From the NCBI GenBank assembly GCA_020912385.1, contig CP087218.1, positions 930,001 to 994,000 of the forward strand: a DNA stretch of 64,000 nucleotides. Reading direction: 5' to 3'. Below are positions 1 to 64,000 of the stretch, piece after piece. Below the pieces are notes generated by a model that saw only the letters and a program-made list of their open reading frames with translations, searched no databases and was not told the origin of the DNA. The first letter of the stretch is position 1; every line of letters starts with the position of its first letter. This DNA comes from Neofusicoccum parvum (lineage: Eukaryota; Ascomycota; Dothideomycetes; Botryosphaeriales; Botryosphaeriaceae). The position numbers and the translations under genes are program-made.

Positions 1-488
1 GAGATTCTGAGAATGACGCTTATTGGTTTCCAGAGCTGAGACTCGAATTATTTTCCTGTGGGAGTATCTCTCCTGCCGTTGAATATGTTTATCTAATCTA
101 ATCTACTATTGTGCTCATGCCCCCACATGGAAGTCCATCTGACGTCTTCGAATTTTGCATGTGTTTCCTACCCGCTTCATGAGAGGACAGTCGACGAACA
201 CCGTCGTCATTGGTACAGATGGGTGCCGTAGGCGATATTTAGCGCGAAGAAGGTGGCAGCCAACAGCGTAATCAGATTCGGCCATGGGCAGCTGAGGCAT
301 CTCTTTGGATGGTTTATTACATTAAGCTCGTCAAGAGTAGTTCGCGCCAGCCGTCAGCTACGGCCACCTGGAGTTGGACCGCATGTTCAGTCAATTGCCA
401 GGATCTGACGTAGTGCCGCTCATCCGGATACTGATTGGGCAAACGCAGTGTAGGAGTAGCGTTGACCTTCGATCAACCAGCTCTGCAT

Positions 489-490
489 CA

Positions 491-521
<31 letters not shown>
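489..521. repeat. CAG microsatellite
   Basis: An interrupted CAG trinucleotide run with one AAG in the middle. It makes poly-Gln, poly-Ala or poly-Cys in overlapping frames, which accounts for several long but unconvincing open frames here. Confidence 0.9.
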
Positions 522-893
522 GAGTTACCTCCTCGATCGACTTGGCTATTTTGCGCACATATGCCGCGAAGTCGCACATGCCACGCATCTTCTGGTTCGG
601 GAAGGAGGGCGGACCACAAGCCCGATTGTGTGACCGGCGTTCGATCTTCGCTGCTGTGGAGCTGCCAGCTGCCGGAATGTTTGACGAGGTGGCTTCTTGA
701 GCGGGTGGGGTTGTGCGCCTTTCTCCGTCTTGGAAGTAATTCGGTCTTTGGCAACACAAGATCGGCTACGCACAGAAAACAAGAAGCAGCGGTCGTCCTC
801 CTCTTTTTCCCGTGTCACGCGTCGACATCACCGGTATTCCGTACCGCCGTTCGGTACGAGTTTCTCGCGATCTGCCGCCGCCAAGGCCTGGCT

Positions 894-1543
894 TCAATCC
901 CATCCCGCGGCCCAGCAACTGCCCTCGTAGTGGTAGGGGTAGTGCCAGCCCCTTCTTCCCTGGCATGTGAAGACGCCGCAGACGAGGCAGAAACTGGTCA
1001 GCAGGTTTGCGGGAGATGTTCTATGATCGCAAGAATCTGTCCCGCTCCGAAAAATCCCGATATGGTCCCAGTAACGAAGTTGCCAGATCACCTCAAGTTT
1101 GTGTGCTCCTCCAGCTCACTGAGTGTAAGAATGTAGCGCCGCGATAGCGGACAGTGCGTTTCTGCACTTCCAATCGAGCTGATTATATCGCAAGTATTTC
1201 GCATAGTCCGCCGTCGCAGCAGCGTTCCCAAGATATTCTACCGCCTTTGCGGCGAAGTACCCGGTCGATTCGGAAGCTATTGTAACAAGTCCACACGTGG
1301 GGTTGTGAAGCATTTGCTTGGGTCGCAAATATGCAGTCGGAAATCCCCACAAAGTCCACTCGGACCAATGGTTCTACTCCCTATCAAAGTATGCGTGTAT
1401 CTCAATAATTTTCGAAGCAGCCTCATTGGAAGCTTTGAAGTTTCGAAAGCGAGTTGTGCTACACAAAATACGGTATATTTATTTTGAGCTCCGTTGTCAT
1501 TCCAACAATCACCAGTAAAGATTCCATCTTGCTGTATCTCCAA
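894..1543 (-). pseudogene. possible decayed GT10 (fucosyltransferase-like) gene fragment
   Basis: Two or three minus-strand frames read in turn look protein-like but are broken by stops and frame changes. Around 1440-1500 a segment contains LAFETSK, which resembles the [L]AFENS motif of GT10 glycosyltransferases. Around 1160-1290 an open stretch contains YFAAKAVEYLG followed by DYAKYL, which resembles the 'FASPKxLAxYL...Y..Y' region near the GT10 C-terminus. Around 980-1010 a Cys-x2-Cys (FCLVCG) sits where that family ends in a Cys pair. The N-terminal half is absent, because the reading stops next to the tRNA gene at 1548. Family membership is inferred from remembered motif order only. An intron-rich functional gene, or chance, remain possible. 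Confidence 0.25.
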
Positions 1544-1547
1544 GCCT

Positions 1548-1620
1548 GCCCGGCTAGCTCAATCGGTAGAGCGTGAGACTCTTAATCTCAAGGCTGCGGG
1601 TTCGACCCCCGCGTTGGGCT
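1548..1620 (+). tRNA. tRNA-Lys (anticodon CTT)
   Basis: A full cloverleaf can be drawn. The acceptor GCCCGGC pairs with GTTGGGC with two G-U pairs. The D-arm carries the A-box consensus. The anticodon stem TGAGA/TCTCA encloses the loop CTCTTAA, with anticodon CTT at 1581-1583. The T-arm is GCGGG-TTCGACC-CCCGC and contains a perfect B box. There is no intron and CCA is not encoded, as expected for a nuclear tRNA. It decodes AAG. Confidence 0.96.
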
Positions 1621-3059
1621 CAATTCCCAATCTTTTTGTTTTGCCCTCTCTACGAGAGGTGGTGGCTGTGGGGAGCCGGTGTTAAATTTTTTGCGTGGCG
1701 GGGAAATTTACGTGGTCCCTCGGCGAAAAACTACCGCGAACGACAGTGGAAAAGCGCGGGGTACGTGCTAATCTATCAGTGCGGCCGATAAAGCATTCTA
1801 AGCACCGCAACAGTTTATTTTAGCGACAGGAAATGCTGCATGTGAGGTTGAAGCTCTGAGGACAAGAAGGTATGCTTCGATTGATTAGAAGGAAGAAAAA
1901 AAGCTCGTGAGACTCTTGTATGGCGTTGTGACGTTGTGCAAGTTTTGTTGGTGAAAAGTAGGAATAATTCTATCTGGCAACACTTCATTGCAGCGCACCA
2001 AATTACATGATCCATCATCACCGACAATTAATCTCATTCACACATCATAATGCTTGCAAGGCACAAAGGAAGAACACAGTTCAATTTAAGCTGTTGCTGA
2101 GTAGAAGTGTCTCTCGTCACTCACAACTCCACTGCCATTCTCATGAGTCATCCCCTACCCACGAAATAAACAATCACGTATGCGAAGTTGTATGTAGGTG
2201 GCACCTGTCACAAAGAACAAGTCTTAGTTGCTTCTCTCCTATTCCAGGTCTGGCTCGCGCCAAGTACGTCTCCGACTGATGCATATGGACTTCCAATCAA
2301 CACTCAGCGCGAAGGACCTTGGGTAAGTGACGGAACTTTATGGGCTGCACAAGTGGGTTCAGGGTCCGCAACCTGACGGGTCGAGTCCTCCGGTCTCGGA
2401 GTCTTTCTCAACTAGACTCTACAACGAAGCCGTCAGCGTCGACTTCGATGCTATCAGTGGCCGGGCCACGCCGCCCAGCACAACGACACGCTCGGCAAAC
2501 CAGACTGGACCGCCATCACTCGCACTCTGATCTGGCGAGTCCATCTTCCATCTTCCGTAATCTTGTTTTCAAAGCCCACTGATGGCAACATCGGATCAGA
2601 ACGGAGGTGCCAGCCCGGACGCTGAATTTTCTACTGTGGAGATGTGACAGCGCCGACTAGCGGGCTGCCAACACATGAACACAAACATATACTGCTAGAA
2701 AGCTGATAATGCTAATGTGGGTAGGGCTTACCTTCATACGTAGCTGTGACCTCAGCAACAACGCAAAGAACCAATGCCTCGTCGTCCGCCTCTCAGGACG
2801 CCTTGACAGCCCCGAGCCTGCAGTGGACTGACGAGTCTGGTGTCGTTCTGATGAAGGCATTAGCGACATGCTATTTATAGTTTGAAACCTTCGCTTACTG
2901 GAAATATATATATGTGAATTTACCCAACCAAGCCAATGTGAGGGCTCTCGATCACGAGCGAGGGATATATCCTCCGAGCTGATCCAATTTCCACAAGACC
3001 TGTCGGATATGCTCTCTATGTTCCTTGAGTGTACGGCTGAAGATAGATTAGGCAGGCGC
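1621..3059. other. intergenic, no gene seen
   Basis: Only short, overlapping, non-conserved open frames are present, and I recognise no protein. The stretch after the tRNA starts with a T-rich run that could terminate Pol III. The rest holds no convincing repeat or promoter. Confidence 0.6.
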
Positions 3060-3103
3060 GTGGATCGCGGTCCTGGAAAGGCAATCCACGGACCGCGATC
3101 CAC
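3060..3103. repeat. perfect 14-bp inverted repeat (hairpin)
   Basis: GTGGATCGCGGTCC at 3060-3073 is exactly complementary to GGACCGCGATCCAC at 3090-3103. The stem continues inward as TGGA/TCCA past a single bulged base and leaves a 7-nt loop, giving 18 paired positions in 44 nt. No T-run follows it, so it does not look like a simple terminator. The region is non-coding. Confidence 0.85.
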
Positions 3104-3276
3104 CATGATCAATCAATCAGCATACACTCATCACCGACAATGAGTATCACGATCCCATTGTCTATCAATGGCGGCCAAGAGGTCCAAGTCCCAATGGGTA
3201 CCCCAGGGCCCCAGTCGGGCATCACCGGTGATCCCCGACCATTCCCCCAGCTTAGCCACCCCGCGTACCGTAGCTT

Positions 3277-3396
3277 CATGGGTAGTTGAAGAATTCGTCC
3301 GGACGCAAGCGCGGAGCGAAAGGAATACTAAATCCATTCGGAGGGATGCTGCAAGCGCCCACGTGTGGAGTCGTTTCTAACAATTTCCGAACCGAT
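3277..3396 (-). mobile_element. MITE-like foldback element, copy A (left end lost)
   Basis: The left arm is GGTAGTTGAAGAATTCGTCC (3281-3300) and the right arm carries CATTCGGAGGGATGCTGC, the degenerate complement. The arm continues outward as CCCACGTGTGGAGT and then CCGAACCGAT, which also ends copy D at 37456-37464. The loop matches copies C and E when read on the minus strand, so the copy is inserted in reverse. The outer left arm cannot be found, so the copy is truncated on that side. Confidence 0.7.
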
Positions 3397-4673
3397 AGGG
3401 TAGAATGCAGGCAATAAAAGCCGCCGAATCACCAACGGTACGTGCTAGACATCATCTGCGTAGTAGCGAGGAACGTAGAAAGTTGAGATAATTGGCAGGG
3501 GAGTATGGCTAGAGGCGATTAGTGGCAGCTAAGGGAGCTCGGCAGTTGGTTCACGCCGGAGATGGAAGAGTCCCACGGTGCGGCCGCCGACACCCGGAAC
3601 GAGTAGCACGATAATGGAAAAGGCCAACACAGGAAGCTCGTAGGGGTACTAACGGCCGTACCGTGAAGTAGTATATAGAGAATGACGAGACTTGCAAAAA
3701 TGAGATACATAGAAAGTGGAGCAGACGGGAGTAAAGAGAGGAGAGTCGCTCTCCATCACCCAGAAAGCGGGCGGATGGTGTATATCCCTTCAAAGCGGCA
3801 GAGGTAGCAGCAGCAGCAGCAGCATCCTATCCACCATGCCAGCCGCCGTCTTTCTCCAGCCGTGCATACCCGCTGCCTGTACCAGCGCAAAGGCCGCCTT
3901 TGCCGGTCTCCGCAATCACACGTATCAGTGCCGCAGGCCAGAACGGCCTTCCTCACATCTCCACCGCCAGCCAGCCAACCAGCTCTCTCAGGCCCACACA
4001 GCCCCTCAATCTCTAGCCGGTGCGCTAACGCTACCTCGCGGATGCAGACCTACAATCTGCATCCCGGTCTCTCTCAGAAAGCGCAAAGCGGCCGGAGGAA
4101 ATGACTCAAGGAGCAGAGCAAACGGTAGCCGGCGTTGAGGCGGGCAAAGGGAATGTGAGGCGCGCATCTGGCCTGGGTCTCTATACGAGGGGTTGGCGGG
4201 CAGCTGCAGTAGCACCTTGTGTACGGCGCCAGGTGGGGTGGACGAGGGAACAGGCGCGTTGCTCTGTGCGTCGCCGAAGACGCTGTGGCCAGTGTGCGGC
4301 GGCCAGCGCTGCCATTGGCCAGCGGAGCGGAGGGCCTGTCCGGCGCTAAGCTTCTCCGCAGCACCTCAGCTCATCCTCCACGTCGCACAACATCGTCAAC
4401 ATCACCACCCAGCACAAAGCCATCGAACATTCATCGTTATCCTGCCTTAGTTCGTAGCTGATTCGGTCCAAAGAATCGTGGCTAAAGTCTGTACTACGAA
4501 AGGAAACTTGTGGTGCCTCCTCAACGTCTGCCGCTACAGACCGTGTGAAATCATGAGAAAGGCCCGGAGAGATGAACATGGACAGAGAATGAAAGAAACC
4601 GCCATGCTAGAAGATAGCACTGATCCTCCCGCAAGTGATGAGCATGCAAAGCCTCAATGCTTCGGCCCCGCCT
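3397..4673. other. intergenic between repeat copy A and the CAP gene
   Basis: No gene is recognised. An (AGC)6 microsatellite lies at 3806-3823. The 4.0-4.35 kb part is GC-rich with overlapping spurious frames on both strands. The final 300 bases probably include the 3' UTR of the CAP gene. Confidence 0.55.
3806..3823. repeat. (AGC)6 microsatellite
   Basis: Six perfect AGC units in intergenic DNA. Confidence 0.9.
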
Positions 4674-5838
4674 TTACACGATGACCGGCGGCCTGTTCTG
4701 CGGCTGGCCGACGTTCTGCGCATAAGCTCCCAGCACGTTGCCTATTTCACCCGTTAGTACCGAATCTCTCTGTACATCTCCAAGAAACTGACCTGGCGTC
4801 TTGTAGTTGCACACCGTCAGCCAACTGTTGAAGTAAGTGTTCGAGATGCCGTTAGGGCAGGTTTGGTCGTTCGGACGGCATCCAGATACGCCAGGACAGA
4901 ATACCTCAGCACATCCGACCTCTTTCGAAGCGGCCCAGATGACCTGGGTGAAGTGGCTGTAGCGCTCCCAGGTTGAATCGCCATCCGCCATGTCCTTCGG
5001 AGTCGCCTGGCCATAGAAGTTGAAGAAGCTGAATTCCGAGTTGTACCAGCCATTGGTGATTCCCGCCTTAATGTCGCTCTTCTCGGTAGAGATCAAAAGG
5101 TTCTGACCGTAGTTGCCGCCGTCGAAATCCCTACATTCGCCGTCAGTTCGCTAATCCCAAGTCAAGGGCGCCTGTTGAGACTTACATGAAGTGACTGAAG
5201 TTGCAGTTGCTGGCCACCAATAGAGCACTGTGGAAGAGATCCTTCGACCACTTGATGTCAGGGGCGCTGTGGTTGCGACGATGAATGTTGTGAGAATCCA
5301 GGACGTCCTGACAAAACTGGGGATCGTCGGGGTGAAGGTCTTGACAGCTGTCGGCATTGGGAGCCTGGGCGACATACGACGGGGCGGGGGCCTGGACTTG
5401 CTTCGACTTGAGGGTGATGGTCACGAGAGAGCCAGTCTCAGCGAAGAGGCCAGGGCCCTCAGTCGGGGCAGTGAGGGCGGGCTTGGGGGTCTCGAAGCTG
5501 CTGGTGGAGGTGGTCGAAGCCGGATCGAAAGTCCAGGTACCAGTGACAGTACCCTTGCCGAGCGTGATGACGTGATGCTCCGAAATGGAGGGGAGAGGCG
5601 AGACAGGAAGAGGCTGCCACGACGAGTAGGGAGCATTGACCGAGGACGGAACGCGCTGGCCACCAACGGTGACGACCTGAGTGACGACGTGGACGTTGGG
5701 CTGCGGGACGGTGGACGCAGGAGCCTGGGCAGCAGTGACGGTGACAACCTGGACGGCGTTGACAGTGCGGGTGACGATGGCGGGAGCGGCCATGACTCCA
5801 GCAGCCAGACCGCCGACGAGCAAAGCCGAGAAGCGCAT
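4674..5838 (-). CDS. secreted CAP/PR-1 (SCP) domain protein
   Basis: I assemble three exons: 5838-5186, 5130-4793 and 4741-4674, giving 352 aa. A signal peptide (MRFSALLVGGLAAGVMAAPA) leads into a Thr/Val/Pro-rich linker of about 160 residues, probably cell-wall associated. The CAP domain covers about residues 183-345. It has the opening HNIHRR, the CAP signature HFTQVIW and the second signature VCNYKTPGN. Intron 1 (5131-5185) has a GTAAGT donor. Intron 2 (4742-4792) has GTCAGT, TACTAAC and TAG, and is 51 nt long without a stop, so it also reads through in frame. Removing it restores the canonical 'NYKTPGNVLG' ending. CAP proteins are extracellular and several fungal members (the Pry family) bind sterols or fatty acids. 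That role is inferred from the family only. Confidence 0.93.
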
Positions 5839-8311
5839 GTTGGCTTGGCGAAGAGTAGAATCTGAAAGGACTGAAGTTGCGTGTTAGGGTGAACTGGAAA
5901 AGAGCTTGGGCGAGGCGACTGATGCTGGCCAAGGAGCACACGCGCAGCGAGGTATTTATGCAGAGAAGGAGTGAATCAAGGGACCATAGAATGAGGCAAA
6001 AGGACGCAGAGGAGTAGGACGGTGGATTCAGTGAGGTAGGGCAGGGCAGCGGTGGTGTCGACTTACGTGGACGGCTTCTCAAGCGCAGCGAGAAAACCTA
6101 GGGTGTACGACCGAGGCGCACGAAGGAAGGAAGGAGCGAATGGAAGAAGAGAACGTCAGGCGAACCGGAAGTTCCAAGAGAGTGTGGTTGGGGAGGAAGA
6201 AGAAGAAGAAGAGAGGAGGAGCACGCGGTGCGCCAGAAGAAATAGGCGGCCAGGCGCGATGCTCGCTTAGCGACGACCCTTGGGCGTGCCTTCCTGTTTG
6301 GGCGGGCGCGAGAGGCACAGCGGCGGCACAGCAACAGCAGTGGGCGGCAAGCGGCGGGAGGGCGGCGGGCGGCGGGCGCTCCGCGGGGGCTCGAACAGCG
6401 ACGACACGAGACACGGCATCCGCGGCGACCATCCGGCAGAGCCTCCGGTTTATACATGCGCGTGCGGCGCCGACGGCTTGGGTCGACGCTGGGCTTGCGG
6501 ATCACTGCGAGGACGAAGCATGCGCTGCGTGTTTGGAGCCCCTTGGCAGCACCCACGCCCGCCGCCGCCGCGCGCTCGAGTAGGAGCACAACCTCCACTG
6601 GAGCGCACATGTTTGATTAAGCTTCTCCGGGGCGGGAGCGTCGTTTGCTGCTTGGGCGTGTCTTGCCGCAGGCGCGCGCGCGCTGGCGCCGGTGTCAGCA
6701 CCCGCTGCGCGCTGCGGATATCAACACCAGGGGGCCCGCTGCCCTACGGCTCCGCCGCGTGCGCTGATTGGCCTCGACGCCGCTCAGCCCTGGCTCCGTG
6801 TTGCCCTCATCTCGGACCGGCGCGCTGTTCCTGCAGCTGAGGGCCGTGCTCTGCATCCTTCGCTGGCCTGCGCTGCATCGCCCGCGGCCCCTCTACATTT
6901 TGCGCGGCTTCTTGACGCCACCTTGCACGGCCAGCAGCGCAGCGGCACAGACACGGCGGCAGCCTCGACCTCCGCAGCAGATCCGCCGGCGTCGACGCGG
7001 GCGCGGCGCACGTTGCACGCATGCGCGGCCCAGCGTGTTACTGGGGAGACGGGCAGAATGCACTTCATTCGCTGCGCTGGCGACTGTTCGCCAGGCGGCA
7101 CGACGGGATAAGCTCATGCGCGGCATCAGCATGACGTCGCAGCCGCGGCCATGCAAGGCGCTGTGCTGCGCAGAAGGACGCGTGATCTTGCTGTCCACGT
7201 CCCGGGCGTCGGCGGCGCAGAAGTGGCCTCTCACCTCTCACGAGGACGTGCCCTGGGCAGGCGACGCCGTTCCCTTGGATGCTGAAACAGCGCGGTCCCC
7301 GCATTCCTCATTGCCAGGACGCCAAACGCTGCCGCAGGTGAAACAGAAAGGGAAGGGCAGCCGTGGTTGCACAGACTTGCGACATCAACACCATTGGCCG
7401 CCCGCGCCGCTCCAACGCTGCTGACAGCACACAGCCGCGTCCGCGAAGCGCCTCAGACGTGCAGTACGAGCGTTTTCGTCGCATCCTCGCACCCGCCATG
7501 CGTGGCGGCCTGGAACAAGCAACGCGCTCTCGGCTGATCCGCTCTGGACTTATCGGCGACAGCAGCGCTGGCACTGCATTCCTCCCGCTGTCCTGACTGC
7601 CTCAGCCTTCCGCGCCATGCTCACTCGAACACTATACAGCCCGACAGCTCGTTTCACGGACCGTGGCCTCAACAGCCTGTTTGCAGACAAGACACGGGGC
7701 GGCATGGCTGCTACTGGCTGCCGGTGCAGATCCTTCACACTACATCGTGCGCTCTGAAAAGCTTGACATGGGCTTCGTAGATCCGGACCGCTCGATCTTG
7801 GCTGCTTTGCTGCGCAGAAATGGATGCTCGAGGCACCGCAACCCATGCCCGAGCCTCTCTGGTTCTATTGATTCCACGTGTTGTCCCGGCCGTGCTTAAT
7901 ATAACGAATTCTTGCATTATCGTCGCTACCAGAAACCCGAGTGTCGCCCCACAACACACAGACTGTTCACCCGCAGCCACTTCATCCGCAATTACGGGTA
8001 GCTGTGCAGCAATCTGGAACTGCTCCGGGCAGTTGGTTGCACAGGCCCCACCATACCGGCCAAACGTCTCAGAATCTAGCTAGCATTATCTCAAAGGAGA
8101 TTTGTCAGTCCACCAGCACCGCTTTCGAAACCCACGCTTAAGTAAGCTGAGAAGGGAAGTCGGCGAGGCACTCAGCTGCCTGAATCCATTGCGCCAAGGA
8201 ATGGAGCAAAGGAACCTTCATCATACATTTCGACGAGGCTCGTGACATTCCCCTGAGCATCTTGCATGAGAATTTGGATGGGCTTGCGTGAGGTGTTGCT
8301 TTCTGGGGGTA
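5839..8311. other. long GC-rich intergenic region upstream of the CAP gene
   Basis: About 2.5 kb with many overlapping frames on all strands (6.0-7.9 kb), rich in Arg, Ala and Pro with no recognisable domain. This is the usual shadow of high GC content. A purine-rich run (GAA)n lies near 6197-6212. I see no convincing gene. It may hold long UTRs or a non-coding RNA. Confidence 0.5.
5953..5959 (-). promoter_or_regulatory. TATA-like box of the CAP gene
   Basis: ATAAATA on the minus strand, 115 nt before the ATG at 5838. Confidence 0.45.
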
Positions 8312-8467
8312 CATGGTCGGTCCGCAAAGTTCTGCAACCTCACACATGGGCAGTTGAACCATTCGTCTAGACGCACCTTTGCAATGGAAGAAATACCGAC
8401 CCCATCTGCATGAATGACTCAATTGCCCACGAAGGCATGTACGCGTTGCAGTGCGATTCTAGCCGAC
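8312..8467 (-). mobile_element. MITE-like foldback element, copy B
   Basis: The left arm runs from GGTCGGTCCGCAAAGT through TTCTGCAAC to GGGCAGTTGAACCATTCGTC. The right arm mirrors it with GCATGAATGACTCAATTGCC, then CGTTGCAGTGCG and ending GCCGAC. TA dinucleotides abut both ends (8310-8311 and 8468-8469). The loop aligns with copies C and E when read on the minus strand. It is intergenic, on the 3' side of the sacsin-like gene. Confidence 0.8.
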
Positions 8468-9992
8468 TACGCAGGAGGCTCGGCTGTGAGATATTCGACA
8501 ACGCGGGAAGCCGTGGCCTCCACATTTTAGAGCGCAACAGTATCATTCGTGCTCGCACTCGCTTTCAGGGTCCTTCGTGAGCGGAGGCAAAGAGAGTGCC
8601 TATGTGTCTTGCGCTTTTTTTTTTTTTTTTCAAGTGCGGTCCTGCGCCCTGAAGACTTGACTTATGTAGCCCCTGAAAGAAGGCATCGAAAGTGACTACC
8701 CATGAAGAGTTGAGTGAACAACAAGAAACGCTCCATACTAAGCATCGCCCCATAGTCAGCATTCAGCGAGAGCTTTTCGGTAGCGCCATCCTTCACCACG
8801 CCGATGACAGATGCGGTCAGACGTACCTGCGTCAGCGGCATCTCCCGCAAGCACACTTTCTTGTGTGACCAGCCCGCTTACTCAGGCAGAACGATCAAGA
8901 TCTCGACCGCACCTCAGCCATCATGTGAGCGCCTTTCACCACTACAGCGTCCTTGGACCGTTACATAGCCGTAAGCTAACAAGGCCCCAAAACATCAACA
9001 TAATGCGCATATCAGGCACCGTGCCTCGCCTTCCTACCCACCATCCCCCATCTTTCCAAGCCTTTGCACCCTTCCGTCCAGAAAAGATCCCCTTCGCATC
9101 CACCTCGCTACACTACCGCCTCGGAGACTCCGTAGATCGCGGCGTTCGCAACCCACACAACCACTCTTCCTCGCCAGCAGACAAAGAACCCCTCACCCAC
9201 CACCATCGCACGAGCCCCCCCTCCCTCGCCGCTGCTGCTGTCTCACCAAGCCGCCCACCACACATAGCTCACGTACGAGCCTTTCCCACCCCCACACCAG
9301 CTTCTGTCCCACCACCACGCCCTCATCCCGCGCGGTCACATGGAAACCCTCAGACAAGGCCTGCCTGCCTGGAGATCCAGCCTCCTCCAGACACCAACGT
9401 GACAGGACGCCACGGCCTGCCATGTGGCACAGCTGCCGTCTGACGGTCTATGCGGCGGCGCGGTGCTGTGGCGCACGGCGCAGGACGTAAGGCGCAATGG
9501 CGGTAACGGCGAGGGCTCGAAAGTCTGGGCCTTGGGATGCGTGAATGTTTACGTATGGGTTTGACGCAACGTTCAGACCAGTTTCACATAAGGGAGCTGG
9601 TTGGGTTTCGACTTTGAAGAAAAACGTTGTCTCTGTCTACCTAGACTCTGCTTGCCTTGCCGTAACATCTTCTCTCTGCCTGGTGTACTGTACAGCGTAT
9701 CCTTCGTCTAATCTAATGCACCTACTAGCAATGCAAAACGCAGAAAAGCTACGAGGGAAACTCGACTATGCAAGAGCAAAACGCAATCTGCTTGAACAAA
9801 AATGAAGGCCAACCCAAGCGAAAGTAGCGAAGAGGAGAGAAACGGAGGAGTCTACAAATATATGCGAGCAGGAACAGCCAGGACCAGAATTACAGCCCAT
9901 CATCGCCACATGTTCATCTACATCATCCCGCTGCCTCTAAACGCCATACCAAACCGTCCAACCGCGTCCCGCTCCTCCCTTTCACCACACAC
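8468..9992. other. intergenic 3' of the sacsin-like gene
   Basis: A T16 homopolymer lies at 8615-8630. A proline/histidine-rich frame at 8811-9443 has low complexity and no recognised domain, so I do not call it. The last few hundred bases should be the 3' UTR of the minus-strand gene. Confidence 0.5.
8615..8630. repeat. T16 homopolymer
   Basis: Sixteen consecutive T in intergenic DNA. Confidence 0.9.
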
Positions 9993-12900
9993 CTACAGCC
10001 CCGCCACCAGCCTCGCCATCTGCGGGAATGTTGCCTTCACAAAGCTCCCCTCGTAAAACACATGCGCGGCGGAGTGTTCCTGCGACAGGTTATGCGCAAT
10101 CTCATGGCAAAACGCCTCCCACCAGAAGATATGCGCGTCGCCCACCTTGACCTTTGCCGGGCCCTCGAGATCCGCCTTATGCAGAGTCAAGAAATAGTGA
10201 TAGTTAAAGAACAGCGCGCCGCCCTGGTTGAACGCAATCGTGCTGCTTGTCTCCTCGTAAAATATGTTGAGGACACCGTCGCGGCTGTTGAAATTGAAGA
10301 CGACGCTGCCAACACACGCCAGCAAGGCGGCGAAGGCATCAATTCCGCTGAGGAACGCCGGATCGGAAGTAGGGATGGGCCGGACCGGGTGGTTGGTTAG
10401 GTAGATGGTTATGCCCGTCTGCGAGTGCGCAAACCAGCGCGACAGGTCTTTGCTGGTGCTGCTGTCACAGTACGAGCCACGCGCCTCGTCGATGTCGCGC
10501 GTCTTCGCAGCCGATTGGACGTGCGGCGAGTTGTGAGCGCGACATTTTTGGAGGGCGGTGTCGAGGTTGGCGCGGATGTCGGTGGACATGTTGTTCGGGT
10601 CGCTGGGGGCGGGGAGGCCATCGCTGGCATTGTTGCGAGTGTTGGTGTTGCTGCCACTGGGAGTACTGGCGCGGTTGCCGCCAGCCGTGGTGAGGTTCTC
10701 GAAGGCTTTCGTGAAGTTGGACATGAACTTGCTGCGGCGATTATTGGCTACTGTGTCAGTACTGAGCCGTCGCTCCAACTGGTTTTCCGTCTTCTCGTCG
10801 TGATCAGGGGAGTCGAAGGCGCCTGGCATCTTCGGCATCGGCTTATCAGGTGTCTTCGGAGGTGCTTGGTTGGCAGCAGCCTCGATTTGTTGAGGTTGAT
10901 AAGCCGGTGGAGGCTGCTCTGGCGACTTTGGTTCTGGAGGCGCATTTGCAATCCTCTGCTGTTCTTCCTCAGCAAGCCTGGCCTGCTCGAGAACCCTTTG
11001 CCTTTCTTTGCGGGCGAGAATCCGATGCACATCATAGCCCTTGTCGCGCAAGCGCCGCAAGCTATTACCCAGAATAGTCTCCAGAATGAGAACCTCGTGC
11101 TTCGGATTCTGGCGTCTGAGAAGCAACGGCACAAGCTCACGACTAACTTCGTAGAAATCGAAATCCGGCCGAACAAACAAAGTCGTAGACGTTTGAAATC
11201 TCGACTTGACTTTCAGCAGACCAGCACTTGTCTTCAAGGCCACGGCTCGCTGTCCTGGTAATTGAAGACGATGAGTGAGAGATGAGACGAGCTTGACGTC
11301 CAAAGTCTGTTCCAGCCAGCGTGTGTCATGAAGTATCTGGTCCTTGTTATATGATACGAGGAAAATCGGTGTCCGTTCCACGATAAGCGTCTTCAGAGCA
11401 GCTGCCTGTTGCTCTCCACCCGGAATCGGGTTGCCTGGTATCTTCTCCACGTGAACGCGGTCACTGAGCTTCTCAGCACCAAGATGCATATAGAATTGCT
11501 CGAGGACTTCGTCTTCCGGAGCGACCAGGAGGGAGTGCCTGAAGACGCCGTAGTATTGGACGTTGTCTCGGATGACGATCTGCGTAGCGGCGGCACTAAC
11601 GAGGACTTGCTGGATCGCTGGGTCATCAACGTCATCATCATCCTGGTCAAGGAGGTGCTTCTCTTTCTCTTCAGCTGCTTTGCCCTCTTGCTTCTCATCT
11701 TTGAAAGCCAGCAATACTGGCTTATTTTTGAAAGCTGCCCAGACGCTCTTGTCCGACTTGAGCTCCCTTTCTTCCACCGCAAACTGTCTGAGCAAGTCCA
11801 TGTACTTGGATGCCTGTAGCTCCTGCAGAACCTTGGATGGATTCTCAATGACCATGCGAGCAAGCTCCAAGATTGTGGGCTGGTCCTTGGCGCCGACAGT
11901 CTTCAAGAAAGCATTCGCGATGCTTCCAAAGTCGACAAAGTTCAGAATCTTGCCGAACTCTTTACTCTCGCCGACAAAACAGGTTCGAGGTGGGATGTGG
12001 CGAACTCGCTTAGAATCTTGCGAGCTCACAAGTGGCACGATAGGAGAATTCCCAAGCTCTTGAGCGATGAAATGCTGGCCTTGAATATCTGCAATTCTTC
12101 CTGCCATGTACCCGAAGTATAGTGCAGCATCCTGCTTACTCTTCGGAGGAGACCTGATGAGATTTCTGGCGCATTCATCGATGGGAGGATCGCGACGAAC
12201 GCCAAATACAGCTGCATGCGGCTGTATGTCGCGCCGAAGAATGTTGTATCCAAAGATAGAAGCGTCAGAGTTCGTGACACAGTCACTTGCACGGACCAAG
12301 AAAGGGAATTGAATTCCCTCAACTGGTAAAATTTCCTTATCTGCAAGTGCCGATGCTGGAATGTTTTGCCACATGGCACGGTTAGACAAAAAGTACAGCA
12401 TGACTGTCTCATAGTGCTGCGCGTCGTTGATCTTTGCCGCATATGACATCATGTTGACAATCTCGGTCCAGTTGGGAGACTTGCGCAGACCTAACTCGCG
12501 GAGAAACTTGGCCTTTGGGTCAAGGGTTTTGTACTCAGCATTGGATCGCCACTTGATCACAGGAAGACCAAGTGTCTTGTTGTCTTTGCTAGGTTCGTAG
12601 ATTTGCTGAAGCTTGTATTGTTTCTTCGCATCCCCACGGAATCCGGGATAATCCTCGACAGGCCAGATCTGTTTGTCGGCAAGAATAGTGCGGTCTTTGG
12701 CGGGTATAGAATCTCTAACATCTGCCAAGTATTCAATGAGATCCATGTGACTCCATTTCGGCTGATTTTCCTGAGTAGATTTGTTCGGAGCGGCCAGCAA
12801 GCGAGTAAAGACATAGTCCAGATCAATGGTCTGACGAAGTCCAAGCGCCTCAAGGAATTTTGGTTTCAGCCCAGGGACAATCAGGTTCGGAAGATCCTCG

Positions 12901-15300
12901 AACAACTTGACGTTGGGATGATACGTTTGCTGCGGAGTCTGCATGCCGCTCTTGGTAGGCATGACAGTGTGAGGCTGGAGAAGCTCAACCACCTCCGTTC
13001 GTTGATGAGCCCTCAGTTGATCCCACTGCTTAGAAATAACTTTGAGGACCTGCGTGGCAAATTCCGCGTCTTTCGTGAGTGATTTGGCGCCGTTTCGTTG
13101 ATTGGACTCCAGAAGAAAGCGAATCCATTCTTCGGCAGGAAGCTCTGACCACCCAAACCCCTCCAATTGGGCCCGAGTGAACTCTTTTGTGTATTTCAGC
13201 GGCATGACGGAATCGGGATACGGAAGCTCGGGAGGGTATTTGGCTGCGTTTAGATAGAAGCTGATGCTGCCAAGTGCGATGATAGACGAATCGGCAGTCA
13301 ACACAGCGGCCTGGAAGAGGCGTTTGAGATCTCCAGCATCGATGTGGTCGGAGTTTGACATCTGGGATGTGAACTTGAGAAACTCTCGCATCTCCTCCTC
13401 ATTGAGGGGTTTGTTCTCCAGACGCTGAACGATATCTTCGACAGTAAGATAGTACAGGATTCGTCGGTTCAAAAGCTTCTCTACGAAACTTCGGGCTTGT
13501 TCAATGAGCTGCTCGGGAACCATGGGAAGATCCTGAAGGAAACCCAGCTTCATGAGCGACACACGCACGCTCTGACAGGGCAGGACGCCATTCGTGGATA
13601 GCATATCAGCCTTCTTAGAAGCTCTCCAGAATCCCTCTTCCACACATCTTCCCACCACCCCAGATGGTGTGGACTCTTGAGAGGTCCACTGATTCAGTAG
13701 GTACACCGTGTCAGGCATCACCTTCGAAATGTGATCAGCAGAAGGCTTAGTAGCCTTAGCAACCGCCAACTCCTTTGAGAGTTTATCCTTGATCGCAATC
13801 ATGCCGCGATCGAATTCCATTCGACATGCAATGCCGGCAATGTCGAGCATAGCTTCATTCCAGGTGGAAACGTGGCGATTCGACAGGTCAATGCTTTCAC
13901 GTTCTACTGTCGGGATGAGAGAAGGCGCAAATATGTGACACTGGTAGCCAGTGGTTTGACCGGTCGGAAATCCGATGAAGACACGACCGTGTTTTGTTGG
14001 CAAAGCAGAGGCGAAGAGATCCGAAGCACGGTCTACGGTGAGGCCGGAGGTATCGGTCACGGAGCTCTCCCAATCGCTGTGCTGTGCAGTCAAGATGGCT
14101 AACCGTGTTTGTTGAGGAGGTGGCTTCTTGGTTGCTCGAAGGAGTTCGCTGGACAATATTCTTGGGACCTTGGTGTTGATGTTGACCGAGTTGATACGGA
14201 GAGCGATGGTTGCTTGTGAGACACTGGCCGCATCCTCTGCTACAGCCCTCTGCTTAGCTGCTGCCTTTTCCCTGGCGGCCTTTTGTTCTTGTTCTCTCTT
14301 GCTTGCCGTTCCGATATTGAATCTGGCAAAGAATCCTTTGAAGCTTGGTACAGCGGCCTGGGCCTCTTCAACTACTGGTTCCTGCGTCGGCTCTTGACGA
14401 TCCCAAGCTATGATGTTGGACCATTCTGCCTTGATGTTTGCTGTTTGGTGGGTAATCTCCCGGATCTCCATGATGCCCTTCTCGGACTTCCTTCCAATGT
14501 GGCTTGGGATTGAAGTTGGGGCAGCGGCCGAGGTCGTCTTGGTAAGGTCAAGAATCTTGAAGTTATCGACGTACAATTCAATGCTCTGCAATGCAAGGAA
14601 GGTGAGACTAGTGGTAAAGAACTTGGAAAGTTCAAAGAGGTCAGGCACTGGTGAAGGGGTCACGTCGCCGTTCTTGTCGGACGATTTCCGGTAGTCCAAG
14701 ATAAATCTGGTGCTGTCTGAGGCCTGCTCAGCGGGAAGAGTTGACGATTTAACGGCGAGGGTGTTGCCCTTCCAAAAGAAGGCCACTGTTGGAAGATCAG
14801 CGTTAGCGAGGAGAGGTAGGGCATGAAGGCAGTTGCAGGAACCTACTGGTCTTGTTGCCGGATATTACAAATGGTTCATCACATTCACTGAATACGGAAT
14901 AGAAGCCGACGCCAAAGGCACCGATCTTAGTCTCGTCAGGGTTGCCCTCTGCGATGCATCTCAGTCGCGACCAATCTGCATCAGTAAATGGCTTGCCGTT
15001 GTTGGCGACGTCCAAGCTCCGCAAGGTATGATTTTTGACAACATGCCTGAGCAGAACCCCCTGATCCTGGGTCTGTGGTAACGGCACGCGTACGGAGGGA
15101 TCGGTCTCAAGCCTAATAGTGGCCTTAGTCGCGCCAGCATCCGCAGCGTTCTGGACAAGCTCTCTCAGAGTCGTGAACTCGGCCGAGTAGCGCGCCAAGA
15201 CCTTGTCGATCAGGGCACGAGTGTTGACCGTGACTGTGTCATCTTGGCCCTCCTGCATCGTCAGCTCGCGCATGCGCGCGTAGTTGATAGAGCCGGCCAT
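9993..15300 (-). CDS. sacsin-like GHKL ATPase giant protein with C-terminal HExxH
   Basis: Two exons, 15300-14847 and 14785-9993, with a 61-nt intron (GTAGGT...CAACAG), give about 1748 aa. I start at MAGSINYARM; an in-frame ATG at 15357 would add 19 residues. The N-terminus carries GHKL/Hsp90-type ATP-binding motifs: the N-box TLRELVQNAADAGAT (about 44-58), a G1-like LDVANNGKPF (about 95) and the G2 glycine motif IGAFGVGFYSVFS (about 127). The long middle matches nothing I can name; fungal proteins of this layout carry DUF3684. A Pro/Gln/Lys-rich disordered linker (about 10.5-11.0 kb) precedes a conserved-looking C-terminus with HEIAH (10092-10106) and two further His. Sacsin-type proteins are thought to act as chaperone-like factors; the substrate is unknown. 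The gene is divergent from TRS120. Confidence 0.9.
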
Positions 15301-16063
15301 GTTGGAAGTGTTCTGAGAGTTGCCTGGGCCGCGGTGGCGATTTGGCGACCGTGTCAAACTTGCGGCAGCAAACGTGCCAGGGCGTCGTCAGGCACGGGGC
15401 CTGCGAGGATTAGAAGAGATACAGGTGAGCTGCACCAGGCGCGGACATGTGCATGAAGTGAAGGTGGTCCAGGCCGGCAGCTAGGGGGTATCTTATAAGG
15501 AGAGGCGACGGAGTAGTGGCGTATGCAACGGTCAGAAGGCAAAGGAGAAGCCGGTGGAATAGTCGAAACTAGCCACGGTGGCGGGACGCTTGGCGCCACC
15601 CAACGAGCCGGGCAGATGCTGCGACGGAGAGGGTCTGACGAGGTGCAGCAGGAGCTGGGCGGAGGGCCGTTGGCTTGAGTTTGAGGCTGAGTGTGTCGTC
15701 AGAGCAGCGGCAGCTGAGGGAAGGCGCGAGTCATGGCACGTTGGGTGCGTCGCCTCCGCCCCGCTGCCCAAGAGTCGCCGCTCACCGCCCGCGCCCGCGC
15801 CCCGCTGGCGCCGCTCCTTTCGGCCATGGCGCGCGCTCCTGATGCTGCGCGACCTCACGCTTCACCCTCACCCTCTGTCCTCTCCGCCTAATTTCTCCGC
15901 CGACCCTCGCCCCAGGAAGGGCCCAGCAGGCCTGCGACTGCTGCCTGAGCTCTGTCGCCCGCCAGCGCCGCCCGCACTCCGTCCCGCCACGTGACGTCCA
16001 TTCCCCGTTTAAGTCTTGACCGCCGGCTTTGTCTACTGCACTCTCGTCCCGCCAGATGTCACC
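15301..16063. promoter_or_regulatory. divergent promoter region, sacsin-like / TRS120
   Basis: About 760 bp between two head-to-head start codons. It is GC-rich without an obvious TATA box, as expected for housekeeping genes. It contains the upstream alternative ATG at 15357. Confidence 0.5.
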
Positions 16064-19000
16064 ATGGCCGTTGATCCCTTCTCTCCTATTGCGCCCGCGC
16101 GCATACGGGTGCTCCTGGTCCCCGCGGGGAAGATCAAGCGCTCGCGATTCATGACCTTTGTCGAGCGCCTGCAGCCCGAATGCGCCATCCGCCTCGGAGA
16201 TGTCACTCCGGATCCGCGGCCTGACAGAAGTAGGCCGTCCCCGATCCAGAATGCTTAGCATGAATAAAGAGGCAAATGTGCTAATTGCGGGCTTAAAGCT
16301 ATGTTCTCCCCGCTGCGCAACCCGGACGGTGTGTTGCTGTACTATTTCACTACGTCCATGCCACCGCCTTCCTACCTCTCACTATCTCCGTTCGAGCTAT
16401 GCAGAGAGCCGCTCATGGTTCTCGGCATTGCCGATGGAGAGGAGTATCAGGAAGCGTTAGACAGCGAAGGCGCCAACGCTGCCGAAGACACGACCAGCAT
16501 CGCCTTGAAGAGAGAGGAGATGAACGAAGTTGTCGATGTTATGCGTGAGGACTATTCGCGAGCGTTAGTGCATAGGCTGCTTCTTTTCGATAGTGGCCTT
16601 CCCTCTTTGCCTCCATGGCTACCGGAAGAAACGATGCTCGTGCCTCCTCTGTCGGAATCTACTATGACGACCATGAAGACCGTAATGTGCGACCTCTCGT
16701 CGTTACTGTTAGCCGAGATGACAGGGCTCTCGAGGTCATTACAAGCACTGCCCGAGATCAGCATTGCGTCCGGACCTACCTCGCCAAACCCTGGTAACCG
16801 CTCGCCCTTCTCGCTCGTTCGCCAGGGCTCCTTCGGCTTTGGCGCCGCAGAACTCTCACGCACAGGATCGCCCGCACAACCAGCCCAGATCCAGCAGCTG
16901 CAGAAGCAGGAAGCAACAGGAAGACGAGGCTCTCTGGGCCTGCGATTAAGTCCTCCTAGCGAAAACGCATCCCGCGCAATCACCCCACCTGAACTTTCCC
17001 CTGCCGAAGATCCATCCAGCGGAAGATCTGGCGAAACAACCCCGACCGAATCCTCGTACTCTTCCCGCCCGCGTGCGCTACAACGGTTCTCTATCCAAGG
17101 CTTCGGATCCGGCAGCATGGAAGAGAAGGCAAGGCTAAGCAACGCCTGCCGCCATGACCTTGTCGACGCTCAGGTTTGTTTGATGGCGGGCCATGTTGTC
17201 GAGGGCCTCAAACGATCTCATGAAACGTTCATCAAGGCAGAGACCTGCAATGAGCACTTGGTCATGGCAAAAGCCTTGGAGCAAATGCTGGTTTGTTGCT
17301 TGATCCTAGTTGGCCACGAGCAGGAGTTTGAGGTATGCAACTCATGTTGCTTTTTCAAGATCGTCAATGATGGTAACGAGTGTTCTACAGATACCCGTTT
17401 CCTGCACCCCAGCCACGAAAGGCATGCCAGTGTCTGGCACCGTCGCCAACGTCATCGAATGGATCCCCGAACTCACTTCTCGGATCATGGGATTTTACAG
17501 ACTCTCTTTCAAGAGCGATTCCGGCCACCTCCTCACCCTGGTTGATGCAGAAAACAAAATTCGTGTATCGAATCTTCTCACAGCTATAGAACGCCTAGGA
17601 AAAAAATTCACGCCGAAGGAATTCCTCGACAAGATTGAGAGCCAGTCGGAAGACAACTCACCCCCAGTCAAAGGATGTTCACAACGCGTAGTTCACATCT
17701 CGAACATTCTTTCAGAAGCCATAGATTCAGCCACATCATCTTCTTCCATCACTGATACGGAAAGGGCGACGATCTACGCAGAAGCGGCGGGATGCCTGGC
17801 TAAGCTGGGTCTTTCGAGGAAGAGAGCGTTCGTTGTCACACTCCTGATGGATATTCTGGTTCCAGCGTTGCTGCAGGCACGCAAGCTTGGAGCTGCTGAG
17901 ATGGGCATACATCCTGCAGCAGGTATGCTTTCTGGTGGTCTTGTCCAGCCTAGCGACAAGAAGTACGGCGAAACAGTCTTCATATTCCTAGAGCAATTCG
18001 TGCGCGAATACGGAGTTCCCGCCAGAAGCCGGCTTGAGGGACAGATCGATAGCGGCTCGGACTACCTTCGCTCGTATGGCAGCCTTGTCCTAAAGGCGGA
18101 AGTCCTTCGGCGCTGCATCAACGTCTGCGAAGCCATGGCTGATCTTCAAGGAGTTCTGGATTTCTCATCATCATTCCTTAGCATTATCGCCCCGCAGGAG
18201 CCCCTCGAGGAGACCGACCCGGGATTCAGATGCCTCATGCCGAGGGAAGACCAGCACCGCCTAGTACAGAACATCCACAGATCATTGGAGGCCGCGAAAG
18301 CACTGGGCATGGATCAAACCGAGGCCGTGTTCTGGTATGATCATCTCGTGCACAGCGTCAAGTATGATTCAGAGCGCGCTGGTCGTGACTTAACGCTTCG
18401 CAAAAACTCAGCCGACGATTTGCAACAGAGAGTCAGCGCCAGATTCGAGCATCAGGCTTTCGGAGACAAAAACAAGGGATCAGCAGCGGTGCCGCTCGTA
18501 GCAGGCGAACCGAGCGAGTTCATCGTCACCTTGCGCAACCCCTTCGCATTCCCGCTTGATATCGAATCCATCAAGTTGCTATCAGAGAAAGGGGTAGAGA
18601 TCGCCTGCCCTCCTAATTTGACATACCAGATCCCTCCTTGCGCGGTGCAGCCGCTGAGAGTCCCAGTGGTCGCAGATGTGCCAGATGTGCACGATCTCGT
18701 AAAGCTGCGCGTCAAGGTTCGCCAGTGCCGCGAGAGAGACTTCGACGTTTCTATCAGTCGGACGACTATTCAAGAGGTTGAGAGGATGAAGGAGACCGGC
18801 CACAGCGTCGCAAAATCCGCAAAGCCTCAGGAAGCCTCAAGACCAGGCACTGCTACGACAATCAGGCCAGTCTCCAGAGGAATGCCGGTTCTGCCATCTG
18901 TCACGGTAGTACCGCAGCAACCAAGCCTTGCCATCAGGACGAACCTTATCCAAGACACTCTAGCCCTTCTGGAAGGAGAGACAAAGTCGTTCAAAGTGAC

Positions 19001-20297
19001 TATAAGTCACGATGAGAAGGATCAGCCCATCAAGGCCGAAATCCTGCAAATGCTCGGGCGCAACAACACTGTGGACGTACTCAGAATCTCAAGGAGGAGC
19101 AGCAATCTACCCTCACAAATATACGAACTTGGCCAGGACATTGGCCGTGCCGAGTGGAAGTCCAGGGATTTCAAGCCGTCCAAGCAGCTGGAGCCGCACA
19201 AGACTACGTCATTCACGGTGGATGTTTTTGGGGTGCCGGGCCTCAACAAGGGAACTGTTGGAGTAGAGTACGCCGCTGCTGACCAACCTCCAGAAATTGG
19301 CAACTTCTTTGTCACAAGCAAGGTCTCTCAGGAAATTACGGTCACGGTGCAACCGTCTGTCACTGCTTCACACTTCTCTGTTCTTCCTGGACGAGAAGCC
19401 GGGGAACACATCGACGCAAAGTTCCCAAATGCCGATTTGGATGATCACTTCGTGCTTGTCTTCGACTTTCTGAACATCTCCGATCGCGAGCTTAGTGTTG
19501 AGGCGTGGTACGACGATGCGAACATGCCGAAGCAGCCTGTCCTAGAGCTCACCAGCCGTTCGGACTTCCTGAAGCCCGGCCAAGCCAGCAGCATGGCTGT
19601 CCTCCTACCAAAGATCTACCTCTCTTACTCCAACGACGCCATCCCCGCCGCGCAAGATCGCCAGTTCGTCTACACGGATACGCAGCAGCTCTCGCGCGAG
19701 GAACGAATGTGCTTCTGGTACCGCCAAAAGCTCCTCCAGTCCCTCAACTGCCGCTGGCGCGACCGCGCTGGCCGGCACGGCGTCGTCAACTGCCAGGCAC
19801 TCAAGCTCACACCCGAGATGGTTGGCTACGTCATGTCCATCCTGAGCATCACCATGACCATCCCCAACGCGACACGCTGCGACGATCGCTACGACCCGGA
19901 CTCCAAGCTCCTCGTCCTCAACGCCGACCTACCCGCCCTCGCCACGACCACGCTCCAGCCCCTCTACGCGGTCCGCCGCGGCGAGACAGCCAAGGTCGAA
20001 GTCGCCCTCCGCAACACCAGCGCCGCGGCGTACAACTTCACCGTCGCCCCCGTGGTGCGCGTCGGCGCGCACCTCGATCCGGACGACAACATCAGGAACC
20101 GCATCGTGCAGCAGCTGCTCAGCTGGGTCAAGGCCGTCCAGCTCGATCCGTACGCGACGGTCGTGCTCGAGAGCGACGTCGTGCTGCCGTTTGGCGTTGC
20201 GCCTGGCTTCAGGTGCGAGTTGGGGCTGGAGGTCGCGGATGGCCCGTTCCCGGCGACGCATATTGATCCGTTGTGCATGGTTCAGGTGGTTGTGTGA
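16064..20297 (+). CDS. TRS120: Trs120, TRAPPII complex subunit
   Basis: Three exons, 16064-16229, 16299-17332 and 17391-20297, give 1368 aa. The start lies in a good ACCATGG context. The N-terminus reads PARIRVLLVPAGKIKRSRF and, after the first intron, TMFSPLRNPDG, which is typical of the Trs120/TRAPPC9 family. A Ser/Pro-rich disordered loop (about residues 200-340) precedes a helical middle. The C-terminal half has immunoglobulin-like beta modules with repeated 'NP/NTS..F' strands. Trs120 (HypA in Aspergillus) distinguishes TRAPPII from TRAPPIII and is needed for Rab11/Ypt31 activation at the late Golgi. Intron 2 has a GTATGC donor and CTACAG acceptor. Length fits the family. Confidence 0.95.
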
Positions 20298-22270
20298 GTA
20301 CGGTTGGGGTCTCGGGGAAATGGGGCATGGGTGCGGAAAGGTTTGGGTGTGGGTGTAGCGATAATAACGAGCTGTGCTCTCGATGGGTTTTTTGATGACG
20401 GCTGGGTGGATTTGGTGAAACAAGTGGGTCCGGTGGGAGAAATGGGTTTGGTGGTGGTAGCCATAGTAGGTTCCTTCATGTACAGTAAACGCAGAAAGGC
20501 AGGCGCGCTCAATGAGACCTATCACTTGCAGAATTGAAAACCGAAGACCCACAACTTGAACTCTGACTTGTTGGGCGTTCAAGGCAGACTGCCCGTCAGT
20601 TTTACATAAGAAAAGCAAGGACCAAGAGTAGACGAAACTCAAACATGACAGGGTAGTGAGGGGTAACCTTGCTATCGGATGACTATGGTGTCGTCAGAGG
20701 AGAGAACGCCTCGAGGGCCCAACAGGGTTTCTTGCCCAGCAAAGGCAGGCATGGAAAACCTTGAAAACCTTAACAACTCGAGGCTCAGCGGTATAAGGCC
20801 CATCGCGCTTATTCACGCGCATGTAGCTTGGTCTTTCGAGTCTCTTCTATCTTCAATCTATTGCATAGAGCCGGCCCTTTGAGGCGAGCTCGCGGACACC
20901 CATCGAGAGATACGTCACGTGATTGTCTTCAAAGTCACTGCAGAAATACACTTGCGTGCAAGGGCCGGCTCTCTTTCAGGTTGAACGAGCCGCCCCGGAA
21001 TGCTCGGAGTACATTGTCCCCAGTGTGCCGCGGATTCTGGAGCAGTCCAGCAATCCTGCATGAAGGCGGTCGCCGGCGGGTTGAAATATTAGCTGCAGAC
21101 TTTTACGTTACACGAACTATGGAGCTTCGCATCCGGGACCGCCGTGTCTCTGAATCGCGCGGCGAAATCTACAGCCGCCATGACGAGGCTCTGTGTGCAA
21201 AAGCGTTGCAGCTTGCCATGCATCTCGCAGCCTGAGGAAACCTCCAGCCCTCAATAAAGCCACAGGCATCGTCAATGCACGTTGCCGTCCCACTCACCGG
21301 GCCCGGCGTCATGATGGAATGGCGCAGCGTCTCAACCAGAATCCGGATATATCGTAGTCGTCGTATCCGGGCTAGGCCGCGCATGACAAGCGGTACCAAA
21401 GCGGCGGATTCGTGCTTTGGTCAAATGCGGTGATCACGGTGGAGTGTCATGCGAAGGGAAGACGCAATGGACCGAGACGGCGGTACTACGTCAGGACCCA
21501 GGCTAGGCGGCGGCAGGCGGGAGGAGGGCGGCGGGGCGGAAGGGCGCCTCGGATGCATCGTCTCTACCAGAGGGCGGCAGGCGAAGGGCGCGGGCAGGGC
21601 GCCAGGGCAGACAGGCCCAGCGGCGCGGGCGGTGCCTGCAGGCGTCGCCCGCCCGTCCAGCACTGCAGACTCTGCAAGCCCTGCGACTCAGCAGGCGCCG
21701 CGGACGGCTCGTCGGACTGCACGTTCCAGAGGACACGCGAGGACGGCCCTTGAAAGGTTTCTTCGCACTAGCGAGCAACAGGGAAGGCTGCCGCAAGTTA
21801 CCCCAGGTTTTCCAAGGTTTCTGCGCAGACTCGAACGACCTCAGCGCCTGCCCAACCCTCAGCCCTCCCGCACAATCCACGACGATGCTGTCGCCCGCCC
21901 GCCGCAGCTTTTGATGCCGCCTCGCCGGCTCGCATGTCGCCGCCAGCCCTCATGGACTTTTTCCACGCGCCCACCCGCCACCAGCTCCGACTCGCGCCAC
22001 CCGAAATCAGCTCCCAAGCTATCGTCCATACGAGCGTGCGCTCCCTCCGCTTGGCTCTGCCCTCGCTACCTTCCCTAAAGGAGTGAGCAGGGCAGGCGGC
22101 GCATGATCCATCCTCTGTGAGTCCGCCCAAGGCTCATGCGCGCCCGCGCCCGCGCCTGCGCCCGCTGCCTCGAGCTTGTACACGTCCCGTTGTACCTCCT
22201 TCTACAGTCCCACTGTCTAACCATATATTTTCCCACCAGAACATAGCTTGCCTGCCGCCAACCGCCCCTG
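20298..22270. other. intergenic, TRS120 to TSC2
   Basis: About 2 kb. The first 350 bases are G/T-rich and likely 3' UTR. The 20.9-21.4 kb part has nothing recognisable. From 21.45 kb on it is GC-rich promoter/leader DNA for TSC2, with pyrimidine-rich tracts before the ATG at 22271. Short frames with an ATG occur in the leader, and some could be upstream ORFs. Confidence 0.5.
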
Positions 22271-25200
22271 ATGTCGTCGCCGCCGCCCGAGGCGCTGCCC
22301 CAGGTGCCGTCGGGGCCCATGCGCAACCAGTCGTCGACTAGCTCGATATCGAACTTGTTCAAGGATCTCATCGGCCGCTCTCGTACCTCAGCCTGCGATA
22401 TTCCCTCCGCCTCCACGAACATCGCCCCAGTGCAAGGAATATTCGCGAGAAGACCGAGTGTCTCCACGTTGCCGCGACACATCAACACGTCGTCACCGGA
22501 TAACGCTGAGTTTGCGAGCATACGTCATCCGCTCCGAATGCGGCCGAGCCACTATGACGGCGATATACAAATACCACCGGTCCTCGGAGGTCCTCCGGAG
22601 CTGGAGGAGTTGCTGGAGCGGCTGAGTCCGAAGGCCTCCTTATCATCTCGTATCGATGCTGCCCACCGGCTCTGCCCCATACTCGAGCAATACCCGGTGA
22701 AGGGCGTGTGGGCCGTATGGATCCTCGCCCAGGAGTCGCTGCTGAAGAGCAAGGATCCGGAAGCTGTTCAAGCAGCAGCTCGGTTGCTTTCGCACTTGGT
22801 CCAGCTTCCCAACCTCTCGTCCGCCGAGAGGAGCAACTTCTTCTCGCACATCTCGTCCATAGAGCAAGAACCAGTCGCGGAATTGCGGTTGCAGCTTTTA
22901 GGCTGCCTGACGCACGGTGGTCGCAATATCGATGCCCTGGAGACCAAGATTGTCCCTGTTCTCACCCGCATGCTTGAAAGATGCTTCGAGTCCGCCCGAA
23001 AAGCGAGGAACGCAAAAGAGGTCAGGCTGGATATTGAACTTGTGGAAGATGCCAACTTGCAGCAACTCTTCCGCTTCATTATCGACGTCTTCAAGTTCAA
23101 CTCTCAACTCCTGGCCGACAAGCACGTCGAAGAACTTTTGGAGAAGGTCCTCTATGTCTCAAGACGCACAACGCGGAAGCCTGACCTCAAAGGCGGAATC
23201 ACTGTAATCGAGACTTTGATCACCTACGCAGAACTCCCGCAGTCGCTTCTTAAAGCATGCCTGGAGCTTCTGTGTTCTGTGTGTAACCGAATGTTACTAC
23301 TTGATGATCTTCGGGACCAAGCCGAACGGGTTATCATGAACCTGTTCTACTCCCATGTTGCCCCGGCTGCTGTCTATGCATTCATTGAAATCCTTCATGG
23401 CGAGTTAGGATCGTCCAAGCAAAGGACCAACGTCGTACGTGGGGCTGTGAAGGTCTTAGAAGACCTGCTGTTTCATCCAAACGCAGCGCATCTCCAAGAA
23501 CTGCAACTCTCGCTCTTCCTGCCCGCTCTGAACAACCTAATTTCGGTCGAATACTCCAACCGGCGTGCCTCTGAGACAGCTTCGGAAGCAGATAAGCACA
23601 CTCTGAAGAAGATCAAGGCTGACAACTTTCACCTTGAATCAGACATCTGCAATATCATGTGGAAACTTCTGATCTCCGGAGATGAGGACAACAAGTATAC
23701 TCGCCAGTTGCTCCAGGAGTACGACTGGTCCACGTTCCTCGAGATTATTATCAAGTGCGCCAATGACGTGTCTGATAAGGAAGTCCGAGACTTTACCAAT
23801 TTGGCTTCTGAGACATACTCTAACCCGACTGATTATGGAGACGACCAGGAGGGGGAAGAAGATAACACGCATCCTTCTATCCCTCTGCGGGGTGTTCTCT
23901 TGAGGCTCTTCGATATTCGGAACGACTTGGACATCATCCAGAGACAGGAGACCATGGCTATGCTTGTTCGTGTTGGATCCAAACTACCTGATGATATTGC
24001 GAAAGGAGTCATCCAGTACTACGAGGACGAACGCCTTCTCCAGCCGCCGAGCGAAGACTGGAAGACTTCATGGGAGCAGCTGCTTGATCCTTTCTTCAGA
24101 GACAAGCGCCGATCATCGGATCTCCGGAAGTTCACCATTAGGACTATCATCAGGGCATATGACTACATAGCTTTCATGCTGCCGCCTGATGTCCAGGTCG
24201 GCTGCGCAAAGTTCATCCTGGAGCACATGAACGAGGAGGCAGACCCTGATGTTCTAGCAGTTCTCGCTGATGCCGCTGTCAACATGGTGGTTGAAGCGCC
24301 GGATGAGCTGGTCGAGTTCGTCATGGATTCATTCCGCGTGTATCTCTGGGAATTTATTGGGGTTCTACCTGATCACTCATCCGAGCATTGGGACGCAGCA
24401 GAGCATCCGATCTCTCCTAGTAATGTCATCACCAAGTCTCTCGTCCGGATCTTCACTCGCACATTCGTTTGTTCGGCCTGGAAAGCAACCAAGACGTACG
24501 AGCTCATTTTGTACGTCGCCGGAACGAATAAGTGTGACATGGATGCTCGGATCACAGCAATCAAGTTCCTCGCCCGTCTTCGCAGTGACGCGAACTCTGC
24601 ATTGCGAATCAACGCCGCCGCTGAAGGCGAGAGTATGGCAGCTATCCTGTGCAGGACTGCGGACACATCCATTCCTGTTCAGAAAGAAGAAGCTACCACT
24701 TCCGAAGCGGTCAGCCCAACGAACATCGAGGAGAAAAATCCAGCGCGCCGATCATTAGTTGGTACAGTGCAGTTTCCTCCGTCCCGGAATCCATCCCGGG
24801 TCTCAAGCGGTGTCATTAAGGTGAAGCCTGTCCAACCCCTCTGGATGTACCCGGATCCCCAAGGCCTTCCTGAAGAACCACCTTCGATACCAAGTTCTGT
24901 GCTCTTCACCGATCTCGAGAGTCATGAGATTCAGGAGCAGAATGATGCCGGAGAAGCCCGAGAAGGGGAGCACAACGAATACTTTGGGTCTACAGGCAGA
25001 GAACTGTTTCCAACGAGTCTTTGGATTGAGGCCGCAATCTCCCTTTTCCAGAATTGCACGGATTGGGAGGTCCTCAGCTACTTACTTGTCCACATCGGCC
25101 CACAGCTTTGCAACCATACCCTATGGAAGAACTGCATCCCGCAGATACGGCTTCTTCGTAGCGTGCTGTGCGATCAGGTCAGGAACGGTACTGTGCCAGA

Positions 25201-27190
25201 GCCTCCTGCCTATTCCTCTCTCAAGAAAGCTGATGTTGCTGTCTGCTACTTCCATATTCTCACAATGCTTGTCAGCTATCACCACCATTTCGAGAAGAGC
25301 GAACAGGACGACATGGTCAAGACGTTCTACTTGGGGATCGGTTCCTGGGACAGAACGTCGAAGTGGTGCATCCACGCTCTAACTGTCTGCTGCCATGAGA
25401 TTCCAGATTCGACAACCAAGCATCTCCAGAATGTTGTCCAGAAGATGTCCCAGATCATCACCCAGCCAAATATTGCGATACATATCCTCGAGTTTCTGAC
25501 TCATCTCGTGCGGCTGCCTAACCTTTACGTCAATTTTCGAGATGACGAGTTCAAGATGGTTTTCGGCGTCTGCTTCCGCTACCTCCAGTATGTACGTGAT
25601 CAGCAAGAGAAGGCTGCAAGTCCAGCGCCTGCTCGTCTCAGCGGAGCTGGCTTGAGGCACAGTGGCCCTTCTCGTGATCTTAGGGACTCGAAGATGGTGG
25701 ACCAGCATGTTGGCAAGCCATCGTCGAAGCCAGTAGACGATCTTCCACAGTACGTGCACGCTTTGGCGTATCACGTCATATCGTTCTGGTTCATGGCCAT
25801 CAAGTTAGAAGATCGTGAGAAATTCGTGCCCTGGATCATCAAGAAACTGGTCCACATAGACCGCTTCGGCCGCGAGACCCTTGAAGAGCAAGCCTTGATC
25901 ACCATTGACATGTTGCACAGCCGTGCCTACACCGACCGAGACGAGACTGGCTACCAAGAATCTTTCGCGAGGGATTCGGACGGAGAGGTCACCAAGAGAT
26001 CGTGGGTCATTGGCGGTGAGATGATCTTGACGCTCGAGACGGCCGCACGTACCGGTCTCACCCAGATGATTAAGCGTCGGCCATCCTACACCAGCTATGG
26101 CGTTTACCGCCCACATCTCATTCCGCCACCTCGACACCAAGTGCCACTCCTCACCGGTCTTGCAGCTGACGCCTTTTACACGTCTTCCTACGTTGGCGTC
26201 CTGCCCGAAGATATCTTTCAGGGCTTGTTTACTCCCGTTACACTTCTCAGCCCTAGTGCTGTCGAGAGTTCTCCTTGGATCAAGCTGCCGGAGGATGACG
26301 CCACGCGTCGTTCCGTTGCGATGATGGACCGTGCTTCGACTGTCGACAGCCACAGAGTCGGCGTGATCTTCATCGGCGAGGGCCAGACCAACGAGCAAGA
26401 GATCCTCGCCAATGTCATGGGCTCGGCTGATTACACCGTGTTTGTGGAGGCTCTTGGCGAAGGCAAACTTGTCCGGCTCAAGGGGGCAAAGATGAACCTC
26501 CAGGGACTGGACCGGGAGTTCGATAGCGACGGCACGCATGCGATCTGCTGGCGCGACCGCGCCGTAGAGATGATCTTCCACGTCATCACTATGATGCCCA
26601 CCGATCTGGAAATGGACCCCCTCTGCATCAACAAGAAAAAACACATTGGCAACGACTTTGTCAATATCGTTTTCAACAACTCCGGTCTTCCTTTCCGTTT
26701 CAACACGTTCCCTTCCCAGTTCAATTACGTGTACATTGTCATCACGCCCGAGGCACGCACGACTTTTGTCGACACGCGCGATAACGTTCGTCTCGACCAG
26801 TTCTACAAGGTGCAGGTCCTCACACAGCCGGGCTTCCCGGAAACCTCGCCAGCATCCGAGACAAAGATCATCAGCGGAAGGGGTCTTCCTGCATACGTCC
26901 GCATGCTCGCACTCAACGCAAGCGTGTTCTGTCAAGTTTGGTCAAGTCGTGACGCAGGCGAGTACGTCTCGTCGTGGCGCAGCCGGCTCCGGGAGATCAG
27001 GAGGCTCTGGGATAAGCATTCACCCAGCGTAGCCACTCCACCGTCGACTGCCACGGGCCCAGGCATGAATAGCAGCATGTTCCACCGTCAGAGTGTCGTC
27101 ACGTACAACAGCGACGGTAACAGATCGAGCATCATGAGTGGCACGAGTGCAGACATGGAACGCCAGAATTCGAGCGGTTCGCGTGGCTAA
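22271..27190 (+). CDS. TSC2: tuberin (Tsc2), Rheb GTPase-activating protein
   Basis: A single uninterrupted frame of 1639 aa, unusual here because most neighbours have introns. The N-terminal and middle parts are helical-repeat-like and match the tuberin N-terminal region in organisation (leucine-rich, armadillo-like). The C-terminal Rap/Rheb-GAP domain covers about residues 1359-1570. It starts HRVGVIFIGEGQTNE and contains HIGNDFVNIVFNNSG (about 1457), where the Asn of the 'asparagine thumb' supplies catalysis. A Ser/Asn-rich tail follows. With Tsc1 it stimulates GTP hydrolysis by Rheb and so restrains TORC1 and amino-acid uptake. The catalytic motif looks intact. A Thr/Ser/Glu-rich stretch at about residues 800-900 is probably disordered and phosphorylated. 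Confidence 0.95.
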   Translation: MSSPPPEALPQVPSGPMRNQSSTSSISNLFKDLIGRSRTSACDIPSASTNIAPVQGIFARRPSVSTLPRHINTSSPDNAEFASIRHPLRMRPSHYDGDIQIPPVLGGPPELEELLERLSPKASLSSRIDAAHRLCPILEQYPVKGVWAVWILAQESLLKSKDPEAVQAAARLLSHLVQLPNLSSAERSNFFSHISSIEQEPVAELRLQLLGCLTHGGRNIDALETKIVPVLTRMLERCFESARKARNAKEVRLDIELVEDANLQQLFRFIIDVFKFNSQLLADKHVEELLEKVLYVSRRTTRKPDLKGGITVIETLITYAELPQSLLKACLELLCSVCNRMLLLDDLRDQAERVIMNLFYSHVAPAAVYAFIEILHGELGSSKQRTNVVRGAVKVLEDLLFHPNAAHLQELQLSLFLPALNNLISVEYSNRRASETASEADKHTLKKIKADNFHLESDICNIMWKLLISGDEDNKYTRQLLQEYDWSTFLEIIIKCANDVSDKEVRDFTNLASETYSNPTDYGDDQEGEEDNTHPSIPLRGVLLRLFDIRNDLDIIQRQETMAMLVRVGSKLPDDIAKGVIQYYEDERLLQPPSEDWKTSWEQLLDPFFRDKRRSSDLRKFTIRTIIRAYDYIAFMLPPDVQVGCAKFILEHMNEEADPDVLAVLADAAVNMVVEAPDELVEFVMDSFRVYLWEFIGVLPDHSSEHWDAAEHPISPSNVITKSLVRIFTRTFVCSAWKATKTYELILYVAGTNKCDMDARITAIKFLARLRSDANSALRINAAAEGESMAAILCRTADTSIPVQKEEATTSEAVSPTNIEEKNPARRSLVGTVQFPPSRNPSRVSSGVIKVKPVQPLWMYPDPQGLPEEPPSIPSSVLFTDLESHEIQEQNDAGEAREGEHNEYFGSTGRELFPTSLWIEAAISLFQNCTDWEVLSYLLVHIGPQLCNHTLWKNCIPQIRLLRSVLCDQVRNGTVPEPPAYSSLKKADVAVCYFHILTMLVSYHHHFEKSEQDDMVKTFYLGIGSWDRTSKWCIHALTVCCHEIPDSTTKHLQNVVQKMSQIITQPNIAIHILEFLTHLVRLPNLYVNFRDDEFKMVFGVCFRYLQYVRDQQEKAASPAPARLSGAGLRHSGPSRDLRDSKMVDQHVGKPSSKPVDDLPQYVHALAYHVISFWFMAIKLEDREKFVPWIIKKLVHIDRFGRETLEEQALITIDMLHSRAYTDRDETGYQESFARDSDGEVTKRSWVIGGEMILTLETAARTGLTQMIKRRPSYTSYGVYRPHLIPPPRHQVPLLTGLAADAFYTSSYVGVLPEDIFQGLFTPVTLLSPSAVESSPWIKLPEDDATRRSVAMMDRASTVDSHRVGVIFIGEGQTNEQEILANVMGSADYTVFVEALGEGKLVRLKGAKMNLQGLDREFDSDGTHAICWRDRAVEMIFHVITMMPTDLEMDPLCINKKKHIGNDFVNIVFNNSGLPFRFNTFPSQFNYVYIVITPEARTTFVDTRDNVRLDQFYKVQVLTQPGFPETSPASETKIISGRGLPAYVRMLALNASVFCQVWSSRDAGEYVSSWRSRLREIRRLWDKHSPSVATPPSTATGPGMNSSMFHRQSVVTYNSDGNRSSIMSGTSADMERQNSSGSRG

Positions 27191-28208
27191 GCATCGAACC
27201 TCCTCTCATCTTCCCTTCACACCCCTTTCTCCTTTCTTTGTTCATGTTGCTTTTTGCTCGAACGATACCCCTTGGCGGCGTTTCGGGAAAACCACTCTCA
27301 AATCATCAACGGCGAAGGAAGAGAAATCGAAAACCAACATCACAAATTCTCATGATACACACATTATGGCGGCCGGGTGGATTTTCTGGCATGAACGAAA
27401 GCTTTCCAAAAGCCCAGGACTTCTCTTTTTTTTTTCCCTCCCCTCTCATGAATTGCACAAAAAAATATAGACGGGAATGGGTGGATAAACTGTTTTGATA
27501 TCAACATTTTCTGGCGTTTCTGTTTTCTTGTTCATGTTGAGCGAAGTGGTGGATTCGCGAGGAATTCTTCATCTGTGGTTGGAGCGGAAGTGGTGCTCAG
27601 TCACAATACAAAAGTGCTTTTTTGTTGCGGAATACCTCTTTCTTTTCATGTGGATGGTAGGTCTTTTGCTTGAGAGTTACGAATGGGAGCAGAGGTCTGC
27701 TGGGGCTACCCGGCTGGCTGGCGGTGGGGACGAATAGGTGGGTGGCCTGCTCAAGAACTATGAAGCGGATGTCCACAAACAACAAGAATGGGATATTTGC
27801 ACACACAGAAGATTGATCGAGTCGCGTGACGCGTGGGCGGACAAGTGTGTTGACGACTTGGTTTTGTCGGTTTCGCTACCCCGCACTTGAATTCTGTCTG
27901 CGACGGACAGATTGCAGGCCCCTCTGGTGGACCTGCTGCAGCCTCCAGGTGCGCGCAAGGCACCGCAGCGGGCTTGAGGGGCCCAAATGCGGCGCCCTCG
28001 AGTGCGGTGCACCAGAGCATGAGGCTGCAAATGACATCACGACGCCATGCCACAAGCGGCTAGCGCGGGAGGCGGATGGACTTCGGCGGTGTTCTTGGGA
28101 TTGCGGGCGGCTCAGAAAGTCTTGGAGCTGTCTTTCCACTGCCTCTCGCCCTCCACACCTCGCTCACTTCTCTGCTTCCTGGGCCAATCTTTGTGAAAGA
28201 CCCTCACG
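27191..28208. other. intergenic, TSC2 to CSE1
   Basis: T-rich 3' flank of TSC2 (T-run near 27427-27436), then the CSE1 promoter and leader. No gene is recognised. Confidence 0.55.
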
Positions 28209-31200
28209 ATGGCCGGGAACACTCAGGCTATTGCGCAGCTGCTCCAGCAGAGTCTGGACCCCCGCCACAGCAAAGAAGGTGCGTCTGTTTACACTGTTTG
28301 CGCCGCCCACCACACGCCCCAGCTCCGCCTGCTTGCGCCGTCCCCCGACCCCCGCGCCGCTCGAGGTGTTTCCGGGCGTATGGACATGCCGCTGACCTTG
28401 TCCGCGCAGCCGAGGGCGCCATAAAGCAGCAAGAGGAGTCACCAGGCTTAGCCATTGCCCTCCTCCAGATCGTCGCCGACGCCTCCATACCGCAGACCAC
28501 GCGACTCGCCGCCGCCCTCTACTTCAAGAACTTCATCAGGCGCAGATGGACCGTATGTATCCGCTGGGACCGCACGCATGGCACGATTGGTAACCACCTT
28601 GCAGGATGTGGAAGGCAACTACAAGCTGCAGCAAAATGAGGTCGTCACGGTCAAGCAGGAGCTTATCGGCCTCATGATCTCCCAGCCGCCGTCCATACAG
28701 TCCCAGCTGGGCGAGGCTATCAGCACCATTGCTGAGAGTGATTTTTACGAGCGGTGGGAGACGCTGGTCGACGTAGGTCTGCTCGCGCCGGAGCCTTGCG
28801 GTAGATGCTGAAGCTTTGCTAGGATCTTGTGTCGCGCTTGACGCCCGACAACCCTATCGCCAACAATGGCGTGCTGCAGGTTGCACACTCCATCTTCAAG
28901 CGCTGGAGGCCGCTTTTCAGATCCGACGACCTCTTTACCGAAATCAACTTTGTGCTGGGGAAGTTTGCCGACCCTTTCCTCCAGCTGTTCCAGGTGCGTA
29001 GACGTGCGGGTGCTGTGGCGAAAAACCAGACTGACGGGCATCCAGAACACCGATGCGCAAATTACCGCCAATGTGGGCAACAAGGAAGTCCTGCAGAACT
29101 ACATCGCCTCTCTTAATCTCATCCTCAAGCTCTTCGTCGACCTCTCCTGCCAGGACATGCCTCCCCAGTTCGACGATAACCTCAAGGGCCTCAGCGAGCT
29201 CCTCCACAAGTACCTCGTCTTCGACAGCCCGGCACTACACACCGACGATGAATCAGAAGCTGGCCTTCTCGAGTTTACCAAGGCCGGCATCTTCGAGGTG
29301 CTCATTCTGTACACCCAGAAGTATGAGGACGAGTTTGGACAGTACCTCCAACCCTTCATTGAGAGTTCCTGGAACCTGCTCACCAACATCGGCCCTGAGA
29401 CCAAGTACGACATCCTTGTCAGTAAGGCGCTGCAGTTCCTTACTTCGGTCACCTCGAACAACACGCACGCCCAGCTCTTCAACAACGAGGCCACCCTGAA
29501 TCAGGTCGTTGAGAAGGTCATTCTGCCGAATCTGACTTTGCGAGAGTCGGACGTCGAGATGTTTGAAGACGAGCCCATTGAGTTCATCCGCAGAGATCTG
29601 GAGGGGTCGGACAGCGATACCAGAAGACGCGCGGCTACCGACTTCCTGCGCCAATTGGAGACGCAATTTGAGGGTCTGGTCACTGCTGTTGTGAACAAGT
29701 ACATCGACAACTATCTGCAGCACTACGCACAGGATAGGGCGAACAACTGGAAGTCCAAGGACACAGCCGTGTACCTTTTCTCGTCCATCGCAGCCAAAGG
29801 CACACCGACTGCTGCCTTTGGTGTGAAGACCGTCAACCCCCATGTCAACATCTTGGATTTCTTCCAAAAGAACATCGCTGAGGACCTCACGGGTGAAAAC
29901 GTTGAGCCGATCCTCAAGGTCGACGCGATTAAGTTTGTCTACCTTTTCCGCAGCCAATTGACGCAGCAGTACTGGCAAGCCGCTTTCCCTCTCCTCGTAC
30001 GACACCTCGGCGTTTCCAACTTTGTCATCTACTCCTATGCCGCCATTGCGGTAGAAAGGGCGCTGTACCTTGTTGACGATAACCGGCAACCCGTCATTTC
30101 GCGTGACAGCGTCGCACCCCTGGCAAAGGACCTGCTGATGCATTTGTTTGGCCTGATTCAGAAGGAGTCCGCCCCGGAGAAGATCCAGGAGAACGAGTTC
30201 CTGATGAAGTGCGTCATGAGAGTCCTCATTGTCATTAAGGATGGGGTTCTACCTATTGCGGATGCTGTGCTCAAGAACTTCATCAACATCACCATGGTCA
30301 TCCGTCACAACCCTAGCAACCCGCGCTTCTACTACTACCACTTTGAGGGTATCGGCGCGCTTATTAAGGGCGCGGCACCTTCACAACCGCAGAAGCTGGA
30401 GCAGGCCCTCTACGATCCCTTCTCGACTATCCTTCGCAGCGAGGTCGAGGAGTTTACGCCCTATGTCTTCCAGCTTTTCGCGGCACTGCTCGAGGCCAAC
30501 CCGGCAGGTGTCTTGCCCGACTATTACAAGTCGCTGATTCCTCCGCTACTCATGCCTGTCGTCTGGGAGAACAAGGGGAATATCCCCGCGTTGGTCCGCC
30601 TGCTGTCCGTCATGATCAGCCGCGACCCTGGCAGCATCGTCCAAAATTCCCAACTGGAGCCTTTGCTGGGTATTTTCCAGAAGCTCGTATCGACGAAGAC
30701 AAACGAGTCTCACGGCTTCGACTTATTGGAGGCCATCGTTGCATCCGTTCCTGTCGATTCACTGAAGCCATACTTCACCCCCATGCTCACCATCATGCTC
30801 ACAAGACTATCCAACTCGAAGACGGAGAATTTTGCCTCCCGTTTTGTGCGCTTTTACCACTTCGTTGCTGCACGTGATGATAAGGGTTTGGGCTCAGACT
30901 TCTTCATCAGCGTCGCCGACTCCGTCCAGCAAGAGTAAGTTTTACCTACCACCGGCGTCCATCCCTCACTAATATTGTTTTCCAGTGTTTTCCGTCCTAT
31001 CTACCCGCAAATCATCCTCCCCGACACACAGAAGCTCACTCGCCCCTTCGACCGCAAGACGGCCGTCGTCTCGCTGACCAAGACGCTCGCCGATGGCCAA
31101 GCCTTCATCGAGCGCTATAAGAAGGGGTGGACGCTTACATGCGAGGCGCTCCTTAAGCTCCTCATCAACCCACCCACGGCGCCCGCCACCGATGACATCA

Positions 31201-31430
31201 TGCCCGAGGCCGATGTCGACGACCTCAGCTTCGGTGTCGGCTTCACCCAGCTCAACTCCTGCCGCAAGGCGCCGCAAGATCCTTTCCCGGAGATGGTGGA
31301 CGTGAAGCGCTGGGTTGGCGAGTACCTGAAGCAGGCAGACCAGAGGAATGGGGGCAGGATCAGCCAGTTCGTACAGGAGCGGTTGAGCGAGGAGGCAAAG
31401 ACCGCGTTGATTCAGACCATGCAGGGTTGA
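28209..31430 (+). CDS. CSE1: Cse1/CAS, importin-alpha re-exporter (exportin-2)
   Basis: Six exons: 28209-28278, 28410-28552, 28605-28772, 28823-28993, 29046-30934 and 30986-31430. They give 961 aa, close to the family length of about 960. All junctions keep frame: intron 1 is 131 nt and the others are about 50 nt. The importin-beta N-terminal (IBN_N) repeat is at the start, with AAALYFKNFIRRRW. The Cse1 core follows with NLTLRESDVEMFEDEPIEFI, a highly conserved Cse1 signature. The C-terminus has RPIYPQIILPDTQKL. Cse1 binds importin-alpha with RanGTP and returns it to the cytoplasm (KapE in Aspergillus). Four introns crowd the first 850 bp, a common 5' bias in fungi. Confidence 0.96.
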
Positions 31431-31700
31431 TCGGTCGCGCGAAGAAGGGCAGAGGTGGATGCTAGAGGGTTGGAGGCATTGGATTGGTTGGGGAGGAGAA
31501 AGAGTCGAGTGATACCAAGATAGGAACACCATAAAATGGGGAGAAAGTAAATGCATGGACGGAATGGGCAGCGGTGGGAGGGGATTTGTTAGCGGCTAAA
31601 CAGTAAGTAAGATAGCTCTTTCTTCTAGTAAAAGATGAAAGAATGTGAAAGATGCGAAGTGCTGCGCTGCCGTGTGCTACGCTGTGCTGTGCTGTGTATA

Positions 31701-31858
31701 CGAGGTTGGCTCAGGAGTGTTGCAAAAAGTTCACACATGGGTAGTTGAAGCATTCATCCGGATGGGCTTGGTACTCATTTCACTGCACATTTGCGTCCGG
31801 ACGAGAACTTCGACTGTCAAAGCCATGCGTGTGTTGCAATACTTCCAAATCAACCACA
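31701..31858 (+). mobile_element. MITE-like foldback element, copy C
   Basis: It is bounded by TA at 31699-31700 and 31859-31860. The left arm reads CGAGGTTGGCTCAGGAGTG, then TTGCAA, then GGGTAGTTGAAGCATTCATC. The right arm reads GCGTCCGGACGAGAACTTCG, then GTGTTGCAATACTTCC and ending CAACCACA. The loop GGGCTTGGTACTCATTTCAC is shared with copy E. It lies 270 bp after the CSE1 stop, between two convergent genes. A (GCTGT)n-like tract precedes it. Confidence 0.88.
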
Positions 31859-31860
31859 TA

Positions 31861-32362
31861 ACATATTGATGAAGGCTTCTTGGTCGTCGTGAAATGGACC
31901 TTTGCTACCTTGTATTGCGGAAGATAGACAGAGCTGCTTATGCTTTGGCAACACGGCAGATCACAAGGTTTGGCTGGCGCCGAAGCTCACTCGTGAAGAG
32001 TCCATCCGGATGGCTTTGGTTTCAAGCTATGATTGAGTTGAATATGCAAACATTCTTCCTCGCTATCGCCACTTTAGTACACGCTCGCTCAATCACTTGT
32101 GAGTATAGCACAAGTAGAAATAATATCAGCAATAGCAACGCCTCCCTATCTCTTACCAGCCAGCCACCCAAGCATAGCAAACCCAGCTATTTGAAAACGA
32201 GTGCCTCAACCCAACGCAACGCCGACCTCAGCTACAAAATGCCCAGCAAACTCCACAGTCAACGAATGCAATCTAGAAAACAAGCCACCCCCCTCAGACA
32301 ACGAAAAAAAAAGAGTCGGAAGCTTAACCTGCTCGCCACCACGCGCGACAACAGTGTGTCCC
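31861..32362. other. convergent intergenic, CSE1 / CTP1
   Basis: It holds 3' flanks of both genes. At about 32011-32031 the string CATCCGGATGGCTTTGG resembles the inner arm and loop of copy C and may be a degenerate second copy. No gene is seen. Confidence 0.5.
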
Positions 32363-34985
32363 TCATTCATCCCTAAAAATCCACTTCCCACCCTCGCACA
32401 TCGCCTCCCTCCACCTCTCCTCCACCACGCCCCTCTCAATCCTCCGCGCCTCCTCCCGATCCCTCTCCTGCTCCTGCGTCCCCGGAAAATCCGCGCGCCA
32501 GAAGCCGGGCGGGCTGCGCGCGCGCACGTGCGCGTGCCGGTGGCGCCCCGCCTGGTTGGCCAGGAGCTTGACCTTTGCCTGGACGACCAGCTCGGCGCGC
32601 TGCGGGGCGGGCATCGCGAACACGCGGTCGGCGTCGTACGAGGAGCCCAGGTACCAGCGGAGGTAGGCGTGGTCGTCGTCGTCGTCGGAGTTGTTGGAGC
32701 TGTCGCGTTGCTGGTCGTCCTGCGGGCTTTGCGTGTCCCAGAAGCTGCGCGGGAGCGGCGGGTTCAGGCCGGCGGCGATCATGGCGCGCAGCTCGCGGCC
32801 GCAGCAGTCGGGCGAAGTGCAACCGGGGAGGCAGGCGCGGGCTTCGCGGCTGCGCACGACTTCGCTGTAGGCGAAGTCGAGGCCGGCGTTGGCGGCGGGG
32901 TTGATTTTGAAGTCGGAGAGTTGGAGGTCGGAGGGAGATTTGCTGCGAAGGGGTTGGCCAGGGAGCTGTTTTTGACGGAGGGGCCGGGCATTGTTGCCTG
33001 GGCGAGGGTGTTTGATGCTTGTCTGCGGGGTTGAGGTTTGAGGGGTTGAAGATTTCTTCTTCGAGCTCTTGGAGGTAGGTGGAGATTGAGGCTTAGGGGT
33101 CATTGTTCGTAACTTCTGTCCAGCGGTTGTTCTCGGGGTAGTGCGAGTAGCACGTCCAGTGGCCGGGGTCCTTGGAGAGCTGAGAATCTTCTTTTCTGGT
33201 GGCGGATGGTCGTACAGCTCGGCGAGGCGACGTCGTGATTCTTGCATCTTTGCTGGAGAAGGATCACGTATCTGTGTCTCTTCTCCATCCTCTGATAGCA
33301 TAGGCACAGCCTTCGCACCCCTGCCCCCCTCATCTCGCCGTCGAGACCGACGAGGGCGGATGGTCTCAAAGAAAGGTTGCGGTCTGATGTTGACATCTCG
33401 AGATCGTAAAGCCTTGGTCTTGCGCGGGTTGTTCGGACTTCTCGTCAATACAGCCTTGACTGTGTCCATGCTGTCATCGTCCTCTTCGGCTATAGGGCTT
33501 GGATCAGAATCCGGAACTTCCAACACAGTATTCTCGTCTTGTGGTTCTGGTTTGATCGACTCTGCAGCATCTATCCCTCTAGTCAATGCTACTGGTAGAC
33601 TTGATGACCGCTCACGGTGCAATTTTGGGCGCGCCTTCGACCAGGAGTCGGGCTGAATTTGCGAGTTTCCGATGACTTTCTCCATGCGGCGACGTTTCCT
33701 TGGTGTCTGGATCTGCAGTCCTACTGCGTCCAAGTCAATGGTGCTGGCTCTGTTGAGCAGAGCCGGAATTGCGTACGATGCAACTTGAGTTTCCCGGGGC
33801 TCGGCCTTGATTATGGGAGGTGGCTCGGTACATCGGCCTGGAGGATCTTGATACACCTCAACGTGCGCAGGATGTTTCCGCTTCAAGGATCGCTCTGAGA
33901 CTATTACCGGATCTTCGTCGTCGGAATGATGTTGTTCAGCAGGTTTTTCGACATCCATGTGCTCATAGTCTTCATCGATGTCCTGAGTTGTCTGGCTGGA
34001 CGTCACTCTCGGAGAGCTGCGATTCGCACGAGAATTTGTCTCATCTAGATCGACCTCAGACTGGGGCTTCTGGGGTTCCGATGAGATTTGGATGGACTCC
34101 TGTTGCGCGATCTGCTCATTCGGGGCATTCCTTTTGGCCTGCGGAAGCTCATCTTCGGCTTCCGCGTGTGGAGCTGGAGGCTCCAACAACCTTGGTGCTC
34201 TAGGTGTGCCCATCTCAGGCAGACTTGCGGTGACTGAGGTCAGAGGGCTTTCATGGCTAGCCAGAAGAAGAGCGGACTGTTCTGCAATCATTTGGCGTAG
34301 TTTATCCGCATCTCCACCAGGTTGTGGTGTGTCTCGCAGGTTCAAGGGCGACGACCCTATGCTCACAGGTGTCGGTGGAGTGTTGACGTCGACTTGAAAG
34401 CCCTTGGACGACTTTCCTTTCCCAACTCGCTGACTGTTCTCCTTCTTTGCGCGGTTCTTGGCAGTCCAGACGTTCCACTCCTTCACGCGGGCTTTCATTA
34501 TGTCATGCTTCGTGGCCAGCCTCTCTGACTTCTGCCTCAGCTCATCGTTTTCTCTGAGGGCATCCTTGTACATGCGCTCGAGTTCCTTGTATTCCTGAAA
34601 AGGCACCGTGGCATCTTGGGTCGGGACTGTCGCCGAACTGCGAGGCGGGGCGTAGGTGTTGGCTTCCGACGGCAGCTCAGTTTGCGTTGCGGCAAGGGAC
34701 GGAGTCTGCATTGCCGCTTCGAGATGCCGCTTTAGCTCTGCATGCTCTCGCTCCAACTCATCGATGCGGACAAGGAGCTTTGTGTTGTTGCGTTCGAGGG
34801 CTCTCTTCTCATTTTGGTCTGGCAATGGTCAGCATGGTCGGCGGGGAAGTTGCACTTGACATACGACGAATATGATTGTTTCGAATGTTTTGCTGCAGAA
34901 TGGTCGAGTGGCGCTCGATTGCATCGTCTCCATCGTCCATTCCATGCCACTGTGAGGCGGCTACGTCTTGCTTCTGATCGTCCAT
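32363..34985 (-). CDS. SAE2: Ctp1/Sae2/CtIP DNA end-resection factor
   Basis: Two exons, 34985-34865 and 34818-32363, with a 46-nt intron (GTATGT...GCCAG), give 858 aa. The true start is upstream of the long frame: exon 1 supplies ERHSTILQQNIRNNHIR, which continues into a coiled coil (about residues 25-75) that should mediate oligomerisation. A long acidic/Ser/Pro-rich disordered middle follows, rich in SP/TP sites for CDK. The C-terminal Sae2-like domain has CLPGCTSPDCCG (about residue 703) and the GRHRHAHVRARSPPGFW block (about 797-813), which contains the RHR motif and the conserved 'PPGFW'. The family activates Mre11-Rad50 to trim double-strand-break ends. The C-terminal 200 codons are clearly more GC-rich than the rest. 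Confidence 0.93.
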
Positions 34986-35342
34986 GACTCGCTTGGTAAC
35001 TAGAGACGCGACATCACGCGTCTAGTTCGCGCTTTCGGTGAGGCTGAGGCGTCAAGAATGGGCGATTGATGGGACGTAATGATCAAGCCGAGTTGAAGGG
35101 TGCTGGAGGGTGCTGGGCGCACCTCGGTGAGGTAGCAGGAATGCCACTGGTGGGCCGAAGGATGCGCTGCGCGTCGCTGCCTACGGTCTTGGCGCGTCGC
35201 GACGCCACTTAGGTGACGCGCTGCACGTGCGCGCTAATTATGGCAATCGATAAGCAAAGCCGTGTTACCTTCCCTTGTGCTCCGGCAGTGACATCCACCG
35301 CCTCTTTCCGCATACGCGCGTCGCCGCCCCGTCGTCCTCACA
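34986..35342. promoter_or_regulatory. divergent promoter, CTP1 / F-box gene
   Basis: 357 bp between head-to-head start codons. An ACGCGT (MluI cell-cycle-box core) lies at 35016-35021 inside a small inverted repeat (AGACGCG 35004-35010, CGCGTCT 35017-35023). A CACGTG E-box lies at 35224-35229, on the F-box side. No TATA box is evident. Confidence 0.5.
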
Positions 35343-37070
35343 ATGCCCAAGCGTCGCGCGGAGGACAGCAGTCAGGACGCGCTGCCTCCGGCGAAGCGCG
35401 GGAGAACGTCCGACCCCGACAAGCTATCACAACTCAGCGATGAGCTTCTCTTGCGCGTCCTGTCCTACGTGCCGGCGTCTGCTCTGAACGTCTGCCAGAG
35501 GTAAGCTTTCTCGCACACTGCGAACTCGAGGTCGACCGCGTGACAAGACTCATGCGCCTCCAGAGTATCAAAAAGATTCCACGCCATCGCCAGCGACCAT
35601 CAACTGTGGAAAGCTGCATACTACAACCGCTTCGTCAGGCCTCGAGCATCGCGATTACCCGGCATCAAGGACGCGAATACACCCCACCATCTTCACTTCT
35701 CTTCCAAACTATCGAAATGGCTTGACGAAGCGAACTTGGTGAAACGAGGCAAAGAAACAAATTGGAAGAGGCAATACAAGCTGCGCCACAACTGGTCGCG
35801 AGGAAGCTGTGATGTAAATGAGATTCCGCTATCGGAGACGCCACCCGTTCCTCCGATACTGGTGCATCTCCATGACGGGATCATCTACACTGCAGATTCT
35901 ATCGCCGGACTGCGCGCATGGTCTACCAAGGAGGACCGCAGCCTGCTTGCAAGCAGCGCCCTAAAGCAAGACAAAGACTGCCCAAGCTCTGCGCCCACAT
36001 CCTTGGCCGTGGACACGGACGAAGGAAGCTCCCTGACGCAGCGAGTAGTCGTGGGGTTTGAGAACGGGAGTTTCTCCATCTACCGTCTCACTCCAGCGAC
36101 CATGACTTTGACTTTAATCTACGAGCATCCAGCATCATCTAACGGCATGCTCTCAGCTCTTGCCTACGCATCTCCTTACCTATTAACAATGACCGGCATG
36201 CAACTTTTATCACTTTACAGTTTTCCCAATGAACCGCGAGAAGAACAGACAAGAGAGATTTTGGATCCGCCGCGGTTACTCTACTCTCTCCGGTCGCATA
36301 CTGTCTGGCCACCATTATCGCTCTCAATTCGTCCATCTTCCCAGAATGTTGTGGCATCGATTGCATATGCATTGCCTACGTACTTCTCTGGATGGTCCGT
36401 CGGCATTCAGGAGATGCGCATCACCGCCGAGGGAAAACTAATAGACTCAAGGCTCGCGTCGGCAGACCACCCGGGCTTCCAGTCTCTGTCATCAAATTTA
36501 AACTTCCCACCGTCTCCTGGAGGACAGTCGGATCCAGGCACGCCGGTTCCATCGGTACCTATTTGCTCAAAACCGACATCTCTTTCATACTCACATCCTT
36601 ATCTACTCAGTTCACATCCAGACAATACTCTGACGCTATACATGGTTACTTCAACAGCTTCTTCACTAAATATTGGATCAGGAACCAGACTATGGGGGCA
36701 TACTTCTTCAGTCTCTGGTGCCCAAGTAGGCGGGAGAGGCAAAGCCGTGTCGGTTAGTTCGCGAGGAGATGAACTCCGTGTTTGGGAGTTGGAAGGAGGA
36801 ATGACTTCGTCTGCGAACAGAAGGCGCCAACCAGCCGGAGAACTGAGCATTCGCATTAAACCTGAGAAGAGGAACCCCTCCGGAACGGACTCGGAATCTC
36901 CACCTGATACCACAGGCCAGCATAGACCTGGACCCGGATTTGCCCTGGAGCAAAGCCTTGATGAGATGACGGTGACAAAAGGCTGGATCGGGTTTGATGA
37001 GGAGAAAGTGTTCGTGTTGCGAGAGCGGAGCGAGGGGAGCCAAGCGTTAGTCGTGTATGATTTCACCTAG
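35343..37070 (+). CDS. F-box protein with WD-like beta-propeller
   Basis: Two exons, 35343-35500 and 35564-37070, with a 63-nt intron (GTAAGC...CTCCAG), give 554 aa. The N-terminus is basic (KRRAEDSS). An F-box follows at about residues 27-75: LSQLSDELLLRVLSYVPASA, then after the intron VSKRFHAIASDHQLWKA. The intron splits the F-box codon-exactly. The rest has weak WD-type strands such as ILVHLHDGIIYTADSIAGL, DELRVWELEGG and the C-terminal ALVVYDFT, which suggest a divergent propeller. F-box proteins bind Skp1 and pick substrates for SCF ubiquitin ligases. The substrate here is unknown. The gene shares its promoter region with CTP1. Confidence 0.88.
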
Positions 37071-37296
37071 AGACCCGAATCCTTCGGGTCGATAGGACAA
37101 TGAGTGCGGTTGTGGCCTCACGTACCACTTTGTTGTGACGATGATGGCCTCGATTGGGCAGTGTGTTGTGTTGAGGTGCTCCGAAGACGAACGCCGTTGC
37201 GTTTGCTGTCCAACTTCTGCATCAGAGACGACATTTTTGGTTGCACAAAACGATGATTACCCGGAAAGGCCACTCTCGATCGATATCCACGACGCA

Positions 37297-37468
37297 TGAG
37301 GTCGGTTCGGAAAGTATTGCAACGCCTGCATACCGTCATGACCAGTTGAAGCGTCCGTCCGGACGGCTGTTCCTTTTCCTTTATTGCACATCCACGTCCA
37401 GACGAATGCTTCAGCTGCCCATACGTGAAGAGTTTGTTCTGGTTGCAATACTACCCGAACCGATCTCA
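37297..37468 (+). mobile_element. MITE-like foldback element, copy D (longest)
   Basis: 172 bp. The ends TGAGGTCGGTTCGG and CCGAACCGATCTCA are near-perfect complements. The arms continue as AAAGTATTGCAAC / GTTGCAATACT and CCAGTTGAAGCGTCCGTCCG / GACGAATGCTTCAGCTGCCC. TA follows the right end (37469-37470), and the left flank is CA, a one-base mismatch to a TA duplication. It lies 226 bp after the stop of the F-box gene. Confidence 0.88.
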
Positions 37469-38513
37469 TACACGGTTTTCATGCTTCCAGGGTCCAGGAT
37501 TCTCGTCGGCGGCAAATCAGCAGGTTCCGAGGGCCATGCCAGAGCAACGGGCGGCAGATGCAACACGCACGACTCTCGTGACCCAGCACGGGGCCGGACG
37601 CACATGTGAAGTGTATCTTGCCGTCCTGGAGACATTGGACATGTTTCATTGAGTCTTGACCGCTTCTCGTTTATGTCTATCGCAAACTTCAACACCAACC
37701 CGATCCTCTCCAGTCACTGGATACGTTGTCGCCACCTCTAGTCGGAAATGGCAGGAACTCCTCCAGCCGCCCCGCCGCGACGGCAGCGCCGCGCTCCTTC
37801 GAGCCGTTCCGGCGCTCAGTCCTCTCGGCATCGAAATTTACAGACCTCGATCGAGACTCCTGCCTCACCGCACGGCTCGCGCTGCTTCCTTCGGCGCCAT
37901 CACCGGCGGTGGCGGGCCAGCGGCACGTGCTTCCTTCCCGGGCTGACAGCTGCTGTGCGACCACGGCCGTCACGAGCCTCAACCGCCAGTGCGCCTGCAC
38001 AACATCTGCTCGAGCGGGTCCACTTGGCTGCGCGGGCATCAAAGCTTGCGGCGGGGTGGGCAGATCAAGCAGACCAGAGACTCCACCAACCAGCGGCTTG
38101 GGGACGTGAAGCAGAGGCTGTCTACATCAGACAAATCCGCAGCTGCGCACACGGCCTGCATGTTTCTTTTTGGGACGCAAACCGAAAGGTTCTGACACTC
38201 TCGCTAAACAGCAGGGAACGCGCCCCGACGTTCAACCAGGGCTAGCGCCGCCTTCCACCCACCTTGAATTCGCCGCCGCCGCTCCGCTTCTCATATAAAG
38301 CGCCCAACCCTCCCATTCTGCCTGCGCTCCACCTCTGCACGACAAGACCCTTTTCGCGCTAAACCGAGCCTTCGACACTCCAGCCCAATTTCCTCGGTAC
38401 GCCTGCCCAGCGCCCAGCGCCCAGCGCCCCGCCACCTGCCACTCGCTTCGTGCCTTACTGACGCCGCCGCCAGACTCTTCACCTCAACCACACCACACCC
38501 CACCCACCTCACC
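37469..38513. promoter_or_regulatory. GIS2 upstream region with TATA-like box
   Basis: About 1 kb with no recognised gene. TATAAAG is at 38294-38300, 214-220 nt before the GIS2 ATG. C-rich/pyrimidine tracts follow, as is usual before highly expressed fungal genes. Confidence 0.45.
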
Positions 38514-39530
38514 ATGGACTTCTCCGCTCCTCCTGCCCGCGGCTGCTACAACTGTACGTCCTGCCCTTTCTCTTGCGCACACGCGACGCCTGCGTAGGCG
38601 CCCCGCCTGCCTGCCCTTCGCACACTCTGCATACAAAATTCGCATTAAGCTCTCACATACAGCGGGGACGGTTCGTTGAGCTGTAGATCCGAGTGGAGTC
38701 CTTGCGACACCCACAACGAGCGGCCTTGGTTGTGCACTGCGCGCGAGCCCCAGCGTCATGGCGCTCGCGCACGGCGACCGGCCAAGGCCACCGCACCCGA
38801 TGTGACCTTCTGTGAAACGTCCACCTCTCCCACCACTTGTGTCTTCTAGCATCCTGTCCGTTGTCGTTGTTGTCCAATTGTCGCGCATGAGGCCCATGGC
38901 GCCTCGACCAGCGTCCACTTTCACTTCTCTCCGCGCCAAAGCCGAGAGAACTTTAGCTAATCGAGGAGAAGGCGGCGACACCTCGCACCAGGCTAGGGAC
39001 TGCCCCACCAAGGGCAACCCCACCTGCTACAACTGCGGCGAGCAGGGCCACCTGAGCAGGGAGTGCGCTCAGCCCCAGGCTGAGAAGCCCTGCTACCGCT
39101 GCGGCAAGGTCGGTCACCTGTCCCGCGAGTGCCCCGAGGGTGGTGCCCCCGGCATGGGCGCTGGCCAGGAGTGCTACAAGTGCGGCAAGGTCGGCCACAT
39201 CGCTCGCAACTGCAACTCGTATGGCGGTGGTTTCGGCGGCGGCAGCGGCGGCTACGGCGGCGGCAGCGGTGGCGGCTTCGGCGGTCCTCGTGGCCAGACC
39301 TGCTACTCTTGCGGCGGCTACGGTCACATGTCGCGCGACTGCACCCAGGGTCAGAAGTGCTACAACTGTAAGTCCATCACAACCCAGCGCGTCCAGCAAT
39401 CTTACTGATGCTTGTCATAGGCGGCGAGGTTGGCCACCTGTCCAGGGACTGCCCGTCTGAGACTTCGAACGAGCGTGTTTGCTACAAGTGCAAGCAGCCC
39501 GGTCACGTCCAGGCTGCCTGCCCCAACTAA
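38514..39530 (+). CDS. GIS2: Gis2/CNBP-type zinc-knuckle nucleic-acid-binding protein
   Basis: Three exons, 38514-38553, 38972-39367 and 39421-39530, give 181 aa. Seven CCHC knuckles (Cx2Cx4Hx4C) are seen once introns are removed. They begin [14 protein letters not shown] and continue [70 protein letters not shown] and [15 protein letters not shown] Gly/Ser-rich linker sits between knuckles 4 and 5. Seven knuckles is the Gis2/CNBP count. These proteins bind single-stranded nucleic acid and influence translation and stress granules. Intron 1 is long (418 nt). Both introns fall after the T of the second Cys codon of a CYNC motif. The larger frame at 38812 that reads into exon 2 is an intron artefact. 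Confidence 0.94.
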
Positions 39531-42030
39531 GCTGACCTCTCGTTGATGGCGCAAGTTTGAGGTCGCGGCTGCCGGGAAGGGGTAGCTACGTAGTTGGACT
39601 CGACCGCGGTGGACTTCGCTCGACGAAGTGGTGCCGTCCTCATGATTACGACCATTTCCTTCTCTTGTAAAAGATCTTCAGCCATGGGATCATCAGCTTC
39701 TTCGGCTGGCCTCTTGCCTTATTCGCGGCATGAGCGAGTTCTTGCTTTTTTCTTAATCATCATAAGTGCGACAGCGGATCAACGATCCGACAGATTGGAC
39801 TCCGGGACCGGGACAAAAACCGATGGTGGGAAAAAAGGGATTGCTTTTCAGATCGGGTGCAGGCTGAGTTGGAGGTCTGCAGACACTCATCTTGCGGGAT
39901 GCCAGCGAGCATGGGAAATTAGGTGTTTCTTCATCTTCATAAAAGACCGGTGGCGGAACGACGATAATAATCAGAGAACGAGTCAACGGCCGAGACAGCG
40001 GGCACCTAACGCCCTTTATATGTGTGTGCACGCGAGCTAGCAATGACGAGAGCGACACCATGTTGGCGCAACACGTGGGGCGCTGGCAGGCTTTAGCGGA
40101 GATCGCAAGCCTTCGCTGTCCTTCCACCACCCTCGCGCCCAGCATGACTCTTCCCGCTTCGGACCGTCGGCAGTAATCCGAACCAAAAGAAGAAGAGGCA
40201 TCCCAGAAGTGGCCGCGTGGATCGTCAATTCGATGCTTGGCACCAACTCAATCGCTGATATGCTTACAGCTGTGTCATCGCAAAGGGAGCAAAAGAGGAC
40301 CGGGCGGCGCAGCAGCTTCCCCTCTTCGGCGTTCCAGCTACCACACCCCTCCCTGCTGCTGGGATCGCCAAGCAAGACCGCTGACCCGGAATGCCACGGA
40401 GCCACCGTTGCTTCTTCCTCCAAGTCAGCCGGCTGGTAGATCATAGGCGGTAAGCTCCTAGCCTGCCTGTTGCTGCGTCATCGGAGCAGGCCTGAAGCTG
40501 CTCTCCGCATGCGCAGCTCTCGCTATCAGCCACTGCCCCGCCGGGAGGCGACGAGGGGGGCAGGCTGGGCTGCTGTCATCCGTCGATGTCGATGCCGATG
40601 CAGGCGGCCAGCGGAGGGAACGGCCGGCTGGCGTGCACGCGGGCATCGCATCATCCTCCGCAGATTACCTCTTTTCAGGTCGCTGACAGAGAACAGCAGG
40701 CTCACGCGCTATGCCGGGCGTGCAAGGCGTGACAACTTACCTCAAGACTGCTTTTTTTGTAGATGCCTTCGTTCAGGGTTGCGGATTGGCTTCGGTGGCT
40801 GAAGTCAAACGTCAAACCAGGGCCGCGGAGGCTGAAAAATTGGCTCCTGTGTCACAGCCCATGAGCCACAACCGCAACGTCCGCCGGCGACGACCCGGCC
40901 GTCGAACTTCTCTCCGCTCGCGCCTTACCCGCTCTCATGGATTTCCAAGCTCTTCCGACGGCCAGCAGGGTATGCGCACGGGCAGTTTCGCATTGACGAC
41001 TGGACTCCCGTGCCGTGCGGCTCACCACACCCTCTCCGGCTGCCTGATTCGGGACGACGATGATGCTCCGTCATGCTGCGTCCTGCCGTTGCAATCCCGT
41101 GATTCGTCGCTCTGCGTTTTCCAGTGGCGTCCCGGCGGACGGAGCTGGCGCCTGCGGGCGGGCGGGAAACGGGTCCGTGGATGCGAAGCCGACGGCTCAG
41201 GCTCTGGCGGCAGACAGGCGCCGGAGGGGAGAGAAGCGGACGGTGGCACATGGACAAGCAAACATGTTTTTCTTCATGTGGAGGGGACGCGCCGCGTGTC
41301 ACCGTATCCCGAAACGAGCGCTGTGGCCGCACCATCAGCGATCATCACGGCGTTAAGGCCGAGGCGGTTTCGAAACGTACGCTCGACTTGCCCCGTCTCC
41401 CAATGAGTCGCCACAGCTGGGCCAACCCGCGCCGGCTGCACGCCTTCCGCCAGGCACAGCACTGGCTTGCAGGCGTCCACACGACGGGTGGTGATGACGG
41501 CAGGGCGGCGCGCTTCCCACCGCTGCGGCTTCCCGCCGTCAAGGTCTCCCCATCATGACTCCCGCACTCCACACGTCCGGGTGCCAGCCACAGAACGCGC
41601 AATCAAGCACCGCGAAGCATCTCGCCGCTGCCAATCCCGGCCGCCTCTTCCGTCAGCCGCGCTCCGTGGTTGGTTCGGCGCTGCCGCGCCCTCATGCAAA
41701 CCTGGAAGTCCCAGCGCGCTTGGTCGCGCCTGAATCTCAACCCGCCGCCGCCGCCGATGGCGGCCCCTCGGACTTTGCAGCTGGCGCGGGTGTTTCGTTC
41801 GGCGGGAGCACCTGCCTGCTTCGCTGATCAGCCCTGCGGGCTTTCTCCAAATGGCCGTCTGCTTTTATATATGTCGCTGCGGATCCTTATTTCTGCACCT
41901 GCCCATTAAAACCGCGAATACGCCCAGGCTTGCCCTTGGCCTGTATTCGCTCCTTTTGGTCTCTGTCGCCATCCCGCCGCTCTTTGACGTGATCTCTCTT
42001 CAGCCCAGTGCTTTTGTTTCTTTGCTTACC
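39531..42030. other. long intergenic, GIS2 to arylsulfotransferase-like gene
   Basis: 2.5 kb. The first 500 bases are the GIS2 3' flank. The 40.4-41.8 kb part is GC-rich with overlapping spurious frames. A TATA-like element at 41877-41882 belongs to the next gene. I see no gene, RNA or repeat that I can support. Confidence 0.5.
41877..41882 (+). promoter_or_regulatory. TATA box of arylsulfotransferase-like gene
   Basis: TATATA within TTTTATATAT, about 150 nt before the ATG at 42031. Confidence 0.5.
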
Positions 42031-43837
42031 ATGGCCGGCTTTACCCCTGCGCCCAGGGCGCGCAATGCGCTCGCCGCGGCCGCCTTTTCCCTTTTCGCCC
42101 TGACGGCGGCTCAGGACAATGTTACCGAACCGCTTTCTACGTTCTATACTGTATGAAACTGCTTCGAAAACGTGTGGAATACGACGTGGGTGCTGACGCC
42201 ATCCTTCTCCACAGCGCCCGGACTTGACGCCACCCGCTCTCAACTGCTCGATCCAAGAAGACGGCCTCGCTCCTGGTGTGTAGTCCTAAATAAGCTCACG
42301 GCTGGCGGCGCCTCCCCCACAGCGATCGGCTCCCTTGCTAAGAAAAGAATTAAGGTTACATCTTCATTGCGCCATACGGAGCCACACAGTCCGGTCCTTA
42401 CATTTTCGACAAGTCTTGCGTCAGTACCTGACAATCTCCCGAGCACGTACATTTCTAGGTGTAATTTGCTGATACCTTGAGCAGAACTTGGTCTGGTCTG
42501 GCTTCGGCTTTTCCGGTCCCGAGACCTCCCACGATGTCCAGGTGTGCACGTACAACGGCGAAGACCACCTCTGTTTCGAGCAGGGGAATCAGTTGAAGGG
42601 ATACGCTCGCGGCCATGGCCTGATTGTCGACAAGTCGTACTCAATCGTCAAGTCGGTCGAGGTGGGCGGTAGCGGCGTTCCGTCCGTGGACATGCACGAG
42701 TTCAACGTCATTGACGACGGCAAGTCGGCGCTGGTTACCGCGTATATGACCATCCCATACGACCTGAGTGACTACGGCATCACCACTGGCGTTGGATATC
42801 TCCAGGATGGCACTTTCCAGGAGATCGAGATTGATACCGGCAAGATGCTGTTCGAGTGGCGTGCCATTGACCATGTGGCGTTGAACGCTTCGTACGTTCT
42901 GCCGAACGCTTCGGACACCTCTGGAACTGGTCTTTCACCGAGCTCTCCTTGGGATTGGTTCCACATCAACTCCGTCGACAAGTCTTCGTACTCCAACACC
43001 TACCTGATCTCCGCCCGCAGTGTCTCCTCGATCTACAACCTCAACACCACCGACGGCAGCATCATCTGGACGCTTTCAGCCGGCGGTGCTTACACTGACT
43101 TCGACTGCACCAACTTCAACTTCTCGTACCAGCACGACGCACGCTTCGTGCAGGAAAACACCACGCACACGATCATCTCGCTCTACGACAATGCCTCCAA
43201 CGGCTACAACCAAACCTCGCCCGAATCCTCGTCCATGGTCATCGCCCTCGACCACACTACCAACAAGGCCACGATGCTCCAGCGCATCACGGCGCCACCG
43301 GCCGGCGGCCTCCTGTCGAGCTCGCAGGGCAACACGCAGATCCTGCCCAACGGCAACTTCTTCAACGGCTGGGGCAGCATCGACGCCGTCTCAGAGCACG
43401 CCCCGGACGGCACGCCGCTCCTCTACGCCACCTGGGGCGCGTACCCGGTCATGAACTACCGCGCCTGGTCGTTCAACTGGACCGCGGCGCCCAAGACGGA
43501 GCCGGCGCTGTACGCCTTCTCCAAGAACGCGACGTCGGCGGCGCCGACCTCCATCTTCGTGTCGTGGAACGGCGCCACGGAGGTGCAGTCCTGGCGCTTC
43601 TACGGCGGCGCCGCGGCCGACGCGGTGACCACGGTGCTGGGCGAGACGGCGAAGGCCGGCTTCGAGACGGGGTACCAGGCCGACGGCTTCAACGCGTTCG
43701 TGGCGGTCGAGGCGCTGGATGGCGCGGGCAACGTGCTGAGCAGGAGCAGCGCGCTCAAGACGTTCGTGCCCAACGCCGTGTATGCCGATCTGTGCGATGA
43801 GGTCGAGTGTCCGCAGGCCACGGCGTACTCGTCCTGA
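42031..43837 (+). CDS. secreted arylsulfotransferase-like (ASST family) protein
   Basis: Four exons, 42031-42150, 42215-42275, 42355-42419 and 42485-43837, give 532 aa. A signal peptide ends near ALTAAQDN. Exons 2 and 3 supply RPDLTPPALNCSIQEDGLAP and YIFIAPYGATQSGPYIFDKS, the usual start of the fungal Arylsulfotran_2 propeller. Later motifs include VDMHEFNVIDDGKSALVTAY, WDWFHINSVDKSSYSNTYLI and QHDARFV, with His residues in positions typical of the fold. About a dozen N-x-S/T sites agree with secretion. Bacterial ASST transfers sulfate between phenols, but activity of fungal members is unproven. No C-terminal anchor is seen; the protein ends soon after a Cys-rich EVECPQ segment. Confidence 0.9.
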
Positions 43838-44635
43838 GGGTTAGTGAGGAGTGCGAGCGCGAGCGCGAGCGCGAGTGCGACAAGCCTACCTAAGCCGCCA
43901 TATGGCCGGCCGCATTCAGGTGCCGGTAGGAAGGCCATCCGGGGAGCGGTTTTGGGTGCGGTGGGGTGCGCGGTGTTCGTGGGAGGGTTGGTTTGAGTGA
44001 CGGTGGGGGGTTTCGCTTCTTTTGTGTATATTTACCCTGTATGGCTTGGTGGTGCGGCGGTACGGTGGGAAGGGAACATGATATTGAAGGTAGGATATTG
44101 AAAGTATTCCAGTAGGGTCATTGTAATGGATTGATACGACGATTGCCTTTTCCGGAAACTTGTACCCAACACGTACGGGTATAGATCCAGGGCAAAGAGA
44201 TATGTACCTTGTGAAACATCAATGACGTACTTGAGGAGCTGTCTATAGGCTTTCACCAAAGGGAGCCAAAACTCATCACATGTTAGATGCTTCATCCCGA
44301 GATAACGCATCATATTTGCATGCGGTCCAAAAGATGTTAGAGAATATTTTCTTAATGACTAATGTTTTGACATGAAGAGTTTGAATGAAATGCTATAAAT
44401 ACCACCCGTCTAAACCGGCAACCAGAAATGCCCCTGCCTCGCGCTAAAGGGTATGCAATCATAAGAGGATCTTTAAAAAAAACGTCGTAGCCTCGAAGAT
44501 GATGGTCGTGATGTCGTCAAATTCTTTGAGCGATGGCCGTGAAATTATTCCACACTGAGTCCGTCTGAACGGCCAGAGAAGAGCCGAGAGACGGGGTAGG
44601 TCGCGGGCAGCCTTCGACGTGCGTTCCGGGGAGGT
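43838..44635. other. convergent intergenic with short tandem repeat
   Basis: Four to five GCGAGC units lie at 43853-43880, directly after the stop. The 44.05-44.5 kb part is AT-rich, likely 3' UTR/flank of both convergent genes. No gene is seen. Confidence 0.55.
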
Positions 44636-44899
44636 TCAAAGGAACCTGGAGGCGAGGAAGGCGAGGAAGCTCATCCCGACCACGTTGAGCGCGTCGGGCG
44701 AGGCGACGCCGAAGGCGGCCATGCTGTCGTCGTCGCTGGTGGTGTTCTTGTTGCTGCTCGAGCCCTTGGGCTTCTTGGGCTCGGGGACGGGCTCGGGGAC
44801 GGGGTCGGCGGCGACGAGCGGGATGAGGACTTGGCAGAGGAGGAGGAAGGCGAGGAGGGCGGTAAGGGAGCGGGTGAGGGCGGTGGAGGAGGAGGCCAT
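44636..44899 (-). CDS. small secreted, probably GPI-anchored peptide
   Basis: 87 aa in one exon. An N-terminal signal (LTALLAFLLLCQVLIPLVAA) is followed by a short Pro/Glu/Lys segment with a repeated PVPEP, and then by a Ser/Asn/Asp-rich stretch. A C-terminal hydrophobic segment (about 18 residues, ending FLAFLASRFL) follows, which is the layout of a GPI-anchored wall or membrane peptide. The mature chain would be only about 30 residues. A TATAAAG box lies on the minus strand at 45022-45028, which supports transcription. I do not recognise a family. Confidence 0.65.
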   Translation of the reverse strand: MASSSTALTRSLTALLAFLLLCQVLIPLVAADPVPEPVPEPKKPKGSSSNKNTTSDDDSMAAFGVASPDALNVVGMSFLAFLASRFL

Positions 44900-45021
44900 T
44901 TTTTTTCCCTACTGATCTGTGGTTTGGCGGATTTGTGATGTTGGGTCCTGAGACAGATGTAGATGGTGTTGCGTTTTGTATGCAGGTAAACGTGGAGCGG
45001 GAGCGCGCCTCATGAACAAAG

Positions 45022-45028
45022 CTTTATA
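45022..45028 (-). promoter_or_regulatory. TATA box of the small GPI-type gene
   Basis: TATAAAG on the minus strand, about 125 nt upstream of the ATG at 44899. Confidence 0.5.
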
Positions 45029-45603
45029 GGAGCAGATGGGCGCGCATGGGTAGGTGAGAAATCAGGAACAACAGCACAGTATGTGATGACGCGGGCTGTG
45101 CACAGCAGAAGGATTCAAGCCACTAAGCCTTAACGCAAAGGTTAACAGGCGGCCGGGGCTTTTGTTATTTGCTGGACCAAGCATCGCAGCGCTTGGCGGG
45201 ACGGCTGAGCTGGTATAAGCGTCGGCGTGACCGGTTTGGAATGGGCGGGGACCAGGCGTGGGGGCTGACGGGGCGGCGTTGGACGACAGAGCAAGTTGGA
45301 TCGTTCGGCTTGCCGATCGGCAGCTGCCGATAGGGGCTAGCTTTGCGCTGACGGATGGGCGGTGGGCGATGTCTGCAGTAAGATTTTGGCCAGCTGGTTC
45401 AGGGAAATGGTGATGGTGATGGTGAGCTGGTGTGGCGCGCGTGAGAGATCTTCGGGGCGGCAGCGGTGGCGGCGGTGCAGTGTGGCTTGTGCGCGCGGCC
45501 AGCGCGTCGCGTCTTCTTTCCTCAACGCGTCTCTCCTCCCTCACCACTCCACCTGCAGCACTCATTGACAACGCACAGCCCGACCGCCAAACACACTTGC
45601 ACC
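45029..45603. promoter_or_regulatory. divergent promoter, GPI peptide / RNase H2A
   Basis: Non-coding. CT-rich tracts lie just before the RNH201 ATG. An ACGCGT core lies near 45525-45530 (within AACGCGTC). Confidence 0.4.
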
Positions 45604-46656
45604 ATGGACGAGCCAATGGTCGACGCGCAGGATGTGACGCAGGAAACCCCGGCCGATGATGTTTTCCGTGCTCCTTCCATCAAGACCGCCGATATCCTCA
45701 AGGGCGCATCCTACGCCCACTATTCTCCCGTTCCCCAGGCCATTGCCGGTGACATGACCACCGAGTGTGTGCTTGGTGTGGACGAGGCGGGCAGAGGCCC
45801 CGTCCTCGGTAAGCTTACTGCACCCTGCATCGAACAAGCAGATTGAGGTCTAACGCGCGCAGGACCCATGGTTTACGGCCTGCTCTACCTCCCCCTCTCA
45901 GCCCACCGGTCCCTGCTGGCTGAAACCCACCACTTCGATGACTCCAAGGTCCTCACTCCTGCCTTCCGCTCCGAGCTCATGGAGAAGCTCTGCACCCCGG
46001 ACACAGACCTGTACCAATCCTGCGGCTGGGCCACCAAGGTCATGTCCGCGCGCGACATCTCGGCCGGAATGCTCAAAGCGAATGGTACATACAATCTCAA
46101 CGCCCAGGCCATGGACGCCACCATCGAGCTCATCAAGCAAGTCTTCGCCATGGGTGTCAACGTCAAGGAAATCTATATCGACACCATTGGCAGCCCGGCT
46201 GTCTACCAAAAGAAGCTGGAGCGCATATTCCCCACCGTCCAGATCACTGTCGCGAAGAAGGCCGATTCGCTCTACCCCTGCGTCTCAGCTGCCTCCGTCT
46301 GCGCCAAGGTGACGAGAGACGCAGCTCTAGACGTCTGTTATGAGACGTACGCTTCGAGCGCTGATGAGACCGTCGCTGCCAATGGGTGGGGCTCCGGCTA
46401 CCCCTCCGACGCTCGTTGCTCGGGCTGGTTGAGGCGGAATATGGACCCGGTCTTCGGCTGGGGTCCTGAGTGCCGCTTCAGCTGGGGCACGGCTAAGGAT
46501 ATGTTGGAAGACAAGAAGACCGGCCTCAAGGTCGACTGGCCCGTAGACGAGGAGGACGGCCTAAACATCTCCTCGTACTTCTCTGGGGCTCAGGACGAGC
46601 AAGGCGATGAACTATCCAATTGGTTCGGCAAGCGTGTCACCGAGGAAGTCTTTTGA
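45604..46656 (+). CDS. RNH201: ribonuclease H2 catalytic subunit A
   Basis: Two exons, 45604-45808 and 45863-46656, with a 54-nt intron (GTAAGC, CTAAC branch, CGCAG acceptor), give 332 aa. The intron interrupts the first catalytic block: GVDEAGRGPVLG joins PMVYGLLYLPLS, giving D60/E61. Further type-2 RNase H motifs are present: HFDDSKVLT, YIDTIGSPAVY and the basic KKADSLYPCVSAASVCAKVT. The C-terminal tail is acidic, then WFGKRVTEEVF, a likely PCNA- or partner-contact tail. With subunits B and C it removes single ribonucleotides from DNA and degrades RNA/DNA hybrids. Confidence 0.96.
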
Positions 46657-47724
46657 GCTTGGCATGTCTGTCTTTGCTGTCGGCGACTCCGAGCTCTCCT
46701 CTCGCTTTCCTGATATAAAACAAGACGAGGAAAGCAACGGAGACTGGATACGCGTATCCCGCTCTTACATGCAGCTTGGCCCCCACAAAAACTCAAACGC
46801 AAGCGCCGGGACATAGCTGAGCTTGTAAGCTTCAGTAAGACAGCCCACAATCTTGGCGCTCTCTCTCGGCTGGTTTCGCAGTCTCCTCAAGTCGTGCGGA
46901 CTGCATGCTGCACATATCACGCCTTCATCTGTTGACAGCCCACACGGTTTGCATGCAGTCATCTCGCCATCAAATGCTTTGACAAAGCTACATGCGGACA
47001 GAGATAACACCATCAAGATTGGATATCTGGAAACCGTCATCAACCCAGGTATCCTCCAGGGACTAGAAGGCATCAGAGGTATAGACAACTGTCTATAATA
47101 CCAGCAACTCACGAACAAATCATAAACAGGAGCGATCGCGATTTGCTCAAGCGCTTGAGGGGGCAGTGGCCCAGGGGCCAGAAAGCTGTGCGGGCAGGTG
47201 ATTGAGTGAAGATGAAGTGTCAACGAGTCGTACCCACGGTCGAGGGACACCTACTCCGCGGACGAGAGAAGAGGATTCTATCGCGGTTTGGTTTGGAACC
47301 ACGTCAAATCTGCTACTCCGGAGGAGCTGACCACCAATCGACTGACTCTCATCAATGCTCTAAAGCACGAAGCGGACAGGGCAAAGACTCGCCACCCCTG
47401 GGACTTTCTGGAGTCTCGTTTCAGCCGTGTATAGTATGGTAGCTTGTCAAGTCACTCAGTATATCATCACTGTTAGGACATGCAGCTGAGGAAGTCAATA
47501 CAAGAAATTTCCTGCAGCCAAGGATTTGAGCGAAGGTGCTTTCGACATGAACCACTGCTCGAGTCGAAGCACTCAACTAGATAGCGACGTCATGAATTTC
47601 GTGCGACTTTTGCATGCGGATGAATTTCTTAACTCTCGGATGACTGGGCGTGCTTATAGGTTGAAGTCCTGTCAAAAAGTTACGGCATTCAGGTCTCCCC
47701 TCCCCCTTCCATCGTCCTCCCAAC
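46657..47724. other. convergent intergenic, RNase H2A / M28 peptidase
   Basis: About 1.07 kb. It includes the weak minus-strand frame annotated separately. At 47611-47635 the string GCGGATGAATTTCTTAACTC resembles one arm of the foldback family and may be a degenerate half copy. Confidence 0.5.
46765..47250 (-). CDS. doubtful open frame with two Cys pairs
   Basis: 161 codons, no recognised family. The segment ACKPCGLSTDEGVICAACS shows two C-x2-C pairs and is followed by a basic helix-like stretch (HDLRRLRNQPRES), which looks more protein-like than the surrounding shadows. The N-terminal part (before about residue 50) is of poor quality. It overlaps the 3' flank of RNase H2A in antisense. It could be a small zinc protein, a remnant, or chance. 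Confidence 0.2.
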   Translation of the reverse strand: MSLDRGYDSLTLHLHSITCPHSFLAPGPLPPQALEQIAIAPVYDLFVSCWYYRQLSIPLMPSSPWRIPGLMTVSRYPILMVLSLSACSFVKAFDGEMTACKPCGLSTDEGVICAACSPHDLRRLRNQPRESAKIVGCLTEAYKLSYVPALAFEFLWGPSCM

Positions 47725-49488
47725 TCAACCGAACAGCTTCCCAGTCTTCTTGCTCACAAACGCATTCCTCTTGCTCCTCGTCACCCTCGGCGCGTCCCTC
47801 CCCTCGAGCACCGGCTTCCTCCACTCGACGCCCCTCCTCGCCACGGCGGCGTCCTGGTTCAGGCTGTCGAAGCTGGTGGCGTAGGTGGCGACGGCGTGGG
47901 CGATGGCCTGGGTGTTGAGCACGAAGGCCGTCATGTCGAGGTTGTCCAGGGTGTCGCCGGCGCCGTGGTAGTTGACGTCGTAGGCGACGCCGGCCTCGCC
48001 GCCGAAGGCCTCGGCCTCGGCCTCGGTCTTGATACCCTCGGCGCCGGTGAAGACGCCGCCGCTGGCGACGCCCGCGTCCAGGAAGGGCCCGTAGTCGGAG
48101 CGGCCGTCGAAGGCCGTGGCCGTGTAGTTGACGCCGCGCGCCGTGTAGTAGTCCTCGAACAGCGCCTCGGCCTCGGCCGAGCCGGCGGGGCCGCTGATGT
48201 TGAACGAGGACCCGTCGCCGTCGTACACGGCGTAGATGTAGTTGGGCGACGCGATCATGTCGAAGTCGAGCATGAGGCGCAGCTTGGCGAGCTCGGCGGC
48301 CGGCAGGTTCTCGACGTAGTAGGTCGAGCCGAGCAGGCCTTCCTCCTCGCCCGACCACCACGCGAAGCGCACCGAGTTGGTGGTCGTGTAGTTGGCGAGC
48401 TGGATGGCGACTTCGAGGATGCCGGTGCTGCCGCTGCCGTCGTCGTTGATGCCGGGGCCGGCGGCGACGGAGTCGCTGTGGCCGCTGAGGATGAGCGTGT
48501 TGTTTTGGTCGCCACCCTTGGTTTGGGCGAGGACGTTGAACCTGGATTCAGAGTAGAGCTTAGTTGGAGTTCTCGTTCGGTTTGCTTCAAAAAAAAAAAA
48601 AAAAAAAGAGAGTCCACTCACGTATCCACAGTCTCAATCGTCGTGTTGGTGTAGATGTCTCCGACAGGCGCGTCGCCTGCCTCGATCTCGTCGATCAGCG
48701 AGAGACCGAGCGCCTGAGGGATACCGACGGTGGGCACGTACGGCCCCTCCTCGCGGGGGGTTCCGAGCGTGCCCTGAAGGTCACCATCAATATTGTTGTA
48801 GATGATAGCGCCCACTGCGCCAGCCAGGCCGGCGTAGACGGATTTGAGGCCGAATTCGCATGTGCCGCGGGAAATGAGGGCGATGTTGCCGGAGACGTCG
48901 GCGGGGTAGTCGGACTGGATGTCATGTTAGTCGACGATTGCTTCTTTACGCTCATTTTCTCAGAGGGGAACCTACTGTATCACAGCCCTGGTTCGAAACA
49001 GCCACCAGAGGAGCAGTGACGTTGCCGCTGGGCGAATAGTCCATCAGCGTCGCCGAGTCAACGGCTGCGTCGTCAATGGCGAGAGAAGCTTCGCCACTGG
49101 ACTGGACAATGGACGACCACGGCTGAAGAGTCACATCGTAGTAGTCCAGCGCCGTCAGGGTGTTGTAGACGTAGGTCACAGTGTCGTTGTGGGCCTGGCT
49201 TCCCATAAGGCGGTTGCGGTCCGGGTAGGCATAGGCAAAGCTCTGGAGCTGGGCCTCATGCTCGTAGAGGGCGTCGCCGGAGATGGAGGCTTGGAGCTCC
49301 TCCTGCAGACAAGGACATCAGGACGTGACAATTGGACAGTGATGGGGGTTTGTACGTACCGACGACACGGCAGGACGCCAGACGTCGCGCGGCTTGGGCG
49401 CCGGCTTCCAGACGTATGGGTTGGGAGCCGCGGCAACGACGTACGCCAATGCGCCGACGGTGGCGGCAGTTCTGAAGGCGGACGGCAT
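47725..49488 (-). CDS. secreted/vacuolar M28 aminopeptidase with PA domain
   Basis: Four exons, 49488-49360, 49302-48976, 48914-48622 and 48541-47725, give 521 aa. A signal peptide (FRTAATVGALAYVVAAAP) starts it. A PA insert spans about residues 115-245 (VSGNIALISRGTCEFGLKS, AGAVGAIIYNN). The M28 metal site follows: LSGHSDSV, GPGINDDGSGSTG, WWSGEEEGLLGS, LMLDFDMI and YDVNYHGAGDT supply His, Asp, Glu, Asp and His. This set is typical of aminopeptidase Y (Ape3-like). The C-terminus is basic (VTRSKRNAFVSKKTGK). The third intron carries a 19-T run 13 nt after its GTGAGT donor. A minus-strand TATAAAA box precedes the gene. Confidence 0.95.
48589..48607. repeat. A19 homopolymer inside an M28 intron
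   Basis: Nineteen A on plus, that is T19 in the transcript, close to the 5' splice site of intron 3 of the peptidase gene (48542-48621). Confidence 0.95.
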
Positions 49489-50720
49489 GTTGAACGAGGA
49501 CGAAGGGCTGGGAGGAATTGGAAGACCGTGATCCCACGCTCACGACAAGATGGTAGACCAGGCGGACAGAAAGCTGCTTTTATACACGAGTAGCACGCGG
49601 CGCTAGAAACAGCGGTCCGTGTTTCCCCTGGCTAAAGAACATCGAGGAAGCGATCTGGGCTGCAAAGAATAGATTGATGTGGCACCCACCCGGTCGGTGG
49701 AGGACCGGGGAGCTACACGGATGTGCGGCGGCAGCATTGCCTATGCAAGACACTGTTCGCGGAAGGAATCAATGGGGATCTTCCGCAGAGCGGCGGTTAG
49801 CTTCATCAGGGAGGAGACAAAGCTCGCTCGCCGGAGAGGAGCCAACGAGGGGGGAGGAAACAACGGGCGCCAAGCACGGCAGGCATGGGCTGAGGATGGA
49901 GCATGCCGTTGCGTGATAGAGCGGAGAGATTGATAGAGAAACGGGCGAGCCAAGAACGGCCAAGACGCAGGAGGTGGAAAGACAGCTTGGCGGTGGAACG
50001 GGACTTATCAGCACCTGCCGTTTTGATAGCGGTGTAGGAGCTGCTGCGAATGAGACGGGGGCGCTGGGGAGGACGGAGAGGCAGCAAACGTGGCAGAGTT
50101 GCACAGCGGTGATCGAAGTGCCATCGAGTGACGGTATGGAGGCGACGCGGCGAGATTGGCGTCTGGAAGGAATATCTATCGACAAGCCGAGCAGGCGGCT
50201 TGCTGGAGAGTCGCCGCGGGGGACGGGCGCCGGGGCCGCAGTGAGATACGGAGCTCGGAGGCCAGCTGCGAGACGCCGCGTCTGATTGACGGGCCTGGCC
50301 GAAGAGCAATGCCAGCTGGATCTGGCGTCACCCGGCCGCGTGGGCCGGGGAGCGACAAGGCGACAGAGCGCGAGAGCGTGCAGGCGACAGGGGAGGGCGG
50401 GCGTGGCAAAGGCGCGGGGTCAGGCACGGCGAAGCTTGAGGGCGGCTCCAGCGCCTTTGCACCTCTTGACCTCTTGTCCAAAACGCTTGAGTCGACCGCC
50501 GCGCAGCCCGCTCGGGTTGCCGATGCGCTGCTCGGTCGCGCTCGTCCCGGCCGTACGAGTAATCACTCATGGCAGTCCGGGCCTCGGCACGTCGCGCCCA
50601 CGTGAACCCGGCGCGTGCAATCGCGTCGCCCTCCCTCCACCACCACACCCCAATGGACAGACAGAGTCAGCGGTGATCGACGCCCGACGACGAAGGGCCC
50701 TTATAGCCCGCCCGCCCGCC
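49489..50720. promoter_or_regulatory. divergent promoter region, M28 / THEM6-like
   Basis: 1.2 kb, GC-rich toward the plus gene. Overlapping frames at 49.8-50.6 kb are of low quality, and I see no gene. Confidence 0.45.
49578..49584 (-). promoter_or_regulatory. TATA box of the M28 peptidase gene
   Basis: TATAAAA on the minus strand, 90-96 nt before the ATG at 49488. Confidence 0.6.
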
Positions 50721-51894
50721 ATGTCAGCCTCCGCGAAGCTGCCCGTCATCGCTGCCGTTGCCGGAGCTGGAGCGTCCCTCGCCGCCATGGCCTCGTCCTC
50801 AACCCTGCGCGCCTACCTGTCGCGCGTGCTCGGCGTCAGCGCGCCCGGCGGCGTGTGGAGGCTGATCGCCCTGGTGCTGGCCGCCGTCAACCTCAAGAAC
50901 CTGCCGTTCATGTGGCACGTAAGTCCTCCCTCCTCCCAACCCGCCAGCCGGCGCCAATGCTCACATCCCCCAGATCCGCCTCTTCCGCGGCCTCATCTAC
51001 CAGCTCTACCTGCAGCCGACGCCCTTCCCCCCGCACGCCCTCTTCCAGCCCATCATCACCTCGACCCGCTCGCCGCTCGCCGAGTGCGACTACAACCTGC
51101 ACAAGTCCAACTCGACCTACTTCTCCGACCTCGACATCTCGCGCACCCACCTCGTCACCGCCCTCCTCCGCCACGGCATCCGCCAGCTCTCCAAGTCCAA
51201 GAACCCCGCCGAGCGCGCCCCGGGCACCGAGCACGTCCCGGACGGCTCGTTCGCCATCGCCCTGGGCGCCATCACCTGCCACTTCCGCCGCGAGATCGCG
51301 CCGTACGCGCGCTTCGAGATCTGGACGCGCCTGCTGTGCTGGGACCGCAAGTGGCTGTACCTGGTCTCGCACATGGTGCGCCCGGGCGTCGCCAAGCCGC
51401 CCTCCTTCACCCTGCAGCCGTGGCGCCGGGCCCGGGGCGGCGGCCACGCGCGTGAGATGGCCGCCGAGGAGGCCGAGCAGCTGCGCGAGCGCCTCAAGGG
51501 CGCCGTCTTCGCCACCAGCATCGCGAAGTACGTCGTCAAGAAGGGCCGCTGGACCGTGCCGCCCGAGCGCGTGCTGCTGAACTCGGGCCTGCTGCCCGGC
51601 GAGCGGCCGGACGGCGTGGCCGAGGCCAACGGGAGCGCGGTGGTGAATGGCGCCGCGACGGCGCCGGGGGAGCAGCAGCAGCAGGAGCAGCCTGTCGACG
51701 GGTCGTACGTCCTGCCCGCCGTGTCGACGGCCGGCGACGGCGAGTGGACGTGGGAGAAGATCGAGGCTGAGCGGCAGCGCGGCTTGAAGCTGGCTGAGCT
51801 GTTCGCTGGGCTGGATGGCCTGCATGATGAGTTCAACGGCGGCGTCGATGGCGCGTTGGGCGAGTATGCGGATATGCTTACGCCATTCTGGTGA
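50721..51894 (+). CDS. THEM6-like hotdog-fold protein (putative thioesterase)
   Basis: Two exons, 50721-50918 and 50974-51894, with a 55-nt intron (GTAAGT...CCCAG), give 372 aa. The N-terminus has two hydrophobic stretches (LPVIAAVAGAGASLAAMA and LIALVLAAVNLKNLPFMW), probably a membrane anchor. The 4HBT-like region follows: CDYNLHKSNSTYFSDLDISR corresponds to the 'D...HMNNxxYL' active-site loop of the THEM6/YbgC group. ITCHFRREIAPYARFEIWT and KWLYLVSHMV continue the fold. A Gln-rich run lies near 51671-51690. THEM6-type proteins are ER-associated and their substrate is uncertain. Codons are strongly GC-biased. Confidence 0.85.
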
Positions 51895-52746
51895 TTTTTA
51901 CCGTTTTGTATCTCTTTTTCCTTTTGGATGACAACATCACTGGGTTTTTGGCCTATCTATGGCGAAGATTTCTTCTTAGACATGATACCTACGTTTAGAC
52001 GTTTTTCTCCGAGCCATACGCTCAGTACCTCTTTGATCGTACGCATACATCATCTGGAGCGTAGACGAATGACTACTGTTTTAGGAAGAGATCCCTTCCG
52101 TCTCCCTGCGAACACAGATTCAGTCCAGATGTCTTAAAGCTGAATAAGAGGTTAAATCATTCATCTACAGCAAGAACACTAATCCACGAAACCCCACCTC
52201 GACCACGAAAATCCAATCTCTCCAATAGCTCCACTCACCTTGAAAGGGAAAACTCCCCAGTTGCAACCAGTAGGCATGCGCAAACGCCACATCGCGCCAC
52301 ACGGCGAAGACAACCAGCACGTCCTATTTTCCTCCGTTCGAAAGAAAAAAGACGTGCAGCCGTCCCGAGGGCAAGAGGGGGTATTAAAAAAAAAAATTCC
52401 AACCAGTTTCGCTAAACCCGCAACGAGTAAAAATGACGCACATACAAACACCGAAAAGAGTAGCTCCCTTGCCATTCCAGAAACCTATGGACTTAATTCC
52501 GTCATCATCATCACCATGAGACGACGTGGTTGATCCATTTCCAAAAGCCCATAGCAGTCCCTTGTATCCCAAGAAGCTTCCTGTCCCGTAGTAGCAATAG
52601 CTCCAGTCCATCATGGATACCGTGAAAAAAGAGATCATGAGCTCCGTCCATCTCAGTGAAACGCCGCCGAGACGCAAGGAAAAAGGGAAACAACGAGAGC
52701 GAAAGAGAGAAGAGGCTGTTGATTTCCCCATCCCATCCCTCGCACC
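51895..52746. other. 3' flank of THEM6-like gene
   Basis: T-rich then mixed sequence, with an A9 run near 52385-52394. No gene is seen. Confidence 0.5.
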
Positions 52747-52748
52747 TA

Positions 52749-52902
52749 CGTGATTGGTTTGGGATGTGTTGCAACAACTTCGCACACGGGCAGCTGAAGT
52801 TTTCATCCGGATGCGTTTGGTACTCCTTCAACCACACGTTCGCGTCCGGACAAATGCTTCAACTGCCCATGAAAGGTTGCAAAACTTCCTGAGCCAATCA
52901 CG
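52749..52902 (+). mobile_element. MITE-like foldback element, copy E (best-preserved ends)
   Basis: TA flanks both ends (52747-52748 and 52903-52904). Including them, CCTACGTGATTGG at 52745 and CCAATCACGTAGG ending 52906 are perfect complements. The inner arms are GTGTTGCAAC / GGTTGCAAAAC and GGGCAGCTGAAGTTTTCATC / CCGGACAAATGCTTCAACTG. The loop GTTTGGTACTCCTTCAACC matches copy C. It lies between the convergent THEM6-like and Pns1-like genes. Confidence 0.9.
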
Positions 52903-53109
52903 TAGGAGCATGGGGGAGGGTGGGGGAAAATCAGCAACTCCCGAGAAAGAAATGATGACAAGAACTCCGCGTTCTGTTTGCAATCTATATCAGCATATCA
53001 AAAGTGGGAGCAATGAGAGAACTATGTCCGAGAAGGCTGCCGTGTCGCTGATGCCGAAAAAAAAGCAATGGAAAGCCGCTCAAGCTTGCGAAAGATGTCA
53101 AGCAACCCT

Positions 53110-55504
53110 TTACGCGTACCGTCTTGTCGAATCACCGAAGAGTAGGCCGGCGTCCTCGCAGTAATGGCTCCATCCAGTGCCCTGGGATCCCACTTCACTT
53201 CCCCAGCAAACGATCAACGCATCCAAGACGAATCCCATCACACCCTCAAACGCCCCGAGGATACCCCAGCCAATAGCTGCTGCGACCATACCAACGACAT
53301 ACGCGTAAAGACTACCCTGTCGTGTGGAGCCAGCGAGCTCGAGCGTCCGTGCTGTGTTGACCCAGCCACCGAAGCCGAGTGCCAGAGACATGACGAAACG
53401 TGTCGCGTGCAGCAGCAGCTTCGAAAGGCGGTACGGAACGAGCTCGTGACCAGAGGGCGATGAGAATGAACGCGGTGTCAAGGTTGTTGTGGGCGTCGAA
53501 TGCGAGACGAAGGACAATTGGCGGAGTCCATGAGCTGCACGTCGAAGCTCCATGGAGTGAATCGAGGCATAAGTAAGCGTAAGCGGATTGGTGAGCATGA
53601 CGGCCGAGGTAGGGATGAATTGATAGACGCAGAGGCTCACGAAGGCAGCGAAGCGTCGCGGAAGGACCATGAGGGGAAGTCGGAGTGCAATCGTGAGGAA
53701 AGTCGAAAGACAGATGGAACCGAACATGGGGCCAACGGCGTGCCAGAACGATGCCTCAGCAACTTGTCGGCTCGTTGGCTTTGGCTCTACCCTCCGGTGG
53801 AAGTACCACTGGCTGACCGTGGCTGAGGTCAGCGATCTTTGGATTCCTGCGATAACGGACGAGGTCCAAAGGTAGAACAGGATGTAGAAGACGCCAAGCC
53901 ACCAGGTACTGAGATCGATCACCCAGAGTGTCACTTTTCCATCGCGTCTTTTGATGTGTCCCTCGAGGAACAAGCGAGTGAAAAGACCGATCCACATCCA
54001 TGTCCACAAGACGGTCGTGGTAAGGACGGCGATTCCTACGAGAACCAGGGCTGGGCAATCCGTGAGGACTTTACTGGCCAGTTCGAGAATTCGGGTTGCC
54101 TTGTCGATCGATCGTCGGCCTTGATAAACCATGTAAATCCACAGAATAGCACAAACACCGGGCACGAACGATGCCCAACGCATGACTTTATCCTGGAGGG
54201 TTGTTTCTCCCTTCCCCTTGTAACTTGAAATGAAAGGGTACAAAAAGAAGGACACCAGAATAATGGGCACGCTTAGAGTTATAAGCTGCACCAACGGTCG
54301 TGCAAAATAAGCAAGACATGCTAGCCAAAGAGCAGCGACGATCATGGATACGAGAGTGTATACTGATAGAAGGTGGAATGATGAATGTAATGTCGAATAA
54401 ATGGTGTCGCCGAGCGGAAGCTTCTTATCGGGCGCCGAAGTGTGGACCCATACAAGGAAGGCTGTCCCCATGAACGAGGCGAACCAGATGAGGTACAGAT
54501 ATGACCAGAAGCTGTCATACCTCTCCTCTTGCTCCTCCGGAATGATAGTCAAGACCGTCTCTTGATCGGGGCTGGCCGGCCGTGGATTCTGCAGCAGAGT
54601 CTCTTCGTCTGTCTCCAGGGGGATCGGCAGAGTGTTGCGTAAAGGGTTCCGTGGAGGGTTGATGCCTGGTGTTCTTCGGAAATGCTGCGTTGGTGGTGGG
54701 TCGTTGTCATCGTCCGAGAAGTCTTCTTGGAGCTCGTCTGCGCTGCCCCTATCCGTCGAGGCCAGCTCTACATCGACGAGTTTGCCTTTTCCCTTGCTGC
54801 TGGGGGCGCTTGCCTCGGACGCACCGACGCTCCTTTCCCGACCATCGGCTTCCTGTATGGGTTGCACAGTGGGCTCTCGGCCTCTTACGGTCATCCTACT
54901 CCCCCTCCACGAGCTTCTAATCCCCCTACCGAACGCAGGCCCTTCGCTGTCGTCTTCGTCGCCGTGGCTGTTCTCCGACTTCGATGCGTGGTCCCGGTCG
55001 TCCATGTCGGAAGAATCGGTCAGATGACTCCCACCAAACTGACGGCGCGACTTCTGGAGGGCGTAAAAATCGGCAACCTCGCGCTCGTGCTCCAGGCCAT
55101 CGTCCTCTTCCCGAAAGTCGTCGGTGACGGAGTAGAACAGTGGGGCGGGGGCGGCAGAGGTGCGCGAGGCGAAGGGGAAGCGCGAGATTTGCGAGGCGCT
55201 GGGCCCGTAGGGGTTCGGCATATTTGGTCGCTGCAGGTACGATCGTGAGGTTTGGTAGCGGGAGGCGGCCTGGTTGGGCCCGCCGTGTCGACTGGGGCGG
55301 GATGGGTGTTGCGAAGGTTCAGCGTTCTCTTGCCCGCCGAGCAGACGCGACTGCGACTGCGCGAGGAAGCGCGAGGCATCTGTTTTGCGGGCGACAAGCA
55401 CATGTCAGTCACGCGAACGCGGTCGTGGGCAGGTGAGACAGCTGCGATCATCTGCCCGGAGCAGGCGGCGATAAGGGCCGCGGTGACCTACATTCGGAGA
55501 ACAT
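53110..55504 (-). CDS. PNS1: Pns1/CTL-family (choline-transporter-like) membrane protein
   Basis: Two exons, 55504-55492 (13 nt, MFSE plus one base) and 55379-53110, give 760 aa. The long frame has no ATG at its head. A GGCACCATG start 112 nt upstream, with GTAGGT donor and ACAG acceptor, yields MFSEYASRFLAQSQSRL. About 290 residues of Ser/Asp/Arg-rich disordered cytoplasmic tail precede about ten membrane segments. The first is FWSYLYLIWFASFMGTAFLV, and others include LVLVGIAVLTTTVLWTWMWI and VTLWVIDLSTWWLGVFYILF. The last third carries the CTL signature region (FWHAVGPMFGSICLSTFL). Despite the family name, choline transport by Pns1 is not established. Confidence 0.9.
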
Positions 55505-56309
55505 GGTGCCTTATGCACACGGGCGGCTGCTGGAGTGGCGCGGTGCAGCTGGCCGCGACGGACGGGAGGTCGAGTGCAGCCCGTGGGAGCGCTGGGGCGA
55601 GGTGAAGGCGGAGGGCGGCCGGCCGGTGAGTCGGTGAGTTCGGGTGGTACGCGCAGCAGCAGCAGTGAGGTCAAGCCCAGCTCCGATCCGGCCGGGGATC
55701 AGCTGGCTGGGGCGGTGACGTCGGGAGCTTGGGGGATGCGGAGCAGCGCAAGCAGGAACGCGGCGGACCGAGGGCGAGGGCGAGGGCGCGGAGAGCAGCG
55801 AGGACGCAGCAGGTCGCAGGCCAGAAGTGAGGCTCGCGGCGTCGGGGCCGGGACGAGGCGTGGAGCTGCAGCGGCTTGAAGGCGGCAGCGGCCTACTCGC
55901 CAGGCACCATCGGCGGTGGTGGGTGGAGCTCCAGCAACCCTTGACCCTCGCCGAAAACGTCATTCGCTGCCGGCCGCCGCAGATCCAGACAGAACCACCG
56001 CCGCGCGCCCTGTATACCAGCCTCCCCACGCCATCAAAGAGGTGCTGCCTCTGCCCACCCCGCCTGCTGCCTGTCCGCCGCGCCCGAGCCCGCGCGCCGC
56101 TTTGTCTGCGTCATCTCCGCTCCTCAGCCACATCCGGCGCTACCACCGTTGCCGTCAGTCGACGCAGGCCTCAGAGTCATCCGCCGGCCACCACCCGACT
56201 CCATCGCGAGACCACCCTGCTGAGAGCAGCGCGCGCCTCCTGCGCTCTCCTCCATCGCCCTCCGGTCGCGCACCCAGGCTCCGCCCCGCCTCGGGAGCAA
56301 CGGTCCCAA
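55505..56309. promoter_or_regulatory. divergent promoter, Pns1-like / Rab4-like
   Basis: 805 bp, GC-rich, no TATA box. Long overlapping frames in both directions are composition artefacts. Confidence 0.45.
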
Positions 56310-57259
56310 ATGGCGCATCCGTCGCAACCATGGTAAGCCCTCCGATATTGTTGAGCCGCATGGGGGCAAGACGGCTCACTCCTCCTCAAAGGAACTACAT
56401 TGCGAAGATAGTGTCTCTGGGCGACTCCGGATGCGGCAAATCTAGTGTACGATACAACAACCTTCCTGTTCACCTCTCCGCCAGAGCCGCCAGCTGATTT
56501 GCGCCCCGTCGCTTCGTCTAGCTAACAGTCCGGCTGTGCGAAGGCCGCTTCTCTCCGCATCACGACGTGACCATCGGCGTCGAGTTCGGCTCGCGCATCG
56601 TGCCCGTCGGCCCTCCGGCCTCGCTCGAGCTCGGAATCAACAATCCCAACGCCGGCGAGAGTGCGAAGGATGCCGCCGCCACGCAGGACCAGAAGCACAT
56701 GAAGCTGTCCATCTGGGACACTGCTGGCCAAGAGACCTACAAGAGCATCACCCGCAGCTACTTCCGTGGGGCCAGTGGCGCTTTGCTGGTCTTCGATATC
56801 TCGCGCCGCGCCACGTTCAACAGCGTTACGGAATGGCTGCACGACTTGCGCCAGATCGCCGAAGAGGGAATCGTGGTCATATTAGTCGGGAACAAGGCCG
56901 ATCTGGCCCCCTCATCAGTTGTCGCCTCTTCTGATGATTCGGATCATCCTCACGCCAACGCTGACAACAAACGCCAAGTAACGCGCGAGGAAGCCGAGGA
57001 ATGGTGTCGTGAGAACAAGGTCATGCAGTACGTCGAAACATCCGCGAAATCGGGTGAAAATGTCGAGCGGGCCTTCCTCGAGGTCGCCGAGCGCATATAC
57101 CAGAACATCGAGGCCGGGAAGTACGACTTGAACGACAGGAGATCGGGCGTCAAGGGTCCTAACGCGGGCGGCGGCGGCAATACCGCCAAGACTGTGAATC
57201 TGGGAATGAACGATGTTGCTGCGGCAAGGAGAGGGCAAACTGGTGGCGGATGCTGTTAA
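56310..57259 (+). CDS. Rab GTPase, Rab4/Rab14-like
   Basis: Three exons, 56310-56332, 56392-56446 and 56522-57259, give 271 aa. All G-motifs are present: P-loop GDSGCGKS, switch I TIGVEF, WDTAGQETYKSITRSYFRG, NKAD and ETSAKS. It ends in Gly-Gly-Gly-Cys-Cys for double geranylgeranylation. 'SITRSYFRGASGALLVFDI' groups it with Rab2/4/14. It is about 60 residues longer than usual. One insert (about residues 53-78, PPASLELGINNPNAG...) lies between switch I and the DTAGQ motif. Another, Ser/Asp/His-rich, follows NKAD. Rab4-type proteins act in early-endosome recycling; the role here is inferred. The upstream ATG at 56310 is supported by W-N-Y joining across the first intron. Confidence 0.9.
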
Positions 57260-57685
57260 TGTGACTGATGATTCGATGCCCCAGGTTACGAAGGTCGGCT
57301 CGGGCTGTATAATATGCAGGCATACCAGGGCGCGAGGCGTTTTCGAAGGGGAGTTACCTTTTTCTTGGGCTAGGACATACTTGTAAATGCGTAATACTTT
57401 CGCTTTCCGTCTTCATCTTCAATCTGAGGTTCATCATGATGGACTCCCGTATTCGATCCGTTCATTAGGGCGATCGAAGGCTGAAAGGAAGAGCGCTACG
57501 CTCTAAATCGCTTCCAAGTAGGTACGTATGATTGATTTGTCCATGAATGGTGGTTCTCTCATGGATTATCTTCCTTCTCGTAGGGGTCGTCTTGCCTTAT
57601 CGATCATTCTCGTCATATTTTGTTTCTCTTCTCACAAGTATTTCTTGCTATTCTCTTCATGCTTACTATCCCCAACCCTAATTTC
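57260..57685. other. 3' flank of Rab4-like gene
   Basis: T-rich after 57540, no gene seen. A TTGTAAATG-like polyadenylation context lies near 57380. Confidence 0.45.
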
Positions 57686-57775
57686 AGATGGGGAGTTGAA
57701 GCATTCATCTAGACGAAGAAGTTCAATGAACAAGTGATCTTCGCATCCGGATGAATGCTTCAACTCCGGACGCAC
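57686..57775 (+). mobile_element. MITE-like foldback element, copy F (core only)
   Basis: GGAGTTGAAGCATTCATC (57692-57709) is the exact complement of GATGAATGCTTCAACTCC (57750-57767). The 40-nt loop ends TCTTCGCATCC, as in the plus-oriented copies. The outer arms with the TTGCAA block are not recognisable, so this is a shortened or decayed copy between the convergent Rab4-like and CCCH-like genes. Confidence 0.85.
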
Positions 57776-58030
57776 GCAAGCATATCCTCTTATTGCGCTT
57801 CTTCGCGACAATATATATCAAATCAGCGAAGAGGCCAGTCAACAACACCCCACTGGTGCTGGTTGTTATCTACACAGCGGTTTATAGTAGTAGTGGAATG
57901 TTGGTCGCATTGCTAATTCGGTGGGGTATCTTAGAATACAGAACACAGAACCCCTCGCCGTCCTCTAATCATGATATCTGTTTACCTTTCTTTCTCTTTC
58001 TGCTTTTTCTATTATCTCCCAATCTTCCTT

Positions 58031-58990
58031 TCAGCCAGTGCGCGTGAGGCTCGAGAGAAATCGGTCGAACTCCTCCTCGCGACTCTCAATGAACAAGCGC
58101 ACTTTCTTGTCCATGTCCTCCTCATCAGCCCATTTCGTATCCTCCCAACCGCGGGTGCCGCCAAGACTACCCGGGCCCTCCACAACGTGACTGAATTGGC
58201 AATCCGGCTTCCGACAACCGCGGCGGCTGTCTGGCCCAATCACTCCATGTCTGCGATGGTACTTGCAATTGAACTGCTTCATGTGAAGCTGATAGGGAGT
58301 AGACGCCTGGATAACCGTAGTGGAATCCGAAAACTTGTCCACAACATATCCTGTGAACGTGTGGGACCACGGACACTCCTCAGCTGTCGACTTGCAGCCG
58401 CTTGCTTTCCACCCTAAGTATTGGGAGAGCCATAAATAGCAGGTCAGTGGCGGGTTCTGAAGATTAGGTGGAGGGCTGTCTTCGCTATGCTGCTGGCTTA
58501 GGTCCGATGCCGCTTCTGTTGACTGAGCTTGGGCAACGCCGGCCACAATGCCTTCTGCTTGGTCTGGAGACGGACTCCGCTGCCTTTTCTTAGCTAGACG
58601 CCGGATTGGCTGGTATTTCTGAGACTGTGCAAAGGTGTTGGTCGAATCAAAGGGTTTGCTACGACCTTGATGAAGACTTTGGTGTGCTGGGCTCTGGGAG
58701 GTTGGCGGGTGGGCAGGACGGTTGCCGGAGATCTGGGGATCGGACTGAATCTCCGGGACAGGCGCGCGTCTCCGAGGATTTGCAGGAACTTGCTGGTTCA
58801 GAGGTCCATTTCTCAGAAATCGAAAGTCCAAGGCGCTGATGTCGACGTGCGTGTCACCACGACTTGTTCGCCGTGCAAACGCCTCTGGTGCAGGCAGCAG
58901 GACGCGATTTCTCGGTAGTATAGAGCTTGATGTCTCGAACCAATCTCTCCTACTCTTCTTTGCAGGCCGTTCGCTCTCTGATCCGGGCAT
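58031..58990 (-). CDS. orphan protein with two wide CCCH-type zinc-finger-like motifs
   Basis: 319 aa, single exon, ATG at 58990. The N-terminal 170 residues are disordered, basic and Pro/Gln/Ser-rich, with nuclear-localisation-like RRLAKKRQR. Two Cys/His clusters follow: C184-x14-C199-x6-C206-x3-H210 (ending CPWSH) and C242-x16-C259-x4-C264-x3-H268 (ending CQFSH). The last part of each matches C-x4/6-C-x3-H of CCCH fingers, but the first spacer is about twice the normal 7-9. The C-terminus is acidic and helical. No family name is recognised. A nuclear RNA-binding role is a guess from motif type. Confidence 0.75.
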   Translation of the reverse strand: MPGSESERPAKKSRRDWFETSSSILPRNRVLLPAPEAFARRTSRGDTHVDISALDFRFLRNGPLNQQVPANPRRRAPVPEIQSDPQISGNRPAHPPTSQSPAHQSLHQGRSKPFDSTNTFAQSQKYQPIRRLAKKRQRSPSPDQAEGIVAGVAQAQSTEAASDLSQQHSEDSPPPNLQNPPLTCYLWLSQYLGWKASGCKSTAEECPWSHTFTGYVVDKFSDSTTVIQASTPYQLHMKQFNCKYHRRHGVIGPDSRRGCRKPDCQFSHVVEGPGSLGGTRGWEDTKWADEEDMDKKVRLFIESREEEFDRFLSSLTRTG

Positions 58991-59489
58991 GGTAGCGGGC
59001 GCTTTGGTGTCGTTCAGAGTATCTTAGTCGGATGTCTGGGCAGTGCAAACGGTCGCTGGGCGGATCACAACTTGCGACACCCATTCTCCGAGTCATCCTC
59101 TCTAGGAACACGTCTCGGTAGGATCTCGACATTGCAAAACAGGCAGGATAGGAATTATCTTCTTTGAACAAACCTTTCGTGCTGTTGTGCAGCAGCAGGA
59201 GCGCCAAGCGCTGGCGGAACGGCGGGGCGGAGCGATGCGGCGGACGGGGCGCGGCGGCAGGATTAGGCGATTGTGGGGCGGGAGTCGAGCAACGCGCGGC
59301 GGAGGTCCAACGTGGGGCAGCTGGCGGGCTTGCTCGCTATGCACGGACCAGCCCCCTCCAGGCCACCATTTCCAGCAGGCGCGAGGGCGCCATCAGCCGC
59401 CGGCAGGGCAGCGACCGCAGATGGAAACATTCCCCCCACGCCATGTTCTGGCATAATCTTGGGTATTCCGAATGTTCTGCACCAGCGGA
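58991..59489. other. divergent intergenic, CCCH-like / Rab11
   Basis: No gene is seen. A GC-rich block lies at 59.2-59.4 kb. Confidence 0.45.
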
Positions 59490-59592
59490 GACACGCACAC
59501 AGGGAGTTAAAGCATTTATGCAGATAGGAATAGCGCTTTGCTTGCTGCACTTCCGCATCCGGATGAATGCTTCAACCCCCCATGCGCGTGCA
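59490..59592 (+). mobile_element. MITE-like foldback element, copy G
   Basis: The left arm CAGGGAGTTAAAGCATTTATG and the right arm CATCCGGATGAATGCTTCAA then CCCCCCATG are imperfect complements. The loop TAGCGCTTTGCTTGCTGCAC aligns with copy D. Upstream TCCGAATGTTCTGCA may be the decayed outer left arm. It is the only copy in a divergent interval. Confidence 0.75.
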
Positions 59593-60155
59593 TCTTCCTA
59601 TCATCAGTGCTTCATGCTCGGAGAGAAAGATCACTGCATCTCGAACGCGATCCATGCTCTTATGTTCCATCCAGCCGTCCCCAGTCCTATCTTGGAACAC
59701 GGTACCGCTCATGTGGCTCGATTCGAGTAGGCTTGCCTCGGGGGCGAGCTTCCCTTGTGGTGCGAAAGGATGCCCGGGCAGCCGTTGCAGCTGTCTGAAC
59801 GAGTAACACTTCTCGAAACAAAAGCACGCTACGAGCAAATGCGCGACCCCCTCCCTTTAAGTACCGCTCCGCGGATTGCGCACGGACTTTCTGTCAGCGG
59901 GCGCGGCAACCACTTTCGGTGAAGAGGGACATTGTCACGTGCAGATACTGTCGTCGCATCAGCCAGCGAGGAGCGAGGAGGCCACCGAACATCCACAAGC
60001 TGCTCCACCACCCTGACACCCTCCCTCACGCCCGCACTTTTCCTCCCCCTTTGCGCCTTCGCTGTCCCATCCCGGTCCGCAGCCGTTACACAATCCGCGC
60101 ACCGCCTGCTCAGTCGCCCGCACCTTCCAGGCGATCTTGACGTCCTTCCGCAACA
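59593..60155. promoter_or_regulatory. Rab11 upstream region
   Basis: Pyrimidine-rich tracts lie near 60000-60050 before the ATG. No TATA box and no gene are seen. Confidence 0.4.
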
Positions 60156-61190
<1,035 letters not shown>

Positions 61191-62067
61191 AGGGCTCTCC
61201 CACTTCTCTTGTTCGCTGCATACCATAAATGCTGGACTTTATCGACGGGTCCGGAAGGCGGCCTGGCGTCTTGACGAGGTGATCGGCTTAGCTTTGGCGT
61301 CCCAATTTCTACAGAGGAAGTTTGCAGATCTGCGGTATCCTGCCCTTTCTTTCTTTCTTTATAACGTAATGTGCCTGGGGGATTCAGCATGATGATTTCT
61401 CTTTGCTCTATTATTTGAGGTTTATAAACTTTATGGTCGTATGTTCATGACGCGATGACTACGACCTCAAATTCGAATGCGGTATTGGGTTACCTGTACT
61501 TCAGTATTTCGTGAAGGTGTGTAAGACATGATTCAGATTGCTAGTCTCGGTTGCGTCAAGGCTATTGGTGGTTGGCCGACGTTCCTGAATGCGTCACCGC
61601 TCTTCGAAAAGCCCTGCCCCTATCACACAAACAGAAACAACCGTGCCATTGAATCCACGTAGCCTTTCAACAACGGATATCTCCAGCTTGTCAACGTTGA
61701 TCTTCATCTTAAAGAGTAGCATGACCGCTCGAATGTTTCACCGCTTTATAGACCGCAAGACAAGGGGCTTGCGGGCCGCAACCACTATTATATAGTTACC
61801 GATGTCCACATCCGGTCGCGTAATCATTGACTTTACTCTTCTAATACAATTTCGCTATAAGCTAGTACTCGTAAAAGGTTACTAGTATACTTCGAGCGAG
61901 CGTATCTAAAGAATGAGAATTACGCTATTTATCTCTTAGTAAGTTATAACTAGTAGAGCCGCACTGAAGAATTAACTTTATAGGAAGTGAACGATGATAG
62001 GTAGAATGGTAAGAAACGGAAGAGTAAGAAAAAGAAGAGCAAAAAAGGAAAGAGCAAAACTATCTAA
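61191..62067. other. gene-free, AT-rich stretch after Rab11
   Basis: The first 400 bases are the Rab11 3' flank. CTTTCAACAACGGAT at 61664-61678 equals the start region of fungal 5.8S rRNA for 15 nt and then diverges. 61.80-62.06 kb is AT-rich and full of CTA/TAG, unlike its surroundings, with a purine-rich strand (AAGAAAAAGAAGAGC and similar) at 62.00-62.06 kb. This may be repeat-derived DNA decayed by C-to-T mutation. Confidence 0.5.
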
Positions 62068-62092
62068 CTAGTACATGCTTAGCATGCACTAG
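62068..62092. repeat. 25-bp palindrome
   Basis: CTAGT/ACTAG outer and CATGC/GCATG inner arms around TTA, with one A-C mismatch. It forms the left end of the structured cassette. Confidence 0.85.
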
Positions 62093-62101
62093 CCGCTTTC
62101 T

Positions 62102-62201
62102 TGCGTACATCGAGAGGAACCGCGTCATACTCTCGGAAACGAGTACTAACCACTAGTTCACGTGCATCAGGAGGAACCGCGTCATACTCCTGGAAACGTG
62201 A
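62102..62201. repeat. two tandem hairpins with identical loops and covarying stems
   Basis: Unit 1 (62104-62141): CGAGAG, loop GAACCGCGTCATA, CTCTCG. Unit 2 (62158-62201): CAGGAG, the same 13-nt loop, CTCCTG. Positions 2-3 of the stem differ (GA versus AG), and the partner strand differs to match (TC versus CT), so pairing is kept. Each has an outer stem (CGT/ACG; TCACGT/ACGTGA) separated by ACAT or GCAT on the left and GAA on the right. This is a conserved architecture, not just a repeat. Confidence 0.85.
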
Positions 62202-62213
62202 CCAGCTCGATAG

Positions 62214-62239
62214 AACAGACTCTTTAGGTACCGTCTGTT
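62214..62239. repeat. third hairpin of the cassette
   Basis: AACAGAC (62214-62220) pairs with GTCTGTT (62233-62239) around a 12-nt loop. Confidence 0.75.
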
Positions 62240-62242
62240 TTT

Positions 62243-62322
62243 CACCCGACCCAGACTCGAACCCATGTCCCTACTAATGGGTGAGTGGTGATAATTGCCT
62301 TTGACAACTAGACCATGCTCAT
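62243..62322 (-). other. tRNA-like segment with A and B boxes (pseudo-tRNA or SINE head)
   Basis: On the minus strand, TGGTCTAGTTG (62305-62315) fits the Pol III A box and GGTTCGAGTCT (62253-62263) fits the B box, 41 nt apart. A cloverleaf fails: the T-stem and acceptor do not pair well, and no clean anticodon stem is found. It is therefore not a functional tRNA. Its position upstream (on minus) of the hairpin array and of a pyrimidine-rich tail resembles a tRNA-derived SINE. Confidence 0.45.
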
Positions 62323-63875
62323 CTGGCGGTAGATACTAGGAGGGTTGGCGGAATCGTTTCATATACCGAAGGATCGAGATATCCCTGCTTGACGGTCACC
62401 GCAGCATTGCGAGGCTGATCGAGGCACAGTCGTGTTGGTCTCCTTTGTGTCACCTGTCGTGGGGTCTCCGGTGGCGGAACGCTCCGAAGATCGCATACGC
62501 CGGTATTTCAGGCATGTTCTCGTGCGGGCTCTCGGAGGGTATCGTCCTGGTATGAGGTTCCCACATTGGAGGTAGCAAAGCAACCCGGCATGGGTATGGA
62601 AACGTGGTGTTTACCTACCTTAGTCCTGCATTTCCTTTCTATGCCGTGCCTTTCGGTGTTGTTCTTTCATGAACGACCCCGGCATCACACAGCGCCCCAA
62701 CACCGACCGGAACGCAGGCACCCACAGCCCGTGCCATTTGATCCTCGTCCGCCATCTCCTCACCTTTTGCACTGCTCTTTCATCTCTGGGTCCGTTCCAC
62801 TTGATTTCCATTTGATGCTGCGTCCCTTTGCATGACCCTGTGATCGAAGAAAGATGACTAGACACATTTCCTTCTGTGTCTGGATTGCTGCTTCAGACAA
62901 ATGCTTGCGGTGGCATTGCCGACGTTGTACAGCTCCGAGGAGCGAATCGAGAAACGAGGCATATGCTGGTAGCTCGCAGCATTTTTCCCTGGAGGAAGAA
63001 GCCAGATTTCTCCTGTGTGCAGCTCTTTCTTTTGCTCGTTCAATGTTCCTCTCTGGCTTCCCGTGGAAGGTCATTGGGGGTGAGGTAGATGCTGGCCATC
63101 ACACAGAATGGCTAATGGTCAACGATGCAATGAATGTATGATCTGTGAGCGCCGTCGGCGTTGCACGGAATACTGGCGGGGGATGATGTTAAGGAGAGGA
63201 TGGGATGAAGTTCGAGTTTTGCAGGCATCGGGTGGGACTAGCGGCAGAATCCCTGCGTCACGCTTCGCCCGACTCCGGCTCCCACGGTAGGGCTGAACAC
63301 GATGACGATCTCCACGCCTTTGTCCACGACGAATGGCGCCGGCAAATTTGTCTGCGGTGATGGAAGTGCTCTCGTGTGCGCTTCATACAACAGTCAAAAT
63401 TCGAGCATGAACAAATCATGTCCAGACGGTTACAAAGCCACTGAAATCATGGTTTGGATGCGCCGAGCATGCATCACGAGTGCCACAAGTTTGCATACGT
63501 GAGCTAAACGTGACAAATTTTGCATTTCAAAATTCTCTAGGACGTCTCATCCCTCAGAGGTCATCTCAAATCTTCACTCAACAGAGTGATAGGTTACCCT
63601 GCGGGATTTGAAAGGCAGGAAGAAGCGTGTGAGAACTGGAGAATTTCGATGCACAGAATGTCTGTCGAAGACCGCACGTAGAACCGGAAATTGCAGTCTG
63701 TTTCTAGCGGTTGATCTTGGCAACTCCAGTACCGGTGGAGAAGCTGCTTGCCCGCCCTCACCTCCCGGGGATTGGGGACGGATTTAAGCCGGGTGGCCCG
63801 TGCAGCATCCACTGAAAACTTCCCGACCCTCGACTCGCAACACCATAGCAACAACAACCGTGCAGCTGCGCAAAC
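62323..63875. other. gene-free stretch
   Basis: Short frames only, none recognised. The last 100 bases before 63876 (CAACAACAACCG, A/C-rich) look like a 5' leader of the final gene. Confidence 0.5.
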
Positions 63876-64000
63876 ATGGTCCTTTCACGTAACCTGGACC
63901 GCTCGCTGCGAGCTCGCGATGACGACTCGGACTCTGAACCCTATCCTGACGAGCTTGAGGGCAGCTCGCCTTCCGTTCTTGCTACAGGCGATGGCGGAGA
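63876..64000 (+). CDS. N-terminus of an unidentified acidic protein (cut by window end)
   Basis: ATG in the context CAAACATGG opens MVLSRNLDRSLRARDDDSDS and continues with Glu/Ser/Pro-rich residues for 41 codons to the window edge without a stop. The Arg-Ala-Arg followed by an acidic run resembles the start of several ribosome-biogenesis proteins, but that is not enough for a name. Confidence 0.6.
   Translation, partial: MVLSRNLDRSLRARDDDSDSEPYPDELEGSSPSVLATGDGG

What the first reader, a model, noticed from the sequence alone, without database searches (positions are those of the whole stretch)
3277..59592. A family of at least seven foldback (MITE-like) elements in one 64-kb window
Copies at 3277-3396, 8312-8467, 31701-31858, 37297-37468, 52749-52902, 57686-57775 and 59490-59592 share arm blocks (TTGCAA; GGGCAGTTGAAGCATTC; its complement GAATGCTTCAACTGCCC) around CATCCGGATG-like cores. 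Full copies are 154-172 bp with arms of about 60-70 bp and a loop of about 30 nt. Loops align between copies and give each an orientation (A and B minus; C, D, E and G plus). TA abuts both ends of B, C and E and one end of D, which fits a Tc1/mariner-type target. I know of no named family with these arms. A full-length autonomous partner is not in the window.
Basis: seen in the sequence. Interest (0 to 1): 0.85.

Follow-up and report, generated by a model that had tools for sequence, protein, structure and literature searches.

The report
Hairpin jumping-DNA family in a fungus
This is a large family of tiny hairpin-shaped jumping DNA pieces scattered through a fungal genome; the kind is ordinary, but copies sit beside tRNA genes more often than chance predicts, which would be a new habit for this kind of element if it holds.

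Summary
They belong to a dispersed family in a 44-Mb fungal genome (Botryosphaeriaceae, inferred from one protein). A 27-bp terminal repeat has 104 matches with up to 3 mismatches (reversed control 0); a 19-bp arm block has 871 (control 3). Nineteen repeat pairs span exactly 143 bp, a young subfamily; TA abuts 33 of its 38 ends, against about 5% at neighbouring offsets. These are MITEs with a TA target, as for Tc1/mariner elements. Most arm changes are one-sided, so the hairpin is not a conserved RNA. None of the DDE_1 or DDE_3 transposase hits is bounded by a listed terminal repeat. That test is post hoc, partial and not intergenic-matched, so targeting, shared intergenic space and survival bias are not separated. 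No empty site was available. Verdict: a new MITE family of a known kind, with a tRNA-gene bias worth testing.

The parts
   Evidence: profile hit at 1263-1424, 55.7 bits; ends extrapolated from the profile; not in the training set
1548..1620 (+). tRNA gene, about 120 bp downstream of the copy at 1260-1425
   Evidence: Rfam RF00005, 65.9 bits
3265..3396 (-). copy A, one end incomplete
   Evidence: profile 85.7 bits, model positions 6-138 of 167
8312..8471 (-). copy B, full length; TA on the left, CA on the right by homology
   Evidence: profile 119.6 bits; flanks
31701..31858 (+). copy C, full length, TA on both sides
   Evidence: profile 111.8 bits; flanks
37297..37468 (+). copy D, full length, TA on the right; used as the genome query
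   Evidence: profile 140 bits; flanks; genome search
52749..52902 (+). copy E, full length, TA on both sides
   Evidence: profile 121.5 bits; flanks
57685..57782 (-). copy F, inner arms only; arms of 18 bases fully complementary
   Evidence: profile 52 bits, model 31-129; inverted repeat I4
59466..59589 (+). copy G, one outer arm missing or eroded
   Evidence: profile 71.2 bits, model 10-131

Best explanation
The elements are non-autonomous cut-and-paste DNA transposons (MITEs) of one family. Shown: a body of mostly 143-172 bp made of two long arms (outer 27-bp terminal repeat, variable spacer, inner block GGGCAGTTGAAGCATTCATCCGGA) round a loop of about 30 nt, dispersed in hundreds of copies, flanked by TA, with old diverged members and a young 143-bp subfamily. 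Inferred: a transposase of the Tc1/mariner kind, acting in trans, binds the two terminal repeats, cuts the element out and puts it into a TA dinucleotide that is duplicated. The source transposon is lost from this assembly or has ends too different to recognise. Inferred, weaker: the 143-bp forms arose when one arm's shortened spacer was copied onto the other arm, giving nearly perfect hairpins that then amplified. No sign of a conserved RNA role.
For: 27-mer terminal repeat: 104 matches with up to 3 mismatches, reversed control 0; 19 pairs exactly 143 bp apart among the 100 listed (one search gives the same 19). 19-mer arm block: 871 matches, control 3. TA at 33 of 38 ends of the 19 143-bp copies against 15 of 304 at offsets 1-8 outward, and at 36 of 58 ends of 29 other full copies against 16 of 464. 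Loops align between copies and mostly score clearly better in one orientation (small margins in L008, L027, L070). Young copies differ from their consensus by 1-16 of 143 bases in 17 of 18, by 22 in one. Arms decay singly: 474 single-arm changes against 46 complementary double changes. Spacers: 16 of 19 143-bp copies carry the same short spacer on both arms and L019 another short one on both, while 117-bp L070 has the L019-like one on one arm only.
Against: No transposase with these ends: none of the 17 DDE_3 and 17 DDE_1 rows (three places are in both) is bounded by a listed terminal repeat (compared by eye; 4 of 104 and 42 of 142 places were not listed). One pair of repeats 1.6 kb apart proved to be two MITE copies. 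No empty site was seen, so duplication of TA is not shown. Arm copying has weak general support: in 19 young copies 4 complementary double changes against 2.0 expected (P 0.13), 2 of them transversions against 0.1 (P 0.0025); in 31 mostly older copies 46 against 34.5 (P 0.013) but transversion pairs show no excess (9 against 9.4, P 0.6).
Confidence: 0.92

Rival explanations
1. The family inserts preferentially beside tRNA genes, by recognition of the Pol III machinery or of the open chromatin there, in addition to being a TA-target MITE.
For: 6 of 49 tRNA genes have one of 68 repeat-bearing elements (merged from the 100 listed places) within 1 kb, 5 within 500 bp; random placement gives 0.17 and 0.10, and 0 of 2000 trials reached it. 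Moving the tRNA genes 3-60 kb locally gives 0.27 within 1 kb, 0 of 4000 trials reached 6. With that null tripled for intergenic bias P is 2e-4. Distances 121, 170, 267, 290, 488 and 502 bp, five upstream and one downstream (union list). Two further cases lie outside those lists: the window copy at 1260-1425 and L025. Young (two of six) and older copies take part.
Against: Post hoc: tRNA genes were looked at because of the one in the window. tRNA sampling is partial (63 of 860 candidates scored). In the arm-block list (78 elements from 100 of 871 places) only 2 of 49 are within 1 kb (0.18 expected, P 0.012; P 0.10 with the null tripled), and both elements are also in the first list. The null is not intergenic-matched. 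An 11-base B-box word meant as a second tRNA set gave no information. Distances are broad. The Ras control counts listed copies only: the unlisted window copies F and G lie about 0.6-0.7 kb from two Ras places.
Confidence: 0.45
2. The tRNA bias is survival or shared intergenic space, not targeting: insertions land anywhere open and persist where they do no harm.
For: The eight window copies lie outside the seven long ORFs with a Pfam match; two snoRNA genes also lie about 1 kb from copies (L022, L026); older copies are among the tRNA neighbours.
Against: Listed copies lie within 2 kb of 0 of 30 5S genes and 0 of 29 Ras places, though about 0.1-0.4 would be expected there by chance (at most 0.42), so this says little beyond excluding a rate as high as at tRNA genes; two of the six neighbours are young 143-bp copies.
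Confidence: 0.4
3. The hairpins are a conserved RNA or DNA structure with a host function.
For: Strong predicted folds of the full copies and placing outside the recognised genes.
Against: Single-arm changes outnumber complementary ones about ten to one; complementary transversions are at the shuffled level; no Rfam family at the copies.
Confidence: 0.03
4. Independent chance hairpins or simple repeats.
For: None found.
Against: 0 profile hits in the Markov null; 0 and 3 matches for the reversed patterns.
Confidence: 0.01

Closest known systems
Stowaway-type and other Tc1/mariner-derived MITEs (general kind)
   Same: Short, no coding capacity, terminal inverted repeats, TA at the ends
   Different: Terminus differs from the Stowaway one that I recall; arms reach nearly to the centre; no mobilising element found
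mimp of Fusarium oxysporum and Vader of Aspergillus niger (recalled, from no call)
   Same: Fungal MITEs with a TA target, as I recall
   Different: The terminal repeats that I recall are unlike CGAGGTCGGTTCGG; not compared by any tool
MITEs of Mycosphaerella graminicola (PMC4522978, passages) and Cochliobolus heterostrophus (PMC4112212, passages)
   Same: Dothideomycete MITEs; in the first, MITEs are more prevalent in gene-rich regions; in the second, Tc1-Mariner elements with lengths of 27-70 bp (read as terminal repeats from a cut passage) flanked by TA
   Different: Other hosts; 'tRNA' does not occur in the first paper's main text and once in the second's (passage not shown); sequences not compared
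tRNA-gene-directed elements: Ty1/Ty3 and dictyostelid retrotransposons (PMC5911963, PMC5006619, PMC5633606, passages), Dada DNA transposons (PMC8869645, abstract)
   Same: Insertion next to or in tRNA genes
   Different: The first are retrotransposons, several at narrow offsets; Dada inserts inside the RNA genes. The cases here lie about 80-500 bp away, on either side, and are TA-flanked MITEs

Membership tests
MITE (general) | Short (<600 bp), without coding capacity | tested here: met
   Full copies mostly 143-172 bp, one of 259 and one of 117
MITE (general) | Terminal inverted repeats shared between copies | tested here: met
   27-bp repeat, 104 matches, control 0
MITE (general) | High copy number, dispersed | tested here: met
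   871 arm-block matches, control 3; 68 separate elements from the 100 listed terminal repeats
MITE (general) | Target-site duplication shown by an empty site | not testable with these tools
   No related genome held; joined flanks found no empty site in the DNA held
Tc1/mariner-derived MITE | TA at both ends | tested here: met
   15 of 19 young copies at both ends, 3 at one, 1 at none; 33 of 38 ends
Tc1/mariner-derived MITE | Autonomous element with the same ends and a DDE/D transposase | tested here: inconclusive
   None of 17 DDE_3 and 17 DDE_1 rows is bounded by a listed repeat, but lists 18 and 26 were capped, and short or diverged ends would be missed. It works like one; membership stays open
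Stowaway | CTCCCTC-type terminus (recalled) | tested here: not met
   Terminus is CGAGGTCGGTTCGG
tRNA-targeted transposon | Excess of insertions next to tRNA genes | tested here: inconclusive
   6 of 49 against 0.17-0.27, without an intergenic-matched control
tRNA-targeted transposon | Narrow distance window to the tRNA gene | tested here: not met
   121-502 bp, both sides

The most novel reading that the evidence does not exclude
A TA-target MITE family (hence its unseen transposase) is guided to the neighbourhood of tRNA genes, a strategy described for retrotransposons and for Dada transposons but not found by me for Tc1/mariner-type elements, and its newest wave began when one arm was rewritten from the other into a near-perfect palindrome.
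Probability: 0.25. Interest if true: 0.65.

Novelty: new member of a known kind. Interest (0 to 1): 0.42.

Why it matters
The family has an estimated several hundred to a few thousand copies in gene-rich DNA of a fungal family for which the listings of three searches showed no MITE description, and two genome papers on that family do not contain the word in their main text (passages). If the tRNA-gene bias is targeting, it would add cut-and-paste TA-target elements to those that use Pol III genes as safe havens, and old and young copies in one genome make targeting against survival testable.

Tried and rejected
Autonomous partner: searched DDE_3 and DDE_1 domains and terminal repeats of 27, 20, 14 and 11 bases. 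The only kb-scale pair that I noticed (C10:920016-921604) is two MITE copies. Other transposase families were not searched.

Arm co-evolution as a general rule, by conversion or RNA selection: not upheld. In one search double changes as such exceed the shuffles (81 against 63, P 0.002) but mutation hot spots shared by both arms can do that. Slid-pair controls gave 10-21 complementary pairs against 46, which is expected because the structure came from the same consensus.

Flank palindromes as a target rule: among copies with flanks only four reach 6 of 10 complementary bases beyond TA (L062 10, E 7, L024 6, L068 6); left as a curiosity.

Empty sites inside DNA already held: none. IMG/VR viral contigs hold no exact 24-base piece of the terminal repeat. 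An exact 11-base B-box word gave 11 places against 8 in the control, so no information.

Rows dropped: L001, L013 and L028 (same places as other loci) before the copy counts; L056 (259 bp, rearranged) from the 143-bp set; L019 from the substitution spectrum; L055 (one terminal repeat missing) from the full-length set; 48 Ras rows thinned by hand to 29 places; L050 was never scanned for RNA genes.
Full report
Setting. The window is C13:930001-994000 of a 43.99-Mb genome in 18 contigs. A Sae2/CtIP-like protein encoded in it is 59% identical to that of Lasiodiplodia theobromae and 55% to those of Diplodia corticola and a Macrophomina, so the host is taken as a member of the Botryosphaeriaceae; the genus is not settled. 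The window is gene-rich: of eight long ORFs tested, seven match Pfam families (DUF3684, Trs120, tuberin, Cse1, Sae2, arylsulfotransferase, choline transporter), and no copy overlaps these seven.

The observation. Direct reading and folding confirm hairpins at the seven places. A profile built from 32 seed copies (window copies A-E and G among them) finds eight copies in the window, the eighth at 1260-1425 beside a tRNA gene. It finds 5 copies at E<1e-6 and 6 at E<0.01 in 20 systematically placed 10-kb stretches not used for training (taken from contigs C1-C5 only), and none in a Markov-1 null. From 6 in 200 kb about 1,300 copies would be expected genome-wide, with a wide margin (roughly 500 to 2,900, Poisson, worked by hand). 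The arm block GAATGCTTCAACTGCCCAT has 871 matches with up to 3 mismatches against 3 for the reversed pattern.

Anatomy. Outer terminal repeat CGAGGTCGGTTCGGATAGTATTGCAAC, a spacer, the inner block, then a loop of about 30 nt that gives orientation. The genome search with copy D gave 54 rows: itself, 52 rows of 65-87% identity and one 26-base row of 96%; some places are listed on both strands. Most of these copies are thus old. The terminal repeat has 104 matches with up to 3 mismatches (control 0); among the 100 listed, 19 pairs span exactly 143 bp. Seventeen of the 19 were fetched and two were already held (L019, L026). Eighteen of them compared with their consensus differ by 1-16 bases in 17 cases and 22 in one. 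TA abuts both ends in 15 of 19, one end in 3 and none in 1; for 29 other full copies the numbers are 11, 14 and 4. For copies with eroded ends the boundaries were extrapolated from the profile. TA makes up 2.7% of dinucleotides in the sample.

Spacer types. Of the 29 full copies that are not 143 bp long, 13 carry spacer type T1 on the left arm (5 with T2, 4 with T3, 2 with T4 and 2 with an unclassed spacer on the right) and 6 carry T1 on the right; the rest are mixed or unclassed. Of the 19 143-bp copies, 16 carry the short spacer S on both arms, L019 another short one (S2) on both, one reads S2/S and one has an unclassed right spacer. L070 has S2 on one arm and the old T2 on the other. The simplest reading is that one arm was rewritten from the other, perhaps twice. 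General tests of arm-to-arm copying are weak (4 against 2.0, P 0.13, with 2 transversion pairs against 0.1, P 0.0025; 46 against 34.5, P 0.013, transversion pairs 9 against 9.4), so this stays an inference.

Not a conserved RNA. Across 31 aligned copies (the three main-type 143-bp copies L026, L061 and L062 included, the others left out), 474 pair cells are changed on one arm only and 81 on both, 46 of those complementarily. A selected hairpin would not look so.

Mutation pattern. In 18 young copies C-to-T changes (both strands) fall at 39 of 432 CpA and 22 of 396 CpG sites against 5 of 288 CpC and 5 of 234 CpT. This resembles repeat-induced point mutation, although the elements are far shorter than the 400 bp given for that process (PMC4522978, passages).

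Transposase. DDE_3 gave 17 rows and DDE_1 17, three places being in both. I compared their places by eye with the terminal repeats listed; none is bounded by them. The closest that I saw, C9:46466 against a DDE_3 row at C9:48563, has the repeat facing away. The lists show 100 of 104 and 100 of 142 places, so some were not seen.

tRNA genes. This question arose after the fact, from the tRNA gene in the window. Of 49 tRNA genes returned (63 of 860 candidates scored), 6 have one of 68 repeat-bearing elements within 1 kb and 5 within 500 bp; random placing gives 0.17 and 0.10 (0 of 2000 trials reach either). 5S genes (30 returned, 47 of 2343 candidates scored): 0 within 2 kb. Ras places (29, thinned by hand from the 48 rows): 0 within 2 kb. 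Chance expectations for these controls are only 0.1-0.4, so they exclude a rate as high as at tRNA genes rather than show a difference finely. The controls count listed copies only; the unlisted window copies F and G lie about 0.6 and 0.7 kb from two Ras places, as the unlisted copy at 1260-1425 lies by a tRNA gene. With local shifts of 3-60 kb the expectation is 0.27 within 1 kb (0 of 4000 reach 6); there a uniform tRNA length put one case just beyond 500 bp, giving 4 within 500 bp. Tripling that null leaves P 2e-4. The arm-block list (78 elements) gives 2 of 49 within 1 kb (P 0.012, or 0.10 with the null tripled), both elements being in the first list too. From the MITE side, 27 loci found with copy D hold 4 tRNA genes (L004, L009, L020, L025) against 1 in 190 kb of the sample (19 of 20 stretches scanned); three of the four repeat the cases above. 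Two snoRNA genes also occur near copies and one U2 gene in the sample. The association is therefore probable, its cause open.

Known kinds. By anatomy these are MITEs with a Tc1/mariner-type target. Papers seen in passages describe Tc1-Mariner elements with a TA duplication in one other Dothideomycete (PMC4112212) and MITEs in gene-rich regions of another (PMC4522978). tRNA-gene targeting is described for retrotransposons (PMC5911963, PMC5006619, PMC5633606, passages) and for Dada DNA transposons, which insert inside the RNA genes (PMC8869645, abstract). The listings showed no tRNA-gene preference for TA-target MITEs, as far as titles and abstract openings go; most subscription journals are not held.

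Verdict. The finding is right and its kind is ordinary: a new, large MITE family. The tRNA-gene bias raises it above routine.

Noticed in passing
L056 (C1:4223271-4223553): A 259-bp copy in which a 58-bp part of one arm is repeated in tandem three times.
   Followed up: no
L062 (C6:1780443-1780609): A young copy sits at the centre of a perfect inverted repeat of at least 10 bases on each side of TA, 170 bp from a tRNA gene.
   Followed up: partly
window 52723-52928: The complementarity of copy E continues 26 bases outside the element on both sides, TA included (arms of 53 nt, 75% complementary in all).
   Followed up: partly
143-bp copies (L026, L051-L069): C-to-T changes concentrate at CpA and CpG, like repeat-induced point mutation, although the elements are very short.
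   Followed up: partly
one search list, e.g. C1:3095189, C2:3165642; also window copy F: A recurring inner-block variant (CAACTCCCC in place of CAACTGCCC) suggests a further subfamily.
   Followed up: no
C2:23122 and 28712; C17:22837 and 28427: Two pairs of DDE_3 transposase rows with identical scores and identical spacing near the starts of two contigs, suggesting a shared subtelomeric block.
   Followed up: no
window 9993-14786: A 1597-aa ORF matching DUF3684 over nearly the whole profile, a family without known function.
   Followed up: no
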